DNA of 64,000 nucleotides from the NCBI RefSeq assembly GCF_030646845.1, contig NZ_JAUSLE010000021.1:1-64000 (forward strand). Reading direction: 5' to 3'. Position numbers and translations under genes: made by a program. The stretch's first letter is position 1, and every line of letters begins with the position of its first letter. Positions 1-64,000 of the stretch are shown piece after piece. The stretch comes from Rhodoferax sp. (GTDB lineage Bacteria > Pseudomonadota > Gammaproteobacteria > Burkholderiales > Burkholderiaceae_C). The notes below the pieces were generated by a model, which worked only from the letters and a program-made list of their open reading frames with translations, did not search any database and was not told the origin of the DNA.

Positions 1-539
1 ACCACGATGAGTTTGCCCGTGGCTTCATCGGACACCAGTTTGGTGGCATTGAAGTGGTGGAGGACGCGATTCACACCACGGCCGATGGGCGAAACATCTG
101 GGTGACACACGGCGACCTGATTGATGGCGTCATCCAGTGTGCCAAGTGGCTGGCCTATCTGGGTGACAACCTGTATGAATTCACGCTCAAGCTCAATCGC
201 CACCTCAATCACTGGCGGGCCCGGCTGGGGCTGCCATACTGGTCACTCTCCGCCTACCTCAAACACAAGGTCAAGAAGGCGCTGGCCTATGTCACTGACT
301 TCGAGGTGGCGGTGGCGAATGAGGCGAAACGCCGAGGTCATCAGGGCGTCGTCTGCGGCCACATCCATCGCGCCGAGATGCGTGACATCAATGGCACGCT
401 GTACTGCAATGACGGCGATTGGGTCGAGAGCCGCACGGCGTTGGTAGAACATCAGGACGGTCGCCTGGAGTTGGTGCAATGGGCGCCAGTGAAAGAGTCG
501 CGGGGGCTTGGCCAGAAAGCCGCAGTGGCAGCCGCCTGA
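1..539 (+). CDS. Metallophosphoesterase, 5'-truncated (UDP-2,3-diacylglucosamine diphosphatase-like)
   Basis: The gene enters from the left edge; the frame is open from base 3 and stops at TGA 537-539, so about 178 C-terminal residues are visible. The first residues HDE, with the two preceding bases fitting Asn, look like the end of a GNHDE metal-binding motif. WVTHGD and GHIHRAE follow, as expected for the calcineurin-like metallophosphoesterase fold. Overall it resembles the LpxH-like UDP-2,3-diacylglucosamine diphosphatase group found in Proteobacteria, which acts on lipid A precursors or related phosphodiesters at the inner membrane. The exact substrate is inferred, so no symbol is given. 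The ppk1 promoter follows 50 bases downstream. Confidence 0.8.
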   Translation, partial: HDEFARGFIGHQFGGIEVVEDAIHTTADGRNIWVTHGDLIDGVIQCAKWLAYLGDNLYEFTLKLNRHLNHWRARLGLPYWSLSAYLKHKVKKALAYVTDFEVAVANEAKRRGHQGVVCGHIHRAEMRDINGTLYCNDGDWVESRTALVEHQDGRLELVQWAPVKESRGLGQKAAVAAA

Positions 540-589
540 CAGGCCAGGGCCCAAAGCGCTGCCGATGGAACAGGGCCTGCAATTGACCG

Positions 590-630
590 CTGTCACACAA
601 CTGTCATCAAACCGGTCAACAATCAGTCAT
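590..630 (+). promoter_or_regulatory. Two tandem Pho boxes upstream of ppk1
   Basis: CTGTCAC (590-596), four bases, CTGTCAT (601-607) is a near-perfect PhoB box with an 11-bp repeat period. A second, weaker box CGGTCAA (613-619), four bases, CAGTCAT (624-630) follows. A possible -10 is AACAAT (618-623) or TAATAA (638-643). The ppk1 start codon is 29 bases after the second box. PhoB dimers bind such direct repeats in place of a -35 element, so ppk1-sixA is probably induced by phosphate starvation. Confidence 0.8.
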
Positions 631-659
631 CTATTTGTAATAAACGGGTTCGGGACGGC

Positions 660-2762
660 ATGCTTTCATTCTTTCGTCAGCCGAAATTGGCACAGACACC
701 TCCCAGCGTGACGCTGCTTGATCGTGATCACAGCATTCTCGCGTTCAACGAACGGGTGCTTGACTGGGCCTACCGCAAGGACGTCCCCCTGCTGGAGCGC
801 CTTCGCTATCTGAGTATTGTGTCTTCCAATCTGGACGAGTTCTTCGAAGTCCGCGCTGAACCGCACCTGGTGGCTAACCAGCGAAAAGACGACAAAGGAC
901 TCTTCACGGTCGCGTCGTTTGAGCGCCTTGCGCGCGCGGCGCACACGCTGGTGGCGCGCCAGTATGCGCTGTACAACGATGCCTTGCTGCCTGCCCTTGA
1001 CAAGCAGGGCATCCGGATTGTTTCCCACGGCGAACGCAACACGGCTCAGCGGCGTTGGGTCAAGCAGTACTTCGAGCGCGAGGTGCGTCCGCTGCTGATT
1101 CCGGTTGGACTGGATCCGTCACATCCCTTTCCGCAAGTCGCCAACAAATCGCTCAACTTCATCGTTCGCCTGGGTGGACGTGATGCGTTCGGTCGTGAAA
1201 ACGACATTGCCATTGTGAAAGTGCCGCGCGTGCTGCCCCGAATGATCCGCATGCCGGATGCCGTTTCTGGCGGTCGGAACTCGTTTGTATCGTTGTCCAG
1301 TGTGATTCGGGGGCATCTGGCCGAGTTGTTTCCCGGCCGTGATGTGGGGCAGTTTTCGCAATTTCGGGTCACCCGTCACTCGGACCTTGCCGTCGACGAA
1401 GAAGATGTGAAAAACTTGCGCACGGCATTGCGTCAGGGATTGGAGCATCGCCATTTTGGCCAGGCGGTGCGACTTGAGGTGTCGGCGGGATGTTCGGAAT
1501 ACCTTGCCGGTTTTCTGCTCAAGCAGTTTGATTTGCCGGAACTGGCCCTGTTCCGTGTTCCGGGACCGGTCAATCTGGTCAGGTTGACTCAACTGGTGGA
1601 CCTGGTGCATGAGCCGCGGCTTTGCTTCCCTTCCTACAGTTCGTGCTACCCGACGCAATTGACGCCAGGCGTCTCGTTCTTCGAGCAGCTCAAGCGTGGC
1701 GATGTCTTGATTCACCAGCCGTTTGAAAGCTTCGGCGGTGTATTGGCATTCCTGCGTGAAGCAGTGAACGACCCGCAGGTGCTGGCGATCAAGCAGACCA
1801 TCTACCGCACCGGCAGCGACTCCGAGCTGATGGACTTGCTGCGTGAGGCAGTGCGTCGTGGCAAGGAAGTCACCGTGGTCGTGGAGTTGAAGGCCCGGTT
1901 TGACGAGGAGGCCAACATCAACTGGGCTGAAATGCTCGAGTCCATCGGCGCTCAGGTTCTGTACGGGGTGGTGGGGCTGAAGACGCATGCCAAGATGATG
2001 CTCATCACACGCCGGGAAGGCAGGCAACTCAAGCGCTATGCTCACCTGTCTACCGGTAACTACAACCCCCGCACCGCGCGGTTGTACACCGACTGGAGCC
2101 ACCTGACGGCTGATGCGGCACTTACCGATGACGTGGAAAATGTGTTCGTTCATCTGGCCAGCCACAGCCGCTTGCCCAAACTGAACCGGGTGCTGCTGGC
2201 ACCGTTTTATCTGCATCACAAGCTGATGGGGAAGATCAATGACCTGGGCGTTGCTGCGGCTTCAGGCGGGGTTGGTCGCATCGTTGCCAAGATGAATGCT
2301 TTGACGGATGAAGCGCTCATCCATGCGTTGATTCGTGCAGGGCAAATGGGCGTGAAGATTGACCTTATCGTGCGCGGTGCCTGCATGCTGCCAGCCCAGG
2401 TGCCCGGCGTGACCGACAACATCCGTGTTCGTTCGGTCGTTGGTCGGTTCCTGGAGCACTCTCGAGTTTTCTACTTCCGTCGGGATGACGTGGAAGAACT
2501 CTACCTGTCCAGCGCGGACTGGATGAATCGCAACATGATGCGCCGAGTCGAGCTCGCCTGGCCGGTGACTGATCCAGTGCAACGCCAACGCATTGTGGAT
2601 GAAGAGCTTGTGGCGTATCTGCACGACGGCGTGGACGCCTGGGATCTGTTGGCGGACGGGACCTATGCGCGTGTCAAGCCGGATGGCCGGCGCGTGGCCC
2701 ATGGTGCCCAGGCTGCCTTGATGGCCCGTTACGCGGGCCGGGGCGAAGGAACAGGAGACTGA
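660..2762 (+). CDS. ppk1: Polyphosphate kinase 1
   Basis: This 700-residue protein has the length and order of PPK1, which reversibly transfers the gamma phosphate of ATP onto inorganic polyphosphate at the inner membrane. The N-terminal domain starts about residue 18 with LLDRDHSILAFNERVL, and the head domain follows. The catalytic phospholipase-D-like domains show LKTHAKMMLI and HLSTGNYNPRTARLYTDWS (the region of the phosphorylated His) and later FLEHSRVFYF with the second conserved His. ATG 660 is the first start after the Pho boxes. The stop lies one base before the sixA start, indicating a two-gene operon. ppk2 and ppx are about 5 kb away on the other strand. Confidence 0.97.
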   Translation: MLSFFRQPKLAQTPPSVTLLDRDHSILAFNERVLDWAYRKDVPLLERLRYLSIVSSNLDEFFEVRAEPHLVANQRKDDKGLFTVASFERLARAAHTLVARQYALYNDALLPALDKQGIRIVSHGERNTAQRRWVKQYFEREVRPLLIPVGLDPSHPFPQVANKSLNFIVRLGGRDAFGRENDIAIVKVPRVLPRMIRMPDAVSGGRNSFVSLSSVIRGHLAELFPGRDVGQFSQFRVTRHSDLAVDEEDVKNLRTALRQGLEHRHFGQAVRLEVSAGCSEYLAGFLLKQFDLPELALFRVPGPVNLVRLTQLVDLVHEPRLCFPSYSSCYPTQLTPGVSFFEQLKRGDVLIHQPFESFGGVLAFLREAVNDPQVLAIKQTIYRTGSDSELMDLLREAVRRGKEVTVVVELKARFDEEANINWAEMLESIGAQVLYGVVGLKTHAKMMLITRREGRQLKRYAHLSTGNYNPRTARLYTDWSHLTADAALTDDVENVFVHLASHSRLPKLNRVLLAPFYLHHKLMGKINDLGVAAASGGVGRIVAKMNALTDEALIHALIRAGQMGVKIDLIVRGACMLPAQVPGVTDNIRVRSVVGRFLEHSRVFYFRRDDVEELYLSSADWMNRNMMRRVELAWPVTDPVQRQRIVDEELVAYLHDGVDAWDLLADGTYARVKPDGRRVAHGAQAALMARYAGRGEGTGD

Positions 2763-2763
2763 C

Positions 2764-3225
2764 ATGGACCTTGTGTTGTGGCGTCATGCAGAGGCTCAGG
2801 ATTGGGTCCTGGGTTGTGATGACATGGCCCGTTCACTGACCTCGCGCGGGGAAAAGCAGGCCGCCCGCATGGCGACCTGGCTGGACCGACAGTTGCCTGA
2901 AGGCGCCCGCATTCTGGTAAGCCCTTCCCGTCGTACTGAACAGACTGCGATGGCACTGGGCAGAAAATACAAAGTACGACCAGAGCTTGCGCCCGACGGC
3001 AGTGTCGCCCAACTGCTTGAGCTGGTGCAATGGCCCACTGCGAAAGGGTGCGTGCTGGTGGTAGGGCATCAACCAACGCTGGGGCAAACCATTGCCCAGT
3101 TGCTGGGCTTGAATGCCAACGAATGTGCGGTCAAAAAAGGCGCGGTCTGGTGGCTGCGCAACAGGGAGCGCGAAGCGCACTCCCAGACCGTGGTGGTCAC
3201 GGTGCAGTCGCCAGAAGTGCTCTGA
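2764..3225 (+). CDS. sixA: Phosphohistidine phosphatase SixA
   Basis: A 153-residue histidine-phosphatase-superfamily protein. The catalytic motif LWRHAEAQDW is at residues 5-14 and the second active-site His is in VVGHQPTLGQ (about residue 101). SixA removes phosphate from phosphohistidine proteins; in E. coli it acts on the nitrogen phosphotransferase system. The ATG sits one base after the ppk1 stop, so the two genes are translationally close and share the Pho-box promoter. The stop is followed 45 bases later by the end of a convergent gene. Confidence 0.9.
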   Translation: MDLVLWRHAEAQDWVLGCDDMARSLTSRGEKQAARMATWLDRQLPEGARILVSPSRRTEQTAMALGRKYKVRPELAPDGSVAQLLELVQWPTAKGCVLVVGHQPTLGQTIAQLLGLNANECAVKKGAVWWLRNREREAHSQTVVVTVQSPEVL

Positions 3226-3269
3226 CCAAGAGACGGCCAGCGCACTTGCGGACCGTCCCTGTTGTGGGA

Positions 3270-3710
3270 TCAGTCCTTTGCGGGGCGCCCGGTCTTGATC
3301 GCCGGCACCGCCTTCAGTGCTGCCAGAAACGCCGTGTCGGACATCGCGGCGAGTGCCTTGACACCGGCGCGGATCAATTCACTTTTCTTGGCTGGACTGG
3401 CCAGCTTGCCTGCGCGTTGCTTGAGGTCGTCCAGCACGGTGTATTCAGCTTTCGGGATGGTGAAGCTGTCTCGCACCAGCTTCGGTTTTTTCACCTTGGC
3501 GGGCTTTTCCATCTTTGGTTTGGGCAATGGTTTCACCAGCGTCTTGGCTGCCAAAGGTGATTTTCTTGCCACTGGTTTCGCGGCAACTTTGGTGGCGTTC
3601 TTTGCCACGACCACCGATGCAGCCGGAGTCGGGGCAACCTTGGGCGCAGCAGGCAAGATTGCCATTTTGACTGGTTTGGCGGTTGCGATCTTCTTGTTCG
3701 TTGTGACCAT
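3270..3710 (-). CDS. Lys/Ala/Pro-rich protein with histone H1-like tail and ribbon-helix-helix-like C-terminus
   Basis: A 146-residue, very basic protein. Residues 1-75 are a low-complexity Lys/Ala/Pro/Val tail resembling bacterial histone H1-like proteins. Residues about 78-130 (RDSFTIPKAEYTVLDDLKQR, then KKSELIRAGVKALAAMSD) look like a short beta strand and two helices in the style of a ribbon-helix-helix DNA-binding domain. I infer a nucleoid-associated or DNA-binding role; no specific family function is recognised. An overlapping plus-strand frame (3262-3729) is the low-complexity mirror of this gene. Three 9-bp-spaced repeats lie just upstream. Confidence 0.75.
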   Translation of the reverse strand: MVTTNKKIATAKPVKMAILPAAPKVAPTPAASVVVAKNATKVAAKPVARKSPLAAKTLVKPLPKPKMEKPAKVKKPKLVRDSFTIPKAEYTVLDDLKQRAGKLASPAKKSELIRAGVKALAAMSDTAFLAALKAVPAIKTGRPAKD

Positions 3711-3732
3711 CGAGTTTTCCTTTGAGTAAACG

Positions 3733-3755
3733 GTTTATACAGTTTATATCGTTTA
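3733..3755 (-). repeat. Three 9-bp-period TAAAC repeats upstream of the histone-like gene
   Basis: On the minus strand, TAAAC recurs at 3755-3751, 3746-3742 and 3737-3733, exactly nine bases apart, starting 23 bases upstream of the start codon at 3710. The stretch is AT-rich in a GC-rich genome and includes TATAAA-like hexamers. It could be a promoter with iterated operator half-sites; this function is inferred only. Confidence 0.45.
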
Positions 3756-3798
3756 GTGGACTGCCGTCAAATTGAATTGGCACTGAGCTGCTACCGTG

Positions 3799-3843
3799 TT
3801 GTCACTGATTTGTCACGGCCTTGTCATCTGAGGTGCATAGACT
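3799..3843 (+). promoter_or_regulatory. Triple Pho box and -10 for the EAL-CBS-GGDEF gene
   Basis: TTGTCAC (3799-3805), TTGTCAC (3810-3816) and TTGTCAT (3821-3827) repeat with an exact 11-bp period. Exactly ten bases after the last repeat lies TAGACT (3838-3843), a plausible -10 hexamer at the spacing typical of PhoB-activated promoters. The start codon of the c-di-GMP gene is at 3877. Sequence and spacing are directly visible; PhoB control is inferred. Confidence 0.8.
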
Positions 3844-3876
3844 GGAAAAATAATAATTTTCCGACGTTGGCATTTC

Positions 3877-5775
3877 ATGAGCATTGTTCAGCTGTCCACC
3901 GCGACGGCAGTATCCGCGATGGCGTTCCTTCCGGGTGATCTGCCGCAAAGCCCCGGGGCAAGCGCCCGGGGGGCGCCTGTGTCCATGCGTTCAAATTCCG
4001 TGCGGCGGGGGCGGGGACCACTGGCTGGCCTGATGCGCGGCAACGAACTGTACCCGGTTTTTCAGCCAATCGTGTCCTTGCGGGATGGCTCCATCTTCTC
4101 TCATGAAGCCCTGATCAGGGGGCCGAAAAACACATCGCTTCATGCGCCGGATGCGTTGTTGGCGGCTGCTGCGCACGAGAGTCTGAACTATGAGTTTGAG
4201 AACGTCTGTGTCACCGTTGCGCTTGATCGCTGGGGCACGCTCCTTGAATCGGGTCGTCTTTTTGTCAACGTCAGCGCGGAGGTGCTGGTACAGGTTTTGA
4301 AACATTGCGGACGCGACGCTCTGATGGATTTGATCAGTGGCTTTGGCGTCTTGCCACGCATGCTGGTCCTCGAGATTACCGAATATGAGCGGGTGGCTGA
4401 CATGGATCATCTGGCGAGTGTCGTGCGTGAGATACGTTCTGCCGGTGTGTCCCTGGCGCTGGATGATTTCGGTGATGGCCGATCGAGCCTTCGACTGTGG
4501 TCCCAGCTCAAGCCTGAGTTTGTGAAGATCGACAAGTACTTCACCAAAGACATCAGCCAGCATGCCGACAAACTCAAAACTATTCAGGCCCTGCAGCAAA
4601 TTGCCGCAGTTTTTGATACCGCACTGGTGGCAGAAGGCATTGAGACGGAGGATGACCTGCGGGTCCTGCGTGACCTGGGCATAACGTACGGACAGGGTTA
4701 CTTCCTTGGGCGGCCGGCACCGATGCCACGTGAGCAGATCGAGGAGGAGGCACTGGATGTGATGCGGGATCGAAGGGTTGCGGTGTTCCCCGAGTTGCGC
4801 CGTGCGTCGCATGGCGGCTCCCTGAGCCGTCTTGCGGTGGTGGAAGCGCCAGCGGTTGGCCCGTCCGCCACCAACGATGAACTCGCCAGCGTGTTTTTGG
4901 CCCATGCCAACCTTCACGCGGTGGCCGTCGTTGACGGCACGCGGCCGGTGGGCATCATCAATCGCGCGGGCTTCATGAACGAATACAGCAAGCTGTACTA
5001 CCGCGAGGTATGGGGGCGCAAGCCGTGCATGGCGCACGCCAATCTTGAGCCCCGCTTGATCGAGCGTGACCATAATGTTGACGAGTTGATTGGCATCCTC
5101 ACCTCGGATGATCAGCGCTACCTGGCCGATGGTTTCATCGTGACGGACAACGGGCGCTATGAAGGATTGGGGACGGGCGAACAGCTGGTTCGCTCCGTCA
5201 CTGAGACGCGCATCGAGGCGGCCCGGCACGCCAACCCATTGACTTTCTTGCCTGGCAATATTCCCATCAGCCAGCATATCGATCGACTCTTGAAAAGCGG
5301 CGTCGAATTTGTCGCCTGTTATGCGGACCTGAACAATTTCAAGCCCTTCAATGACCAGTATGGCTATTGGCGCGGTGACGAAATGATCCGTCTGGTGGCC
5401 AGACTTGCCCTGGCCCATTGTGATCCACAGCGTGATTTTGTCGGGCATGTGGGCGGCGATGACTTCATCATCTTGTACCAGAGCGCCGACTGGGAGAGCC
5501 AGTGCCGGCGGATCGTGAGCGAATTTGCAGAACATGCCGTTGAGCTGTTTGACATGCCGGCCCGCGAGGCGGGTGGCATCCATGCAGAAGACCGGCATGG
5601 GGTGTCACGGTTTTTTCCCATGACGACGATCTCGATCGGTGCCGTCAAAATTCATCGCGATGAATACGCCAATGCAGAGCAGGTGGCGTCCGTTGCCGCT
5701 CGGGCCAAGCATGACGCAAAAACCTATGGCGAGGGTCTGCTGGTGCGCGAGACTTCAGACTTCAGCATCCGGTGA
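3877..5775 (+). CDS. EAL-CBS-GGDEF cyclic-di-GMP protein
   Basis: A 632-residue soluble protein with no membrane segment. Residues about 50-290 form an EAL domain retaining the catalytic set: E in HEALIRGP, N in FVNVS, E in LEITEYE, DD in LALDDFGDG, K in VKIDKYF, E in VAEGIETEDD and Q in GQGYFLGRP. Residues about 320-450 look like a CBS pair, a possible nucleotide sensor. Residues about 455-620 form a GGDEF domain with altered key motifs (ADLNNFKPFND and GGDDF) and no RxxD inhibitory site. I therefore expect phosphodiesterase activity, with the GGDEF part weak or regulatory. A Pho box precedes it. Its end overlaps the convergent ppx end by 14 bases. Confidence 0.93.
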   Translation: MSIVQLSTATAVSAMAFLPGDLPQSPGASARGAPVSMRSNSVRRGRGPLAGLMRGNELYPVFQPIVSLRDGSIFSHEALIRGPKNTSLHAPDALLAAAAHESLNYEFENVCVTVALDRWGTLLESGRLFVNVSAEVLVQVLKHCGRDALMDLISGFGVLPRMLVLEITEYERVADMDHLASVVREIRSAGVSLALDDFGDGRSSLRLWSQLKPEFVKIDKYFTKDISQHADKLKTIQALQQIAAVFDTALVAEGIETEDDLRVLRDLGITYGQGYFLGRPAPMPREQIEEEALDVMRDRRVAVFPELRRASHGGSLSRLAVVEAPAVGPSATNDELASVFLAHANLHAVAVVDGTRPVGIINRAGFMNEYSKLYYREVWGRKPCMAHANLEPRLIERDHNVDELIGILTSDDQRYLADGFIVTDNGRYEGLGTGEQLVRSVTETRIEAARHANPLTFLPGNIPISQHIDRLLKSGVEFVACYADLNNFKPFNDQYGYWRGDEMIRLVARLALAHCDPQRDFVGHVGGDDFIILYQSADWESQCRRIVSEFAEHAVELFDMPAREAGGIHAEDRHGVSRFFPMTTISIGAVKIHRDEYANAEQVASVAARAKHDAKTYGEGLLVRETSDFSIR

Positions 5776-7270
5776 AGGTCAACGCCCAGGGCGTCTTTTG
5801 CCAGGCCAGCACCTCTTCACGCAACAAATGGGCCGACTGAGGGTAGGCCTGTGCCCACCCGGCGCGGCAGTCCAGGGCAAAGCGCTTGCCATTCTCCACC
5901 TCGCGTGTCAGCTCCAGGCCATTCAAATCGGGGTCGCGCCGGGCATGGCACAGGATGACGGCAAGACGCAGGGCGAGCAACTGTTGCACGAACAGGTCGT
6001 CTTCAAAGTCCACCTCCAGTTTGCGCAGCTTGCCCCGGTGCCCCAATACGAGCAGACTGAGCTTGTGCAGTTCTGACAAGGCAAAGCCCATGGCGTCGGC
6101 ATTGTCCAGAATGTAGGCGCCGTGCTTGTGGTAGTCGCTGTGCGAGATATGACTGCCGATTTCATGCAACTGGGCTGCCCAGTTCAGCTTTCGGTTTGGA
6201 CGCTCATCGGCCAGATTTTCTGGCGTCAAAGTGCTGGCCTGAAGCTGACTGAACAAGTCGTTGGCGACTTTGCCGACGCGCAGGCCATGCACTGAATCAG
6301 CCCCGAATTTGGCCACAAGCCGCTGGACAGACTTGGCGCGCACGTCGGTCTGGTCCTCTGTTCGGCCCATCAGATCAAACAGTAGCCCGTGTCGCAGGCC
6401 GCCTGTTGCCAGTTGCATTTGGTCGATCTGCAGCAGATCGAAAACCGCCCGCAAAACACTCAGGCCCCCACCAATGACTGCGCGTCGGTCGTCCTTCATG
6501 CCGGCCAGACGGAGTCGATCTGCGCTTTGGGCGCTGATCAGTTTGCCCAGCAGCCAGTCCAGGCCCTCCCGGTTGACGCTGCCGGTGGGCCAACCCGCGG
6601 CGGCCAACACATCGCCGACCGCGCCCACGGTGCCAGCCGAGCCGTACGCAACGTCCCAGGCGTCACGCCGGTAGGCGTTGAGTGCTTCGTCCAGCACCGC
6701 CTTGGCGGCGATTTCGGCCATTTGAAAGGCGTGCGGGGTGAACTTGTTGTCCGGAAAATAGCGCGTCGACCATGCAATGCTGCCGACACGGTAGGACTCC
6801 ATCAGTTTGGGGTCGAAGCCCTGACCCAGGATGAGCTCGGTAGACCGTCCGCCAATGTCAATCACCAGACGGCGCTCGTTGCCCTGCGGTAGCGAGTGGG
6901 CGACCCCCTGGTAAATCAGCCGCGCCTCTTCGCGGCCGGAAATCACGTCAATGGGGAAGCCCAGCACGGCGCTCGCCTGAACCAGAAAGTCATCGCGGTT
7001 GCGTGCCTCACGCAAGGTTTGCGTTGCCACGGCGCGCACCTCGCCGCTCTTGAAGCTGGCCAGACGTTCGCCAAAACGTGCCAGGCAGTCCCAGCCGCGC
7101 TCCATGGCATCCCTGGTCAGGTTGCGTTCGTCATCCAGTCCGTTGCCCTGGCGGACGGTTTCTTTTAAATACTCCGTGCGGTGAAACTGGCCGTGATCGA
7201 TACGGCCAATTTCAAGGCGAAAGCTGTTCGATCCCAAATCGACAGCCGCCAGGCGAGTTCCATTTTGCAT
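5762..7270 (-). CDS. ppx: Exopolyphosphatase (Ppx/GppA family)
   Basis: This 502-residue protein hydrolyses terminal phosphates from polyphosphate. The ASKHA ATPase-fold start motif AAVDLGSNSFRLEIG is at residues about 6-20, and VIDIGGRSTELILG is the second phosphate loop. The C-terminal HD-like domain shows LHEIGSHISHSDYHKHGAYI. A start at 7270 is chosen over 7309 because AGGAAG lies nine bases upstream of it and the family start follows directly. It lies 78 bases downstream of ppk2 on the same strand, so the two probably share a transcript that begins at the ppk2 Pho box. Confidence 0.95.
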   Translation of the reverse strand: MQNGTRLAAVDLGSNSFRLEIGRIDHGQFHRTEYLKETVRQGNGLDDERNLTRDAMERGWDCLARFGERLASFKSGEVRAVATQTLREARNRDDFLVQASAVLGFPIDVISGREEARLIYQGVAHSLPQGNERRLVIDIGGRSTELILGQGFDPKLMESYRVGSIAWSTRYFPDNKFTPHAFQMAEIAAKAVLDEALNAYRRDAWDVAYGSAGTVGAVGDVLAAAGWPTGSVNREGLDWLLGKLISAQSADRLRLAGMKDDRRAVIGGGLSVLRAVFDLLQIDQMQLATGGLRHGLLFDLMGRTEDQTDVRAKSVQRLVAKFGADSVHGLRVGKVANDLFSQLQASTLTPENLADERPNRKLNWAAQLHEIGSHISHSDYHKHGAYILDNADAMGFALSELHKLSLLVLGHRGKLRKLEVDFEDDLFVQQLLALRLAVILCHARRDPDLNGLELTREVENGKRFALDCRAGWAQAYPQSAHLLREEVLAWQKTPWALTFTGC

Positions 7271-7348
7271 CGGCGATATCTTCCTGTTTTTCAGCGCCCA
7301 GCATAGCATTCGGGCGCTGCTGTAACCGCCTGTTGGCGGGCACCATGC

Positions 7349-8260
7349 TCAATACACGTCTGGCACCAGAATTTCTTCGGATACGGGCTGGCGAACATAG
7401 TCCCGATGACGCTCGCGCGGGGGCAGCACAATCGCCGGGTGCTCGATTTCTCCATAGGGAATCTGGCCCAGCAAGTGGTGAATGCAGTTGAGCCGGGCTT
7501 TTTTCTTGTCGTCAGCCTGCACCACCCACCAGGGCGCCTCGGGAATGTGGGTGCGCGCCAGCATGATCTCTTTGGCCTTGGTGTACTCCTCCCAACGGCG
7601 GCGTGACTCCAGGTCCATCGGGCTCAGTTTCCATTGTTTGAGGGGGTCGTGAATGCGGCCCAGAAAACGCAGTTGCTGTTCGTCATCCGAGATGGAAAAC
7701 CAGTATTTGATGAGCTGAATACCTGAGCGCACCAGCATTTTTTCGAATTCCGGAACGGATCGGAAGAATTCCTCGTACTGTTCATCGGAGCAAAAGCCCA
7801 TTACCCGCTCAACGCCGGCCCGGTTGTACCAGCTGCGGTCAAACAGAACGATTTCACCCGCGCCGGGCAGGTGCGATACGTAGCGCTGGAAATACCATTG
7901 CGTCTGCTCCCGCGCGTTGGGTGCCGGCAGTGCTGCCACGCGGCAGACGCGCGGATTAAGGCGCTGGGTAATGCGTTTGATCACGCCGCCTTTGCCTGCG
8001 GCGTCGCGGCCTTCGAACAGGATCACCACCTTGTGGCCGGTCTTGACAACCCAATCCTGCAGCTTGACGAGTTCGGCCTGCATGCGGAACAGTTCCCGAA
8101 AGTACTGCCGGCGGCTTTCTTTGTACGATGCCGTGTCCAGAGGATTGCCTGAGAGCTCGTCCAGGTTGCGGTCTTCCAGTTCCAGTTCCAGCTCCTCGTC
8201 GTGGCTGTCGGCCAGGTCACGCCTGATACGCTGGACCAATGCGTCTTCATCTGAATTCAA
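7349..8260 (-). CDS. ppk2: Polyphosphate kinase 2
   Basis: A 303-residue PPK2-family enzyme that uses polyphosphate to phosphorylate nucleotides. The Walker A motif is EGRDAAGKGG, the Walker B/lid region is FDRSWYNRAGVERVMGF, and the C-terminus SPMDLESRRRWEEYTKAKE is typical of single-domain PPK2. The N-terminal ~40 residues are acidic (ELELELEDRNLDEL). It is the first gene of a ppk2-ppx unit with a strong minus-strand Pho box 40-70 bases upstream. Together with ppk1, sixA and ppx this makes a compact polyphosphate island. Confidence 0.95.
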   Translation of the reverse strand: MNSDEDALVQRIRRDLADSHDEELELELEDRNLDELSGNPLDTASYKESRRQYFRELFRMQAELVKLQDWVVKTGHKVVILFEGRDAAGKGGVIKRITQRLNPRVCRVAALPAPNAREQTQWYFQRYVSHLPGAGEIVLFDRSWYNRAGVERVMGFCSDEQYEEFFRSVPEFEKMLVRSGIQLIKYWFSISDDEQQLRFLGRIHDPLKQWKLSPMDLESRRRWEEYTKAKEIMLARTHIPEAPWWVVQADDKKKARLNCIHHLLGQIPYGEIEHPAIVLPPRERHRDYVRQPVSEEILVPDVY

Positions 8261-8293
8261 CCTGGACTCCCTGGGGGCGTTGACGGAAGAGCG

Positions 8294-8327
8294 ACGATAC
8301 GACAGTTTCGTGACGGTCTCGTGACAC
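8294..8327 (-). promoter_or_regulatory. Pho box and -10 for ppk2-ppx
   Basis: Read on the minus strand, GTGTCAC (8327-8321), CCGTCAC (8316-8310) and CTGTCGT (8305-8299) are spaced exactly 11 bases. Ten bases after the second repeat is TATCGT (8299-8294), a four-of-six match to the sigma-70 -10 hexamer. The ppk2 start codon follows at 8260. This is the third Pho-box promoter within 8 kb. Confidence 0.75.
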
Positions 8328-8421
8328 CTGCGACGAGGGCGTGCCCGTCCCGGGTCGGACCGCTGTGATACCCCCTATCCGATCCTCAGCAGGTCAGAGC
8401 ATCGGGGCTGTCCCGGTTGCC

Positions 8422-8874
8422 TTATTCCCGCAAGATCATTTGGCCCCGGATCTCGCCCGCGGGGTGGGCTGGGGTGTGAATACTGGCGTACCATTTTCCA
8501 GCGAGCAGGTCCGCAGCCTGGGCCGGGGTCAACGGGGCCTGGCCTGCCAACGGGCTCTTGACCGGGCTCTTGAAGCGAAGGGCGATGCCGGCGTTGGCAC
8601 CAATGGCGGCTGGCCCATGAAAGTGGCCTCCCGTGGCTGGCCCGCTCAGCCCCGTGAACGATAACTTCCAGCGAAACAGCCTGGTGTTCTTGTCCAGTAC
8701 GGCGTCCACCCGGCCGGTCGCCGGTGTGGCGACAGGTGGCACCTGGTTCATACCGGTCATCTGGGTGCTGAATGCCGCCAGGTGTGCGTCTGGCGCCAAC
8801 ACGCTGCAGCCGGCCATCACAAGCGCCGGGATTGTGGTGGCGAGCAGGGCGCGCACGGCAAGATGGAAGCGCAT
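8422..8874 (-). CDS. CHRD-domain lipoprotein
   Basis: A 150-residue secreted protein. Residues 1-22 are a signal peptide ending in a lipobox-like VMAGC, with Cys at 22-23, so lipid anchoring is likely. Residues about 32-148 match the CHRD domain: FSTQMTGMNQVPPVATPATG near the start, then GGHFHGPA, and HTPAHPAGEIRGQM at the end. The CHRD domain was named from chordin; its bacterial function is unknown. AAGGAG lies eight bases before the ATG. It is a single gene and its neighbours suggest no role. Confidence 0.85.
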   Translation of the reverse strand: MRFHLAVRALLATTIPALVMAGCSVLAPDAHLAAFSTQMTGMNQVPPVATPATGRVDAVLDKNTRLFRWKLSFTGLSGPATGGHFHGPAAIGANAGIALRFKSPVKSPLAGQAPLTPAQAADLLAGKWYASIHTPAHPAGEIRGQMILRE

Positions 8875-8975
8875 GGTTCAACTCCTTTCAACTGGATGGA
8901 GCGATCGAAATTTGGGCCTCAGTGTAGCGGGCAGTCCCTCGTGTACGGACGCTGTTTGGCCAGGCATTTGTAACA

Positions 8976-9030
8976 AAATATGCCACTAGCCCACGTCGAT
9001 AAAGCGTCAGTAGCTATCAAGTTGATAGCG
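8976..9030 (-). repeat. Dispersed palindromic element, copy A (intergenic)
   Basis: On the minus strand this copy reads GCTATCAACTTGATAGC, then a CGC core and CGTGGGCTAGTGGC. It is the intergenic member of the family that recurs at 13473, 32612, 39847, 41017, 45605 and 63333. It lies between the CHRD gene and the 3' end of the GGDEF gene, with no coding content of its own. Confidence 0.8.
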
Positions 9031-9081
9031 TCCGTGTGGCCGCTTCGCATTCTGCAATCCGGCGCGGGTCACCGCCCCGGG

Positions 9082-10701
9082 CTAACGGCGCGTCTTCTTC
9101 TCGTCGTACATGGCGGTGTCGCTGCGGTGGGTCAGCGACGCCACCGTGTCCCCCGGCTCGGCACGCACCACGCCCACGCTGAGGCTGGACTCCAGTTGCG
9201 GGCTGATGGAGGACCAGTCGAATGCCCGCACTGCGTCGCAGATGCGCTGGCACACCTGTTGCGCCACCTTGAGATCAGCCGTCTTGAAAATGATGACGAA
9301 TTCGTCACCCCCCAGACGCGCGGCCATGTCGTCCTCGCGCACGTGGGATTTCAGAATCTGCGCAATGCGCTTGAGCACCGCGTCGCCCACCTGATGCGAG
9401 AAGTTGTCGTTGATGAGTTTGAACTTGTCCACATCGACCAGTGCCAGGCAGGGCGGTTGTCCCTGTTCGAGTCCTCTTTGCAGCAGTTCCGAGGCATAGC
9501 GCTCAAAATCACGGCGATTGGGAATGCCGGTCAAAGCGTCTTCCAGCGACAGTTTTTCAAGTTGCCGCGAGGTGAGCTCCAGCCGGTCAATGCTTTGCTG
9601 GCGCAGGCGCAGGTCGATTTGCCAGTCCACCACGTTTTCACGGGTTTCCAGACAGTCGCTGCGGATGAGCTGCTCACGCAGCCGCAGCCGGCGCAGCTCA
9701 TCCAGCGCCCGGCCATGCAGGCCTTGCGCCATGAACAGCTGCGACGCCAGCAGATGGCCGAGGCAGGCCAGTTGCTCGTGCTCCACGGTGACGGCGATCT
9801 CGATCATTTTGGCCGCGTGTTGCGTGGCCCCCGGCCAGTCGCGCCGGGCCCACGCAATCTCGGCGCCGGCCCAGGCCTCCAGTGCGGACAGCCAGGTTAG
9901 CGTGCCATACCGTTGTGCCCAGCCGGTGAGGGCGACAAGGTCATCGGCGGCCTGGTCCAGCTGCCCATGCCAGCACGCATCCAGACTGGCGCCAAACAGC
10001 AGAACAGCCTCGGTCGTCACATTCGTGCCCATCGGAAACTCGCTCGCGTCTGCCCGGACCACCTGGCGCATGACGGCCTCCCGGTGCATGCGCATGAGGG
10101 CCAGTGACGGCAGACCGCCCTCGTAATAACGTTCATGAAAGATACGTATCACCTGGGCCCACCACTGGTTGATTTGCGGCTGGAAGGTGCTCAGGGGCGG
10201 GCTGGCATGTTCGGCGATCTGAATCGCGGTGCGCAGCGCCTGTTCGGCCTTGTCAAAGTGGTGGCTCCAGAAATAGGCAGCCCCCAGAGCGTTGTATGAC
10301 AGGACGCTGTGTTCATCGTTGTCGAGAAATTCGCTCAGGCGCACACTCAGCAGCGCGGCTTCGACGGCTTCTTCGTTGCGGCCCAGGTTGAGGGCCACAA
10401 AGGCATGCGTGGCCAGCGCCAGCACTTCGCCCGGGGTGTCGCCCAGCAGCTGAAATCCTTGTGCCGCCAGCTGGCTGGCGCGGTGCGCGCGCCGGTAACG
10501 CGACAACATGCGGTCGCAGTGCGCCAGACACAGCAGCGCCTTGGCCTCAAAGCGTTTGTTGCCGAGGGTCTGGGCGGCCTTAAGAACCTTGTGGGACAAC
10601 TCCCGACCGGTCTGTACGTCGCCGCCATCTAGTGCCAGATGGGCGCTTTTCAGCTGCGTCTCCAGGCTTGCTTCGTTGAGTGCGGGCTCATCAATGTTCA
10701 T
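9082..10701 (-). CDS. Diguanylate cyclase with N-terminal helical (TPR-like) repeats
   Basis: A 539-residue protein with no clear membrane segment. Residues about 10-370 are alpha-helical repeats of TPR type (for example ALATHAFVALNLGRNEEAVE and ALGAAYFWSHHFDKAEQALR). Residues about 375-535 are a GGDEF domain with VDVDKFKLINDNF, an intact RxxD inhibitory site (REDD) and ARLGGDEFVIIF, so an active, feedback-inhibited cyclase making c-di-GMP is expected. ATG 10701 is chosen because the longer frame runs into the divergent dinG promoter region. The helical part probably senses a protein partner. Confidence 0.9.
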   Translation of the reverse strand: MNIDEPALNEASLETQLKSAHLALDGGDVQTGRELSHKVLKAAQTLGNKRFEAKALLCLAHCDRMLSRYRRAHRASQLAAQGFQLLGDTPGEVLALATHAFVALNLGRNEEAVEAALLSVRLSEFLDNDEHSVLSYNALGAAYFWSHHFDKAEQALRTAIQIAEHASPPLSTFQPQINQWWAQVIRIFHERYYEGGLPSLALMRMHREAVMRQVVRADASEFPMGTNVTTEAVLLFGASLDACWHGQLDQAADDLVALTGWAQRYGTLTWLSALEAWAGAEIAWARRDWPGATQHAAKMIEIAVTVEHEQLACLGHLLASQLFMAQGLHGRALDELRRLRLREQLIRSDCLETRENVVDWQIDLRLRQQSIDRLELTSRQLEKLSLEDALTGIPNRRDFERYASELLQRGLEQGQPPCLALVDVDKFKLINDNFSHQVGDAVLKRIAQILKSHVREDDMAARLGGDEFVIIFKTADLKVAQQVCQRICDAVRAFDWSSISPQLESSLSVGVVRAEPGDTVASLTHRSDTAMYDEKKTRR

Positions 10702-10725
10702 GTGAGCATTTTGCTTGAGGAAAAA

Positions 10726-10737
10726 GACCGATCGGTC
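10726..10737. promoter_or_regulatory. Perfect 12-bp palindrome in the GGDEF/dinG divergent promoter
   Basis: GACCGATCGGTC is a perfect dyad 25 bases upstream of the GGDEF start and about 65 bases upstream of the dinG frame. It resembles operators of TetR-family repressors, but no TetR gene is in the window. The operator role is inferred from symmetry and position only. Confidence 0.35.
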
Positions 10738-10801
10738 ATTAAGGCGGTGTAATAGAGTCTGTGCAGACCAAACCAACCAAACAGAACCATGGGTATTTCT
10801 C

Positions 10802-12946
10802 TTGACCTCTAATGCCTTGACCGACTTGTCATTGGCGGCCTTTGACCGGGTGGTGAACGCCACGCCGGGCTTTCGTTCCCGTCCGGGCCAGCGCGAGATG
10901 GCGCAGCGCATTGCAGGCAGTCTCTCAAGCGTGACGCTGGGTGAGCACCCCAACCCGGGCAAAGCCATCACCGTCATTCAGGCCGGTACCGGGGTCGGCA
11001 AGTCGGCGGCTTACCTGTCCACCACCGTGGCCATGGCGCTGGCGCGCAAGACGCGGGTTGTCATCTCCACCGCGACGGTCGCCCTGCAGGAGCAGCTGAT
11101 GACCAAGGATTTGCCGGCACTCGCCGCGGTGCTCGAAACCCCCTTTGTCTACGCCCTGGCCAAGGGGCGCGGCCGCTACGTGTGCAAGTTGAAGCTGGAG
11201 CGTCTGGCCGGCGCCGGCGAGGCAGGGGACGACCTGTTTGAGGCAGATGAAGATGCGCCCCCACCACGCGCCGCCTTCGCACGGCAGCTGCAGGGCGAGG
11301 ACCCCGAAGAGCGCCGCATGAAGTTGTACGACTCTCTGGCAGTGGCGCTGGCTGGCGGCAAATGGGACGGCGACCGCGACAACCTGGCCGAGCAGCCCGA
11401 ACCGCGCGACTGGTCTGCCGTGGCGGCTGAGCGGCACACCTGCACCGCACGGCATTGCCCACGCTTTCGCGAATGCAGCTACTACAACGCGCGCACCAAA
11501 CTGGCCGAGGCCAATGTGATCGTCGCCAACCACGATCTGGTGCTGGCTTCGCTGGGGCGCAAGGCGCTGCCCGAGCTGGACAACTGCCTGGTGGTGTTTG
11601 ACGAAGGGCATCATTTGCCGGCAACGGCGCTGGACCAGTTCGCCAGCAGCATGGATCTGTCCAACCTGCGCTGGCTGGACAAGTTGCCAAAGACCTTGCA
11701 CGAGGTGAGTGAAAAAATAAACCTGACGCTGGCGCAGGATGTCACCACGCTGGCGCAGCAGCTTAAAGGTGCCCTGCATGACGTTGGCCGCATCCTGATG
11801 GACCTGCTCAAGGTCAACAGTACCGGGTACGACGGCGTGTATCGTTTCAGGAACGGGGTGCTGCCCGACGACTTGCGTGACCCCATGACCCTGATTCAGG
11901 GTCATGCCCGGGGTCTGTCCAAAGCCCTGGAAGCCCTCGGTGCCGAAGTGAAACTGCTGGCCAAAGAGGATCCCTCGCAAGCGGTGAGCTGTTCGCTGAT
12001 GTACGCCAAGCTGGGGCAGCTGGCGCCCAAACTGGGCAGTGTGGTGGAGACCAGCAGCCTGTTGCTGGAGCATGGGCCGCAGCCCCTGGCCAAGTGGCTG
12101 AAGTCCGACACCAGTTCGGGACTGGTGTTTTTGACGGCCCATGCCTGCCCGATCGTGCCGGGCGATTTGTTGCGCCAATGCCTGTGGAGCCAGGTGCGCG
12201 GTGCGGTCATTACCTCCGCCTCTCTCACCAGTTGCGGCAGTTTTGACTATTTCCTGCAGGAGGCCGGTCTGGTCAACAACCCCTGCGTTTCAACCCTGGA
12301 GGTCGACAGCCCGTTCAACTACCGCACCCAGGGCGAGCTGATTGTGGTGGAAACCGCCGCTGACCCGAAGAACGCCGAGGCCTATACGCAGGAGATGGTG
12401 GGCGAATTGCTGGCGGATTTGAGCCAGGTTGCGCATGGGGCGCTGGTCTTGTTCACCTCGCGCGTGCAGATGAAAGCGGCGGTTGATGCACTGGGCCCCG
12501 CCCTGCAGGAGGTGGTCCTGGTGCAGGGTCAAATGGCACGCGGCCGCTTGCTTGGCGCCCATCAGGCGCGGGTCGAGGCCGGGCTGCCCTCGGTGATTTT
12601 CGGGCTGCAGTCGTTTGGCGAAGGCCTGGATTTGCCCGGTCAGTTGTGTGAGACGGTCTTCATCGCCAAGTTGCCCTTCAGCCCGCCGTCCGACCCGGTG
12701 GAAGAGGCCCGTTCCGAGTGGCTCAAGAGCGTCGGGCGTGATCCATTTACCGAATTGGTGGTGCCCGCCACCGGCATCAAGCTGTTGCAGTGGACGGGCA
12801 GGGCGATTCGCACCGAGGACGACCACGCCACCGTGATTTGTTATGACCGGCGTCTGTTGCGGTTGCCGTTTGGTCGGCGCATGCTGCAGGGCTTGCCGCC
12901 CTATGCGGTGTCGCGCCGGGTGGGTGGTGTGGCGCTGGCGGCTTAA
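10802..12946 (+). CDS. dinG: ATP-dependent DNA helicase DinG (XPD-like)
   Basis: About 714 residues. The Walker A motif is QAGTGVGKSAAYL and the DEAH-type box is VFDEGHHLPA. Four cysteines fit the 4Fe-4S cluster of DinG/XPD helicases: one in YVCKLKLERL and three in HTCTARHCPRFRECSYYN. The C-terminal motor includes FGLQSFGEGLDLPG and QWTGRAIRTEDD. DinG unwinds 5'-tailed duplexes, D-loops and R-loops during repair. The start is uncertain: the frame has no ATG near the family N-terminus, only TTG codons at 10802, 10817, 10826 and 10832. An out-of-frame ATG at 10789 encodes only seven residues. A tandem repeat follows the stop. Confidence 0.92.
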   Translation: MTSNALTDLSLAAFDRVVNATPGFRSRPGQREMAQRIAGSLSSVTLGEHPNPGKAITVIQAGTGVGKSAAYLSTTVAMALARKTRVVISTATVALQEQLMTKDLPALAAVLETPFVYALAKGRGRYVCKLKLERLAGAGEAGDDLFEADEDAPPPRAAFARQLQGEDPEERRMKLYDSLAVALAGGKWDGDRDNLAEQPEPRDWSAVAAERHTCTARHCPRFRECSYYNARTKLAEANVIVANHDLVLASLGRKALPELDNCLVVFDEGHHLPATALDQFASSMDLSNLRWLDKLPKTLHEVSEKINLTLAQDVTTLAQQLKGALHDVGRILMDLLKVNSTGYDGVYRFRNGVLPDDLRDPMTLIQGHARGLSKALEALGAEVKLLAKEDPSQAVSCSLMYAKLGQLAPKLGSVVETSSLLLEHGPQPLAKWLKSDTSSGLVFLTAHACPIVPGDLLRQCLWSQVRGAVITSASLTSCGSFDYFLQEAGLVNNPCVSTLEVDSPFNYRTQGELIVVETAADPKNAEAYTQEMVGELLADLSQVAHGALVLFTSRVQMKAAVDALGPALQEVVLVQGQMARGRLLGAHQARVEAGLPSVIFGLQSFGEGLDLPGQLCETVFIAKLPFSPPSDPVEEARSEWLKSVGRDPFTELVVPATGIKLLQWTGRAIRTEDDHATVICYDRRLLRLPFGRRMLQGLPPYAVSRRVGGVALAA

Positions 12947-12947
12947 G

Positions 12948-13106
12948 TCGGCGCCGGGCCGCCCCAAGACGACGTCGGCCCCTTGGGGGCAGCGACGACA
13001 CGTAGTGCGGAGCGTGGGGGCTACTGCAATCGGCGCCGGGCCGCCCCAAGGCGACGTCGGCCCCTTTGGGGGGCAGCGACGACATGCAGTGCGGAGCATG
13101 GGGGCT
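12948..13106 (+). repeat. Two tandem ~76-bp repeats (period 82) after dinG
   Basis: Copy 1 (12948-13022) and copy 2 (13030-13106) are nearly identical, beginning TCGGCGCCGGGCCGCCCCAA and ending in a GGGGGCT run. Each contains an inverted repeat in which CCCCAAG pairs with CCTTGGGG or CTTTGGGG. They fill most of the 222-base gap between dinG and the next gene. The second copy ends in a short T run, so it may also act as a terminator for dinG. Confidence 0.8.
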
Positions 13107-13168
13107 TTTTGACGCACTCTTGAATTTTCTGCAATTGGCCGCAATTGGGATGAACGTAAAGGAGTTCA

Positions 13169-13471
13169 ATGTTGAACCAGTTGATGACAACGATTTTTGG
13201 CGTGGTATTTCGGGTGGTGCTGCTATTGGCGGGACTGGTGTTTCTCGCCAGTCTGCTGGTTGCGGCGCTACTGGTGCTGGCCGTCTGGCTGGTGCGCGCG
13301 TTCTGGGCCCGGTTGACGGGCCAGCCGGTGAGCCCCTGGACCTTTCAGGTCAATCGCCAGGAGATGTGGAACCGGTTCTATCGGGCGCCGGGACATGGCC
13401 AGGCGCCAAAGCGCGACGATCCCAACGTAATTGACGTCGAACCCAGGGAAATCAAGCCGATCCGCGATTGA
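13169..13471 (+). CDS. Small membrane protein of unknown function
   Basis: A 100-residue protein with a well-placed AAAGGAG ribosome binding site seven bases before the ATG. Residues about 9-45 form one long or two short hydrophobic segments (FGVVFRVVLLLAGLVFLASL, then VAALLVLAVWLV). The C-terminal half is cytoplasmic-looking, with PWTFQVNRQEMWNRFYRAPG and an acidic/basic end. I do not recognise a family with known function. The stop codon directly abuts dispersed repeat copy B. Confidence 0.7.
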   Translation: MLNQLMTTIFGVVFRVVLLLAGLVFLASLLVAALLVLAVWLVRAFWARLTGQPVSPWTFQVNRQEMWNRFYRAPGHGQAPKRDDPNVIDVEPREIKPIRD

Positions 13472-13472
13472 T

Positions 13473-13528
13473 TTGCTATCGATGTGATAGCTGGTTACGC
13501 ATGTTCAGCGTGGGCTAGAGGCCTCTAG
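13473..13528 (+). repeat. Dispersed palindromic element, copy B (intergenic, overlaps a 3' end)
   Basis: The plus strand reads GCTATCGATGTGATAGC, a CGC core, then CGTGGGCTAGAGGC. The element begins right after the stop of the small membrane gene and supplies the last few codons and the stop of the convergent EcsC-family gene. It is most similar to copy A. Confidence 0.8.
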
Positions 13529-14137
13529 AGCACCTGAATCGATGACGATTTCCTTCGAGAACAACTCAATGGCCGTTTTTGCCACTTGTGTCGTGTCGAA
13601 GTAGGCGTAGGCTCCGACACCCACCGCGCCGATCAGGGGCACAAAGCGGGCTGCGCTTTTGCCGATGACTTTCTGAGTCACTTTGACGCCCAGCGTCCGC
13701 GCGGCGGACTGCAAAAAACCCAGCGATGCCCGCTGAATCACAAAGCGCTCGCCCACGCGCACCACCACATCGCGAAAAAGCTGTGCCGAGACGTGCTTGA
13801 ACAGGCAATAAACCATTTGCTCACGGCCGAGCGTCGCGCTCTTGCCATAGACGGCCGCGATGTCTGACACCATTTGCGCCTGCAGCTTCCACACCCCCAT
13901 CAGTTCCGGCAATATCGTCAGCCAGCCCAGAAAGCCCGGCGGCAGCGCCATCGAGCCTGCCATCAGGCTCGCTTGCCGGGCGGCTGAGCGGCCCAGAGCG
14001 CGGGCCCGCGCTTCGGGGTGCTCAATTTCGTTTTCACTGGACGCGGGCACCCGCAGCACCAGATCCAGGATGGCGTCGCCCACTTTGTGGCGAAAGTTCT
14101 GGTCTGAGTCGAGGGTGGCAAGGGCGTTGTCGGTCAT
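13505..14137 (-). CDS. EcsC family protein
   Basis: A 210-residue protein of the EcsC family, named after a Bacillus protein associated with an ABC transporter; the molecular role is not established. Typical features are GGS/ARQASL-like helices with MALPPGFLGWLTILPELMGV in the middle and a hydrophobic segment FVPLIGAVGVGAYAYFDT near residue 175. The last residues (GALEASSPR) and stop are encoded within or beside repeat copy B, so the C-terminus may have been altered by the repeat. ATG 14137 is preferred to 14146 because MTDNAL is the more usual family start. Confidence 0.75.
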   Translation of the reverse strand: MTDNALATLDSDQNFRHKVGDAILDLVLRVPASSENEIEHPEARARALGRSAARQASLMAGSMALPPGFLGWLTILPELMGVWKLQAQMVSDIAAVYGKSATLGREQMVYCLFKHVSAQLFRDVVVRVGERFVIQRASLGFLQSAARTLGVKVTQKVIGKSAARFVPLIGAVGVGAYAYFDTTQVAKTAIELFSKEIVIDSGALEASSPR

Positions 14138-14257
14138 GGCCAGCAATTATGTCGCCCTTCGCCCATTGACGCACCACAGGCCGCCGGCTGGTTACGATTA
14201 GGTAAATGAGTTTTACAATGGTGAATCAAAACTTCAAAAAATGAGGAGACTGACCCA

Positions 14258-15937
14258 ATGGGTGTCTACACCTACCCCAAATATGCGTACCGAAGCCCGG
14301 TCGACCTGATGGCGGGAGCGCCCCAACGCCGGCCGCTGGTGGTGGTGGGCGCTGGCCCGGTAGGGTTGGCGGCGGCGATTGATGCCCGCCTGCAGGGCAT
14401 CCCCGTGCTGTTGTTTGATGAAGATGACAGCGTGTCAGCCGGTTCGCGGGCGGTCTGTTATGCCAAGCGTGCCCTGGAGATTCTGGACCGCCTGGGCGTG
14501 GGCGACACGGTGGTGAACAAGGGGGTGAGCTGGAATGTGGGCCGAACCTTTGTCCGCAAGGACGAGGTCTATCAGTTCAATCTGGTACCCGAGCCTGGCC
14601 ACAAACGCCCCGGCATGATTAATCTGCAGCAGTACTACCTGGAGGAAGACCTTGTGGCCCGTGCCCAGGCCCTGGGTGTGGACCTGCGCTGGAAGCACAA
14701 GATGATCTCGGTCCAGCCGAAGGCGGATGGTGCGCTGCTGCGGGTGGAGACACCCGATGGCGTGTTTGACATCGAAGCCGACTGGCTGGTGGTGGCCGAT
14801 GGGGCGCGCAGCCCGATCCGGCGCGCCCTGGGGCTGGATATTGACGGCCGCGTTTTCATGGACCGGTTTCTGATTGCCGATGTGGTGATGAAGGCCGATT
14901 ACCCGGCCGAGCGCTGGTTCTGGTTCGACCCGCCGTTTCACCCCGGGCAGTCAGTGCTGCTGCACAAGCAGAGCGACAACGTCTGGCGCATTGACTTCCA
15001 GCTCGGCTGGGACGCCGACCCCGAGGAGGAGAAAAAGCCCGAGAACGTGATGCCGCGCCTCAAGGCCATGCTGGGCGACGAGCGGCCGTTTGAGCTGGAG
15101 TGGATCAGCATCTACACCTTCCAGTGCCGGCGCATGAAGGAGTTTCGCCATGGGCGGCTGCTGTTTGTGGGCGATGCGGCGCACCAGGTATCGCCGTTTG
15201 GCGCGCGCGGCGCCAATTCGGGCATTCAGGATACCGATGACCTGATCTGGAAACTCAAGCTGGTGATGGACGGCAAGGCCCCCAAGCGGCTGCTCGACAC
15301 CTACAGCCAGGATCGGACCTTTGCCGCCGACGAAAACCTGCTGAACTCGACCCGCTCGACTGACTTCATCACGCCCAAGAGCCGGGTCAGCAAGACGTTC
15401 CGGGATGCAACGCTGGCACTGGCGCAGCAGCATGGGTTTGCCCGCAAACTGGTGAACTCTGGTCGCCTGAGCGTACCGTCCTACCTGACCGAATCAGCAC
15501 TGAATACCCCCGACGGCGATCTCTTTGCGGGCAATATGGTGCCGGGTGCGCCGATGGATGATGCGCCGGTGCGGGTCGCTGGGGCAGCGGCCTGGCTGCT
15601 GGACCAGATGGGCAACCGGTTTCAGTTGCTGTGCTTTGTGGCCGAGCCGGCATTGTCGCCAGTCACTGCGGCTCTGCTGGCAGAGCTGGCAGGGTGGCCT
15701 ATTCCTGTGCAGCCCCTGCTGGTTTGCTCAGCGGCGGGCACCATGCCCGCGCGTTTGCCGACGGAAGCTGTGTTTGACCATGTGGTGGATGAACAAGGCC
15801 TGGCAGCCCGGCGCTATGACGCCCAGCCCGGCACCTGCTACCTGATTCGCCCGGACCAGCACGTGGCCGCCCGTTGGCGCGCGCTGGATGTGACCCGCAT
15901 TCGCGCGGCGCTGGCCCAAGCCACCTGCAACGTTTGA
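14258..15937 (+). CDS. FAD-dependent aromatic monooxygenase (PheA/TfdB/MhpA type)
   Basis: A 559-residue flavoprotein hydroxylase. The Rossmann motif VVGAGPVGLAAAID is at residues about 29-42, the DG motif is WLVVADGARSPIRR, and the GD motif is LLFVGDAAHQVSPFGARGAN, all hallmarks of class A aromatic hydroxylases using NAD(P)H and O2. The C-terminal thioredoxin-like domain of the PheA/MhpA subgroup appears present (residues about 430-559). GAGGAG precedes the ATG. It leads a three-gene plus-strand unit with a DUF2783 and a VOC protein, probably an aromatic-ring catabolic step. The substrate is unknown; nearby gentisate genes make a hydroxybenzoate-like compound possible but unproven. Confidence 0.85.
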   Translation: MGVYTYPKYAYRSPVDLMAGAPQRRPLVVVGAGPVGLAAAIDARLQGIPVLLFDEDDSVSAGSRAVCYAKRALEILDRLGVGDTVVNKGVSWNVGRTFVRKDEVYQFNLVPEPGHKRPGMINLQQYYLEEDLVARAQALGVDLRWKHKMISVQPKADGALLRVETPDGVFDIEADWLVVADGARSPIRRALGLDIDGRVFMDRFLIADVVMKADYPAERWFWFDPPFHPGQSVLLHKQSDNVWRIDFQLGWDADPEEEKKPENVMPRLKAMLGDERPFELEWISIYTFQCRRMKEFRHGRLLFVGDAAHQVSPFGARGANSGIQDTDDLIWKLKLVMDGKAPKRLLDTYSQDRTFAADENLLNSTRSTDFITPKSRVSKTFRDATLALAQQHGFARKLVNSGRLSVPSYLTESALNTPDGDLFAGNMVPGAPMDDAPVRVAGAAAWLLDQMGNRFQLLCFVAEPALSPVTAALLAELAGWPIPVQPLLVCSAAGTMPARLPTEAVFDHVVDEQGLAARRYDAQPGTCYLIRPDQHVAARWRALDVTRIRAALAQATCNV

Positions 15938-15957
15938 GAACCCAAGGAGTCCGAGTC

Positions 15958-16182
15958 ATGCCTCTGCAACTGCAACCCCATCTGGCCGAGCCCGGCAAAC
16001 GCTACTTTCGGGACTTCTCGCCTGGGGATGATTTCTACGAAGCGCTGCTGGAGACGCATCGCGATCTGAGCGATGAGCAAAGCGAAATGGTGAACGCCAA
16101 ACTCATCTTGCTGCTGGCCAACCACATTGGCGATATTTCCGTGCTGCGCGAGGCCATGCAACTGGCCCGCGCGGGCGTTTGA
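15958..16182 (+). CDS. DUF2783 family protein
   Basis: A 74-residue protein matching the DUF2783 pattern: DDFYEALLETHRDLSDEQS, then LILLLANHIGD and VLREAMQLAR. The family is of unknown function and, from memory, is usually found beside flavin monooxygenases of the type encoded just upstream, so it may be a subunit or chaperone of that enzyme (inference). The start at 15958 has AAGGAG ten bases upstream; the longer frame from 15874 overlaps the monooxygenase gene and is not used. Confidence 0.8.
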   Translation: MPLQLQPHLAEPGKRYFRDFSPGDDFYEALLETHRDLSDEQSEMVNAKLILLLANHIGDISVLREAMQLARAGV

Positions 16183-16213
16183 CGTTTTTCTCTAATTCTT
16201 CAAGGAGACTTGT

Positions 16214-16753
16214 ATGCCGATCAAGAAAATCCATCACGTGGCCTACCGCTGCAGGGACGCCAAGGAAACTGTGGAGTGGTACACGAAGCACCTCAACATG
16301 AACTTTGTGCTGGCCATTGCCGAGGACGAGGTGCCGTCCACCCACGCGCCGGACCCCTATATGCACTTGTTCATGGACGCCGGCGGTGGCAACATTCTGG
16401 CGTTCTTTGAGTTGCCGAATTCGCCCCCCATGGGGCGCGATGCCAACACGCCGGACTGGGTGCAGCACATTGCGCTGGAGGTGGACAATGTGGACGAACT
16501 GGAAGCCACCAAGGCGCGCCTGCAGGCCGCTGGTATCGAGGTGGTGGGTGTGACGGATCACACCATTTTCAAGTCGATCTATTTCTTCGACCCCAATGGT
16601 CACCGGCTGGAGCTGGCCGCCAACACCGGCACGCCCGAGATGATGAAAAAACTCGACGAGGTTAAATGGGACATGCTGGCCGAGTGGACGCGCACCAAGC
16701 GCGCACCCAAACACGCGGCCTGGATGCACGCGAAGGAACTGGGCCCCAACTAG
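16214..16753 (+). CDS. VOC family protein (glyoxalase/extradiol dioxygenase fold)
   Basis: A 179-residue vicinal-oxygen-chelate protein. Candidate metal ligands are a His in IHHVAYRC (residue 7 or 8), His in VQHIALEV (about residue 86) and Glu in GHRLELAAN (about residue 135), so a metal-dependent isomerase, lyase or single-domain extradiol-type dioxygenase is possible. CAAGGAGA precedes the ATG. It is the third gene of the monooxygenase/DUF2783 unit and may act on that enzyme's product. Its 3' end overlaps the convergent exonuclease gene by four bases. Confidence 0.8.
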   Translation: MPIKKIHHVAYRCRDAKETVEWYTKHLNMNFVLAIAEDEVPSTHAPDPYMHLFMDAGGGNILAFFELPNSPPMGRDANTPDWVQHIALEVDNVDELEATKARLQAAGIEVVGVTDHTIFKSIYFFDPNGHRLELAANTGTPEMMKKLDEVKWDMLAEWTRTKRAPKHAAWMHAKELGPN

Positions 16754-18159
16754 ACAGGGGCGAAGCGGATCAGCTCAGTATTGCCGGATTTGGCAGGCAG
16801 CATGAGGTGTTTGACCAGCAGTCGGTAGGTGTCCAGATCAAACGCCACGGCGCTGGCGCTGGTTAACGCTTCCTCCAGTTCCGCGTCGTCATGCACGGTG
16901 GCCAGATGGCACCACTGGTCGAAGACATGAATGTCGGTACGGCCGTTGTGCGGGTCGTGCTCGCGCAGGCCTATTTTTCCAGGGTGAGGCCATACCTGCA
17001 GCTTTTGTTGGCCCAGCGCCAGTTGCAGTCGCAAGTAGTGCAGTTCGGGCTTTTCTTCTGTGCAACACACCCCTTTGCAGCGGCCAATCTGATGGGCAAA
17101 ACAGCGGCCGGTGCCGGACTCCAGTCCCAGGGCCTGGGGGCACAGCGCATGTGCGTCCGCCAGTTCGCGCAGGCTGTCCAGCGCTTGACGTTTGGAGCGG
17201 TAAACACCGTACAGCCGCCCGAACTGATGGGGCTGCAACTCGTCACCGCGCACCAGGCTCAGCAGGGGGCGGGCCTGTGGGTTGTCACTCAGCCGCCAGG
17301 CGCACAGGGCATTTTCGCGGCGCAACTGGCGGTTATAAATGGGCTGCTTCTCCTTCACCAGCCGGGCCTCGAGCAGCAGGGCACCGAGTTCGCCCGCGGT
17401 CTCTATCCACTCTATGCGCCGGATCTCCTGCGCAATGCGCATCTCGCGCGCCACTCGGCCAGCCGCCTGAAAATGCGACATCACCCGGCTGCGCATCTTC
17501 ACGCTTTTGCCGATGTACAAGGGCAGCGGCCCTTCACCAAAAAACAGGTAGACGCCGGCAGATTCCGGAATGCCACCGACCGGTGTTTCCAGTTGCGGGG
17601 GCAGGGCAGCGCTGCCTTGCAGCAGGGTGAGCGCATGGTTGCTGATCTGGTCGGCCCCCAACTCTCTGGATGCCATGGCGAGCCAGTCCAGCACCACATC
17701 CACATCGCCCATGGCGCGATGCCGCGCGCTCGTCTTGAGCCCGTGGCGTTCCATGATGGCGTCCAGGCCGTGGCCGCGGTGCTGCGGGTAGAGCTGGCGT
17801 GACAGGCGTACAGTGCACAGCGTTTTGACGCGCAGGGCAACACCCAGGCGGTTGAACTCGTTGAGCAGAAAACCGTGGTCAAAACGCACGTTGTGGGCCA
17901 CCAGCACGGCGTCTTCCAGCAGGGCCAACAAGTGGGGTGCCACTTCGTCGAAGCCCGGTGCATCGGCCACCATGGCATTGCTGATGCCAGTCAGGTTCTG
18001 GATGAAGCTGGAAATGGAGGTGCCGGGGTTGACCAGGGTGCTCCAGCGCGCCACCTCTTGCCCACCTTCGATGCGCACAGCCGCAACTTCGGTGATGCGG
18101 TCGTGGACCGGGTTGCCACCGGTCGTTTCCAGGTCAAGCAGAACGTAGCAGGGCAGCAT
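16750..18159 (-). CDS. 3'-5' exonuclease fused to GIY-YIG (Cho-like) endonuclease
   Basis: A 469-residue two-domain nuclease. Residues about 5-165 are a DEDDh exonuclease of the DNA polymerase III epsilon type (LLDLETTGGNP, LVAHNVRFDHGFL, then ARHRAMGDVDVV). Residues about 198-275 are a GIY-YIG domain (SAGVYLFFGEG, LPLYIGKSVKMRSRV), as in UvrC and Cho. A Cys-rich stretch (CFAHQIGRCKGVCC) follows, typical of Cho-like proteins. I infer a role in nucleotide excision repair, with the endonuclease making an incision and the exonuclease trimming. It lies alone between the VOC gene and a NUDIX gene. Confidence 0.88.
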   Translation of the reverse strand: MLPCYVLLDLETTGGNPVHDRITEVAAVRIEGGQEVARWSTLVNPGTSISSFIQNLTGISNAMVADAPGFDEVAPHLLALLEDAVLVAHNVRFDHGFLLNEFNRLGVALRVKTLCTVRLSRQLYPQHRGHGLDAIMERHGLKTSARHRAMGDVDVVLDWLAMASRELGADQISNHALTLLQGSAALPPQLETPVGGIPESAGVYLFFGEGPLPLYIGKSVKMRSRVMSHFQAAGRVAREMRIAQEIRRIEWIETAGELGALLLEARLVKEKQPIYNRQLRRENALCAWRLSDNPQARPLLSLVRGDELQPHQFGRLYGVYRSKRQALDSLRELADAHALCPQALGLESGTGRCFAHQIGRCKGVCCTEEKPELHYLRLQLALGQQKLQVWPHPGKIGLREHDPHNGRTDIHVFDQWCHLATVHDDAELEEALTSASAVAFDLDTYRLLVKHLMLPAKSGNTELIRFAPV

Positions 18160-18300
18160 GGGTCAACACAAGGAGGCTAGCAAAACATCAACGCCAGCCA
18201 CGCCGGGTCATCCAGAAAGTTGGTTAGCAGATAGCCGCCCACGCGGTAGAACCACAGTTCGGCACGGACTTGGATGTCAGCCGAAAGGCCAGAATTCAGA

Positions 18301-18846
18301 TCAAACGATATCGATGGCATGAATGGAGAAGTAGCCGGCACGGCGGTCTGCAAAGTAGCGTTCCAGGGTTTCCTTGACGGTTCTGAACGCGATTTCGTCC
18401 CAGGGGATTTCATCTTCGGCAAATAGCCGCGCTTCGATGGTTTCAAAGCCGGGGTTGAACGTGTCGCTGAGCAGGCGTGCCCGGTAGAACATGTGGACTT
18501 GCCCGACGCGGGCAACGTTCAGCAGGGAGAAAAAACCTTCCAGTTCAAACTGCGCCCCGGATTCCTCCAGCGTTTCACGCGCGGCGCCTTCCGCCACCGT
18601 CTCGTTCAACTCCATGAAACCGGCCGGGAGTGTCCATTTGCCCCAACGCGGCTCGATATTGCGTTTGCATAGCAGCACCTTGTCGCCCCAATAGGGCACG
18701 GTGCCCACCACGTTGAGCGGGTTTTCGTAATGGACGGTGTGGCATGCCGGGCAGATCGCACGATCTTTGGTGTCGCCGTCGTCGGGCACCCGGTAGACCA
18801 CGGCCGCGCCACAGTTTTTGCAGTGTTTGATGGGGTTGCGAAGCAT
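18301..18846 (-). CDS. NUDIX hydrolase with N-terminal zinc ribbon
   Basis: A 181-residue protein. Residues 8-40 form a zinc ribbon (CKNCGAAV and CPACHTV). The NUDIX box GFMELNETVAEGAARETLEE followed by SG is at residues about 78-100 and has the REx2EE core required for metal-dependent pyrophosphate hydrolysis. Zinc-ribbon NUDIX enzymes include the NADH pyrophosphatase group, but the substrate here is not determined. ATG 18846 is chosen because the ribbon starts directly after it. No function is seen in the 140 bases between its stop and the exonuclease start. Confidence 0.85.
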   Translation of the reverse strand: MLRNPIKHCKNCGAAVVYRVPDDGDTKDRAICPACHTVHYENPLNVVGTVPYWGDKVLLCKRNIEPRWGKWTLPAGFMELNETVAEGAARETLEESGAQFELEGFFSLLNVARVGQVHMFYRARLLSDTFNPGFETIEARLFAEDEIPWDEIAFRTVKETLERYFADRRAGYFSIHAIDIV

Positions 18847-18868
18847 GACTGCAGTGTAATTTGAAAAC

Positions 18869-18897
18869 AAAAAAGGACTCCGAAAGGAGTCCTTTTT
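18869..18897. terminator. Bidirectional intrinsic terminator after the TRAP operon
   Basis: Stem GGACTCC (18875-18881), GAAA tetraloop and GGAGTCC (18886-18892), flanked by six A on one side and five T on the other, so it can terminate in either direction. It lies just past the 3' end of the TRAP substrate-binding gene on the minus strand and upstream of the NUDIX gene. Confidence 0.9.
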
Positions 18898-18917
18898 GGG
18901 CCCGTGGCAGCTTGGTG

Positions 18918-19997
18918 TTATGGTTTTTTCGGGGCCGCCCTGGCCGCGGCGGGGGCGGCCTTGCCGTGTTTCGCGATCAGGGCTCGCGCGGTGTCGAGCA
19001 ACTTGCGGCCATCAAAACCGCGCTTGTTCATGTCTTCCATCCACTCCACTTCAACCAGGGCGGCTTTACGCCGGAATTCCTGGGCATCAGCAGAGGGGAT
19101 GGTGTAGATGGTGTTTTTGCGGTCAACCGCTGATTGCCGGCCGGCAATGTCCCCGGTCTGCTGCACCTTGCCCAGCCAGGCAGAGGTCTCCAGCCCCGAG
19201 TTGTTGTCGATGATCTTTTTCAGGTCAGGCGGCAGCGAGTTGTACTTGGCCTTATTCATGGCCATGACAAAGGTGGTCGTGTACAGCGCGCCACCTGCGG
19301 GGTCAAATTCGCTGTGGAACTTGGTGAGTTCCTGCACTTTGACTGAGGGCACGACCTCCCAGGGGATGACCGCGCCGTCGATGGTGCCTTTGGACAGGGC
19401 ATCGGGAATGCCCGGCAGGGGCATGCCCACCGGCGTGGCACCCAGATAGCCCAGCATTTTGGTGATCTGGCGTGTCGGGCCGCGCACTTTCAGGCCCTTG
19501 AGATCGGCTGCGGTCTTGACTTGTCTGTCTTTGGTGTGGAACATGCCGGGACCATGCACATGCAGCGCCAGTACCTGCGTGTCCTTGAACTCATCCGGCG
19601 CCATGGTTTGCACATACTCCCAGAAGGCCTTGGATGTCGCCTCGGCATTGTTCATCATGAAGGGCAGCTCAAACACTTCCACGCGCGGAAAACGGCCTGC
19701 CGTGTTGCCCGGCAGCGTCCAGATGATGTCCACCACGCCATCTTTGGCCTGGTCATACAGTTGCACGGGTGTGCCGCCCAGCTGCATGGCAGGGTAGCCT
19801 TCAAACTTGATGCGCCCGCCCGATTCCTTTTCGACCTTGGCCATCCAGGCCTTGTGCATGTTCAACCAGACGTTGGACATTGGCGCCATGAAGGTATGAA
19901 ACTTGAGGGTCACCGTTTGCTGCGCCAGGCTGCTGAGGGCGGGCGCACCCAGTGCCGCCGCAGCGGCGGATTTGATGAGTGTGCGTCTTTTGATCAT
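18918..19997 (-). CDS. TRAP transporter solute-binding protein (DctP family)
   Basis: A 359-residue periplasmic protein. The first ~26 residues (MIKRRTLIKSAAAAALG and onward) form a signal peptide with a Tat-like RR followed by Ala-rich core. The mature part starts near QTVTLKFHTFMAPMSNVW and matches the DctP fold, including KVRGPTRQITKMLGYLGATP with the Arg expected to bind the substrate carboxylate. The C-terminus has an Ala/Lys-rich tail. It delivers an organic acid to the DctQM permease encoded just upstream. Placement after gentisate genes suggests an aromatic acid as ligand (inference). Confidence 0.9.
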   Translation of the reverse strand: MIKRRTLIKSAAAAALGAPALSSLAQQTVTLKFHTFMAPMSNVWLNMHKAWMAKVEKESGGRIKFEGYPAMQLGGTPVQLYDQAKDGVVDIIWTLPGNTAGRFPRVEVFELPFMMNNAEATSKAFWEYVQTMAPDEFKDTQVLALHVHGPGMFHTKDRQVKTAADLKGLKVRGPTRQITKMLGYLGATPVGMPLPGIPDALSKGTIDGAVIPWEVVPSVKVQELTKFHSEFDPAGGALYTTTFVMAMNKAKYNSLPPDLKKIIDNNSGLETSAWLGKVQQTGDIAGRQSAVDRKNTIYTIPSADAQEFRRKAALVEVEWMEDMNKRGFDGRKLLDTARALIAKHGKAAPAAARAAPKKP

Positions 19998-20066
19998 GGG
20001 TGGCTCCAGAAGGTTGATGGAACGAAGGTAACGGAAATCAGGCGTAACGAGTGACAGGATTTACCC

Positions 20067-21386
20067 TCAAGTGACGTATTTCACCAGCCACAGCGAGATG
20101 CCAGGGAAGAACAGCAGCAGCAGCGTGCGAAACACATCGCTGATCAGGAACGGCATCACACCCTTGTAGCTCTCGGAGATGGGGACGTCCTTGGCCATGC
20201 CATTGACGACATACACGTTCAGCCCCACAGGCGGCGCCAGCAGGCCGAAGCCCACCGTCATCAACACCATGATGCCAAACCAGATGGCCACTGAATCTTT
20301 GGGCATGCCGAAGTCAAGGCCGATGATCAGGGGAAAGAAGATCGGAATGGTCAGCAGGATCATCGACAGCTCGTCCATCACGGCGCCCAGCACCACGTAA
20401 AACAGCAGGATGGCCGACACCACCATCAACGGCGAGAGGCCCCAGCCTTGCACGACATCGGCCAGCTGGCCCGGCACCTGGGTCAGCGCCAACGCAGAAT
20501 TCATCAAGTCGGCACCGATGAAGATCATGAAGATCATGGCTGAACCCTGTGCCGTGGCGTAGAAACAGTATTTGAGCTTCTTGAGAGTCAGTTCTCGCTT
20601 GAGCAGTGCCGCCACAAATGTGGACGCCGCACCCACTGCGGCGCCTTCAGTGGGGGTGAACAAGCCACCGTAAATGCCACCGAAGACGATCAGGAAAACA
20701 ACCGCGATGGGCACGATGCCCATCATGGACTGCGCTGTGATCTTGTCGGCGACCACGGCTTTGTCTGGCGCGTGACCGGGAACGAGCCGCACGTAGATGG
20801 CGATGGCAATCATGTAGCCCGCCATCGCAATGATGCCGGGCACCATGGCGGCGGCAAACAGCTTGGCAATGTTCTGCTCGGCCAATATGGCGTAGATCAC
20901 CAGTGGCACCGAAGGCGGAATCAGAATGCCAAGCGTGCCGCCGGCGGCCAGGGTGCCGGTCGACAGGCGCCCCGAATAGCCGTGACGCTTCATTTCGGGC
21001 AGCGCCACCGATGTGATGGTGGCTGCAGTGGCCACCGAGGACCCGCAGATGGCACCAAAGGCCGCACTGGCCAGCACCGCCGCCATCGCCAGGCCGCCCT
21101 TGAAGCGCGACATCACCGCGCTGGCGAAACCAAATAGGGCTTTCGAGATGCCGCCCTGGGTGGCGAAATTTCCCATCAGAATGAACAGCGGAATGACCGA
21201 CAGGTCATAGCTTGCAAAGCGGGCAAAGGCCTGGGTGTTGAGAAAGTTGCTCAAGGGCCCCCAGCCTGCCTGGGCCACGTAGCCGACGCAGCCCGCGGAA
21301 AACATGGCAATGGCAATCGGCACACGAATAACCATCAGCGCCAGCATGATGGCAAAGATCATCAGCGTCAGCATCAGCGGGCTCAT
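20067..21386 (-). CDS. TRAP transporter large permease (DctM family)
   Basis: A 439-residue integral membrane protein with about 12 hydrophobic segments, the usual size for DctM. Typical family stretches are GNFATQGGISKALFGFASA, GAICGSSVATAATITSVALP and FTPTEGAAVGAA. It forms the ion-coupled transport channel with the small subunit. Its start overlaps the end of the small permease gene by four bases (ATGA), showing translational coupling. Confidence 0.93.
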   Translation of the reverse strand: MSPLMLTLMIFAIMLALMVIRVPIAIAMFSAGCVGYVAQAGWGPLSNFLNTQAFARFASYDLSVIPLFILMGNFATQGGISKALFGFASAVMSRFKGGLAMAAVLASAAFGAICGSSVATAATITSVALPEMKRHGYSGRLSTGTLAAGGTLGILIPPSVPLVIYAILAEQNIAKLFAAAMVPGIIAMAGYMIAIAIYVRLVPGHAPDKAVVADKITAQSMMGIVPIAVVFLIVFGGIYGGLFTPTEGAAVGAASTFVAALLKRELTLKKLKYCFYATAQGSAMIFMIFIGADLMNSALALTQVPGQLADVVQGWGLSPLMVVSAILLFYVVLGAVMDELSMILLTIPIFFPLIIGLDFGMPKDSVAIWFGIMVLMTVGFGLLAPPVGLNVYVVNGMAKDVPISESYKGVMPFLISDVFRTLLLLFFPGISLWLVKYVT

Positions 21387-21859
21387 GACGACACCTCGTC
21401 ACCAAAACCATTCAATCCCTGCCACAGGCCGATGACTGCCGTCAGCGCAAGGGGCGGAACCATGCCCGCATAGACAATCCATTCCGGGAAACCCAGCATC
21501 ATCGTGCCTGACTGGGTGTTGAATGCATTGAGGCCGCCCACGGTGGTGCGCCAGGCCAGCAGGCCAATTGCCAATCCGAGCAGCAGCGCACCGAGCCGGT
21601 CCAGACCGGCATTGGTCTTGTGACTGGCCCGGGCCGTGAAGAAGTCAACAATGATGTTGCCGCGCTGCAACTGGCACCAGGGCAAGAAAAGTGCGATGGC
21701 CGCGCCTGCGGCGACACCCGTCAGTTCAAAATCGCCAACCAGCGTCACGCCAATCGTGTTGCGGCCAATCAGGCTGACGCAGGTTGCCAGGGTGATGCCA
21801 GTGAGCAAAACGCCCGCCAGAATGGCGCAAAACTTCGCCAGTGATTCAAGGATGCGCAA
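21383..21859 (-). CDS. TRAP transporter small permease (DctQ family)
   Basis: A 158-residue protein with four predicted membrane helices, as expected for DctQ. Hallmarks are GDFELTGVAAGAAIALFLPW, CQLQRGNIIVDFF and the C-terminal GMVPPLALTAVIG. The frame begins with TTG at 21859, with a GGGGGA stretch as the only nearby ribosome-binding candidate; no in-frame ATG was found close by. It precedes dctM with a four-base overlap and follows the fumarylpyruvate hydrolase gene by 72 bases. Confidence 0.88.
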   Translation of the reverse strand: MRILESLAKFCAILAGVLLTGITLATCVSLIGRNTIGVTLVGDFELTGVAAGAAIALFLPWCQLQRGNIIVDFFTARASHKTNAGLDRLGALLLGLAIGLLAWRTTVGGLNAFNTQSGTMMLGFPEWIVYAGMVPPLALTAVIGLWQGLNGFGDEVSS

Positions 21860-21931
21860 CAGGAGTCCCCCATTTATTCATGCGTCACGAATTGACGGTG
21901 GCGCAATTCTAGGTGGCGCTCCTGGCTCGCC

Positions 21932-22639
21932 TCATTCCTGACCCTGGGTGATCGTGACCTTGATAGGTTCCAGTCCCGCCACGGCGCCCAGCATGGTGTC
22001 GCCAGCCGCTACCGCGGCCACGCCCTCGGGGGTGCCGGTGTAAATCAGATCACCCGGCTGCAATTCCCATGCGGCTGACAGATGCTCAATGGTTTCGGCA
22101 ATATTCCAGATCAGTTTGGACACATTGCTGCACTGGCGGTCCTGCCCGTTCACCTGGACGTAAATCTCGGCGTTGGCGATATCGCCTGCCGCTGCCAGCG
22201 GGGTGATGGGGCCGATAGGGGCCGATTTGTCAAACGCTTTGCCAATGCACCAGGGACGGCCCTGTTTTTTCATCTCGTTTTGCAGGTCCCGCCGCGTCAT
22301 GTCCAGCCCCACGGCGTAGCCAAAAATGTGCTTGTGGGCGTCAGCCGCCTTGATGTTCTTGCCGCCCGTGCCAATCGCGACCACCAGTTCGATTTCGTGG
22401 TGCAAATTTTTGGTAAGGCTGGGGTAGGGCATGGCGGCGGTCTCGCCGGCGTTGACCACGACCAGTGCATCGGTGGGCTTGAGGAAAAAGAAGGGTGGCT
22501 CGCGGCCGGTGAAGCCCATTTCCTTGGCATGCTCTTCATAGTTGCGCCCCACGCAGTAGACGCGGTGCACCGGAAAGCGATCAGCTGTGCCCTGCACCGG
22601 CACAGACACCGTGGGGGCGGGATTGAAAACGTAGCTCAT
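21932..22639 (-). CDS. nagK: Fumarylpyruvate hydrolase (FAH family)
   Basis: A 235-residue fumarylacetoacetate-hydrolase-family enzyme. The signature YCVGRNYEEHAKEMG is at residues about 28-42. Metal-binding acids lie in HHEIELVVAIG, and GYAVGLDMTRRDLQ and YTGTPEGVAAV match the family. It cleaves fumarylpyruvate to fumarate and pyruvate, the last step of the gentisate pathway. Its ATG overlaps the gentisate dioxygenase stop by four bases, which strongly supports this pathway over fumarylacetoacetate. Confidence 0.9.
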   Translation of the reverse strand: MSYVFNPAPTVSVPVQGTADRFPVHRVYCVGRNYEEHAKEMGFTGREPPFFFLKPTDALVVVNAGETAAMPYPSLTKNLHHEIELVVAIGTGGKNIKAADAHKHIFGYAVGLDMTRRDLQNEMKKQGRPWCIGKAFDKSAPIGPITPLAAAGDIANAEIYVQVNGQDRQCSNVSKLIWNIAETIEHLSAAWELQPGDLIYTGTPEGVAAVAAGDTMLGAVAGLEPIKVTITQGQE

Positions 22640-23682
22640 GGGATCCTCTCTTCTTGGTGAATGCCCAGCGCCTGATGCACGGGACGGTCGGAATAACTGA
22701 ACAGCACGCAGCCCGCAATGGATGCCAGCCGCAACGCATGCCAGGACGGCACCACAAAATGGTCGCGCGCCTCGAAGTCGAATCGTACCGAACCCGCGGG
22801 CCCGTCGATGTACGCAGTACCCGCACCTTCAACCACGCTGTACACAGCGCCGTCGGTCTGACGGCACGACTTGCCGTCAAATCTGGCGGGCAGGCGCTGC
22901 ATGAAGGTGGCCATGGTGGGCATGGGGGACCCGCCGGTGGCCGGGTTGATATAGCGCAGCTTGACGCCATCCCACGGGTCCATCGCGGCGTCACGCTCGA
23001 GTTGGTACAGGGCTTCGCGGCTGCGTTCATAGGGGTAGCTGAAGATCGGCGAGGTGGCGCCGAAAGGCGCGTCGCCCCTGACCGGCGCCATGTTGTGGCC
23101 ATAGCGCGCAAAACTGCTGCCCTCGGCGCGCGCGACCGTCTGCGATTTGGCGATGTCGTTCTGCGCAAAACCGGCATCGAAAAAGCGGATCATGGGAATA
23201 TCCAGCCCGTCGAGCCAGACGACGGGCTCGGTGCTCTCGTTGCCATGGTCGTGCCAGGTCCAGCTGGGCGTGATGATGAAGTCACCGGGGTGCATGGTGC
23301 TGCGCTCGCCATCCACCGCCGTGTAGGCACCGGTACCTTCCACAATGAAGCGCAGCGCGCTTTGGGTGTGGCGGTGGCTGGGGGCAACTTCGCCGGGCAG
23401 GATGAGCTGCAGACCGGCGTAGAGCGACTGCGTCACGGCCGACTGGCCGCGCAGCGCCGGGTTTTCCAGAATTAATACGCGGCGCACCGCCTCCTCGGCT
23501 GTGATGGCTTCGCCCGCGCGCTTCAGGAATGGTTTGATCTGCTCATATTTCCATAGCGCCGGAACGCACGGGGATGAGGGCTGGGGGGGAACCAGGGCAT
23601 GAAGAACTTCCCATAGCGGGGTCAGGTTCAGGGGCGACATGTCCTGGTACAACTGCTGGCGCAGCGCGGCAGTGTTAGTCAT
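22636..23682 (-). CDS. gtdA: Gentisate 1,2-dioxygenase
   Basis: A 348-residue bicupin that opens gentisate to maleylpyruvate using Fe(II) and O2. The family start LWEVLHALVPPQPSSPCVPA is at residues about 23-42. The iron-binding first cupin shows LPGEVAPSHRHTQSALRF and the matching WTWHDHGNE. The second cupin (QTDGAVYSVVEGAGTAYIDG) is the degenerate one. AGGAG precedes the ATG by seven bases. The stop overlaps the start of the fumarylpyruvate hydrolase gene, and a maleylpyruvate isomerase candidate is at 31513, giving a complete lower pathway in the window. Confidence 0.94.
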   Translation of the reverse strand: MTNTAALRQQLYQDMSPLNLTPLWEVLHALVPPQPSSPCVPALWKYEQIKPFLKRAGEAITAEEAVRRVLILENPALRGQSAVTQSLYAGLQLILPGEVAPSHRHTQSALRFIVEGTGAYTAVDGERSTMHPGDFIITPSWTWHDHGNESTEPVVWLDGLDIPMIRFFDAGFAQNDIAKSQTVARAEGSSFARYGHNMAPVRGDAPFGATSPIFSYPYERSREALYQLERDAAMDPWDGVKLRYINPATGGSPMPTMATFMQRLPARFDGKSCRQTDGAVYSVVEGAGTAYIDGPAGSVRFDFEARDHFVVPSWHALRLASIAGCVLFSYSDRPVHQALGIHQEERIP

Positions 23683-23769
23683 TTTGGAACTCCTGAAAAG
23701 GGCTGGTCAGGGTCAATGCCCTGGTACAGCCACGACAGCCCGACAACCAGGATCAGGAGAGTATTTTCC

Positions 23770-24072
23770 TCAGGCTGATTTGGCAACCAGGTCAAAGTGC
23801 TCGACCACCGGAGCGACCGCAAAAAACGGCCCCACGATGGCACGCCATTCGGCAAACGCAGGCGACTGGCGAAAACTCACCGTGTGGTCTTCCAGTGTGT
23901 CCCAGAAGATCTGGAGCAGGTAGCGCTCGGTGTTTTCAATACCCCGGTTGATTTTGAAACCCTGAAACCCTGTGGACCCCTGGATGACGGTCTTCAAACC
24001 GCGCTGGATGGCCTCTTCAAAAGTGGCGTTCTGACCGGGGTGAATACGGATATCGGCAAGTTCGAGGATCAT
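23770..24072 (-). CDS. ABM-domain (antibiotic biosynthesis monooxygenase-like) protein
   Basis: A 100-residue ferredoxin-like-fold protein. MILELADIRIHPGQNATFEE and RYLLQIFWDTLEDHTVSFRQ resemble ABM-domain proteins, which act as cofactor-free monooxygenases, haem-degrading enzymes or simple stabilising partners. The start at 24072 is chosen because the domain begins right there and the longer frame overlaps the MATE gene. It lies 87 bases upstream of the gentisate dioxygenase and is probably co-transcribed with it; its function is unknown. Confidence 0.78.
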   Translation of the reverse strand: MILELADIRIHPGQNATFEEAIQRGLKTVIQGSTGFQGFKINRGIENTERYLLQIFWDTLEDHTVSFRQSPAFAEWRAIVGPFFAVAPVVEHFDLVAKSA

Positions 24073-24133
24073 GAAAGGCTCCGTTGTGGGGGTAGGTGTT
24101 GACTGGTGGGCTAGTCTACCGTCAGCCTGCTCA

Positions 24134-25540
24134 TTACAGTCTGCGGATTGGTTTTTTGCGCCAGACAAGCCGGTAGTAGGCCGTTTGCATGGCCAGCATC
24201 GCCAGGAATGCGACCGGGTACGCAGCCCAAATGCCGTTCAAGCCGTAGTGATTGCTCAGGATCCAGGCCACTGGGATTTCAATGCATGCAATCGCGAACA
24301 TCGCAATGGCCGTAGGAACGAATACCGTGCCGCTGGCGCGCATCAAACCTGACAACACCATGGACATGCCCAGGATGACACTGCTCCACAACATGATGTG
24401 CAACAGCGTTTGCGCCATCTCCACCACGGCGGCATCGGTGATGAACAGCCCGATGATGTGGCGTGAAAACAGATAGCCCAGCAGCACCAGTGAGCCCGTC
24501 AGCATCACGTTCATCATGATGCCGGTGCGCGCAATCTTGCCCAGCGTGTGACCGCGCCCACTGCCAATGGCCTGCGCGCCCAGGATGGAGGCCGTGATGG
24601 CGATGGAAATGGCCGGAAACTGCACGTACGAGACAATCTGGTTCACCGCGCCATAGGCCGCCGTGGCTTGCGAGCCATAGCGGTTGACCAGAAACAGGAC
24701 GGCAATTTCGGCCACGGAGATCGTGATCATCGACAGGGCTGTGGGTAGACCGACGAGCAGAATCTTCTTGAATATGCTGCGGTCAATGCGAAGGTGCTTC
24801 ATGAACGCGGCATTGGGCGCGAGGGGGTGCTTCTTGTGCAACAAATACCATGCGGTCCAGCACAGCGCGACCAAGTAAGACACCACGGCCGCGTAAGCAC
24901 CGCTGGCCACACCCATGGCGGGCAATCCCGCCCAGCCGCGGATCAACGCCGGGGTGAGCAACAGCCCGACCACAGTGGAAATCAGCAGTGTGATCAGCGG
25001 TGTGGTGGTGTCGCCGACGCCGCGCAGCATTGAGGTGACCAGCAGGAAGGCAAATATGCCGGGAGTCACCAGCAGCATGATGCGGGCGTACGCTGTTGCA
25101 CCCGGCAATATGTCAGCCGGCGTGCCCAGGGCGCGCAGCATCATTTCGGTCAACGCGCCGCCAAAGATGGCCACGGCGATGCCCGCGCAGAGGCCCACCA
25201 TCAATGTGGTGCCGGCAATGGCCTTGACGCGGCCAGTCTCTTTGGCGCCCCAGGCCTGGCCAATCAAGATGGCTGCACCCGAGCCCAGGCCAATCATGAA
25301 GGCGATCAGGAAGAACAGCACGGGAAAGAACGCCGACACCGCCGCCATGGCGCCCACGCCGAGCATCTGGCCCAGATAAATGTTGTTGACCGTGCCCGAG
25401 AGTGCCTGCAGGATGTTGCTGACGATCATGGGCACCAGAAATGCCAGATAGACCTTCCACAAAACGGGTGGCGGTGCCGGGCGGTCCGATGCGCCTGTTC
25501 CTGTGCTTCTGGTGGTCGTCGTCGCGGTAGTTGTCTTCAT
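24134..25540 (-). CDS. MATE family efflux transporter
   Basis: A 468-residue, 12-segment membrane protein. Family stretches are FLVPMIVSNILQALSGTVNN near residue 35, GLGSGAAILIGQAWGAKE and the symmetric GAVNQIVSYVQFPAISIAI in the second half. MATE proteins expel organic cations or drugs in exchange for Na+ or H+. The N-terminus is unusually Thr-rich (MKTTTATTTTRSTGTG). It lies between the DUF2239 gene (20 bases) and the ABM gene (61 bases), so it may export an aromatic compound or intermediate handled by the gentisate cluster (inference). Confidence 0.92.
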   Translation of the reverse strand: MKTTTATTTTRSTGTGASDRPAPPPVLWKVYLAFLVPMIVSNILQALSGTVNNIYLGQMLGVGAMAAVSAFFPVLFFLIAFMIGLGSGAAILIGQAWGAKETGRVKAIAGTTLMVGLCAGIAVAIFGGALTEMMLRALGTPADILPGATAYARIMLLVTPGIFAFLLVTSMLRGVGDTTTPLITLLISTVVGLLLTPALIRGWAGLPAMGVASGAYAAVVSYLVALCWTAWYLLHKKHPLAPNAAFMKHLRIDRSIFKKILLVGLPTALSMITISVAEIAVLFLVNRYGSQATAAYGAVNQIVSYVQFPAISIAITASILGAQAIGSGRGHTLGKIARTGIMMNVMLTGSLVLLGYLFSRHIIGLFITDAAVVEMAQTLLHIMLWSSVILGMSMVLSGLMRASGTVFVPTAIAMFAIACIEIPVAWILSNHYGLNGIWAAYPVAFLAMLAMQTAYYRLVWRKKPIRRL

Positions 25541-25560
25541 GGGGATTCAGTGGTTCACGC

Positions 25561-26226
25561 TCAAAAGGCGTCTGCCAATATTTTTTTCAGGTGAGTTTGC
25601 ACATCGACTGGCCAGGTGGCTATCAGCGCTTCAAAACGAGCTTGGTCAGCGGCGAACAAGGTGCGGCTGGCTTCTTCAAACCCCGGTTCATGCCCAGCCA
25701 TGGTGGACATGAACTTGTAGCCCACGGCACTGGCCTGGCGCACGCGGTCCTTGACTTCAGACGACCGCCTGGCCACCTCCACCAGCTTGCGCAGTGCCAC
25801 TGACGCGCCGCCGGGTTGACTGGCCAGCCATTCCCAGTGGCGCGGCAACAACGTGACCTCACGTGCCACCACGCCCAATCTCGGGCGGCCGGGGCCGCGG
25901 GCGGCCTCTGGACTGGTTGCGGTGTCGGTTGCCCCAGAGGCCGTCGGGGCATCCGGCACGTCTGGGCACTCGGGTCCGGCCATGCGGGCGTGTTCCTGTG
26001 CCAATAGATCAAACCTTGCCTGGAATTCGCTCACTGAGCCGCGCCAGTCAAGCTCGACGATTTCGCTGGTGGCGTCGTCGAATATCAAAACGGGGCGCGG
26101 GGTGCTTTGGTCCGCTGATCTATCAACGGCGCTTTTGGCTGCCATGGCCACGACCTTGAGCTCGCCCGTGGCAATGCATTGGTTGCCTTCAAACGCAGTG
26201 CACAGCATGTCTGTCCATTTCTTCAT
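25561..26226 (-). CDS. DUF2239 family protein
   Basis: A 221-residue soluble protein matching DUF2239, a family of unknown function. The N-terminal part has TAFEGNQCIATGE, and the middle carries a Pro/Gly/Arg stretch ARGPGRPRLGVVAREVTLLP. The C-terminus is helical and includes HWEWLASQPGGASVALRKLV and a conserved FMSTMAGHEPGFEEASR. ATG 26226 is preferred to the TTG at 26241. It may be the first gene of the minus-strand run that continues through MATE, ABM, the gentisate genes and TRAP; its promoter region contains two CCCGGG-centred repeats. Confidence 0.82.
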   Translation of the reverse strand: MKKWTDMLCTAFEGNQCIATGELKVVAMAAKSAVDRSADQSTPRPVLIFDDATSEIVELDWRGSVSEFQARFDLLAQEHARMAGPECPDVPDAPTASGATDTATSPEAARGPGRPRLGVVAREVTLLPRHWEWLASQPGGASVALRKLVEVARRSSEVKDRVRQASAVGYKFMSTMAGHEPGFEEASRTLFAADQARFEALIATWPVDVQTHLKKILADAF

Positions 26227-26268
26227 TCCGGAGTCCCTCAATTGCTTTGTCGCTGTGGCGTAATTTTG

Positions 26269-26309
26269 CCCGGGTAAAAATGAAATGTCAATAACACCCG
26301 GGTAAAAAT
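26269..26309. promoter_or_regulatory. Two CCCGGGTAAAAAT direct repeats in a divergent promoter
   Basis: CCCGGGTAAAAAT occurs at 26269-26281 and again at 26297-26309, 28 bases apart, in the 224-base gap between the DUF2239 gene (-) and ycaO (+). Around the first copy, TTTT-GCCCGGGT-AAAA is nearly palindromic. They look like operator sites for an unidentified regulator controlling one or both genes. The rest of the gap shows no gene. Confidence 0.5.
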
Positions 26310-26450
26310 AATTATCAGCGAGCTGAAACTGCAGTGGTCTGATGCGATGAGCGCAAGACCGAACACCAGGCGGGATTCCGATCGCAAGCCAAGGGCAATG
26401 CCCGGTCTCGAGGTGGTTCTGGAAACTGGGGTGTGCGGTATGCTTTGACC

Positions 26451-28181
26451 ATGCACTCTGAAAACTTTATCCCGGGCAAAGACGCCTCGCTTGAATTCAC
26501 CATCAATACCCTGCAGGCCAAGCTGCAAGCACTCGGCTTTCATATTGAGGAGCGTTCCTGGCTGAACCCGGTGGACGGCATCTGGTCGGTGCACATTCGT
26601 GACCGGGATTGCCCGCTCCTGTTTACCAACGGCAAGGGCGCCACCCGCCTCGCGTGCCTGGCGAGTGCGCTGGGTGAGTTCTTTGAGCGACTCTCGACCA
26701 ACTATTTCTGGACGCATTACTACCTCGGGCCCAAAGTGGCCCATCGCCACTATGTGCACTATCCGCAGGAGCGCTGGTTTCAGCCCGGGGAAGATAGCCG
26801 CTGGCCCGTCGCTTTGCTGAATCCCGGCCTGCACAAGTTCTACAACCCAGAGGGAAGCGTCGACGCCTCCAGCCTGGTTGAGTTCAATTCCGGCAACGTC
26901 GAGCGCGGCATCTGCGCCATTCCCTATGTGCGTGAGCGCGACGGCGTCACCACCTACTTTCCGGTCAATATCATTGGCAACCTCTATGTGAGCAATGGCA
27001 TGTCGGCGGGCAATACCCTGGCCGAGGCGCGTACGCAGGCCTTGTCGGAAATATTTGAACGCTACGTCAAGGGCCGCATCATCAGCGAAGGCATTTGTCT
27101 GCCCGACGTGCCTGAAGCGGTGATCGCGCGCTACCCGCGCATTGCAGCCGGCATCAAGGCCTTGCGCGCGGCGGGTTTTGGCATTCTGGTGAAGGACGCC
27201 TCGCTGGGCGGCCAGTACCCGGTGATGAACGTGACGCTCTTGCACCCCGAGGACCAGGGATGCTTTGCCAGCTTTGGTGCCCACCCGCGCTTCGAGATCG
27301 CACTGGAGCGCGCCCTGACCGAACTGTTGCAGGGCCGCGCACTGGATTCGCTGGCCGGCTTTCCGGCGCCCGGCTTCGATCTGGAAGAGGCGGCCAGCTC
27401 GACCAATATTGAAATCCATTTTGTGGACTCCAGCGGTGTCATTCACTGGAAGTTCCTGGGTGACGCGCCCGACTACGAGTTCTGTGACTGGAACTTCAGT
27501 ACCACCACCGCCGAAGACTATGCCTGGGCCGTGGATCGCATCCATCGGGACGGGCGCGAAATATACGTGGCTGATTTCACCCATCTGGGCGTCTATGCCT
27601 GCCGCATTCTGGTGCCCGGCATGTCGGAGATCTACCCGGTGGACGACCTGGAGTTCGAGAACAACAGCGTGGGCAACGAGATTCGCGAAGCCATCCTGAA
27701 TCTGCCCAATCTGGATGACGAAGAGTGTGCGGCCCTGCTCGAAACCCTCAATGAATCGGCGTTGGCGGACCAGTGCCCGGTCGCGGCGGTGATTGGCCTG
27801 GCGGCCGATGCCGGCTCCTTCTGGAGCGATCTGCGCGTGGGCGAACTCAAGACCCTGCTGGCCCTGGCGGTGGGCGACGAAGCCGCGACGCTGGAGGGCT
27901 GTGACTGGATCCGGCATTTCGACCAGCTCAACCCGCAGCGTCGTCGGGTCTACGCCTGCATTGAAAGCCTGATCAACCTGGCCGACATGGGCGACACCGG
28001 GCCCTACCTGTCCTCGTTGCGTCAGCTTTATGGCGCGGGCGCCGTGGCGCAGGCACACGCGCTGATCATGCAAACCGATCGCTTCATGGGCATCAGTGCT
28101 CCCGGCCTGATGCTGGAAGGCTGTGAAATGCATCGCAAGTTGCTGGCAGCGTACGACAAGGTTCACGCCGGCGCTGTCTGA
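26451..28181 (+). CDS. ycaO: YcaO-domain protein (E. coli YcaO type)
   Basis: A 576-residue protein closely resembling E. coli YcaO across its length: FIPGKDASLEFTINTLQAKL at the start, LFTNGKGATR, EFFERLSTNYF, then NIIGNLYVSNGMSAGNT and LSEIFERYVKGRIISEG, regions of the ATP-binding YcaO fold. The last ~180 residues form the helical C-terminal domain of this subgroup. E. coli YcaO has been linked to ribosomal protein S12 methylthiolation; no precursor peptide gene is nearby, so a natural-product role is unlikely. ATG 26451 gives the family N-terminus. The stop is followed by a short hairpin. Confidence 0.93.
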   Translation: MHSENFIPGKDASLEFTINTLQAKLQALGFHIEERSWLNPVDGIWSVHIRDRDCPLLFTNGKGATRLACLASALGEFFERLSTNYFWTHYYLGPKVAHRHYVHYPQERWFQPGEDSRWPVALLNPGLHKFYNPEGSVDASSLVEFNSGNVERGICAIPYVRERDGVTTYFPVNIIGNLYVSNGMSAGNTLAEARTQALSEIFERYVKGRIISEGICLPDVPEAVIARYPRIAAGIKALRAAGFGILVKDASLGGQYPVMNVTLLHPEDQGCFASFGAHPRFEIALERALTELLQGRALDSLAGFPAPGFDLEEAASSTNIEIHFVDSSGVIHWKFLGDAPDYEFCDWNFSTTTAEDYAWAVDRIHRDGREIYVADFTHLGVYACRILVPGMSEIYPVDDLEFENNSVGNEIREAILNLPNLDDEECAALLETLNESALADQCPVAAVIGLAADAGSFWSDLRVGELKTLLALAVGDEAATLEGCDWIRHFDQLNPQRRRVYACIESLINLADMGDTGPYLSSLRQLYGAGAVAQAHALIMQTDRFMGISAPGLMLEGCEMHRKLLAAYDKVHAGAV

Positions 28182-28208
28182 CAGGCCTGCGGCCTGGTCA
28201 GTGTCGCC

Positions 28209-28700
28209 ATGCAGACCGTCCGGAAAATTCTTCGAAAGATATTCTTCCGGCTGATTGCGGCATTGCTGCTGTTTGAGGAGTGGGGATGGGAGCCGCTGGC
28301 CGCGGTCTTTGCCCGATTTGCGCGTCTGCCGCTGTGGGCCTGGCTGGAGCGGCAAATATCGAAGTTGCCGCCAGCTGGAGCCTTGCTGGCTTTTGGCGTG
28401 CCGATGTTGACCTTGCTGCCCGTGAAGTTGTTGGCGCTCTACCTGTTTGGCAAAGGCCAGACAACACTGGGACTGGTGTTGTTGCTCAGCGCCAAGATTG
28501 GGGGCACCGCAGCAATGGCGCGGCTGTTCCAGTTGACCCAGCCAGCCTTGATGAGGTTGCGCTGGTTCGCCTGGTGGTATCCCCGCTGGAAGAGCTGGAA
28601 AGACGGTGTCCTGGCCGAGGTTCGAGGGTCCGCTGCCTGGCGCGCGGGGCATCAGCTCAAGCAGCGTGTCAAGGACTGGTGGAAAGATTTGCGGCACTGA
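28209..28700 (+). CDS. Conserved membrane protein of unknown function
   Basis: A 163-residue protein with a basic N-terminus (MQTVRKILRKIFFR), two or three hydrophobic stretches (FFRLIAALLLFEEWGWEP, and LLAFGVPMLTLLPVKLLALY followed by TTLGLVLLLSAKIGG) and a Trp/Arg-rich C-terminus ending WWKDLRH. I recognise it only as a conserved hypothetical. Its 3' end overlaps the end of the convergent PAS-GGDEF gene by 32 bases. Confidence 0.72.
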   Translation: MQTVRKILRKIFFRLIAALLLFEEWGWEPLAAVFARFARLPLWAWLERQISKLPPAGALLAFGVPMLTLLPVKLLALYLFGKGQTTLGLVLLLSAKIGGTAAMARLFQLTQPALMRLRWFAWWYPRWKSWKDGVLAEVRGSAAWRAGHQLKQRVKDWWKDLRH

Positions 28701-31401
28701 GCGCCGTCTGCCGGTCAGTGCCGGTGGCCTGCATCGCCGGATCGAAGAAACGCAGGGCGTTGCGGTCTGCAGCCTTGACCTGGTACATGGCCAGATCGGC
28801 CTGCTTGATCAGTTCTTCCACGGTATCCCCCTGACCACTAAAGAGTGTGGCGCCGATGCTGGGGGTGCTGTGGTGCACGTGAGCGCCCAGGTGATAGGGC
28901 TGGTTCAGGGCGGCGAGGATTTTTTCGCCAATGTTTGCCGCCTGTGTCATGGCTTCCTGCCGGTTCTCACCCAGATCTTCGAGCATGACCACAAACTCGT
29001 CGCCACCCAGGCGGGCTACCGTGTCTGCCTCACGGACGCAACTGAGCAGACGCTGGGCGACTTGTTGCAGCAGCAAGTCGCCCACGTCATGACCGAGCGT
29101 GTCGTTGAGGGTCTTGAATTTATCCAGGTCGATGAACAGCAAGGCAACATGGCTTTTGCTGCGGGCGCTGGCGAGGCTGGCCTGTTGCATCCGGTCCTGT
29201 AGCAGGCGCCGGTTGGGCAATTGGGTAAGTGGGTCAAAAAAGGCCAGACTCTGAATCTGCTCTTCTGCGTCCTTGCGCGTCGTGATGTCGTGCATGCTGG
29301 CGACATAGTGGGTGACCGTCGTGTCGTCTCCCTTCACCGCGGTGATGGTGATTGACTCGGGATACACGTTGCCGTTCTTGTGCCGGTTCCAGATTTCTCC
29401 TTTCCACGCACCGGTGCTCTTGAGTGTTGCCCACATCTCCCCGTAGAAAGCGGCATCGTGGCGTCCCGAACTGCGAATGCGCGGATTTTTGCCCACGACG
29501 TCGGCTGCCGTGTAGCCTGTGATGTCGGTGAAGGCACTGTTGATCCTCAGGATCACGCCGTGTTCATCAGTGACAAACATGCCTTCCTGCGTCTGGAAGG
29601 CGGTTTCGGCAATTCGAAGCTCGACCTCTGCCTGTTTGCGCCGGGTGATGTCAGAGAAGGTTGTGACGGTGCCGGTGATTCTGTCGGCGTCCCGGATCGG
29701 GTGAGCCGAATAGGCCACGGGGAAAGGCGTTCCGTCCTTGCGCCAGAAAACTTCATCCTCCTTCTCGCAGGATTGTCCGGAAGTGGAAGTTTGATAGACG
29801 GGGCAATCTGCCATGGGATAGGGTGAGCCATCAGCATGGTGATGATGAATAAGTGTGTGGATGTTTTTTCCGATGATTTCCGGTACGTCGTAGCCCAGCA
29901 TCCTGGCGGCGGCTTGATTGATGAAGCTGCAATTTCCCTTGATGTCGATGCCGTAAATACCTTCGCCGGTTGATTCCAGTAGCAGCAAACGCTCCCTGGA
30001 CAGGTCTTCAAGCTCAGCCTGCTCGTGTACGCGTTCGGTGATGTCCTGCACCGTGCCGGACGAACGGGTCGGCTTGCCATCGGTACCAAAGTCGGAGGCC
30101 CCTTGCTCACGTACCCATTTGATGCGGCCGTCGCTCATGCGCAGGCGATGGACGAGGTGGTAAGGCTCGCGTTTTCCGAGCGAGGTGGTGTAGGTCTGCT
30201 TGACGGTTTCGCGATCATCCGGGTGAATCACGTTGAGGAAGGCGTCAATCGACGCTGGGCACCGGTCCTTGTCAATCTCGAAGATTCGGAAAACCTCGTC
30301 AGACCAGTACACCCTGCCTGATGCGAGTTCCAGTTCCCAACTGCCGATATGGACGATTTGTTGCGCCTCGGCGAGGTTGGCGTGCTCGCGCTGCAACAAT
30401 AGTTCGGCCTTTTCCCGTTGGCGCCACGATTTGCCCAGCAGCGCAAGGGCGGCGAGAACGATCAGACTTGCAGCGCCACCAAAAACGATCAGCAGCTGTT
30501 GTGCCGCGGCGATTTCGGCGTAGACGCCACCGGGCGTTCGCGCCACCGTCAGCAGCAGTGGGTAGTCTTTGATCCAGCGGTGGGCGATGCCGCGCTCGAC
30601 CTGATCGAGTACCGAACGGCGCAGGACGAAGCCGCTGGCATTGCGCCGGTACTCGGCGAGTTGTTCAAGCGTCAGCCGGGTTCCCAAAAACCGGGGCAGA
30701 TCCCTGGAGCGGCTCAGCAGCGTGCCCGTGGTCGAGACCAGCGTCATGATGGTGTCGGCATCGATGGTCAGTGGCTGCACAAAGCGGGTCAACTGCTCCG
30801 GCGGCAGGAAAACCACCACGATGCCGAGGAATTTGCCATCGCTGGCGAGAATCGGGCGCACCATTTGCATGCCCCAGCGCTTGGTGATGCGGCCCAGCAC
30901 CGGATCGCTTATGTAGAGTTGATCGGGACCACCATCGGCAAAAATGCGGAAATGCGCCCGGTCGCCCAGATACACGGGAGTGGGGTTGCCGGGGACATCG
31001 GTCATTTCCGGGTAGCCGTCGCGGCCGACGATGGTCACGTGAACATCGAGATCCTTCAAAGGTCCTTGCCGCAACAATTCGACTGTGTGTAGCAGGTGCG
31101 GTTTGTCGCTGAGATATTCGGCCCGCATGACCAGCAGGGCGCTGTCGATCTGATGCAGCTGCCGCACCACGGTTTCGTCGAGCACCTCCGTCAAACGCAT
31201 CAGGTTTTGACCGAAGTTTGCCAGTCGCTCCTTCTTGAGGCGGTCTGCCTCCCAGATCACGGCGCTCCAGATCAGCACCAGCAACGTTGCGCCCAGCAGC
31301 AGAAGCTGCGGCAGGGAGGCCAACAGTGTTACGGAGGGCGCGTGCCGCCAACGCAAAGCGCGTGTGGTGGCCACACCGGAGGGGCTTGCTGACGAATGCA
31401 T
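28669..31401 (-). CDS. Membrane sensor diguanylate cyclase (Cache-like, PAS repeats, GGDEF)
   Basis: A 910-residue sensor. A membrane helix (LLASLPQLLLLGATLLVLIW) near residue 30 and another near residue 310 (LLIVFGGAASLIVLAALALL) bracket a periplasmic Cache-like domain. Three cytoplasmic PAS units follow (ANLAEAQQIVHIGSWELELA; ERLLLLESTGEGIYGIDIKG; TAFQTQEGMFVTDEHGVIL), the second and third with PAC extensions. The GGDEF domain has FIDLDKFKTLNDTLGHD, an RxxD inhibitory site (READ) and ARLGGDEFVVML. The protein ends about 30 residues after GGDEF (ALRFFDPAMQ then a short tail), where many relatives continue into an EAL domain. The signal is unknown. Confidence 0.9.
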   Translation of the reverse strand: MHSSASPSGVATTRALRWRHAPSVTLLASLPQLLLLGATLLVLIWSAVIWEADRLKKERLANFGQNLMRLTEVLDETVVRQLHQIDSALLVMRAEYLSDKPHLLHTVELLRQGPLKDLDVHVTIVGRDGYPEMTDVPGNPTPVYLGDRAHFRIFADGGPDQLYISDPVLGRITKRWGMQMVRPILASDGKFLGIVVVFLPPEQLTRFVQPLTIDADTIMTLVSTTGTLLSRSRDLPRFLGTRLTLEQLAEYRRNASGFVLRRSVLDQVERGIAHRWIKDYPLLLTVARTPGGVYAEIAAAQQLLIVFGGAASLIVLAALALLGKSWRQREKAELLLQREHANLAEAQQIVHIGSWELELASGRVYWSDEVFRIFEIDKDRCPASIDAFLNVIHPDDRETVKQTYTTSLGKREPYHLVHRLRMSDGRIKWVREQGASDFGTDGKPTRSSGTVQDITERVHEQAELEDLSRERLLLLESTGEGIYGIDIKGNCSFINQAAARMLGYDVPEIIGKNIHTLIHHHHADGSPYPMADCPVYQTSTSGQSCEKEDEVFWRKDGTPFPVAYSAHPIRDADRITGTVTTFSDITRRKQAEVELRIAETAFQTQEGMFVTDEHGVILRINSAFTDITGYTAADVVGKNPRIRSSGRHDAAFYGEMWATLKSTGAWKGEIWNRHKNGNVYPESITITAVKGDDTTVTHYVASMHDITTRKDAEEQIQSLAFFDPLTQLPNRRLLQDRMQQASLASARSKSHVALLFIDLDKFKTLNDTLGHDVGDLLLQQVAQRLLSCVREADTVARLGGDEFVVMLEDLGENRQEAMTQAANIGEKILAALNQPYHLGAHVHHSTPSIGATLFSGQGDTVEELIKQADLAMYQVKAADRNALRFFDPAMQATGTDRQTALSAANLSTSP

Positions 31402-31512
31402 TCCAACGACTTGTCTAGTATTTATAGATGTCCATTTTATCGGCAGGGATTTCTTTGACCTGAGCAATTACCCTTGCTGGAACGGGCCTGTTTCCGGTTT
31501 ATCCTGTGTCTG

Positions 31513-32178
31513 ATGAAACTGCACAATTACTTCCGTTCTTCTGCCTCGTTCCGGGTGCGCATTGCGCTGGCGCTCAAAGGCCTGCCCTATGAGTACATCC
31601 CGGTGCACCTGGCGCGTGGTGACCACAAGCTGCCGGGTTACGCCGGCGTCTCGGCCGATGGCCTGGTGCCATTGCTGGAGGTTGATGGTGAGCGCCTGTC
31701 GCAGTCGATGGCCATCATTGAGTACCTGGATGAAACCCATCCGCAGTCGCCATTGATGCCCCATGACCCCCTTGGCCGGGCCAAGGTGCGGGCACTGGCG
31801 CAGTCCATTGCCTGTGAGATTCACCCGCTCAACAACCTGCGGGTCTTGAAGTACCTGGTGAAGGAACTCAAGGTAGATGAAGAAGCCAAGAACACCTGGT
31901 ACCGCCATTGGGTGCGCGAAGGCCTGGAGAGCTTCGAGCGCCAGTTGCAGGCGCAGGCCGACCAGCGCAAGCAGACCGGCTTGCCGGCCAGCGTCTATTG
32001 CTACGGTGATACGCCCACGCTGGCCGACTGCTGCCTGGTGCCGCAGATCTTCAATGGCAAGCGCTTTGATGTGAATCTGGACGGTTTGCCGCTGACCATG
32101 GCTGCATTTGATGCCTGCATGAAGCTTGCTGCCTTCCAGCAGGCGCAGCCTGCCAACTGCCCCGACAACGAAGGCTGA
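31513..32178 (+). CDS. maiA: Maleylacetoacetate/maleylpyruvate isomerase (zeta-class GST)
   Basis: A 221-residue zeta-class glutathione transferase. The N-terminal thioredoxin domain starts MKLHNYFRSSASFRVRIAL with the Ser-rich active-site region SSASFR. GLVPLLEVDGERLSQSMAI is the glutathione-binding stretch. The helical C-terminal domain contains CEIHPLNNLRVLKYL, as in maleylacetoacetate and maleylpyruvate isomerases. Because gentisate dioxygenase and fumarylpyruvate hydrolase are in the same window, maleylpyruvate is the likely substrate. ATG 31513 is chosen at the family start. pgeF begins two bases after its stop. Confidence 0.9.
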   Translation: MKLHNYFRSSASFRVRIALALKGLPYEYIPVHLARGDHKLPGYAGVSADGLVPLLEVDGERLSQSMAIIEYLDETHPQSPLMPHDPLGRAKVRALAQSIACEIHPLNNLRVLKYLVKELKVDEEAKNTWYRHWVREGLESFERQLQAQADQRKQTGLPASVYCYGDTPTLADCCLVPQIFNGKRFDVNLDGLPLTMAAFDACMKLAAFQQAQPANCPDNEG

Positions 32179-32180
32179 AG

Positions 32181-32972
32181 GTGGACCCCGACTGGCTCGT
32201 TCCTCAATGGCCGGCGCCTGCCCATGTGCATGCGGTGTGCACCACGCGTGCCGGTGGCGTGTCGGCGGCACCGTTTGACTCGCTGAACCTGGGGGATCAC
32301 GTGGGGGACCGCCCGCTGGACGTCGCTGCCAATCGCGCCATTCTCCAACAGGCCATCAATGCGCGGCCCGTGTTTTTGTCGCAGGTGCACGGCACGCACG
32401 TCGAATGGTTGTCTGACAACACGGTGCATGGAACGCCAGCAGATGGCTGCATCACGGATCAGCCCCGGGTGGCCTGCACCATCATGGTGGCCGATTGCCT
32501 GCCGGTCCTGTTGACGAACGGGCAGGGGAGCCTGGTGGCTGCGGCGCATGCGGGCTGGCGTGGCCTGGCAGGCGAGGGCGGTCGCGGAGTGCTTGAGGCC
32601 GTTATTGAACGTTTTAGTGCTCCAGCCCCCGTGAATAAAGCGCAGGGTGCTACAAAAATAATAGCATGGCTGGGTCCCTGCATCGGACCGCAATCGTTTG
32701 AAGTGGGCGACGAAGTGCGCGACGCTTTCGTGGCGCATGACCCGGCGGCGCTGGCCATGTTCACGCCGAAGGCTGGCGACAGTTCGGGTGGCAAGTGGCT
32801 GGCAGATCTGCAAGGCCTGGCGCGCATGCGCCTGGCTGCACTGGGCGTTACCCGGATTTACGGCAACGATGGCACGCAGCCGTGGTGCACCGTGAGCAAT
32901 CCTTCACGGTTCTTTTCGTACCGGCGCGACCGCATCAGCGGCCGCATGGCCGCCAGCATCTGGCTTGACTAG
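32181..32972 (+). CDS. pgeF: Peptidoglycan editing factor PgeF (YfiH/laccase-like)
   Basis: A 263-residue YfiH-family protein, starting at GTG two bases after maiA. Zinc-binding candidates are His in LSQVHGTHVEW, Cys in VADCLPVLL and His in AAAHAGWRGLAG. C-terminal family stretches are WLGPCIGPQSFEVGDEV and NPSRFFSYRRD. PgeF-type proteins remove misincorporated amino acids from peptidoglycan precursors, and the fold also gives purine nucleoside phosphorylase or laccase activity. Residues about 144-162 (SAPAPVNKAQGATKIIA) are encoded by dispersed repeat copy C and lie in a loop just before the conserved WLGP strand. Confidence 0.92.
   Translation: MDPDWLVPQWPAPAHVHAVCTTRAGGVSAAPFDSLNLGDHVGDRPLDVAANRAILQQAINARPVFLSQVHGTHVEWLSDNTVHGTPADGCITDQPRVACTIMVADCLPVLLTNGQGSLVAAAHAGWRGLAGEGGRGVLEAVIERFSAPAPVNKAQGATKIIAWLGPCIGPQSFEVGDEVRDAFVAHDPAALAMFTPKAGDSSGGKWLADLQGLARMRLAALGVTRIYGNDGTQPWCTVSNPSRFFSYRRDRISGRMAASIWLD
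32612..32667 (-). repeat. Dispersed element, copy C, inside pgeF
   Basis: The minus strand reads TGCTATTATTTTTGTAGCA, a TGCGCTTTATTCACGGGGG block and GCTGGAGC. pgeF reads it on the opposite strand with the frame GCC CCC, giving A-P-A-P-V-N-K-A-Q-G-A-T-K-I-I-A. The copy is in frame and free of stops. Confidence 0.85.
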
Positions 32973-33182
32973 ATGGGCCGCAGCCATCTCGGCGGCCTCT
33001 CTGGCCTTGATTGCCCGGCGCCGCGCCGGCGCGCCCATCAGGTAGACCACCAATGCCACCGGCCCCAGGCCGTAGAGCACAAAGGTAATAAGCCCACCCA
33101 GTACGGTGCCATTTGAATTGGTGGCTTCGGCGATCGCCATCATGAGCGCAACATACAACCAGGCGATGGGCACAATGTACAT
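32904..33182 (-). CDS. Small membrane protein of unknown function
   Basis: A 92-residue protein. Two hydrophobic segments (MYIVPIAWLYVALMMAIAEA and VLGGLITFVLYGLGPVALVV) are followed by a basic stretch GAPARRRAIKAREAAEM and a polar tail. It looks like a conserved two-helix inner-membrane protein, with no function known to me. The 3' end overlaps the end of pgeF by 69 bases on the opposite strand, which is long for a convergent pair. It is divergent from phaC. Confidence 0.65.
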   Translation of the reverse strand: MYIVPIAWLYVALMMAIAEATNSNGTVLGGLITFVLYGLGPVALVVYLMGAPARRRAIKAREAAEMAAAHLVKPDAGGHAAADAVAPVRKEP

Positions 33183-33286
33183 AGATGAGCAAGTTCGCGG
33201 TTGAGTAGATCAATGTCAGTTTTTCGAAGGGGAAGACCTGAGATACTCGGGTTTCTACCAAGAAGCAACTATAACGGGGACACAGC

Positions 33287-35011
33287 ATGACACCGGATTC
33301 TCAAGAATTTTGGCCACAGTCGGCGCAGCAGTTTCAGCAGACCTTGAGTGAGGGGTGGATCAAGGCATTCCAGTCTTTTCAGAACATGGATCTGGGCTCC
33401 GCAGGTGCCCCTCTGGCCGCTCCGACCAGCAAGCCCCCCCAGATCAGGTTTTCGCCCGAGAAGTTGCAGGAGTTGCAGCAGCAGTACCTCAAAGACGCCG
33501 CCGGCCTGTGGATGAAGAGCCTGCAGGGCGCAACGCCGCCCAGCGACAAGCGCTTTGCCGCGCAGGCCTGGAGCGCCAACCCGGTGGCGGCCTTTTCGGC
33601 GGCCGCCTACCTGCTCAACGCCCGTACCCTGATGGGCATGGCGGACGCCGTGGAGACGGATCCCAAGACCCGCGCCCGCATCCGTTTTGCGGTGGAGCAG
33701 TTGACGGCGGCGGCCGCACCGAGCAACTTCCTGGCGTTCAATGCCGAAGCGCAAGAGAAGGCGATCGAGACAAAAGGCGAGAGCATTGCCAAGGGCGTGC
33801 AGAACATGCTGCATGACCTGCGCCAGGGCCATGTGTCCATGACGGACGAAAGCGTGTTCGAGGTGGGCAAAAATGTGGCGACCACCGAGGGCGCCGTGGT
33901 GTTTGAGAATGACTTGTTTCAGCTGATTGAATACAAGCCGCTCACGGCCAAGGTATTCGAGAAACCTTTTCTGCTCGTTCCGCCGTGCATCAACAAGTTC
34001 TATATCCTGGACTTGCAGCCGGAAAACTCTCTCATTCGTTATGCCGTGTCCCAGGGCCACCGAACGTTCGTTGTGAGCTGGCGCAATCCCGATGCGTCGC
34101 TGGCCCACAAAACCTGGGACGACTACATTGAAGACGCTGTGATCAAAGCCATTGCGGTCACCCAGGACATCACGGCAGCCAAGACCATCAATGCCCTGGG
34201 CTTCTGTGTCGGCGGCACGATGCTGGGCACGGCGCTGGCGGTACTGGCCGCGCGGGGGGAGAAGCCGGTGGCCAGTGCCACCTTCCTCACGTCCCTGCTG
34301 GATTTCACCGATACCGGAATTCTGGATGTCTTCATAGACGAATCCTTTGTCAAGTATCGCGAAAAAGAGATGGGCAAGGGCGGCTTGATGAAGGGGCAGG
34401 ATCTGTCAAGCACCTTCAGCTTCCTGCGGCCCAATGACCTGGTGTGGAACTACGTGGTGGGCAACTACCTCAAGGGAGAGACACCGCCACCGTTCGACCT
34501 GCTGTACTGGAACAGCGATTCCACCAATCTGCCGGGTCCTTTCTACGCCTGGTATCTGCGCAACACCTACCTGGAAAACAACCTGGTCAAGCCCGGCAAG
34601 ACGGTCGTTTGTGGTGAGAAAGTGGATTTGCGCACCGTCGACATGCCGGTCTACATCTACGGCTCACGCGAAGACCACATTGTTCCCATTGGCGGTGCCT
34701 ATGCCTCTACCCAACACCTGCCGGGAAAAAAGCGTTTTGTGATGGGTGCATCCGGTCACATTGCAGGCGTGATCAATCCACCGGCCAAGAACAAGCGCAG
34801 CCACTGGATTCGTGAAGACGGCAAGTTGCCCAAAACTCATGCTGATTGGCTGGCCGGGGCCACCGAGTACCCCGGCAGCTGGTGGACCGATTGGGCCCAA
34901 TGGCTCAAAGCCCACGCGGGCAAACAAATTCCTGCGCCCAAGACCTATGGCAAGGGTAAATACAAGGCGATCGAAGCCGCGCCCGGTCGCTACGTCAAGG
35001 CAAAAGCCTGA
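33287..35011 (+). CDS. phaC: Class I poly(3-hydroxyalkanoate) synthase
   Basis: A 574-residue class I PHA synthase that polymerises 3-hydroxyacyl-CoA on granules. The lipase-like box GFCVGGTMLG carries the catalytic Cys (about residue 308). GSREDHIVPIGGAYAS provides the catalytic Asp and FVMGASGHIAGVINPP the His. The N-terminal ~200 residues are the variable PHBC_N domain. The 104 bases upstream contain TATAAC (33270-33275) as a possible -10. phaA begins 65 bases after the stop and phaB follows, a complete PHB operon. Confidence 0.96.
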   Translation: MTPDSQEFWPQSAQQFQQTLSEGWIKAFQSFQNMDLGSAGAPLAAPTSKPPQIRFSPEKLQELQQQYLKDAAGLWMKSLQGATPPSDKRFAAQAWSANPVAAFSAAAYLLNARTLMGMADAVETDPKTRARIRFAVEQLTAAAAPSNFLAFNAEAQEKAIETKGESIAKGVQNMLHDLRQGHVSMTDESVFEVGKNVATTEGAVVFENDLFQLIEYKPLTAKVFEKPFLLVPPCINKFYILDLQPENSLIRYAVSQGHRTFVVSWRNPDASLAHKTWDDYIEDAVIKAIAVTQDITAAKTINALGFCVGGTMLGTALAVLAARGEKPVASATFLTSLLDFTDTGILDVFIDESFVKYREKEMGKGGLMKGQDLSSTFSFLRPNDLVWNYVVGNYLKGETPPPFDLLYWNSDSTNLPGPFYAWYLRNTYLENNLVKPGKTVVCGEKVDLRTVDMPVYIYGSREDHIVPIGGAYASTQHLPGKKRFVMGASGHIAGVINPPAKNKRSHWIREDGKLPKTHADWLAGATEYPGSWWTDWAQWLKAHAGKQIPAPKTYGKGKYKAIEAAPGRYVKAKA

Positions 35012-35076
35012 CCCTTTGATCGGTTGGGGACAGAACCGGTCTGTTCCGCCTTATTTGTTACCAAAGGAGAGAAAAA

Positions 35077-36255
35077 ATGGAAGACATCGTTATCGTTTCA
35101 GCCGCTCGCACCGCCGTCGGCAAATTCGGCGGAGCCCTCGCCAAAATCCCCGCGACCGAGCTTGGCGCGGCGGTCATCAAGGATTTGATGGCCCGCACGG
35201 GATTGGGCGTTGACCAGATCGGTGAAGTCATCATGGGCCAGGTGCTGGCGGCCGGTGCCGGCCAGAACCCGGCGCGCCAGGCGCTGATCAAGAGTGGCCT
35301 GGCGAAGGAAACCCCGGCGCTGACCATCAATGCCGTGTGCGGCTCGGGCCTCAAGGCCGTGATGCTGGCTGCGCAAGCGGTGGCCTATGGTGACAGCGAT
35401 ATTGTCATCGCCGGTGGCCAGGAGAGCATGAGTTCCTCGCCCCATGTCTTGCTGGGCTCACGTGATGGCCAGCGCATGGGTGACTGGAAGATGATCGACT
35501 CCATGATCGTTGACGGCCTGTGGGACGTCTACAACCAGTACCACATGGGCATCACGGCCGAGAACGTGGCCAGGCAATACGGCATCACGCGCGAAATGCA
35601 GGACGCCCTGGCCCTGGCCAGCCAGCAAAAGGCCGCAGCCGCCCAGGACGCCGGCAAGTTCAAGGACGAGATCGTGCCTTTCAGCATTGCCCAGAAGAAG
35701 GGCGACCCCATCGTCTTCGCGGCCGACGAATACCTCAACCGCAAGACCAATGCCGAAGCCCTGGCCGGTCTGCGCCCCGCCTTTGACAAGGCCGGTGGCG
35801 TGACAGCGGGTAACGCGTCCGGCCTGAACGATGGTGCGGCCGCCGTGATGGTGATGACCGCCAAGAAAGCGGCGGCACTGGGGCTCAAGCCGCTGGGTCG
35901 TATTGCCAGCTTTGCCACCAGTGGTCTGGACCCCGCTTTCATGGGCATGGGTCCGGTGCCGGCATCGCAAAAGGCGCTGGCTCGAGCTGGCTGGAAAGCC
36001 GCTGACCTGGACCTGCTTGAAATCAACGAAGCCTTCGCGGCGCAAGCCTGTGCAGTGAACAAGGAAATGGGCTGGGACACTTCCAAAGTCAACGTCAATG
36101 GTGGCGCGATCGCCATCGGGCACCCGATCGGTGCGTCCGGTTGCCGCATCCTGGTAACGCTACTGCATGAAATGCAGCGGCGCGATGCCAAAAAGGGAAT
36201 TGCCAGCCTGTGTATCGGCGGTGGCATGGGGGTTGCCCTAACTATCGAGCGCTGA
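35077..36255 (+). CDS. phaA: Acetyl-CoA acetyltransferase (beta-ketothiolase)
   Basis: A 392-residue thiolase that condenses two acetyl-CoA into acetoacetyl-CoA. The acyl-accepting Cys is in INAVCGSGLKAVMLAA (about residue 88). EINEAFAAQACAVNKEMG, AIGHPIGASGCRILVTLLHE and the C-terminal CIGGGMGVAL supply the remaining catalytic His and Cys. AAAGGAGAG precedes the ATG. It feeds phaB and phaC in the same operon. Confidence 0.96.
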   Translation: MEDIVIVSAARTAVGKFGGALAKIPATELGAAVIKDLMARTGLGVDQIGEVIMGQVLAAGAGQNPARQALIKSGLAKETPALTINAVCGSGLKAVMLAAQAVAYGDSDIVIAGGQESMSSSPHVLLGSRDGQRMGDWKMIDSMIVDGLWDVYNQYHMGITAENVARQYGITREMQDALALASQQKAAAAQDAGKFKDEIVPFSIAQKKGDPIVFAADEYLNRKTNAEALAGLRPAFDKAGGVTAGNASGLNDGAAAVMVMTAKKAAALGLKPLGRIASFATSGLDPAFMGMGPVPASQKALARAGWKAADLDLLEINEAFAAQACAVNKEMGWDTSKVNVNGGAIAIGHPIGASGCRILVTLLHEMQRRDAKKGIASLCIGGGMGVALTIER

Positions 36256-36296
36256 TTTCGCGTTCACAATGGGCTTTTAACAAGGAGGAACAAATC

Positions 36297-37034
36297 ATGA
36301 GCCAAAAAGTAGCATACGTCACCGGAGGCATGGGTGGCATTGGAACCGCCATCTGCCAGCGCCTGCACAAGGACGGATTCAAGGTCATCGCGGGCTCCGG
36401 CCCCACACGTGACCATGCCAAATGGCTGGCCGAGCAGAAGGCGTTGGGCTACACCTTCTACGCCTCGGTGGGCAACGTCGGCGATTGGGATTCCACCGTT
36501 GAAGCCTTCACCAAGGCCAAGGCAGAGCATGGCGCCATTGACGTGCTGGTGAACAATGCTGGCATTACGCGCGACCGCATGTTCGTGAAGATGACCCGTG
36601 AGGACTGGGATTCGGTGATCGAGACCAACCTGAATTCCATGTTCAACGTCACCAAGCAGGTGGTGGCCGACATGGTGGAAAAAGGCTGGGGCCGCATCAT
36701 CAACATCAGCTCCGTGAATGGCGAAAAGGGCCAGGCCGGGCAGACCAACTATTCGGCAGCCAAAGCCGGCATGCACGGCTTCAGCATGGCGCTGGCGCAG
36801 GAACTGGCCACCAAGGGCGTGACCGTCAACACCGTGAGCCCGGGTTACATCGGCACCGACATGGTCAAGGCGATTCGCCAGGACGTGCTCGACAAGATCG
36901 TCGCCACGGTGCCGGTCAAGCGTCTGGGCGAGCCCAGCGAGATTGCCTCCATCATCGCCTGGTTGGCGTCTGAAGAAGGTGGTTACGCCACTGGCGCCGA
37001 TTTCTCGGTGAACGGCGGTTTGCACATGGGCTGA
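36297..37034 (+). CDS. phaB: Acetoacetyl-CoA reductase
   Basis: A 245-residue NADPH-dependent short-chain dehydrogenase. VTGGMGGIGTAICQRL is the cofactor loop, INISSVNGEKGQAGQTNYS with YSAAKAG the Ser-Tyr-Lys active site, and NTVSPGYIGTDMV the family stretch. It makes (R)-3-hydroxybutyryl-CoA for PhaC. AAGGAGGAA precedes the ATG at 36297; the longer frame from 36210 overlaps phaA and is not used. A strong terminator follows 23 bases after its stop. Confidence 0.96.
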   Translation: MSQKVAYVTGGMGGIGTAICQRLHKDGFKVIAGSGPTRDHAKWLAEQKALGYTFYASVGNVGDWDSTVEAFTKAKAEHGAIDVLVNNAGITRDRMFVKMTREDWDSVIETNLNSMFNVTKQVVADMVEKGWGRIINISSVNGEKGQAGQTNYSAAKAGMHGFSMALAQELATKGVTVNTVSPGYIGTDMVKAIRQDVLDKIVATVPVKRLGEPSEIASIIAWLASEEGGYATGADFSVNGGLHMG

Positions 37035-37050
37035 TGCCCTTAGCAGGTAT

Positions 37051-37078
37051 AAAAAAACCCGCCAAGGCGGGTTTTTTT
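37051..37078. terminator. Bidirectional terminator between phaB and the ABC-F gene
   Basis: Seven A, stem CCCGCC (37058-37063), AA, GGCGGG (37066-37071) and seven T. With A-T pairing the stem extends further. It ends the phaCAB transcript and, on the other strand, the ABC-F transcript whose stop is at 37097. Confidence 0.92.
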
Positions 37079-37096
37079 ATTTTGAGTGAGCGCTGG

Positions 37097-39049
37097 TCAA
37101 GCCGACTGCGCTTCCAGCTTGCCAGACACCGTCAACCACTGTTCTTCGAGGCTTTGCAGCTCATCGTTGACGGTTTTCAGGCGTTTGCCGAAGTCGGCGA
37201 TTTCGGTCGGGTGATGGGCCGTGCTCAGGTGGCCCTCCAGTGACGCACCTTCGCCGTTGAGCACGGCCATGCGCGCTTCCACCTCTTCCAGTTGGCGCTT
37301 GAGTGAGCCCGTCGGGGCCGGCTTGGCCTTGGCCGGTGACGGCGCTGCGGCAAGGGCCTTGCGTTCGGCCTTGGCTGCGCTGCTGCTGGCCTCCTTGATG
37401 GCTTCGCGTTGGCGCTTGGCTTCATCCAGCAGGTAGCGCTGGTAGTCATCCAGGTCGCCGTCAAACGGGGCCACGCCACCGCGCGAGACCATCCAGAATT
37501 CGTCGCACACGGAACGAAGCAGGGCGCGGTCATGGCTGACCAGCATCACGGTGCCTTCAAATTCATTGAGCGCCATGGCGAGCGCCTCACGGGTGGCCAG
37601 GTCCAGGTGGTTGGTGGGCTCATCGAGCAGCAGCAGATTGGGACGCTGCCACACGATCATGCACAGCACCAGACGGGCTTTTTCGCCGCCGCTCATGCTG
37701 CCTACGGCCTGCTTGACCATGTCACCGCCGAAATTGAAGGTGCCCAGGAAACTGCGCAGATCCTGTTCGCGCGTCGCCTGGCCTGCAATTTTGCCGGCGG
37801 CGGTCATGTCCTTGACCAGTCGGATCATGTGTTCCAGGGGGGTATCGGTCGGGCGCAGCACATCGAGTTCCTGCTGGGCAAAGTAGCCGATGTTGAGGCC
37901 CTTGCCTTCGGTCAGCTCGCCGCCGATGGGCTGCAAATCACGGGCGATCGTTTTCACCAGCGTTGATTTACCCTGACCATTGGCACCCAGAATGCCGATG
38001 CGCTGGCCGGCCAGCACCGAACGGCTGACGTTGTTCACGATCACCGTCGGCGGCGTGCCTTCAGGGGAACCTTCCGGTGGCGGATAACCAAAGCTCACGC
38101 CGGTCATCGACAGCATCGGGTTAGGCAGGTTGGCCGGTTCCTTGAATTCAAAGGTGAAGTCCGCGTCCGCCAGCAACGGCGCGATTTTCTCCATGCGATC
38201 CAGTGCCTTGACCCGGCTTTGCGCCTGTTTCGCCTTGCTGGCCTTGGCCTTGAAGCGGGCGATGAATTTTTGCAGGTGGGCAATTTTGTCCTGCTGTTTG
38301 GCGAAGGCGTTTTGCTGCAAGGTCATCTGCTCGGCACGCATGTCTTCAAACTTGCTGTAGTTGCCGCCGTAACGCACCAGCTTGCCGGCGTCGATGTGCA
38401 GGGTGACGTTGGTTACCGCATCCAGAAACTCGCGGTCATGGCTGATGACGACCATCGTGCCTTCATACTTCTTGAGCCAGGCTTCCAGCCAGACCAGCGC
38501 GTCCAGGTCCAGGTGATTGGTGGGCTCGTCCAGCAGCAGCAGGTCGGACGGGCACATCAGTGCGCGCGCCAGTTGCAGGCGCATGCGCCAGCCGCCGGAG
38601 AAACTGTTGACCGGGTTGGTGAGTTCGGTGGTCTTGAAACCCAGGCCCAGGATCAGCGCCTGGGCGCGCGCCGGCGCATCGTGCGCACCGGCGTCCTGCA
38701 GCGCCATGTAGGCGTGGGCCATGCGGTCATAGTCGTCGGTGGCCTCGGCGGCGGTCACCTCATTTTGTGCAGCCAACAGCGAGGTGTCACCTTCAACCAC
38801 GAAGTCAGTGGCGCTTTGCTCGGTCTCCGGCATGTCTTGGGCCACCTGGCCCATGCGCCATTGGCTGGGAATGAAATATTCACCCCCGTCTTCGTGCAGC
38901 GTGCCATTGAGCAGCGCAAACAGCGAGGACTTGCCAGCCCCATTGCGGCCCACCAGACCCACTTTCTCGCCCGGATTGATGGTGACGGTGGCACTGTCGA
39001 GCAGCAGCTTGGCACCGCGGCGCAGGATGACGTTTTTGAGGGTTATCAC
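37097..39049 (-). CDS. ABC-F family ATPase (translation factor-like, Uup/YheS group)
   Basis: A 650-residue protein with two ABC domains and no membrane segment. Walker A motifs are GRNGAGKSSLFALL and GANGQGKSTLVKTI; signature motifs are FSGGWRMRLQLARAL and MSGGEKARLVLCM; Walker B regions are LLLLDEPTNHLDLDAL and LLLLDEPTNHLDLATR. A charged linker joins the domains, and a coiled-coil-like C-terminus (LKRQLEEVEARMAVLNGEGA) follows an Ala/Pro/Lys stretch. ABC-F proteins act on stalled ribosomes. Length and tail fit YheS or Uup; I cannot separate these. Confidence 0.93.
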   Translation of the reverse strand: MITLKNVILRRGAKLLLDSATVTINPGEKVGLVGRNGAGKSSLFALLNGTLHEDGGEYFIPSQWRMGQVAQDMPETEQSATDFVVEGDTSLLAAQNEVTAAEATDDYDRMAHAYMALQDAGAHDAPARAQALILGLGFKTTELTNPVNSFSGGWRMRLQLARALMCPSDLLLLDEPTNHLDLDALVWLEAWLKKYEGTMVVISHDREFLDAVTNVTLHIDAGKLVRYGGNYSKFEDMRAEQMTLQQNAFAKQQDKIAHLQKFIARFKAKASKAKQAQSRVKALDRMEKIAPLLADADFTFEFKEPANLPNPMLSMTGVSFGYPPPEGSPEGTPPTVIVNNVSRSVLAGQRIGILGANGQGKSTLVKTIARDLQPIGGELTEGKGLNIGYFAQQELDVLRPTDTPLEHMIRLVKDMTAAGKIAGQATREQDLRSFLGTFNFGGDMVKQAVGSMSGGEKARLVLCMIVWQRPNLLLLDEPTNHLDLATREALAMALNEFEGTVMLVSHDRALLRSVCDEFWMVSRGGVAPFDGDLDDYQRYLLDEAKRQREAIKEASSSAAKAERKALAAAPSPAKAKPAPTGSLKRQLEEVEARMAVLNGEGASLEGHLSTAHHPTEIADFGKRLKTVNDELQSLEEQWLTVSGKLEAQSA

Positions 39050-39178
39050 GGAAATCTTTTCGGTTGGAATGAAATTGTGGATCGACAGGCCGGACCTGAT
39101 CCGGCATCCATCGCTGGGCGCAGTGTTCTGTGAGTTGCAGGTCGAGCCCGCAATGACCGCCCGGGAAAACCCTTGATT

Positions 39179-40066
39179 TTAGGCCAATAGCGCGTCGCGG
39201 GTCAGCAGCAGCACCTGGTCCTCACCGGCGCTGGTTTCCAGCCAGATGGCTCCGAGCCGGGGAAAGGCCGCTTCAAAGTGCTCACGTTCGTTGCCAATCT
39301 CCAGCACCAGGACGCCATGTTCGCTCATGTGGGCGGGCGCCTCGCGCAAGAGACTGCGGATGAAGTCCATGCCGTCGCTGCCGCCAGCGGCGTTGCCGTC
39401 CAGCGCCAGGGCGGGCTCGGCGTGGTATTCGGCGGGCAGGGCGGCCATGCTGGTCGCATTGACGTAGGGCGGGTTGCACAGAATCAGGTCGTAGGGCCCA
39501 CGGACATTGGACAGGCCATCGGAGGCCAGCAGGCTGATGCGCTCCTGCAGGCCGTGCTTGTCGACGTTGATGCGGGCCACGGCCAGTGCGTCGGCCGAGA
39601 TGTCGGCCGCATCCACGCTCACGTCCGGATAGGTCATGGCGGCGAGCACCGCCAGGCTGCCATTGCCGGTACACAGGTCAAGCACACGACGGGTCGATTC
39701 ACTCAGCCAGTAGTCAATGGCGCCATTGACCAGCAACTCCGCGATGAAGGAACGCGGCACGATGGCGCGTTCGTCCACGTAGAACGGCACGCCCTGCAGC
39801 CAGGCTTCGCGGGTCAGGTAGGCGGCAGGCTTGCGCGATGTAATTCTTGCTATTAAAAGTGTAGCTATCTGCGCTTGTTTGTCGGGGGCTACAGGCTGAT
39901 TTGCCATAGAGTCCGGACCGTCCAGCGGCGTGTCGAGCGGCAGGCCCAGCTGCCATAAAACCAGCCACGCCGCTTCGTCAAATGCGTTGCTGGTGCCGTG
40001 GCCAAACGCCACGCCGGCATCTGTGAGCTGTCTGGCGCCTGCTTCGATCAGTTCCAGAATCGTCAT
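39179..40066 (-). CDS. prmB: Ribosomal protein L3 glutamine methyltransferase PrmB
   Basis: A 295-residue SAM-dependent methyltransferase. [20 protein letters not shown] is the SAM-binding motif and [14 protein letters not shown] the NPPY catalytic motif. The stretch [18 protein letters not shown] is typical of PrmB/PrmC, and its position downstream of dapE plus overall N-terminus favour PrmB. It modifies a Gln of L3. Residues about 54-73 ([20 protein letters not shown]) are encoded by dispersed repeat copy D and lie in the N-terminal helical domain. Its ATG overlaps the dapE stop by four bases. Confidence 0.9.
39847..39903 (+). repeat. Dispersed element, copy D, inside prmB
   Basis: The plus strand reads TTGCTATTAAAAGTGTAGC, then CTGCGCTTGTTTGTCGGGGG and CTACAGGC. 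prmB, on the minus strand, reads it as [16 protein letters not shown], in the same frame relative to the element as copies C, E and G. Confidence 0.85.
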
Positions 40067-41238
40067 GGCGTCAGGCGCGTGGCCAGGTTTTCCAGCACCC
40101 GCCGGTAAATATTCTTGATGGGCTCAATATCTGCCACGGCCAGATGTTCGTCAATTTTGTGGATGGTGGCGTTGGGCGGCCCCAATTCGATCACCTGGGG
40201 GCAGATCTTGGCGATGAAGCGGCCGTCGCTGGTGCCGCCCGTGGTGGACAGCACGGTGTCAATACCGGTCTCAAGCTTGATGGCATCGACCACCGCCTGC
40301 ACCAGCGTGCCAGGCGTCGTGAGAAAAGGCAGGCCGCCGACTGTCCACGCCAGTTCATAGTCAAGCGCGTGCCGGTCCAGGACCGTCTGCAACCGTGCCT
40401 GAAGACTCTCAGGTGTCGACTCGGTGCAAAAGCGGAAATTGAAGTCAAGCACCACGGTGCCGGGAATCACATTGCTGGCACCGGTGCCGCCGTGGATGTT
40501 GCTGACCTGCCAGGTGGTGGGCGGAAAGAAAGCGTTGCCCTTGTCCCATTCGATGGTCACCAGCTCTGCCAGGGCGGGTGCGATCAGATGAATGGGATTT
40601 TTTGCCAGGTGCGGGTAGGCAATGTGACCCTGAACGCCCTTGACGGTGAGACGCCCGCTCATGGTGCCGCGGCGGCCGTTCTTGATCATGTCGCCGCTGC
40701 GCTCAACCGACGTGGGTTCACCGACGATGCAATAGTCGATGGTCTCGCCACGGGCCTTGAGGGCTTCGCAAACAATGACCGTGCCATCGGTGGCGGGGCC
40801 TTCTTCGTCGCTGGTCAGCAAGAAGCCAATCGACAAGGCGGCGTCAGGCTGCGCCGCCAGGAACTCTTCAACTGCGACGACAAACGCCGCCAGTGACGTT
40901 TTCATGTCGCTGGCACCCCGCCCATACAGCTTGCCGTCTCGATGTGTGGGCGTGAACGGGTCGCTGTGCCACTGGTCCAGTGGTCCCGTTGGCACGACAT
41001 CGGTGTGACCGGCAAACACTATCAATTCAGTAGCGCTTCCCGCTTGTTTGGCGGGGGCTCCAGCCCTTTTTGCCCATAAATTCGTGACACGGAAGTGGTC
41101 TGGCCCGCTGGTGATGGTTTCACAGACAAAACCCAGGGGCCCCAGGCGGGCCGCAATGATGTCCTGACAGCCCGCATCATCCGGTGTGAGCGATGGGCGG
41201 GAAATCAACTGTTCGGTAAGGCGCAGCGTGCTTGACAT
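40063..41238 (-). CDS. dapE: Succinyl-diaminopimelate desuccinylase
   Basis: A 391-residue zinc peptidase-fold enzyme of the lysine/peptidoglycan pathway. [17 protein letters not shown] holds the first metal His, [16 protein letters not shown] the bridging Asp and [14 protein letters not shown] the catalytic Glu. The C-terminal [20 protein letters not shown] completes the set. Residues about 55-74 between the conserved NLWA and VFAGH segments are encoded by dispersed repeat copy E ([18 protein letters not shown]). It overlaps prmB by four bases and follows pilU by 26 bases. Confidence 0.95.
41017..41072 (+). repeat. Dispersed element, copy E, inside dapE
   Basis: The plus strand reads CTATCAATTCAGTAGC, then CCCGCTTGTTTGGCGGGGG and CTCCAGCC. 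dapE reads it on the minus strand as [16 protein letters not shown], in the shared frame. The hairpin arms are less complementary than in other copies. Confidence 0.8.
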
Positions 41239-41264
41239 TATTTTCTTGACCGGTGTGACGGCGA

Positions 41265-42437
41265 TCAGTGGGTCACGTCCAGCGTGATTTCGGTGAACGA
41301 CGGATGGTCATCCGGGTCCTCAAGCTGTTCCTCGGCTTTGGCACGGGCGCCAAAGTCGTTTTGCAGTCGCCACATCAGATTGGTGGGCGAGTCGGAATTG
41401 GCCAGCCCCTCCTTGCGGTCCACAACGCCATCCACGATCAGGCGGGCAATGTCCTGCTCGAACGTCTGGCCGCCTTCTGCCATGGACTTTTCCATGGCTT
41501 CTTTCACACCCGAGAAATCACCTTTTTCAATCAACCCGGCAATCAGGTTGCTGTTGAGCATCACCTCGACGGCGGGCACGCGCCCGCCGGTGGTTGTGCG
41601 CAACAGACGCTGCGACACAATGGCATTCATGGCAGAGGCCAGGTCGCCCAGCATGGTGTTACGGACCTCCACCGGGTAAAAGCCCAGGATGCGGTTGAGC
41701 GCCTGGTAGCTGTTGTTGGCGTGCATCGTGGCCAGGCACAAATGGCCCGTTTGGGCGTAGGCAATGGCCGCCGACATGGTTTCACGGTCGCGGATTTCGC
41801 CAATCAGGATCACGTCCGGGGCCTGCCGCAGCGCATTCTTGAGTGCAAGCTGGGTCGACTGGGTATCCGTGCCGACTTCGCGTTGGTTGATCACCGAGCG
41901 GTTGTTCTTGAACAGGAATTCAATCGGGTCTTCAATCGTGAGGATGTGGCCGGACGCATTCTGGTTGCGGTGATCGATGATGGAGGCCAGGGTTGTGCTT
42001 TTGCCGGCCCCGGTGGCCCCCACCATCAGCAGCAGCCCCCGCTTTGCCATGATCAGTTCACCCAGAATCAGGGGCACTGACAGTGTGGCCAGCGGCGGAA
42101 TGTCCATCGCGATGAAACGGATCACCGCTGCAATGGAGCCGCGCTGGCGCATGGCGCTGATACGGAACCGGCCCACACCTGCCATGGGCCAGCCCATGTT
42201 CAGTTCGTTCATTTCCTCCAGCTCTTCGATGCGCTCGGGTGGCAGGATCTCGGCCAGCAAATTGAGTGGCGCGTCGGGGGGAAGAATCTGGCTGTTGATG
42301 GGAACGCACTGACCGTTGATCCGGATCAGGGCCGGCGAATGGGCCGACAGATAGACGTCAGAAGCCTTTTTTTCGCTCATCAAGCGAAGAATTCGCTCCA
42401 TCGTGCCCGATGTAACCGATCCGCCATTGGTTGCCAT
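41265..42437 (-). CDS. pilU: Type IV pilus retraction-type ATPase PilU
   Basis: A 390-residue PilT/PilU-family AAA ATPase. Walker A is [14 protein letters not shown], the Asp box [12 protein letters not shown], Walker [16 protein letters not shown] and the His box [17 protein letters not shown]. The extended C-terminus ([20 protein letters not shown]) fits PilU better than PilT. It powers pilus retraction at the inner membrane. It is placed oddly between dapD and dapE, with no other pilus gene in the window; I believe this placement recurs in related bacteria, so it may be ancient. Confidence 0.9.
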
Positions 42438-42464
42438 GGTTCAGCCTTCGTTCTGTTGAAAGTA

Positions 42465-43289
42465 TCAGTCGCGCAGCAAGTCGTTCAGGCTGGTCTTGGC
42501 GCGTGTTTGCGCGTCCACCCGCTTGACAATGATCGCCGCGTACAGGCTGTACTTGCCGTCCGCCTTGGGCAGGTTGCCGCTGATGACCACAGAGCCGGCC
42601 GGGATGCGGCCATAGCTGACCGTGTCCGCAGCGCGGTCGTAAATGGGCGTGCTCTGACCGATGTAGACGCCCATGGAGATGACCGAGTTTTCTTCCACGA
42701 TCACGCCCTCGACGATTTCCGAGCGGGCGCCGATGAAACAGTTGTCTTCGATGATGGTGGGGTTGGCCTGCATCGGCTCCAGCACGCCGCCGATGCCGAC
42801 GCCGCCGCTCAAATGCACGTTCTTGCCGATCTGGGCGCAGGACCCAACGGCCGCCCAGGTGTCCACCATGGTGCCTTCGTCCACGTAGGCCCCGATGTTG
42901 ACAAATGAGGGCATCAGGATCACACCCTTGGCCAGATAGCTGCCACGGCGCGCAACGGCCGGGGGCACCACGCGCACGCCGGTCGCCTTCAGGGCTTCTT
43001 CGTCGAGGTGGGCGAATTTGGTCTGGACCTTGTCGTAGAAGGCCAGGTCGCCTGCTTTCATGACCTCGTTGTCTTTGAGACGAAAGCTCAGCAACACCGC
43101 TTTCTTGATCCACTGGTGCGTGGTCCACTGGCCGACACCTTCCCGGGTGGCGACGCGCAGAGCGCCCGAGTTGAGCTGGGAAATGACATGCTCCACCGCG
43201 TCGGCGACTTCCCTGGAGGCGGACTTGACGGAAATATTGGCGCGGTCTTCCCACGCGGCGTCGATGATGTTTTGCAGTTGCTGGGTCAT
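42465..43289 (-). CDS. dapD: 2,3,4,5-tetrahydropyridine-2,6-dicarboxylate N-succinyltransferase
   Basis: A 274-residue trimeric left-handed beta-helix acyltransferase, the usual DapD length. The hexapeptide region shows [39 protein letters not shown] and [20 protein letters not shown]. It succinylates tetrahydrodipicolinate in the lysine/DAP pathway. ATG 43289 matches the family start [14 protein letters not shown]; the longer frame overlaps dapC and is not used. dapC precedes it by 31 bases. Confidence 0.96.
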
Positions 43290-43320
43290 GAAGAGGATTC
43301 TTTCAGATGGGGGTTCAAGT

Positions 43321-44547
43321 TCAGGGTCTGGATTTGACAAATTCGACAATGCGTTGTGCTGCTTCAACACATTCGGCGGTTTCGGCCACCAGGGCCATGC
43401 GGATCCGCTGCGCACCCGGATTCCCGCTGTGACCGTCGCGGGCCAGATAGGAGCCGGGTAAAACAGTCACATTGTAAAGAGCATGCAAGTCGCGGGCGAA
43501 ATCCGTGTCATTGCCCTTTACCTTGGCCCACAGGTAAAAGCCGGCATCCGGCAGCGCCACCTCCAGCACCTCGGCCAGCAGGGGGGTGACCTGGGCAAAT
43601 TTGCTGCGGTACAGGGCCCGGTTTTCGATGACGTGCTGCTCATCGCGCCATGCGGCAATGCTGGCGGCCTGCACGACCGGGCTCATGGCGCTGCCGTGGT
43701 AGGTGCGGTAGAGCAAAAACTGTTTCATGATGGCCGCGTCGCCAGCTACGAAGCCGCTGCGCATGCCCGGCACGTTGCTGCGCTTGGACAGGCTGGTGAA
43801 CGAGACCAGGTTTTTGAAATCGCTGCGCCCGAGTTTGGCGGCGGCTTCCATGCCGCCCAGCGGCGGCTCATCACGGAAGTAAATCTCGCTGTAGCACTCG
43901 TCTGAGGCGATCACGAAGCCGAAGCGATCACTCAGGGCAAACAGTTTTTCCCACTCGGAAAGCGGCATCACGGCACCGGTGGGGTTGCCCGGCGAGCAGA
44001 CAATCAGCAACTGGGTGCGAGCCCACACGGCGTCGGGCACGCTGTCCCAGTCCTGTGCGAAATTGCGCGACTCGACCGTGGGCACAAAGTAGGGCTGGGC
44101 GCCAGCCAGCAGCGCTGCACCTTCATAGATTTGGTAGAACGGGTTGGGGCACACCACGACAGGGGCCTGATCGGTGTTGGCACTGCCACCACCAGGCGCC
44201 GGATTCACAATCGTTTGTGTCAGGGCAAACAGCGCTTCGCGCGAGCCGTTCACCGGCAACATCTGGGTGGCCGGGTCAACGTCCAGGCCATATCGCAGCT
44301 TGAGCCAGCCAGCAAAGGCGTCACGCAGCCTGGGCTCGCCGGCTGTCGCCGGGTAGCTTGAGAGACCACTGGGCGTGCTCACAATGGCGTCAATCATCGC
44401 CTGCTGAATAAAGGCTGGCGTGGGGTGCTTGGGCTCACCCATGCCCAGGCTGATCGGACGCAGGGCCGGATTTGGCGCGGTAGGGGCGAAGAGTTGGCGC
44501 AGTCGCTCGAAGGGGTAGGGCTGAAGAAGGGAAAGCAGTGGATTCAT
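43321..44547 (-). CDS. dapC: Succinyldiaminopimelate transaminase
   Basis: A 408-residue class I/II PLP aminotransferase. [20 protein letters not shown] is the family start, [19 protein letters not shown] and [15 protein letters not shown] are core stretches, and [20 protein letters not shown] carries the PLP-binding Lys. It converts N-succinyl-2-amino-6-oxopimelate to succinyl-DAP, matching its place beside dapD and dapE. It heads the dap run on the minus strand, 68 bases after the small Cys protein. Confidence 0.92.
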
Positions 44548-44615
44548 GGCTTGCGATTATCCCGCCTTGTGGCAGGTTCGCCGTCCAGAGCACCGGCCAA
44601 GTTGCCAGCGGCTGC

Positions 44616-44777
44616 TTACTTTTTGCTTTTTTTGCGGGCGGGCGCCGGCTTTTTGGTGGTCACGGGTTTTTCTTCTTTGGCCTTGGGAGCGTCACCGATC
44701 AGTGTTTTGACGGGGCAGATCTTGAACACCGGGCATTTCTGGCAACCGACGGCAATGGCGATGGGGCATAGTGTCAT
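44616..44777 (-). CDS. 53-residue four-cysteine protein
   Basis: A short minus-strand frame, ATG at 44777 and TAA at 44618-44616, with AGGAAA upstream. The N-terminus MTLCPIAIAVGCQKCPVFKI is followed by CPVKT, giving a C-x7-C-x2-C-x5-C pattern that could bind zinc or an iron-sulfur cluster. The C-terminal half is Lys/Pro/Ala-rich (KEEKPVTTKKPAPARKKSKK). It lies 68 bases upstream of dapC and may share its transcript. I do not recognise a functional family. Confidence 0.7.
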   Translation of the reverse strand: MTLCPIAIAVGCQKCPVFKICPVKTLIGDAPKAKEEKPVTTKKPAPARKKSKK

Positions 44778-44891
44778 GGGGTTTTCCTGTTGTTATGCTT
44801 GGCGCACGGGCGCTCAGTATGCGCTCGCGCACGTGTGGAATCCATGTCTGTTCAAGGGCCATGCCCCTAATTCATTGAAAGGAAACCCTTC

Positions 44892-45305
44892 ATGACCCGC
44901 CAGCTGATCAGTTCCGGCTCCTCGTTCGAGCAAGACATCGCGTACTCACGCGCGGTGGTTACCCGCGACGCGGGCGGTGACTGGATCTTTGTATCCGGCA
45001 CCACCGGTTTTGATTACGCCACGATGAGCATTGCCGACGACATCGTGTCGCAAACAGACCAGTGTCTCCGCAACATCCAGGCGGCGCTGGCCCAGGCCCA
45101 AAGCAGCTTGCGCGATGTGGTGCGGGTGACCTACGTTGTGCCCACCGCCAGTGATTTTCCCCAGTGCTGGCCCGTCTTACGTCAATACTTTGGTGATGTC
45201 CGCCCGGCCGCCATGATGATCTCTGCCGGACTGCTGGATCCACGCATGAAGATCGAAATCGAGGTGACGGCACGGCGGCAGCCGACAGCGAGCCAGCCTG
45301 CGTGA
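44892..45305 (+). CDS. RidA family protein
   Basis: A 137-residue YjgF/YER057c/UK114 protein. WIFVSGTTGFDYATM and CLRNIQAALAQAQSSLRDVV are family stretches; RPAAMMISAGLLDPRMKIEI near the C-terminus contains the Arg that binds the carboxylate of imine substrates in RidA. It may deaminate reactive enamines or imines. The subgroup with FDYATMSI is a known variant and its substrate is not certain. It is monocistronic. Confidence 0.88.
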   Translation: MTRQLISSGSSFEQDIAYSRAVVTRDAGGDWIFVSGTTGFDYATMSIADDIVSQTDQCLRNIQAALAQAQSSLRDVVRVTYVVPTASDFPQCWPVLRQYFGDVRPAAMMISAGLLDPRMKIEIEVTARRQPTASQPA

Positions 45306-45329
45306 GAAAACCGTGAGACGGTTGCGGCC

Positions 45330-46130
45330 TTAGATCAGGGCCAACTCAACCGGGCATTCAAGGGCCAGCCAGTGCCGGGCCGCATTGCGCAGGCTTGCGC
45401 CATCGCCCGTGCTGAGCAGAATGCATTCCCCCGGGGCATCACCCGACGCCAGGATTTTCAGCATGCGGTGCGTCTGGCGCGCCACCGGTTCACCGTTGTC
45501 GATCAGGCGGACGTCAGGCCCCACCAGCGTGCGCAGGTGTTCACTGACAAACGGGTAGTGCGTGCAGCCCAGCACCAAGGTATCGATTTGCCCATATTTG
45601 GTGCCAAATTGGCCTATAGCCCCCGTGCAATAAGCGCACAGTGCTATCATTTTAATAGTATCTTCGCGCTCGATGGCATCCGCCAGTCCATCGCACGGCT
45701 GGCAAATGAAGTCGGCCTGGCCGGCCAGGGAATCGACCAGGGCGCGGAATTTTGCGCTGGCCAATGTGCTGCGGGTGGCCATGACACCAATGCGCCGGGT
45801 TCGGCTGTGGGCCACCGCAGGTTTGAGCGCCGGCTCGACGCCGATGATGGGGAGGTCAGGGTGCTCGTCGCGCAGCAAATGAATGGCCGCCGCCGTGGCC
45901 GTGTTGCAGGCGATCACCAGGGCCTTGATGTCGTATCGTGCCCGCAGGTGCGCCGTGATCGCACGCGACCGCTCGATCACATGCGCGTTGTCGCGCTCCC
46001 CGTAAGGCGCATGGGGGGCACTGTCCGCGAGGTAGACAAAGTCTTCATGGGGCAGCTCGGTACGCAAGGCCTTGAGAATGCTCAGGCCGCCGATGCCGCT
46101 GTCAAAGACGCCAACGGGGGTGCGCTTCAC
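45330..46130 (-). CDS. murI: Glutamate racemase
   Basis: A 266-residue enzyme making D-glutamate for peptidoglycan. VGVFDSGIGGLSILKAL is the start, VIACNTATAAAIHLL holds the first catalytic Cys and TLVLGCTHYPFVSEHL the second. The start is placed at GTG 46130, which overlaps the fumarase stop as GTGA, so the two genes are translationally coupled; the longer frame starting at 46184 is a run-through of the fumarase region. Residues about 156-175 (DTIKMIALCAYCTGAIGQFG) are encoded by dispersed repeat copy F, read in the sense direction of the element. Confidence 0.93.
   Translation of the reverse strand: MKRTPVGVFDSGIGGLSILKALRTELPHEDFVYLADSAPHAPYGERDNAHVIERSRAITAHLRARYDIKALVIACNTATAAAIHLLRDEHPDLPIIGVEPALKPAVAHSRTRRIGVMATRSTLASAKFRALVDSLAGQADFICQPCDGLADAIEREDTIKMIALCAYCTGAIGQFGTKYGQIDTLVLGCTHYPFVSEHLRTLVGPDVRLIDNGEPVARQTHRMLKILASGDAPGECILLSTGDGASLRNAARHWLALECPVELALI
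45605..45661 (-). repeat. Dispersed element, copy F, inside murI (sense orientation)
   Basis: The minus strand reads ACTATTAAAATGATAGC, then TGCGCTTATTGCACGGGGG and CTATAGGC. This is the only in-gene copy read on its sense strand, encoding T-I-K-M-I-A-L-C-A-Y-C-T-G-A-I-G. The arms form a clean palindrome. Confidence 0.85.
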
Positions 46131-47686
46131 CCTGCGGCGACTGAAATTCCCTTGAACTCGCCGGTGGCAATTCTTTTTTGCCACTCGGACGGACCGGTGA
46201 TGTGGGCGCTGGTGCCGCCAGAATCGACCGCCACGGTGACAGGCATGTCGACCACGTCGAATTCGTAAATGGCTTCCATGCCCAGATCGGCAAAGCCCAC
46301 GACGGTTGCACTCTTGATGGCCTTGCTCACCAGGTAGGCGGCGCCGCCCACGGCCATCAAATAGGCGCTCTTGTGTTTCTTGATGGCCGCAATTGCGACC
46401 GGGCCGCGCTCGGCCTTGCCGATCATCGAGATCAGCCCGGTTTCGCTCAGCATCATCTCGGTGAAATCATCCATGCGGGTGGCGGTGGTGGGGCCGGCCG
46501 GGCCCACGGCCTCGCCCTTGACCGGATCGACCGGGCCAACGTAGTAAATCACGCGGTTGGTGAAGTCGACCGGCAATTTCTCGCCCTTGGCCAGCATGTC
46601 CTTGATGCGCTTGTGGGCGGCGTCGCGGCCGGTCAGCATCTTGCCGTTGAGCAGCAGGGTATCGCCGGGTTTCCAGCTGGCGACTTCTTCCTTGGTCAGG
46701 GTGTTGAGGTCTACCTTTTTGCTCTTCACGTAGTCGGGGGTCCAGGCCACATCGGGCCACAGGTCCAGTGACGGTGGGTCTAGATAGACCGGGCCGCTGC
46801 CGTCCATCACAAAATGGGCGTGGCGCGTGGCCGCGCAGTTGGGAATCATGGCCACGGGTTTGCTGGCGGCATGGGTGGGGTACATCTTGATCTTGATGTC
46901 CAGCACGGTGGTCAGGCCGCCCAGGCCCTGCGCGCCGATACCCAGCGCGTTAACCTTGTCAAACAGTTCCAGCCGCAGGGCTTCCGTCTTGTTCAGTTCG
47001 GCACCGCTGGCCGCCTTGGCCTGCAGCTCATACATGTCCAGGTCGTCCATCAGGCTCTCCTTGGCCATCAGCACGGCTTTTTCAGCGGTGCCGCCAATAC
47101 CGATCCCCAGCATGCCGGGCGGGCACCAGCCGGCGCCCATGGTGGGCACGGTCTTGAGTACCCAGTCCACCACCGAGTCGCCGGGGTTGAGCATGACCAT
47201 CTTGCTTTTGTTTTCACTGCCGCCGCCCTTGGCCGCCACGGTCACTTCCAGCGTGTTGCCGGGCACGATTTCAGAGAAGATCACCGCTGGCGTGTTGTCT
47301 TTGGTGTTCTTGCGCTCGAACTGCGGGTCGGCCACCACGCTGGCGCGCAGGGTGTTGTCGGGGTGGTTGTAGGCGCGGCGCACGCCTTCGTTGATGGCGT
47401 CGTCCAGGCTGCCGGTGAACCCTTCCCAGCGCACGTCCATGCCGACCTTGAGGAACACGTTGACGATGCCGGTATCCTGGCAAATTGGGCGGTGGCCGGT
47501 GGCGCTCATCTTGCTGTTGGTCAGGATTTGCGCGATGGCGTCCTTGGCCGCCGGGCTTTGCTCACGCTCGTAAGCGCGCGCCAGGTGGGCAATGTAGTCG
47601 GCCGGGTGGTAATACGAGATGTACTGCAGGGCGGCGGCAACGGATTCGATCAGGTCGGCCTGCTTGATGTGTGTGGTCATGGTCAT
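46127..47686 (-). CDS. fumA: Fumarate hydratase, class I (4Fe-4S)
   Basis: About 519 residues, single-chain class I fumarase. ICQDTGIVNVFLKVGMDV contains a cluster Cys, GSENKSKMVMLNPGDSV and MGAGWCPPGMLGIGIGGTAE a second Cys region, and GPTTATRMDDFTEMML the start of the beta domain. It converts fumarate to malate, linking the gentisate product to the TCA cycle. The start is ATG 47686 or 47680 (MTMTTHIKQADLIES); the frame stays open upstream to 48550 but that part is a shadow of the antiporter gene. Its stop overlaps the murI start. Confidence 0.94.
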   Translation of the reverse strand: MTMTTHIKQADLIESVAAALQYISYYHPADYIAHLARAYEREQSPAAKDAIAQILTNSKMSATGHRPICQDTGIVNVFLKVGMDVRWEGFTGSLDDAINEGVRRAYNHPDNTLRASVVADPQFERKNTKDNTPAVIFSEIVPGNTLEVTVAAKGGGSENKSKMVMLNPGDSVVDWVLKTVPTMGAGWCPPGMLGIGIGGTAEKAVLMAKESLMDDLDMYELQAKAASGAELNKTEALRLELFDKVNALGIGAQGLGGLTTVLDIKIKMYPTHAASKPVAMIPNCAATRHAHFVMDGSGPVYLDPPSLDLWPDVAWTPDYVKSKKVDLNTLTKEEVASWKPGDTLLLNGKMLTGRDAAHKRIKDMLAKGEKLPVDFTNRVIYYVGPVDPVKGEAVGPAGPTTATRMDDFTEMMLSETGLISMIGKAERGPVAIAAIKKHKSAYLMAVGGAAYLVSKAIKSATVVGFADLGMEAIYEFDVVDMPVTVAVDSGGTSAHITGPSEWQKRIATGEFKGISVAAG

Positions 47687-47829
47687 GCTTTGGAGATGGC
47701 TGGGAATGGCAGGTATTTTGACAGTTCTGCATAACGCCCGGCTGACACACTTGGGACGTGTCGGGCGGACGGGTACTGCATGAGGATGGGCCTGCGATGG
47801 TCCCAATCCGCTGGTCACCCCGTCCGGGC

Positions 47830-49515
47830 TCAGACGTAATAAAGAACGAGGTAGCCAAGCAACAGGACCAGCACCCACAGCGCCATGCTTCGGGTGGACC
47901 AGGTGCGGGCAAAGCGGCCGTCCTGGCGATGTTGGTGCACGACCAGGGCCAGCCCTTGCGAGCCCAAACGCAGCGCGGTGCGCATCAGGAGGTTCCATGC
48001 CTTGCCCAGCGGCAGCCCCACGTGGGTCATCAATGCCGGCAGCAATCGGCGCCAGACCCAATCGGTATCGAGCGTGATGGTGAGTGTGCGTTTGAGGTAG
48101 GGCAGCATCACAAAGAACGCCAGACCCGAGAACAGCAACAACTGCAACTGCGTCACCACGTGCGCCCCGGTGTAGGGCACGTAATTCACGGCGTAGGGCA
48201 GCAGCGCGTACAGCGGCTCGGGCCAGACGCCGAGCGCGATGCAAAGAAACGCAAAGGCGACCATGGCCCAGCGCATACTCGATGGCGGCTCGGCCGGGCG
48301 CAGGCCGGAGTCCTTCTGGAAGAACACAAACCACGGGAACTTGATGCCCGCGTGGAGAAAAACGCCTGCCGACGCGGCCGTGAGCAACAGCCACACCCAC
48401 TGCAGATTCCCGTCGATGGCAGCCTGCGAGACCATTGACTTGGAGATAAAGCCGGAGGTGAGCGGGAACGCCGAGATCGCCAGCGCGCCGATCGTGCCGC
48501 ACGCGGTGGTGAGCGGCATGGTGTGGAACAAGCCGCCTAGCTCGGAGCACTTGCGCTTACCGGTCATAAGGATCACCGAGCCGGCCGACATCAGCAGCAG
48601 GGCCTTGTAGATGATGTGGGCGAAGGCGTGGGCCGCCGCGCCGTTCAGCGCCATCTCGGTGCCGATGCCGATGCCGGCAATCATGAAGCCAACCTGGTTG
48701 ATGATCGAGTACGCCAGGATGCGCCGGATATCGTTTTCCAGCAGCGCATAGATGATGCCGTAGAAGACCATGAACAGGCCGACCCAGATCAACAACTCGG
48801 TGCCTGGAAAGCCACGGATCAGCACATACACCGCGGTCTTGGTGGTGAACGCCGAGAGGAAGACGGTGCCGCTCCAGGATGCTTCCGGGTAAGCGTCCGA
48901 CAACCAGGCCGACAGGGGTGGCGCGCCGGCGTTGACCAGGAAGCCCAAGAGGATCAGCCAGTGCGCTGGCGAGTCCAGCACCATCCGCGTGAAGGTTACG
49001 TCGCCGGTCTGCACGATGTGGCCGGTGACGCCGGCAAACAGCAACACGCCACCCAGCAGGTGGATCATCAGGTAGCGCCGTGCGGCGCGGTAGGCGTCGT
49101 TGTTACCGTGGCTCCACAGGACCAGTGTTGAGCCGACGGCCATCAGCTCCCAGAAGGCGAACACCGAGACCAGGTCACCCGCGAATGCCACGCTGATGGC
49201 CGACCCCGCATAGATGAACGCGGAAGGCACTTCGACGCGGCTTTTTTGACTGAGGGCGAACAAGCCGCCGCCTGCGGCCATCAGCGCAAAGATGGTGGCG
49301 AACAGGCGCGAGAGCTTGTCGCCCTGCAGCGGTGTGATTGTGTAATCGAGGAACCGCAGCTGCCATGCCGGTCCGTCGGGTACTTGCCATACCAGCGCCA
49401 GCACAAGCAGGGGCAAAACCACTACGGCGATGGACCTCGGCGCGCCGCGCAGAAAAGGCAAGAGCAGGGCGCCGACGATGAGCACCAACCCGGGATGAAG
49501 CATGACATCAGTCAT
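47830..49515 (-). CDS. Mrp-type antiporter subunit D paralogue (third, C-terminally extended)
   Basis: A 561-residue protein with about 15-16 membrane segments, of the proton-translocating MrpD/NuoL/M/N family. FAFWELMAVGSTLVLWSHGN holds the conserved Glu of helix 5; GIIYALLENDIRRILAYSI and NGAAAHAFAHIIYKALLLMS hold the Lys/His transport residues. It is longer than a typical MrpD, with about 60 extra residues at the C-terminus including another membrane helix. It is the last gene of the operon and overlaps the 87-residue gene by eight bases. It may stand in for the missing MrpA N-terminal unit. Confidence 0.88.
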   Translation of the reverse strand: MTDVMLHPGLVLIVGALLLPFLRGAPRSIAVVVLPLLVLALVWQVPDGPAWQLRFLDYTITPLQGDKLSRLFATIFALMAAGGGLFALSQKSRVEVPSAFIYAGSAISVAFAGDLVSVFAFWELMAVGSTLVLWSHGNNDAYRAARRYLMIHLLGGVLLFAGVTGHIVQTGDVTFTRMVLDSPAHWLILLGFLVNAGAPPLSAWLSDAYPEASWSGTVFLSAFTTKTAVYVLIRGFPGTELLIWVGLFMVFYGIIYALLENDIRRILAYSIINQVGFMIAGIGIGTEMALNGAAAHAFAHIIYKALLLMSAGSVILMTGKRKCSELGGLFHTMPLTTACGTIGALAISAFPLTSGFISKSMVSQAAIDGNLQWVWLLLTAASAGVFLHAGIKFPWFVFFQKDSGLRPAEPPSSMRWAMVAFAFLCIALGVWPEPLYALLPYAVNYVPYTGAHVVTQLQLLLFSGLAFFVMLPYLKRTLTITLDTDWVWRRLLPALMTHVGLPLGKAWNLLMRTALRLGSQGLALVVHQHRQDGRFARTWSTRSMALWVLVLLLGYLVLYYV

Positions 49516-49771
49516 CGTGCTGGCCGTAATAGGTATCGGGGCGCTTGAGCACCAGGGCCAGCCCCTTGGCCACGATGATCATGACCGCGCAGACCAGGAA
49601 GCCGAACCAGGCGTTGAAGCCGAAGATGGACTCGATAGCGAAATGCGGATGCAGATGCACGAGAAACTCGGCGAGCACCGTGAACAGGAGCACAACCAGA
49701 AAACCGCGCCACAAGCGTTTGACATTGCGTGGCTGGTCCAGCCAATGGGGCTTGTCGTCCATGAGTTTCAT
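49508..49771 (-). CDS. Small two-helix membrane protein within the Mrp operon
   Basis: An 87-residue protein. LWRGFLVVLLFTVLAEFLVH and FGFLVCAVMIIVAKGLALVL are two membrane helices, separated by HPHFAIESIFGFNAW. It is not a known Mrp A-G subunit. The ATG at 49771 overlaps the stop of the preceding D gene (ATGA), and its stop overlaps the next D gene start, so it is co-translated with both. It may be an accessory subunit joining the third D paralogue to the complex (inference). Confidence 0.8.
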   Translation of the reverse strand: MKLMDDKPHWLDQPRNVKRLWRGFLVVLLFTVLAEFLVHLHPHFAIESIFGFNAWFGFLVCAVMIIVAKGLALVLKRPDTYYGQHDD

Positions 49772-51240
49772 TCTCGCGGGTTGATCATCTGACGTGCCAG
49801 CGCCAACGGCACGTCGGGAAAGAAGAACAACAGGACCGTGCCTGCGGCGGTGGCGGTCAGCGCTATCACCATGAGGAGCGGCGCCTCGCCGTGCGCGTGG
49901 CCGTGCGGATCAGCGGGTGGCGCCACGAAGAAGGCGCGGTAGACGATGGGCAGGAAATAGCCGGCGTTGAGCAAGGTGCTCAGTGCAATTACCGCCACGG
50001 CCAGCCAGTGCTGGGTGGCCATGGCGCCCGACAGCATGTACCACTTGGAGATGAAACCGACCGCTGGCGGCAGGCCGATCATGGACAACACTGCAATCGC
50101 AAAGGCGCCCATCGTCCACGGCATGCGCCGCCCGATGCCGTCAAGTTGGCTGACCTCGGTTTTGTGGGCTGCGGTGTAGATGGCGCCGGCGGCAAAGAAG
50201 AGGGTGATCTTGCCGACCGCGTGTGCGGCGATGTGCAGCACAGCACCGATCAGGGACAGGGGCGCCAGCAGCGCTGCGGCCAAGATCACATAAGAAAGCT
50301 GGCTGATCGTCGAGTAGGCCAGCCGACGTTTCAGGTTGTCGGCGGACAACGCGACTACGGAGGCCGCAATGATGGTGAATCCGGCCACCGCCACCAGCCA
50401 ATGGGTCGCTCCGGCTGATGTGAGCGTGTCAAACCCGAACACGTAGACAATCACTTTGACGACGCTGAACACGCCGGCCTTCACCACGGCCACCGCGTGC
50501 AGCAGCGCGGACACCGGCGTGGGCGCCACCATGGCGGCCGGCAGCCAGCGATGGAAAGGCATCAGCGCGGCCTTGCCGATCCCGAACACGCACAGTGCCA
50601 GCAACACGGCGAGCCCGGTCGGCCCGAGCTTGTCAGCCAGGATGCCGCCCGCCGTGAAGTCGGTGGTGCCTGCGATGAACCAGATGAACACCAGCGCCGG
50701 CAACAGGAAAACGGTGGACGTACTCAACAGCAGGGCGAGATAGACGCGACCGCCTGTGCGCGCCTTGTCGGTGCCATGATGCGTGACCAGCGGGTAGGTG
50801 CTCAACGTCAACAGTTCATAGAAGATGAACAGTGTGAATAGATTGCCGGAGAATGCAATGCCCATGGTCGCTGAAATGGCGAGCGCGAAGCAGACGAAAA
50901 AGCGCGTTTGATGCGCCTCCTTGTTGGCACGCAAGTAGCCAATCGAATACAGCGAATTGACAATCCACAAGCCCGAGGCGATCAGCGCAAACAGCATCCC
51001 CAGTGGCTCGACCCTGAAGGCGATCTGCAAGCCCGGCAGCAGGCTGAACAAGATGACGCCCGGTCGTGCGCCGCCCAGAACCGTGGGCAGTAGCGTCAGC
51101 ACGCAGACCAGCAGCGCCGCCGCCGTGACCAGGGTGATGCCTTCGCGCAGGTTGGGCTGCCGCCCCGCGAATGAGATCAGCATGGCGCCAGCCAGTGGCA
51201 CCGCCATGGACGCGAGAATCGCCTGTTCGGGCGTCAGCAT
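49768..51240 (-). CDS. mrpD: Mrp-type antiporter subunit D paralogue (second)
   Basis: A 490-residue, ~14-helix protein of the MrpD family. FTLFIFYELLTLSTYPLV carries the helix-5 Glu, ALMPFHRWLPAAMVAPTPVS the Lys/His region of helices 7-8, and SADNLKRRLAYSTISQLSYV a further conserved segment. It translocates ions as part of the antiporter. ATG 51240 overlaps the previous stop by one base (TGATG); the 531-residue frame from 51363 runs into that gene and is not used. It contains GHAHGEAP near residue 455, a His-rich loop. Confidence 0.92.
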   Translation of the reverse strand: MLTPEQAILASMAVPLAGAMLISFAGRQPNLREGITLVTAAALLVCVLTLLPTVLGGARPGVILFSLLPGLQIAFRVEPLGMLFALIASGLWIVNSLYSIGYLRANKEAHQTRFFVCFALAISATMGIAFSGNLFTLFIFYELLTLSTYPLVTHHGTDKARTGGRVYLALLLSTSTVFLLPALVFIWFIAGTTDFTAGGILADKLGPTGLAVLLALCVFGIGKAALMPFHRWLPAAMVAPTPVSALLHAVAVVKAGVFSVVKVIVYVFGFDTLTSAGATHWLVAVAGFTIIAASVVALSADNLKRRLAYSTISQLSYVILAAALLAPLSLIGAVLHIAAHAVGKITLFFAAGAIYTAAHKTEVSQLDGIGRRMPWTMGAFAIAVLSMIGLPPAVGFISKWYMLSGAMATQHWLAVAVIALSTLLNAGYFLPIVYRAFFVAPPADPHGHAHGEAPLLMVIALTATAAGTVLLFFFPDVPLALARQMINPRE

Positions 51241-52724
51241 CAGCGCGCTCCCCCCAGCAACAGGGCTGCTGCCTGTGACGCCGAGCCCACCGTGAATGAG
51301 GTGTCCAGACCAAAGTACACCGTGGCCACGACCAGGATGGCTGTGGGCACGCTCATCAGCCACGGAGTTGCAGTGATGTTGGCTGTGTCCTTGCGCGGCT
51401 CACGGAAATACGCCGCCTCGACGAATCGCCAGACATACACCGCCGCGAGCAGGGACGACAGGACAATCATGAACACGAGCCACCACTGCCCCTTCTCCAG
51501 TGCCGCCAGCAGCAGATACCATTTGCTGACGAAGCCTGCGGTACCAGGAACCCCCATCAGTGAGAGACCGCACACCACAATGCCGAAGCTCACCAGTGGC
51601 ATGCGTTTGCCCAGGCCCTGTACCCGGGCCAGGCTGGTGCCGCCCATGCCAAGCGCCACGCAACCCAGCAGCATGTAGATGGCGCCCTTGGTGACGCCGT
51701 GGTTGACCAGGTGCACGATGCTGGCGGTCAGGCCGCTGACCGAGTTGAATGACAGGCCGAGAATGATGTAGCCGATTTGCGCGACGCTGGAGTAGGCGAA
51801 CAGGCGCTTCAGGTCGGTCTGGAAGATCGCGATACCGGACGCCGCAAACATGCCCGCCAATGCGAGCAGCAACATCATCTGCTGCATCGGCAGTTTATCG
51901 AATACCGCGGACTCCCCGAACACCGAAAAGTAGAAACGCAGCAGCACGTAGACCGCCACCTTGGTGGCCGTCGCGGCCAGGAAGGCTGATACGGCCGAGG
52001 GGGCAAATGTATAGGCGTTGGGCAGCCACTGATGCAGCGGGAACAGCGCCAGCTTGAGTGAGACCCCCACGGTGACAAAAGCCAGTGCCGCCAGCACCGG
52101 ACGTGTGCCTTGCACAGTGGCGATGCGCCGCCCCATGTCGGCCAGATTCAGCGTGCCCGTCATCAAGTAGAGCAGGCCGATGCCAATGACCAGGAAAGTG
52201 GCGCCAATCGAGCCCATGATCAGGTACTGGTAAGCGGCAAACAGGGCCCGTCGGTCTCGCCCCAGCGCGATCAGCACATAAGCCGACAGCGATGAGATTT
52301 CCAGGAAAACAAAAATGTTGAAAGCGTCGCCAGTGATCGCGATGCCGAGCAGTCCGGTCAGGCACAACACGAACATGGTGTAGAAAAGGTAGTGCTGTTC
52401 GGGCGGTATTTCGGCTTCTATGCTGGCACGGCTGTAGGGCAGTACCAGGGCGGCAATGCCAGCCACCAGGACCAGCATGAATGAGCTCAGCCGGTCGACG
52501 CGGTACTCGATGCCCCAGGGGGCCGGCCAGCTGCCGATGGCGTAAGAGATGGTGCCGCTGCCGGCGACTTGCAGCCACAGCATCACTGCGATAGCTAGTG
52601 CGATCCAACTGGCCGTCAGCGCCACCGCGAACGCCACGCTGCGTCGACGCAGCAGCACCGTGAGCGGCGCGGCGATCAAAGGTACGATAACCTGCAAGGC
52701 GGGCAGATGCGGGACCAGGTTCAT
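51240..52724 (-). CDS. mrpD: Mrp-type antiporter subunit D (first)
   Basis: A 494-residue MrpD-family protein with about 14 helices. FNIFVFLEISSLSAYVLIA holds the helix-5 Glu, KLALFPLHQWLPNAYTFAPS the helix-7/8 Lys-His region, and FQTDLKRLFAYSSVAQIGYI a conserved amphipathic segment. The C-terminus ends close to the next gene's start. It overlaps mrpC by four bases. Of the three D paralogues this one sits in the usual C-D position and is most likely the canonical MrpD. Confidence 0.93.
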   Translation of the reverse strand: MNLVPHLPALQVIVPLIAAPLTVLLRRRSVAFAVALTASWIALAIAVMLWLQVAGSGTISYAIGSWPAPWGIEYRVDRLSSFMLVLVAGIAALVLPYSRASIEAEIPPEQHYLFYTMFVLCLTGLLGIAITGDAFNIFVFLEISSLSAYVLIALGRDRRALFAAYQYLIMGSIGATFLVIGIGLLYLMTGTLNLADMGRRIATVQGTRPVLAALAFVTVGVSLKLALFPLHQWLPNAYTFAPSAVSAFLAATATKVAVYVLLRFYFSVFGESAVFDKLPMQQMMLLLALAGMFAASGIAIFQTDLKRLFAYSSVAQIGYIILGLSFNSVSGLTASIVHLVNHGVTKGAIYMLLGCVALGMGGTSLARVQGLGKRMPLVSFGIVVCGLSLMGVPGTAGFVSKWYLLLAALEKGQWWLVFMIVLSSLLAAVYVWRFVEAAYFREPRKDTANITATPWLMSVPTAILVVATVYFGLDTSFTVGSASQAAALLLGGAR

Positions 52725-53116
52725 TGCTTTATTCCATCGCGTTCTGGTGCAGCGTCCAGGCTCAGTATCTCGTCCTCTTCAATGCTTTCGTAGGTCTCGC
52801 GAATGCGCACGACCAATGCCAGGCCAAGAGCCAGCGTTGCGACCCCGACGACGATGGCAGTCAGGATCAGGACATGGGGCAGGGGGTTCGAGTAAACCGT
52901 GAAAGCGTCGCTGAGAATCGGTGCCGTACCGCCAAGCAGCTTGGCCGGCGCGATGTACAGGAGATAGACCGAAGTCTGGAAAATGCCCAGGCCGACCAGC
53001 TTCTTGATCAGGTTGCCGCGCGCAATGACGATGAACAGCCCCGAGATCATCAGGAACACGGTGATGAAGTACGTGAAGTGACCGCCCAGCGTCATGGAGT
53101 TGGCCGCCGCGCTCAT
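52721..53116 (-). CDS. mrpC: Mrp antiporter subunit C (NuoK-like)
   Basis: A 131-residue, three-helix protein related to NuoK. IVIARGNLIKKLVGLGIFQT and LPHVLILTAIVVGVATLALG are the conserved second and third helices, with the Glu-free pattern usual for MrpC. The C-terminal tail is acidic (ESIEEDEILSLDAAPERDG). It is a structural subunit linking MrpD with the rest. Overlaps with both neighbours are four bases. Confidence 0.92.
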   Translation of the reverse strand: MSAAANSMTLGGHFTYFITVFLMISGLFIVIARGNLIKKLVGLGIFQTSVYLLYIAPAKLLGGTAPILSDAFTVYSNPLPHVLILTAIVVGVATLALGLALVVRIRETYESIEEDEILSLDAAPERDGIKQ

Positions 53117-53538
53117 TCGTCAACGTTGCCGCGATCGGCGAACATGTAAAAAATCTTCAGCATCACACCCGACACCGTGGTGGCGACGCCGACCTCGACC
53201 CAGAAGATGCCGCGGTGCTGGCCGTGCACCGGGTCAGGATCGAGCACGAAGTAGTCCAGGTAATTGCCGCCCAGCAGCAGCCCGGCCACGCCGACGCCGG
53301 CGTAAATCAGCACGCCAATGGCCATCATGGATTCGACCAGTGGCTCGGGCACGACCTTGCGTGCATCGGCCAGGCCGTAAATCAGCGCATAGAAAATGAC
53401 CGCTGCAGCCAGAATCACGCCAGCCTGGAAGCCACCGCCAGGGCCGAAGTCGCCGTGGAATTGCACGTACAAGGCGAATAGCAGGATGAACGGAATCAGC
53501 AGCTTGGCGATGACCCGCAGAATCAGGTCGTTCTTCAT
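53113..53538 (-). CDS. mrpB: Mrp antiporter subunit B (MnhB domain)
   Basis: A 141-residue membrane protein of the MnhB family. LLIPFILLFALYVQFHGDFG and PGGGFQAGVILAAAVIFYAL are the family hallmark, and GIFWVEVGVATTVSGVMLKI the last helix. It overlaps the DUF4040 gene and mrpC by four bases each, showing tight coupling. In many Mrp systems this domain is a separate MrpB, as here. Confidence 0.93.
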   Translation of the reverse strand: MKNDLILRVIAKLLIPFILLFALYVQFHGDFGPGGGFQAGVILAAAVIFYALIYGLADARKVVPEPLVESMMAIGVLIYAGVGVAGLLLGGNYLDYFVLDPDPVHGQHRGIFWVEVGVATTVSGVMLKIFYMFADRGNVDE

Positions 53539-54071
53539 GGCTTGCGGCTCCTGCGGCGACGTCGTAGCAGCGCAATCACGCCGGCACCGGCCGTGAAGAC
53601 CACTGTGGTCTCGCCCAGGGTGTCATAGCCACGGTAGCTGGCAAGCACCGCGGTTACCACGTTGGGCACATCGACCTCTTTCTTGATGTCATTCAGGTAG
53701 CGCGGCACGACATGCTGGTGTATCGGTGCATTGGGGTCGGAGAACTCCGGTAGACCCAGCGTGCCATAGACCAGCAGGCCGCCCACGGCCAGCGACACGG
53801 CCAGCGGCAACCAGGGTTTGCGCATGGGCCGGGCTTCCTCACTCTTGCACAGGTACAGCGCGCCCAGGAACAGCACGGTCGAAATTCCCGCACCAACCGC
53901 CGCCTCGGTCATCGCCACATCCACCGCGTCCATGGCGACCAGCACGGTGGCCATCAGAAAGCTGTAGATGCCACCGAGGACAATGACGCCGAAAAGGTTT
54001 CGGCTGCGCGCCATGACCCAGACGGTGACCGCCATTAAAACCATCAGCACGTTGATGATCAGGGTTTCGAT
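53535..54071 (-). CDS. DUF4040/MrpA C-terminal-like subunit with possible ATC start
   Basis: About 178 residues. The hydrogenase/MrpA-C DUF4040 stretch SRNLFGVIVLGGIYSFLMAT, DAVDVAMTEAAVGAGISTVL with a conserved Glu, and a C-terminal MbhE-like part PNVVTAVLASYRGYDTLGET match the tail of fused MrpA proteins. It is therefore the split C-terminal part of MrpA. The first standard start is GTG 54050, but an AAGGAGG site (54085-54079) sits seven bases before an in-frame ATC at 54071, which would give the expected N-terminus I/M-E-T-L-I-I-N-V-L. The start is therefore uncertain. Confidence 0.85.
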   Translation of the reverse strand: METLIINVLMVLMAVTVWVMARSRNLFGVIVLGGIYSFLMATVLVAMDAVDVAMTEAAVGAGISTVLFLGALYLCKSEEARPMRKPWLPLAVSLAVGGLLVYGTLGLPEFSDPNAPIHQHVVPRYLNDIKKEVDVPNVVTAVLASYRGYDTLGETTVVFTAGAGVIALLRRRRRSRKP

Positions 54072-54388
54072 GGTGTGTCCTCCTTGTCCGCCAGAAGTGG
54101 CTTCAGGCCGCGCACCATGCCGGCACGGGCGAGCGCGTGCGTCGCCGTCGGGCTGACGAAGAAAATCAACAAGCCGACCATCAAGAGCTTGACGGCTACC
54201 AGTGTGAATCCGGCTTGCAGCAAAAGCCCGAACAAGATCAGTCCGGCGCCCAGTGTCTCGATCAGGCTGGCGGCATGCATGCGGGTATAGAAGTCAGGCA
54301 TACGCAACAGACCCACGGCGCCCACCACGCAAAAGAAGCCGCCTGCGACCAGGCAGATCCAACTGAGACCGTCGATCCACAGGCTCAT
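54059..54388 (-). CDS. mrpG: Mrp antiporter subunit G
   Basis: A 109-residue three-helix protein of the MnhG/PhaG family. VVGAVGLLRMPDFYTRMHAA is the signature, and VKLLMVGLLIFFVSPTATHA the last conserved helix. It overlaps mrpF by four bases; its 3' end overlaps the beginning of the DUF4040 gene if that gene starts at 54071. Role: peripheral membrane subunit of the antiporter. Confidence 0.93.
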   Translation of the reverse strand: MSLWIDGLSWICLVAGGFFCVVGAVGLLRMPDFYTRMHAASLIETLGAGLILFGLLLQAGFTLVAVKLLMVGLLIFFVSPTATHALARAGMVRGLKPLLADKEDTPSKP

Positions 54389-54669
54389 GGGGCAGGCCTG
54401 TCGTGGTCGCCCGGGTCACCCAGGTCGCCACGGCGAAAATATTTCAGCACGGCAATCGTGCCGATGACGTTGAGCAGGCCATAGACGATGGCCAGGTCCA
54501 AAAACTCAGGGCGTCCGTTGAGGAAGCCGAGGACTGCCAGCAGGAGCATAGCAACTGTGCCAATGGTGTTGGCGGCCTGAGCCCGGTCGAACACTGTCGG
54601 TCCCAGTGCGGCACGCACCAGCACCAGTGCGAGTGTAGCCAGCAGCGCGAGGGCGGCCGCAGCGAACAT
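54385..54669 (-). CDS. mrpF: Mrp antiporter subunit F
   Basis: A 94-residue, three-helix MnhF/PhaF protein. RAALGPTVFDRAQAANTIGT is the family hallmark with the conserved Asp, and LDLAIVYGLLNVIGTIAVLK the third helix. Its start overlaps the mrpE stop by one base. MrpF is one of the small subunits proposed to lie in the sodium path. Confidence 0.92.
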   Translation of the reverse strand: MFAAAALALLATLALVLVRAALGPTVFDRAQAANTIGTVAMLLLAVLGFLNGRPEFLDLAIVYGLLNVIGTIAVLKYFRRGDLGDPGDHDRPAP

Positions 54670-55154
54670 CAGACCTTGCCCTCACAGGCCGTTACGCGGC
54701 GGTCCATCTCACTGTCGATCACGCCCTGGGCGCTCGCGCGCGTGAGGCCGTGTACGAAGAACTCCTGTGCGTTCGCCTCAATGGTGATGGTGCCGGGCGT
54801 CAGGGTGATTGAGTTGGCGTGCAGCACCAGACCCACGTCGGTCATCTGGGACGGTTTGAAGCGCACCAGGGTCGGGCTGATTGGAAGCCCGGGGTGCAAA
54901 ATAATCTTGCTTACGTCCCACGACGACTTGACGATTTCCTTTAGCAGCCATGGCCAGTAGAGCAGGGCACGGGGACCCAAATGGATGGGGTGCCCCTCTG
55001 CGTCGACGACATCCATCCGGCGCGCAAACCAGACCACGGCCAGCGCGCAACCCACTCCAGCCGACAGCAGAAACGGCGTGAAGAACCCCGACAGCAGCAG
55101 CCAGAAGAGGTAGAGGGAGACAAACAGGCTGACGGAGTGAAACACGTTGAACAA
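54669..55154 (-). CDS. mrpE: Mrp antiporter subunit E
   Basis: A 161-residue MnhE/PhaE protein and the first gene of the operon. Two N-terminal helices (SLFVSLYLFWLLLSGFFTPF and LLSAGVGCALAVVWFARRMD) are followed by the cytoplasmic domain with PTLVRFKPSQMTDVGLVLHA and NSITLTPGTITIEANAQEF, the MrpE signature. The 86 bases upstream should hold the promoter; no clear operator was seen. The whole minus-strand operon spans 55154 down to 47830. Confidence 0.93.
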   Translation of the reverse strand: MFNVFHSVSLFVSLYLFWLLLSGFFTPFLLSAGVGCALAVVWFARRMDVVDAEGHPIHLGPRALLYWPWLLKEIVKSSWDVSKIILHPGLPISPTLVRFKPSQMTDVGLVLHANSITLTPGTITIEANAQEFFVHGLTRASAQGVIDSEMDRRVTACEGKV

Positions 55155-55240
55155 AGATCAAACTGATGATTTTTCATTGTAGCCAGAGCTGCGGCGTGGC
55201 CAGCGCCAACCGCCCTCCCGCTGCGAGGATCAGGTTGGTT

Positions 55241-55840
55241 TCAATGGGCGCTACTGTCCCGCACCATGAGTTTGTCGGTGTACGCGATCGCAATGGCGGA
55301 CAGCAAAAAGGTGATGTGAATCGCGGTTTGGGCGATCAGCACTTTTTCGTCGTAGTTGGCTGCATTGATGAAGGTCTTCAGCAGGTGGATCGAACTGATG
55401 CCGATGATGGCCGTGCCGAGCTTGACCTTGAGCACAGATGCGTTCACGTGGCTGAGCCACTCGGGCTGGTCGCGGTGGCCTTCCAGTTCCATGCGGCTGA
55501 CAAACGTCTCGTAGCCACCCACAATCACCATGATCAACAGGTTCGAGATCATGACCACGTCAATCAATGCGAGCACCACCAGCATGATGATGGTCTCGTT
55601 CAGCGCCGTCACCTGCACGTCCGACGTGTAGCCGATGCTCGTCACCAAGGCCTGCAAGGCGGTCTGATTGCCGAACACAGCTTCCAGCAGATGTACCAGT
55701 TCAACCCAGAAGTGGAATACATAGACACCTTGCGCGGCAATCAGTCCAATGTACAGTGGAAGCTGCAGCCACCGGCTGGCAAAGATGAAGCGCGGGATGG
55801 GCCGCAGACGGGGGTTTGTTTCGGTGGTCGGTGCAGTCAT
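55241..55840 (-). CDS. YqhA/TIGR00645 family membrane protein
   Basis: A 199-residue, four-helix membrane protein of the UPF0114 (YqhA) family, function unknown. RFIFASRWLQLPLYIGLIAA starts the domain, NETIIMLVVLALIDVVMISN and LLIMVIVGGYETFVSRMELE are the family core, and VKLGTAIIGISSIHLLKTFI the last conserved helix. It is divergent from acs; the 157-base gap between them has two G-rich runs but no recognised site. Confidence 0.88.
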   Translation of the reverse strand: MTAPTTETNPRLRPIPRFIFASRWLQLPLYIGLIAAQGVYVFHFWVELVHLLEAVFGNQTALQALVTSIGYTSDVQVTALNETIIMLVVLALIDVVMISNLLIMVIVGGYETFVSRMELEGHRDQPEWLSHVNASVLKVKLGTAIIGISSIHLLKTFINAANYDEKVLIAQTAIHITFLLSAIAIAYTDKLMVRDSSAH

Positions 55841-55997
55841 TCTGGTCTTTTGTTTGTGCGTGGAGCCCCTGATTGTAGGGGGGCAAAAGAGGGGGGAACG
55901 GAGTCGGTAAACTCGGGGGTTTCAGTCCCGTCAGTGGCTTGTAAGTGCCAACCCCGACAGTCTCGTGCAGTTTTAGTTAATTAGAGGAGACCTACCC

Positions 55998-57995
55998 ATG
56001 AGTGCACCTTTGTCCGCCGTCGAATCAACCCTGGTTGAAAACCGCGTTTTCCCGCCCAGCGAGGCTTTCGCCAAAGCTGCCCGCATTTCGGGAATGGACG
56101 GCTACAACGCGCTGTGCGCCGAAGCCGAGAAGGATTTTGAGGGCTTTTGGGCCCGGCTGGCACGGGAAAACGTGGTGTGGACCAAGCCCTTCACCAAAAC
56201 GCTGGATGAGTCGAACGCACCGTTTTACAAGTGGTTTGATGACGGTGAGCTCAACGCCTCGGCGAACTGCCTGGACAAGCACATGGGAACGCCGGTCGAG
56301 AACAAGACCGCCGTGATCTTCGAAGCCGATGATGGAGCGGTCACCAAGACCAGCTACAAGGAATTGCTCGCCCGGGTCAGCCAGTTCGCCAATGCTCTCA
56401 AGGCGCATGGCATCCAGAAGGGTGACCGCGTTCTCGTTTACATGCCGATGACGCTTGAAGGTGTGATTGCCATGCAGGCCTGCGCTCGCATAGGCGCGAC
56501 CCATAGCGTGGTGTTCGGCGGCTTCTCGGCCAAGGCGCTGCAGGAACGCATCATCGACGCGGGTGCCGTGGCGGTGATTACGTCCAACTACCAGATGCGC
56601 GGCGGCAAGGAATTGCCGTTGAAGGCCATTGTGGATGAAGGCCTGGCGATGGGCGGCTGCGAGTCGATCAAGACCGTCTTTGTCTACCAGCGCACGGCCA
56701 CAGCCTGCAATATGGTGGCGGGGCGGGACATCACATTTGCAGAGGCGCTGGCGGGGCAAAGCATGCAATGTGCGCCAGTCCCAGTGGGGGCCGAGCATCC
56801 ACTGTTCATTCTGTTCACCTCGGGTTCTACTGGCAAGCCAAAGGGCGTGCAGCATGCCACCGGCGGCTTCTTGCTGTGGGCCAAGCTGACGATGGACTGG
56901 ACATTTGATCTGCAACCGTCCGATGTTTTCTGGTGCACGGCTGACATCGGCTGGATCACCGGCCATTCCTATGTCGCCTACGGTCCCCTGGCGGCGGGTG
57001 CCACCCAGATCATTTTTGAAGGCATTCCGACCTACCCGAATGCTGGGCGGTTCTGGCAGATGATCGAGCGCCACAAGTGCACCATTTTCTACACCGCGCC
57101 CACCGCCATCCGGTCGCTGATCAAGGCGGCCGAGAGCGATGAAAAGGTTCATCCTGCGCGCTCGGACCTGAGCAGTCTGCGCATTCTGGGTTCGGTTGGC
57201 GAGCCGATCAATCCTGAAGCCTGGATGTGGTACTACAAGCACGTTGGCGGCGAGCGTTGCCCCATCGTGGACACCTTTTGGCAGACCGAAACCGGCGGCC
57301 ACATGATCACGCCGCTGCCCGGCGCTACACCGCTGGTGCCCGGCAGTTGCACCTTGCCGCTGCCCGGCATCATGGCGGCTATCGTCGACGAAGCAGGCAA
57401 CGACGTGCCCAATGGTTCAGGCGGTCTGCTGGTTGTCAAACGGCCGTGGCCTTCGATGATCCGCACCATCTGGAATGATCCGGAGCGTTTCAAGAAGAGC
57501 TATTTCCCCGAAGAACTGGGCGGCAAAATCTACCTGGCGGGTGACGGCGCTGTGCGCAGCGCCGACCGCGGTTATTTCCGTATTACCGGCCGTATCGATG
57601 ACGTGCTGAACGTGTCCGGTCACCGCATGGGTACGATGGAAATCGAATCGGCGCTGGTTGCCAAGACCGACCTGGTGGCTGAAGCCGCCGTGGTGGGTCG
57701 TCCGGACGACCTCACTGGCGAAGCCATTTGTGCGTTTGTGGTGCTCAAGCGCCCCTGCCCCACGGGCGACGAAGCCAAAGCCATTGCCAAGGAGTTGCGT
57801 GATTGGGTGGCCAAGGAAATTGGTCCGATTGCCAAGCCCAAAGACATCCGTTTTGGCGAGAACCTGCCAAAAACCCGTTCCGGCAAGATCATGCGGCGTC
57901 TGCTTCGCTCGCTTGCCAAAGGGGAATCGATTACCCAGGATACATCGACGCTGGAAAATCCGGCGATTCTGGACCAACTGGGACAAACCTATTGA
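55998..57995 (+). CDS. acs: Acetyl-CoA synthetase
   Basis: A 665-residue AMP-forming synthetase, standard length. [20 protein letters not shown] is the ATP loop, [20 protein letters not shown] and [20 protein letters not shown] are core motifs, and [20 protein letters not shown] contains the Lys normally regulated by acetylation. It activates acetate to acetyl-CoA, feeding phaCAB and the TCA cycle. AGAGGAGA precedes the ATG. Two hairpins follow the stop. Confidence 0.96.
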
Positions 57996-58011
57996 GGCTG
58001 CAAAAATGAAA

Positions 58012-58044
58012 GCTGGCAACCCACGTATTGAGAGGGTTGCCAGC
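58012..58044 (+). other. Perfect 11-bp hairpin directly after acs
   Basis: GCTGGCAACCC (58012-58022), an 11-base loop and GGGTTGCCAGC (58034-58044) form a perfect stem beginning 16 bases after the acs stop. No T run follows, so it is not a standard terminator by itself. It could protect the transcript's 3' end or pause polymerase before the true terminator. Confidence 0.7.
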
Positions 58045-58069
58045 CAATTTGAGCAAAAATCAAGCCCGC

Positions 58070-58097
58070 AAAAAAGCCCGCATCTGCGGGCTTTTTT
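58070..58097. terminator. Bidirectional terminator between acs and cytochrome c
   Basis: Six A, stem GCCCGCA (58076-58082), TC, TGCGGGC (58085-58091) and six T. It serves acs on the plus strand and the cytochrome gene on the minus strand, which ends at 58120. Confidence 0.92.
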
Positions 58098-58119
58098 GCG
58101 GGGAGCAGGCTAAATCAGA

Positions 58120-58422
58120 TCAGCTTGCCAGAACCCAGACAGCCAGTTTCTTGGCGTCAGCTTCGTTGACTTGCGCGTTGGCAGGCATCGGCACGGGTCC
58201 CCAAACGCCAGAGCCACCTTTGATGATCTTGGCTGCCAGTTTGTCAGCAGCATCTTTTTGACCAGCGTACTTCTTGGCGACGTCTTTGTAAGACGGGCCC
58301 ACGAGTTTCTTGTCAACAGCGTGGCATGCCATGCAGTTCTTGGACGTCGCCAAGGCCTGATCGGCAAATGCAGGAGCAGCTAAAGAAACTGCGGCGACTA
58401 AGGCAAAGAGAGCATGTTTCAT
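58120..58422 (-). CDS. Class I c-type cytochrome, c551/c552-like
   Basis: A 100-residue periplasmic electron carrier. Residues 1-20 (MKHALFALVAAVSLAAPAFA) are a signal peptide. The haem site CMACH lies about residue 30, and the Met ligand is in GPVPMPANAQ near residue 77, so haem is His-Met ligated. GGSGVWGP is the usual stretch before the Met in cytochrome c551/c552. ATG 58422 has GAGGAAAT upstream. It probably donates electrons to a terminal oxidase or reductase. Confidence 0.92.
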   Translation of the reverse strand: MKHALFALVAAVSLAAPAFADQALATSKNCMACHAVDKKLVGPSYKDVAKKYAGQKDAADKLAAKIIKGGSGVWGPVPMPANAQVNEADAKKLAVWVLAS

Positions 58423-58526
58423 CGATATTTCCTCGTGGGTTGGTATACAGTCAACTAACGCTATTCTAATCGTATCGGTTGACACGCGTTGCCGATGGAT
58501 CAATTGAGAAATGACAGGAGACTGAG

Positions 58527-58772
58527 ATGTATTTACTGGGATTGGGACTCATTTTGCTGGTCTTGAAATATCTTGAAATCGGACCCGTGGCGGCTTGGGC
58601 CTGGTGGATCGTCCTGGCACCATTTGGCCTGGCTATTCTGTGGTGGACCTGGGCCGACGCTTCGGGGTACACGAAGAAGAAGGCCATGGAGCGTGAGAAT
58701 GCACGTCGACAGGCTCGAATTGACGGCAATCGCGAAGCCCTTGGCACCCTGTCCAACAAGAGAAGGCGTTGA
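58527..58772 (+). CDS. Small Trp-rich membrane protein (TIGR04438 type)
   Basis: An 81-residue protein. MYLLGLGLILLVLKYLEIGP and AWAWWIVLAPFGLAILWWTW are two hydrophobic stretches, followed by a conserved WADASGYTKKKAMERENARR segment and a basic tail. This matches the small Trp-rich family seen in Betaproteobacteria; its function is unknown. ACAGGAGA precedes the ATG. It is divergent from the cytochrome gene. Confidence 0.85.
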   Translation: MYLLGLGLILLVLKYLEIGPVAAWAWWIVLAPFGLAILWWTWADASGYTKKKAMERENARRQARIDGNREALGTLSNKRRR

Positions 58773-58789
58773 CGAATCATTAAAGAAAA

Positions 58790-58823
58790 GAAGCCCGCCC
58801 GGCAATGCCGGGCGGGCTTCTTT
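58790..58823. terminator. Strong GC-rich terminator between the Trp-rich gene and ilvD
   Basis: GAAGCCCGCCCGGC (58790-58803), AAT and GCCGGGCGGGCTTC (58807-58820) form a 14-bp stem flanked by an A/G-rich stretch on one side and TTTC on the other. It likely works for both convergent genes. Confidence 0.85.
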
Positions 58824-58846
58824 CTATCAACTGCGTGAATCGGTTA

Positions 58847-60541
58847 TCAGTAGTTGTCGAGCACAGCGCCCTTGCTGGCCGTTGAGGCGTTGAACGCAAA
58901 CTTGGCCTGCACGCCCCGGGTATAGCGGGGCTTCGGTGCCGTCCAGGCGGCGCGCCGTTTGGCAATTTCTGCGTCACTGACATTGAGTTGCAGCAGCAAC
59001 TGGTGCGCATCGATGGTGATTGAGTCGCCCTCGTGGATGAAGGCAATAGTGCCGCCTGCTGCCGCTTCCGGCGCCACGTGACCTACCACCATACCCCAAG
59101 TGCCGCCCGAGAAGCGGCCGTCGGTAATCAGTCCCACCGACTCGCCCAGACCCTGTCCGACCAATGCGCCGGTAGGGGCCAGCATTTCTGGCATGCCGGG
59201 GCCACCTTTGGGGCCCAGGTAGCGCAACACCATCACATCGCCGGCGACGATCTTGTTTGCCAGAATGGCGGTCAGGGCGGACTGCTCATCGTCAAACACG
59301 CGGGCCGGACCGGTCATCACGGGGTTTTTCAGGCCGGTGATCTTGGCCACGCAGCCCTCGGGTGACAGATTTCCCTTGAGAATGGCCAAATGCCCCTGCG
59401 CGTACATCGGGTTACTCAGGGGACGAATGACATCCTGGTCGGCACGCGGCACATCCGGCACGTCTTTCAGAACTTCTGCAATGGTCTGACCTGTGATGGT
59501 GATGCAGTCGCCGTGCAGCAAACCTGCGGACAACAGAGTTTTCATGACCTGGGGGATGCCGCCGGCGCGGTGCAGGTCCACAGCCAGGTATTGGCCGCTG
59601 GGCTTGAGGTCGCACAGCACGGGGGTCTTGACGCGCACGCGCTCGAAGTCGTCAATCGTCCATTCGACGCCAGCCGCATGGGCAATCGCCAGGAAGTGCA
59701 GCACGGCATTGGTGGAGCCACCGGTGGCCATGATGACGGCGACGGCATTCTCGATGGATTTGCGCGTCACGATGTCGCGTGGCTTGAGGTCGTTCCTGAT
59801 GGCCTCGACCAGAACTTTGGCCGACTCTCTGGCCGAGTTCACCTTCTCGTCATGCGGGTTGGCCATCGTGCTCGAATACGCCAGCGAGATGCCCAGCGCC
59901 TCAAAAGCGGATGACATGGTGTTGGCCGTGTACATGCCGCCGCATGAACCGGTGCCGGGGATGGCGCGACGCTCGATTTCCAGCAGGTCCTCGTCGCTCA
60001 TGCGGCCGGCCGCGTTCTCGCCCACGGCTTCGAACACGCTCACGATATTGAGGTCTTTGCCCTTGTAATGGCCGGGCAGAATGGTGCCGCCGTAAACAAA
60101 GATGGCGGGCACATTGGCGCGCAGCATGCCCATCAGGCCGCCCGGCATGTTCTTGTCGCAGCCGCCCACGACCAGCACGCCATCCATCCACTGGCCCTGC
60201 ACGCAGGTCTCAATACAGTCGGAAATAACCTCGCGGCTCACCAGCGAGTACTTCATGCCCTCTGTCCCCATGGCCATGCCATCAGAAATGGTGGGGGTGC
60301 CGAATACCTGGGCGTTGCCGCCGGCCTCTTCAATCGCGGCAATCGCGGCATCCGCCAGCTTCTGCAGCCCGCTGTTGCAGGGCGTGATGGTGCTGTGGCC
60401 ATTGGCAACGCCGATCATGGGCTTCTTGAAATCACCCTCTTCATAGCCCATCGCGTAGTACATGGAGCGATTGGGCGCGCGCGACTTGCCCTCGGTGATA
60501 TTTTTGCTGCGGGGGTTCATGACGACGGGTTTGGTGTCCAT
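58847..60541 (-). CDS. ilvD: Dihydroxy-acid dehydratase
   Basis: A 564-residue IlvD/Edd-family enzyme of branched-chain amino acid synthesis, converting dihydroxy acids to 2-keto acids with an Fe-S cluster. Cluster Cys are in [16 protein letters not shown] and [20 protein letters not shown]; a conserved start [20 protein letters not shown] and the C-terminal [20 protein letters not shown] confirm the family. TATGGAC at the start overlaps an AGGAGG-like region upstream. It is divergent from a LysR regulator. Confidence 0.96.
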
Positions 60542-60607
60542 AGGAGGTCTCTCTCAAAAGGGGTTGCGATTTTCAGGCAAGAGTATGCGCCGGGCTATTA
60601 TGTTGTT

Positions 60608-60630
60608 CCAATATATTTTTTATGGCTTGG
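60608..60630. promoter_or_regulatory. AT-rich divergent promoter with CCAA/TTGG dyad
   Basis: In the 104 bases between ilvD and the LysR gene, CCAA (60608-60611) and TTGG (60627-60630) form inverted half-sites around an AT-rich core, a plausible LysR-type binding site near the regulator's own start. Symmetry is weak, so this is a suggestion only. Confidence 0.35.
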
Positions 60631-60645
60631 TAATATGTTTTGCAT

Positions 60646-61614
60646 ATGAGTGAGTTGACCAACCCGTCGCCTGATACCTCGTTAACCCCGCATCTCGTTG
60701 AACTGCGGCTTTGGCGGCAGTTCGTGGCCGTGGCCGAGGAACTGCATTTTGGCCATGCCGCCACGCGCCTGCACATGACCCAGCCGCCCTTGACGCAAGC
60801 CATTGCCCATCTGGAGAGGAGCCTGGGCGTTCGCCTGTTTGATCGCACCAAGCGCAGCGTGCAACTCACCGCGACCGGTCAGGCCTTGTTGCCGGCTGCG
60901 CTGGATCTGCTGGCGCGCGCGCAGGCCTTGCCGGCTCAGGCCCGGGCGGCGGCGGCGGGCGAGGTCGGGCGCTTGCGGCTGGCCTTTGTATCTACCGTGG
61001 GTTTTGCGTTGCTGCCCCGGTGGGTGCGCGCTTTTCGGGAGATCTACCCCAAGGTGCAGCTGGACCTGCTGGAAGCGACGGGCGACCTGCAATTGCAGGG
61101 ACTCGAACGCGGGGAGGTGGACGCCGGCTTCATGCTGCATGCGCCGGGGTTCGCCCCGGCCGGCCTAGCGCATTTGCTGATCACACAAGAGCCGCTGGTG
61201 CTGGCCTTGCCCGAGCAGCACCCGCTGGCGACTCGACCCATGCTGGCTCTGGCGGACGTGCTGTCCGAGCCGCTGGTCATCTTTCCGCGGCGCATCGTGC
61301 CGTCGCTGTTCGATGCCATTTTTGCCCGCTACCACGCGGCGGGTTGCCTGCCGTTGGTGGCGCAGGAGGCCATCCAGATGCAGACCATTGTCAACCTGGT
61401 GTCGGCCGGGCTGGGTGTGGCCTGGGTGCCGGACAGCGTGCGCCAGTTTCAGCGCTCCGGGGTGGTGTACCGCGAGGTCGGAGCCACCCGCCAGGCGACG
61501 GACAAAATGTTCAGCGCGATGCCCGGCTGCGAAACCAGCCTGGTATGGGGTTCCGAGGGAGCCAGTCCGACGCTGCAGCGATTTGTTGCGTTTGCAGGGT
61601 CACAGCTCACGTGA
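60646..61614 (+). CDS. LysR family transcriptional regulator
   Basis: A 322-residue LysR-type regulator. Residues about 20-80 form the winged helix-turn-helix (FVAVAEELHFGHAATRLHMT and QPPLTQAIAHLERSLGVRLF). The C-terminal substrate domain begins GRLRLAFVSTVGFALLPRWV. ATG 60646 is preferred to the TTG at 60640. Divergence from ilvD suggests it may control ilvD, but its effector is unknown. Confidence 0.92.
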   Translation: MSELTNPSPDTSLTPHLVELRLWRQFVAVAEELHFGHAATRLHMTQPPLTQAIAHLERSLGVRLFDRTKRSVQLTATGQALLPAALDLLARAQALPAQARAAAAGEVGRLRLAFVSTVGFALLPRWVRAFREIYPKVQLDLLEATGDLQLQGLERGEVDAGFMLHAPGFAPAGLAHLLITQEPLVLALPEQHPLATRPMLALADVLSEPLVIFPRRIVPSLFDAIFARYHAAGCLPLVAQEAIQMQTIVNLVSAGLGVAWVPDSVRQFQRSGVVYREVGATRQATDKMFSAMPGCETSLVWGSEGASPTLQRFVAFAGSQLT

Positions 61615-61657
61615 GCGCAAATACTGACAGGCGGCACTTGCGTGCACAATGCCGTCC

Positions 61658-62476
61658 ATGCTGATCCATCCCCAAATTAACCCCATCGCTGTGCAACTCG
61701 GCCCTTTGGCCGTCCATTGGTATGGACTGACCTATCTGGCCGCTTTTGGGCTGTTCATGTTGCTCGGTATCCGGCGCCTGCGGCATGAACCGTTTGCCTC
61801 GATCACCGGGGCCGGTGCCTGGTCGCGCAAGGACGTGGAGGACATTCTGTTTCTCGGCGTGATGGGTGTGGTGCTGGGTGGCCGTATTGGCTATTGCCTG
61901 TTCTACAAGCCACTCTATTACCTCGCGCATCCGCTGGAGATATTTGCGGTGTGGCAAGGGGGTATGAGTTTTCATGGCGGCATGCTGGGGGTCATTGCCG
62001 CCATGATCTGGTTTGCGCACTCACGCGGCCGGCCCTGGCTGCAGGTGGCTGATTTTGTGGCTCCGTGTGTGCCTACGGGGCTGGCGGCGGGGCGGGTGGG
62101 CAATTTCATCAATGGTGAGTTGTGGGGTCGTTTGAGTAGCCCGGACCTGCCTTGGGGCATGGTGTTCCGGGATGCGGGGGACTTGCCGCGCCATCCGTCG
62201 CAGGTGTATCAGTTCTTGCTGGAAGGTCTGCTTTTGTTCGTGCTGTTGTGGCTGTACGCGCGCAAGGAACGCAAGCAAGGCCAGGTGGCGGCGGCCTTTC
62301 TGCTGGGCTATGGGGTGTTTCGCTTCATTGCAGAGTTCTTCCGTGAGCCCGATGCCCATCTCGGCATCCTTTCGCTGGGCATGAGCATGGGGCAATGGCT
62401 GTGCGTGCCCATGATCGTGGGCGGCGTCGCACTGTGGTTCTGGGCGCGGGCGCGCCCCTCAACCAGACGCCAGTAG
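61658..62476 (+). CDS. lgt: Prolipoprotein diacylglyceryl transferase
   Basis: A 272-residue inner-membrane enzyme with seven helices that adds diacylglycerol to the lipobox Cys of lipoproteins. [18 protein letters not shown] near the start, [20 protein letters not shown] with the essential His and the Lgt signature [15 protein letters not shown] are all present; [20 protein letters not shown] is the last conserved block. The start is ATG 61658 or 61649. It lies 43 bases after the LysR gene. Confidence 0.95.
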
Positions 62477-62531
62477 CGGCCCCGGGTTTGTACTGAGGGG
62501 AAAATTCTTGCGTTTCCCAGTCCGGTTTTCC

Positions 62532-62549
62532 ATAATTACCGGAAATTAT
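62532..62549. promoter_or_regulatory. 18-bp near-perfect palindrome upstream of the GntR gene
   Basis: ATAATTACCGGAAATTAT matches its reverse complement at 16 of 18 positions and lies 53 bases before the GntR-gene ATG. GntR/FadR-type regulators often bind such dyads in their own promoters, so autoregulation of the GntR gene and the downstream decarboxylase gene is likely (inference). Confidence 0.6.
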
Positions 62550-62602
62550 TGAAAATTACACGCACGCGATCCCGCCAGTTCACACGGAAAGCCAACTTCA
62601 AC

Positions 62603-63271
62603 ATGCGCCTGGTCTATAACTCCCTGCACGATGAAGTCGCGGTGCTGCTGCGGGACCAGATCTTCGCCGGCACACTGGCGCCAGGCAGCTTCATTGACGA
62701 AGCCGCGCTGTGCGCCAGCCTGAAAATCTCGCGCACACCGCTGCGCGAGGCGCTCAAGGTGCTCAGTGCCGAGGGCTTGGTGCGCCACGAGCCACGCCGC
62801 GGCAGTTTCGTCAACGAGGTGACCGAGCAGGACCTGGATGAGATATTCCCCGTGATTGCCTTGCTGGAGGGCCGTTGTGCGTTCGAGGCCGCGCGCAACG
62901 CCAGCGATGCCGACATCGCCGCACTGGACACACTGCACGAGCGCCTGGAGAAACATGCCAGGGCCCGGCGCATCAACGACTACTACGCCACCAACTTCGC
63001 CATTCACGAGGCCATCATCTCGCTGGCCAATAACCGCTGGCTGGCCCAGGTGATTGCCGACCTGCGCAAAATTCTCAAGCTCGCACGGTTGCAGCAGCTG
63101 CATGCGCCGGGTCGGCTGGAGCAAAGCCTGAGTGAGCATCTTGCCATCTATGCCGCCCTGCGGGCGCGCGACTGCGAAGTTGCCGACGCGGCGATGCGTA
63201 CCCACCTCACGCACCAGCGTGAGGCCCTGCGCGAACTTGCGCGTACCCAGAAAAGCAGGTTGCTGGCATGA
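62603..63271 (+). CDS. GntR family regulator, FCD (FadR) subgroup
   Basis: A 222-residue regulator. Residues about 5-70 form the winged helix (VAVLLRDQIFAGTLAPGSFI, LKISRTPLREALKVL, RHEPRRGSFVNEV). Residues about 80-210 form the all-helical FCD effector domain with metal/acid ligands in NFAIHEAIISLANN and SEHLAIYAAL. Its stop overlaps the start of a malonyl-CoA decarboxylase gene (ATGA), so it probably regulates malonate or malonyl-CoA use, like the MatR/MdcY group. ATG 62603 is chosen at the domain start. Confidence 0.92.
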   Translation: MRLVYNSLHDEVAVLLRDQIFAGTLAPGSFIDEAALCASLKISRTPLREALKVLSAEGLVRHEPRRGSFVNEVTEQDLDEIFPVIALLEGRCAFEAARNASDADIAALDTLHERLEKHARARRINDYYATNFAIHEAIISLANNRWLAQVIADLRKILKLARLQQLHAPGRLEQSLSEHLAIYAALRARDCEVADAAMRTHLTHQREALRELARTQKSRLLA

Positions 63272-64000
63272 ACACTTCTGACTGGATCAGCCGCAGCGTC
63301 TCCAGACTGCTGCCTGCCGCCGGATTGGGCAAGAAAATGGTTGTAGCCCCCGCCGATAATGCGGAGGTTGCTATTAAGACAATAGCATCTGCCACAGGCA
63401 TGACGGGGCAGGGGCTGCCTGCTGGCAATCTCGCGGCAGCCCCGGTCAGCACCAGCGCCCGTCCCGCCTTGCGATCTACCCGCGAGCGTCTGGCCGGCAC
63501 CTTGCGCCACAAGGAGGAAGCTCTGTCACCGCGGGTGCTGCGTCGCACGTTGACCGAGTTGCAGGCCGTGGTGGACAGCCATGTCAGCGAGGTGGAAGGC
63601 GGACGCCGTGCCCGGGCGGTAGCACAGTGGTACGCACGCGCCACGGTGGAGCGCCGGCGTGACATGTGGCTGCTGATGAGCGAGCAGTTCGTGGCAGATC
63701 CACAAATAGTGAAGCAGGCGCATGCCCAGTTCGCTGCATCCGTCGGCACCCCCGATGAAGCGGCGGCCGAAGTGCAGTACCGCCGCGCAACGGTGTCACC
63801 GCGCCGGCGTTTGCTGCAGCGCTTCAGCGCCTTTCCGGAAGGCATACGTTTCCTGGTGGACATGCGCGCCGAAATGCTGCCTTACCTCAAGTCCGACAAG
63901 CGCTTGCAGGCTCTGGATGTCGAGATGGAATACATGTTCTCCACCTGGTTTGACGTCGGTTTTCTGGACCTGCGTCGCATCAGCTGGGACTCACCCGCCT
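63268..64000 (+). CDS. Malonyl-CoA decarboxylase, 3'-truncated
   Basis: The first 244 residues are visible before the window ends. The N-terminal helical domain includes TRERLAGTLRHKEEALSPRV, ARAVAQWYARATVERRRDMW and FPEGIRFLVDMRAEMLPYLK, then LDVEMEYMFSTWFDVGFLDL, matching malonyl-CoA decarboxylase, which releases acetyl-CoA and CO2. Residues about 22-40 (VVAPADNAEVAIKTIA) come from dispersed repeat copy G and sit in a variable N-terminal region with further Ala/Pro-rich sequence. It is translationally coupled to the GntR gene. Confidence 0.88.
   Translation, partial: MNTSDWISRSVSRLLPAAGLGKKMVVAPADNAEVAIKTIASATGMTGQGLPAGNLAAAPVSTSARPALRSTRERLAGTLRHKEEALSPRVLRRTLTELQAVVDSHVSEVEGGRRARAVAQWYARATVERRRDMWLLMSEQFVADPQIVKQAHAQFAASVGTPDEAAAEVQYRRATVSPRRRLLQRFSAFPEGIRFLVDMRAEMLPYLKSDKRLQALDVEMEYMFSTWFDVGFLDLRRISWDSPA
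63333..63388 (-). repeat. Dispersed element, copy G, inside malonyl-CoA decarboxylase gene
   Basis: The minus strand reads ATGCTATTGTCTTAATAGC, then CCTCCGCATTATCGGCGGGGG and CTACAACC in part. The host gene reads the other strand in the shared frame as V-V-A-P-A-D-N-A-E-V-A-I-K-T-I-A. Confidence 0.83.

Follow-up and report, generated by a model that had tools for sequence, protein, structure and literature searches.

A recurrent ~56-base motif in genes of Rhodoferax sp. is probably a DNA signal changing in place, and the peptide it imposes looks like a by-product

The window analysed here, a 64,000-nucleotide stretch of a Rhodoferax sp. genome, raises the question of why unrelated genes should be read over a short distance as a common peptide. 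The original prediction listed four copies of a palindromic element in pgeF, prmB, dapE and the malonyl-CoA decarboxylase gene, all read in one frame, and took it for a mobile element inserted at tolerated locations, similar to the palindromic elements of Rickettsia. All four copies are real, share one antisense frame (A1) and encode the peptides quoted, at positions within a few bases of those given, but the window holds seven copies, including a fifth coding one in murI that is read in another frame (S2) as a different peptide. The features are as follows.

8974..9033, minus strand: motif copy with no coding frame assigned
13471..13530, plus strand: motif copy at the 3' ends of two convergent predicted genes (rough gene calls)
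32610..32669, minus strand: motif copy in pgeF (ORF 32181-32972, plus strand), antisense frame A1, peptide FSAPAPVNKAQGATKIIA
39845..39904, plus strand: motif copy in prmB (ORF 39179-40066, minus strand), antisense frame A1
41014..41073, plus strand: motif copy in dapE (ORF 40063-41238, minus strand), antisense frame A1
45604..45663, minus strand: fifth coding motif copy, in murI (ORF 45330-46184, minus strand), sense frame S2, peptide TIKMIALCAYCTGAIGQF
63268 onwards, plus strand: malonyl-CoA decarboxylase ORF, extending past the window end
63331..63390, minus strand: motif copy near the N-terminus of malonyl-CoA decarboxylase, antisense frame A1, peptide KMVVAPADNAEVAIKTIA

All seven copies were found, with E values from 1.1e-13 to 6.9e-9, by a profile of 18 copies lying outside the window, which had originally been located by window-seeded searches. 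The genes were identified by Pfam searches of 30 ORFs, two of which had no match at E<=1e-10; pgeF matches Cu-oxidase_4, dapE Peptidase_M20, the decarboxylase MCD and MCD_N, and murI Asp_Glu_race, while the prmB product matches only the general MTS methyltransferase domain in Pfam and has HemK relatives among solved structures. None of the four congeners compared yielded an orthologue of malonyl-CoA decarboxylase.

Beyond the window, an 861-kb sample of this genome (G000) contains 101 copies, which extrapolates to about 510 per genome assuming even density, so that the motif is over-represented and dispersed, as uptake sequences are. That the repeat exceeds chance was borne out by a 25-copy profile, which at E<=0.1 gave 124 matches in the real sequence and none in a reversed or first-order Markov resampled sample. 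This profile goes back to 26 aligned copies from which one with a one-base insertion was omitted, so that indel-free copies alone underlie the models. The G000 dialect is about 56 bp long and consists of several blocks, GCTAt-N7-ATAGCt-N4-gCGCa-N7-ACGgGGGCTagaGgCc-N-aTtT, with an information content of 53-58 bits. None of the 101 copies shows an indel, in local profile alignments that might conceal some, and in whole-genome searches a span other than 60 bases was seen in 3 of the best 150 matches in G000 and in 7 of the best 150 in the congener G010 (protein identity about 75%). The copies are on average 69% identical to the consensus, and no recent duplicate is present among them, since the most similar pair is only 82% identical. 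The description as palindromic applies to columns 5-10 and 16-21, which pair in 86% of cells, but less so to a second arm (64%), and covariation of the arms does not rise above shuffles.

Forty-five of the 101 copies were called coding, namely 29 by a two-flank coding score, a further 15 added manually with less strict scores, and the decarboxylase copy, which the frame-openness count had grouped with the 57 'non-coding' copies. Frame A1 is preferred (26 of the 45) but not exclusive, the remaining 19 being read in S2 (10), S0 (5), A0 (2), S1 (1) and A2 (1). Hence one DNA family does recur in unrelated genes and does impose a common peptide in its preferred frame, a repeat read as a conserved peptide being a trait of the Rickettsia elements as well, while the one frame shared by the four predicted copies is not general.

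Whether the motif arrived by insertion was addressed by comparing the 45 coding copies with same-genus orthologues, counting only matches with a flank identity of at least 0.5; an orthologue lacking the motif was available at 39 sites. At 31 of these 39, at least one motif-less congener aligns without gaps, and at 21 all those found do so; at the other 8 none of the motif-less congeners aligned without a gap, and most of these sites have 8-14 residues more. The motif sites fall in naturally variable segments, in which motif-less orthologues frequently have a segment of equal length, in agreement with the predicted tolerated location. Insertion of the entire element with clean boundaries, in contrast, did not appear as such at any of the 39 sites; at the exonuclease VII site G000 exceeds congener G007 by 17 residues, yet is gap-free against congener G012. 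Further afield, the LigA site is gap-free against the solved structure 2owo and the CoaBC site against 1u7u, both from E. coli. When 12 of the 45 sites were chosen for comparison with three other families, matches were obtained for 11, and 4 of the 30 comparisons, at two sites (LigA and CoaBC), were gap-free. At the nine remaining sites G000 is mostly longer, often by 3-13 residues and by 13 at most, and a net insertion of full element length occurs at none of the 11. Because of these differences and the 8 sites lacking a gap-free congener, part-length insertion is possible at some sites. Whole in-frame insertion into genes, as in Rickettsia, was not observed, and within the genus the motif changes by substitution in place, as uptake sequences do. 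The repeat is thus probably a DNA signal of about 56 bases changing in place inside genes and not a jumping element, and the original prediction is partly supported.

In 28 of 30 orthologues from G010 the motif occupies the same place (score >=10 with an HMM that included no G010 sequence), and its strand is that of G000 in every case (28/28), whereas orthologous sites bear no motif in G006 (0/31), G007 (0/36) and G012 (0/29). At the 28 shared sites the two genomes differ in concert, G010 having CAAGCGCTA where G000 has CGGGGGCTA: column 41 is G in 28/28 copies of G000 and C in 19/28 of G010, and column 38 is G in 26/28 and A in 18/28, respectively, the Fisher tests on these columns omitting the few other bases. 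Such lineage dialects are likewise a property of uptake sequences. Orthologous copies are 68% identical, non-orthologous copies 54%. At codons for unchanged residues, the third base agrees between G000 and G010 in 193/280 cases inside the motif (28 sites with the motif in G010) against 1188/2241 in the flanks (Fisher P 4e-7), while in all eight other genome pairs computed third-base identity is lower inside the motif than outside. Given the maintained motif, its concerted dialect and the in-place alignments, the shared peptide seems to arise as a by-product of a DNA motif that is maintained and changes in concert.

Among known systems, the DUS of Neisseriaceae and the USS of Pasteurellaceae resemble the motif in their many genic and intergenic copies, substitution in place and lineage dialects, and differ in having a core of 9-12 bp instead of about 56 bp in several blocks, as far as the sources cover them (PMC3630211, PMC7811141). 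USS in particular 'evolve by point mutations ... they are not inserted elements' (PMC7811141, in part). The present motif belongs to another bacterial family, and its role in uptake is putative. We lean towards an uptake-signal-like motif spread through biased recombination of imported DNA. According to this model, a recognition signal of about 56 bp with near-fixed spacing would be kept at some 500 sites by a trans-acting factor, presumably the DNA-uptake machinery of natural transformation, and the sites would change mostly by substitution in place, near gene ends and where the protein tolerates it. Import would favour DNA of the local dialect, which would then recombine at the homologous locus and let motif-bearing alleles replace others, a molecular drive as for DUS and USS; lineages that lose or alter the specificity would see their sites decay, and the shared peptide would be a side effect of the DNA signal on the proteome. 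The motif may thereby serve as an address tag for recognising own-kind DNA. Evenly balanced, in our judgement, is the more far-reaching proposal that Comamonadaceae independently evolved a third uptake-signal system, whose multi-block signal of about 56 bp has species dialects, is driven through genomes by sequence-biased transformation and imprints shared peptides on dozens of housekeeping proteins.

Acidovorax temperans and Verminephrobacter are both Comamonadaceae. The former is described as transformed only by DNA of its own species, and uptake in the latter appears selective (PMC4212676, in part). G000 encodes ComEC, whose gene carries a motif copy, and ComEC is found in 22 of 24 genus genomes, G000 counted among them, with no relation to motif abundance, the two genomes without a ComEC match being motif-rich drafts. 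The length of the motif compared with the DUS and USS cores, its occurrence on plasmids, the few spans other than 60 bases, the length differences and the strand bias are points against the uptake model; a strand bias like that in G000 is not a known feature of uptake signals.

This bias is one argument for a chromosome-maintenance site, recognised by a protein of the nucleoid, of segregation or of repair and selected site by site, with dialects tracking the evolution of that protein. On four G000 contigs 72 of 97 copies are oriented opposite to the GC skew (P 2e-6; a fifth stretch, C53, has 2 vs 2), as are 42 of 56 non-coding copies, and the near-fixed spacing and the rarity of the motif in phage records would fit as well. 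However, of the best 150 matches on the complete G010 chromosome 70 lie on the plus and 80 on the minus strand, without a clear switch, some 500 sites carrying 50 or more bits would seem too many and too long for per-site selection, and at E<=1e-4 nothing matches in 5 of 23 congeners, counts from the covariance-model searches (best 137-150 candidates per genome scored) being 'at least' values in motif-rich genomes. We regard such a site as unlikely. Transcription terminators or RNA hairpins spilling into genes are very improbable: non-coding copies do favour convergent gaps (15/55 vs 36/382 of gaps >=60 bp, by rough gene calls), but the 45 coding copies, the arms lacking covariation, the lack of Rfam matches at gathering scores and a second arm that is palindromic in the G010 but not the G000 consensus argue against them.

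Somewhat less likely than a maintenance site is a mobile REP-/MITE-like or Rickettsia-type element that was inserted ancestrally and has since degenerated in some lineages without altering protein length. REP elements with RAYT are short, partly palindromic and present in hundreds of copies, and so is the present motif, which differs in being often genic and in place. Several coding sites at which G000 exceeds other families in length, the 8 sites without a gap-free motif-less congener and the exonuclease VII site would suit an insertion, and a RAYT-size Y1 transposase occurs in 23 of 24 genus genomes, with one weak copy (E 4e-5) lying about 330 bp from a Y1 transposase domain in G000. Against this stand the gap-free LigA and CoaBC comparisons with structures and outgroups, the lack of a net insertion of element length in the outgroup comparisons, the absence of near-identical copies and of indels, the presence of the motif at orthologous positions in a distant congener, and a concerted dialect difference at fixed sites that copying alone does not explain. 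Y1_Tnp is found in 24/24 genus genomes including motif-less ones, and its presence is unrelated to copy number, so that no cognate RAYT gene with flanking repeats whose abundance it tracks emerged. The elements of Rickettsia are likewise dispersed, partly palindromic and in-frame inside unrelated genes, but are described as insertions of about 150 bp, whereas the present motif has 56 bp and is mostly in place (PMC10969869, in part). The betaproteobacterial repeat element BRE, also dispersed in Comamonadaceae with some genic copies, is set apart by its description, which gives about 90 bp, 69% GC in Bordetella and a frequent tandem arrangement (PMC3110155, in part).

Should the uptake-signal reading prove right, tag-based recognition of self-DNA would reach a large environmental family, with a signal far longer than those known. 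It would form a natural barrier to interspecies gene exchange, consistent with the species-specific transformation reported in Acidovorax, and would be a case of a DNA-level drive moulding protein sequence at many sites. Even without a role in uptake, a long motif that varies concertedly from species to species at one set of dispersed sites is uncommon and can be tested.

Possibly related motifs have been noticed in the family before. Tong et al. (2017) listed ATAGCT(N)22CAAAAG in Polaromonas naphthalenivorans and GCTTAT(N)5AAGCG in Acidovorax ebreus as statistical, potentially novel motifs with no function given (PMC5217627). Their words and spacing match the middle of the present motif, a positional fit only, and like it they lie mostly near gene ends and often between convergent genes; coding frames, dialects and in-place evolution of the two are not treated in the portion of the text consulted (PMC5217627). 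Variant consensuses were obtained here from Polaromonas, Acidovorax and allies, Ottowia and other loci, from small samples in which loci were picked by the motif (80 of 120 stretches seen). At named loci beyond the genus the motif is at its place in 5 of 21 alignments, three of them being the matches that selected those loci, and shikimate dehydrogenase in L343 is an independent case. The exact pattern has no occurrence in viral_contigs, a weak test because few copies match it exactly, and the consensus occurs in 1 of 50,697 phage records, a scarcity that speaks for the uptake model as well as for a maintenance site. Consensus-like sequence is found in 1,808 of 72,556 plasmid records (E<=1e-3), and a DUF1010 protein is named in 17 of the 20 plasmid matches listed. 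That Pfam DUF1010 is a family built from the motif is a hint only: G000, G006 and G012 have no match to it, and G010 has four weak sub-threshold ones, two of which overlap motif positions.

The four copies of the roughly 56-bp, partly palindromic repeat that the original prediction had placed in pgeF, prmB, dapE and the malonyl-CoA decarboxylase gene lie where it put them, and all four are read in a single antisense frame, as it had claimed. A profile built from 18 copies outside the window, which had themselves been located through window-seeded searches, recovers seven copies in the window (E 1.1e-13 to 6.9e-9), namely these four and three new ones, while decoy searches of reversed or Markov-resampled sequence gave no match at E<=0.1. 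The new copies are:

8974-9033, motif copy, profile match
13471-13530, motif copy, profile match
45604-45663, motif copy inside murI, read in sense frame S2

Separately, two tandem GC-rich units (families D6 and D10, 12937-13106, spacing about 82-84 bp) recall the betaproteobacterial repeat element of Bordetella and Comamonadaceae in size and GC content, a likeness at the level of description.

The window belongs to contig C74 of a 4.35-Mb genome (G000), of which an 861-kb sample holds 101 motif copies at E<=1e-4, extrapolating to about 510 per genome. None of these 101 copies contains an indel in the alignment, nor does any of 215 copies from named loci, the seed alignment having omitted one copy bearing an insertion; in whole-genome searches the span differs from 60 bases in three of the 150 best matches in G000 and in seven of 150 in the motif-rich, complete congener G010. 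Copies average 69% identity to the consensus and the most similar pair reaches 82%, which gives no hint of recent copying. The motif carries about 53 bits of information in G000 and 58 in G010. Of 24 genomes from the genus, G000 among them, 19 had matches in a covariance-model search (E<=1e-4), and none of the 16 taken from other families in the order did. Abundance within the genus is patchy, from zero in five congeners up to at least as many copies as the search scored. Among the matches listed, an exact shared core occurs in Rhodoferax, Polaromonas, Acidovorax, Diaphorobacter, Simplicispira, Ottowia, Hylemonella, Curvibacter, Paenacidovorax, unclassified relatives and one Mesopusillimonas.

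The original prediction held that the element had been inserted into its host genes, with clean boundaries expected against orthologues lacking it. At first look, PrmB and PgeF already had motif-less orthologues of similar length. For 45 coding sites, orthologues were drawn from G010 and from the motif-poor congeners G006 (six copies), G007 and G012 (none), kept only at a flank identity of at least 0.5, and judged for indels within 12 residues of the site. No indel was found near the site in 21 of 31 orthologues kept from G006, 22 of 36 from G007, 22 of 29 from G012 and 24 of 30 from G010. A motif-poor orthologue was available at 39 sites; 31 of these are free of gaps in one alignment or more, and 21 in every one. 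At most of the remaining eight, G000 has 8-14 extra residues. The exonuclease VII site is 17 residues longer than in G007 and 11 longer than in G006, yet gap-free against G012. The solved E. coli structures of LigA (2owo) and CoaBC (1u7u) align gap-free through the site, those of DapE are 8 residues short there, and for PrmB the only solved structures are of HemK relatives, with a one-residue gap. Twelve chosen sites were also compared with three further families of the order; 11 of them yielded comparisons, 30 in total, of which four, at two sites (LigA and CoaBC), are gap-free. At the other sites G000 usually carries some additional residues, 13 at most, and a whole inserted element was seen in none of the 30. 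Insertion of the entire element is not borne out; part-length insertion may have occurred at some sites. In this genus the loops that the motif uses are often extended, with the motif or without it.

The sites themselves are fixed. At an HMM score of 10 or more, the model having been built without G010 sequences, the motif stands at the site in 28 of 30 G010 orthologues, always on the same strand as in G000 (28/28), and in none of those from G006, G007 and G012. Its wording differs between the two genomes: column 41 is G in 28/28 copies in G000 and C in 19/28 in G010 (G 8, T 1; Fisher P 8e-9), and column 38 is G in 26/28 and A in 18/28 (G 6, C 3, T 1; P 1e-7), both tests being computed on the two main bases. 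Orthologous copies share 68% identity and non-orthologous ones 54%, which suggests descent of the copies in place during a joint shift of dialect. Further variants occur in other genera, in small samples of loci picked by motif.

Constraint is visible at the DNA level. At codons whose residue is the same in G000 and G010, the third base matches in 193/280 cases in the motif versus 1188/2241 in the flanks (P 4e-7), whereas in all eight other genome pairs computed agreement is lower inside, only slightly so for G007-G012. At 28 sites, GC3 inside and outside is 0.43 and 0.78 in G000, 0.27 and 0.68 in G010, 0.55 and 0.67-0.68 in G006, 0.72 and 0.77-0.78 in G007, and 0.82 and 0.84-0.85 in G012. The intermediate value of G006, which adjoins G000 in a two-gene tree with motif columns removed (support 0.815), suggests loss of the motif followed by decay at its former sites in this nearly motif-free sister species. 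The proteins are poorly conserved at the sites: even the motif-less G006 and G007 orthologues have an identity of 0.40 there (flanks about 0.76), so the motif occupies tolerant segments. Identity at the sites is highest for G000-G010 (0.57), though the flanks of other pairs are closer.

That many dispersed, fixed sites have changed in concert suggests a reader acting in trans. Copy-and-paste transposition would not yield such change, and selection at each site seems too weak for it. Sequence-biased DNA import followed by homologous recombination would produce it, and two papers explain the uptake sequences of Neisseriaceae (DUS) and Pasteurellaceae (USS) in this way, with dialects acting as barriers (PMC7811141, PMC3630211); in the words of the first, 'USS evolve by point mutations ... 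they are not inserted elements'. Within Comamonadaceae, Acidovorax temperans is described as transformed by its own species' DNA only, and in Verminephrobacter surplus salmon DNA cut transformation, but to a plateau only (PMC4212676). Against an uptake role count the unusual length of the motif, the failure of ComEC to track motif abundance, and a strand bias in G000, where 72 of 97 copies in contigs C74, C65, C7 and C46 lie opposite to GC skew (42/56 for non-coding copies); in G010 this bias is not clearly evident. On present evidence the motif would work like an uptake signal and is a candidate member of that class. An earlier survey lists spaced motifs of Polaromonas naphthalenivorans and Acidovorax ebreus, fitting the middle of the present motif, as potential novel motifs without function, and gives Rhodoferax ferrireducens the most motif pairs among the genomes analysed (PMC5217627). 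In the open-access literature we found no paper linking these spaced motifs, describing dialects or naming an uptake signal in Comamonadaceae.

The 45 copies called coding are read antisense in frames A1 (26), A0 (2) and A2 (1) and sense in S2 (10), S0 (5) and S1 (1). Among 57 other copies, here including that in the malonyl-CoA decarboxylase gene, S2 is open in 41, A1 in 33, A0 in 29, S1 in 22, A2 in one and S0 in none; the shared frame thus follows in part from the pattern of stop-free frames, on top of which A1 is preferred. Inspection by eye shows that the words which normally contain stops are altered in the S0 copies. By Pfam, host genes include those for NAD-dependent DNA ligase, FGAR amidotransferase (PurL), ComEC, NAD synthase, shikimate dehydrogenase, diaminopimelate epimerase, exonuclease VII large subunit, CoaBC, IPP transferase, and UvrD-type helicase and PD-(D/E)XK nuclease proteins. 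Non-coding copies in the 861-kb sample are enriched between convergent genes (15/55 versus 36/382 gaps) and rarer between divergent ones (6/55 versus 87/382).

On mobile DNA, the exact motif pattern is absent from viral_contigs, a weak test as few copies match exactly, and blastn finds the motif in one of 50,697 phage records and in 1,808 of 72,556 plasmid records, with a DUF1010 protein named in 17 of the 20 listed. On plasmid R751 (L414, 501-552) a consensus-like copy overlaps a DUF1010-annotated ORF between qacE and dfrB3. This copy may derive from a chromosome that carries the motif; DUF1010, which has weak matches in G010, may in part be a reading across the motif. A Y1 transposase gene of the size of the REP-associated RAYT class occurs in 23 of 24 genomes of the genus, whatever their motif count, with a short match only in G008; in G000 it is:

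C10, 19919-20242 (L155), Y1 transposase gene of RAYT size
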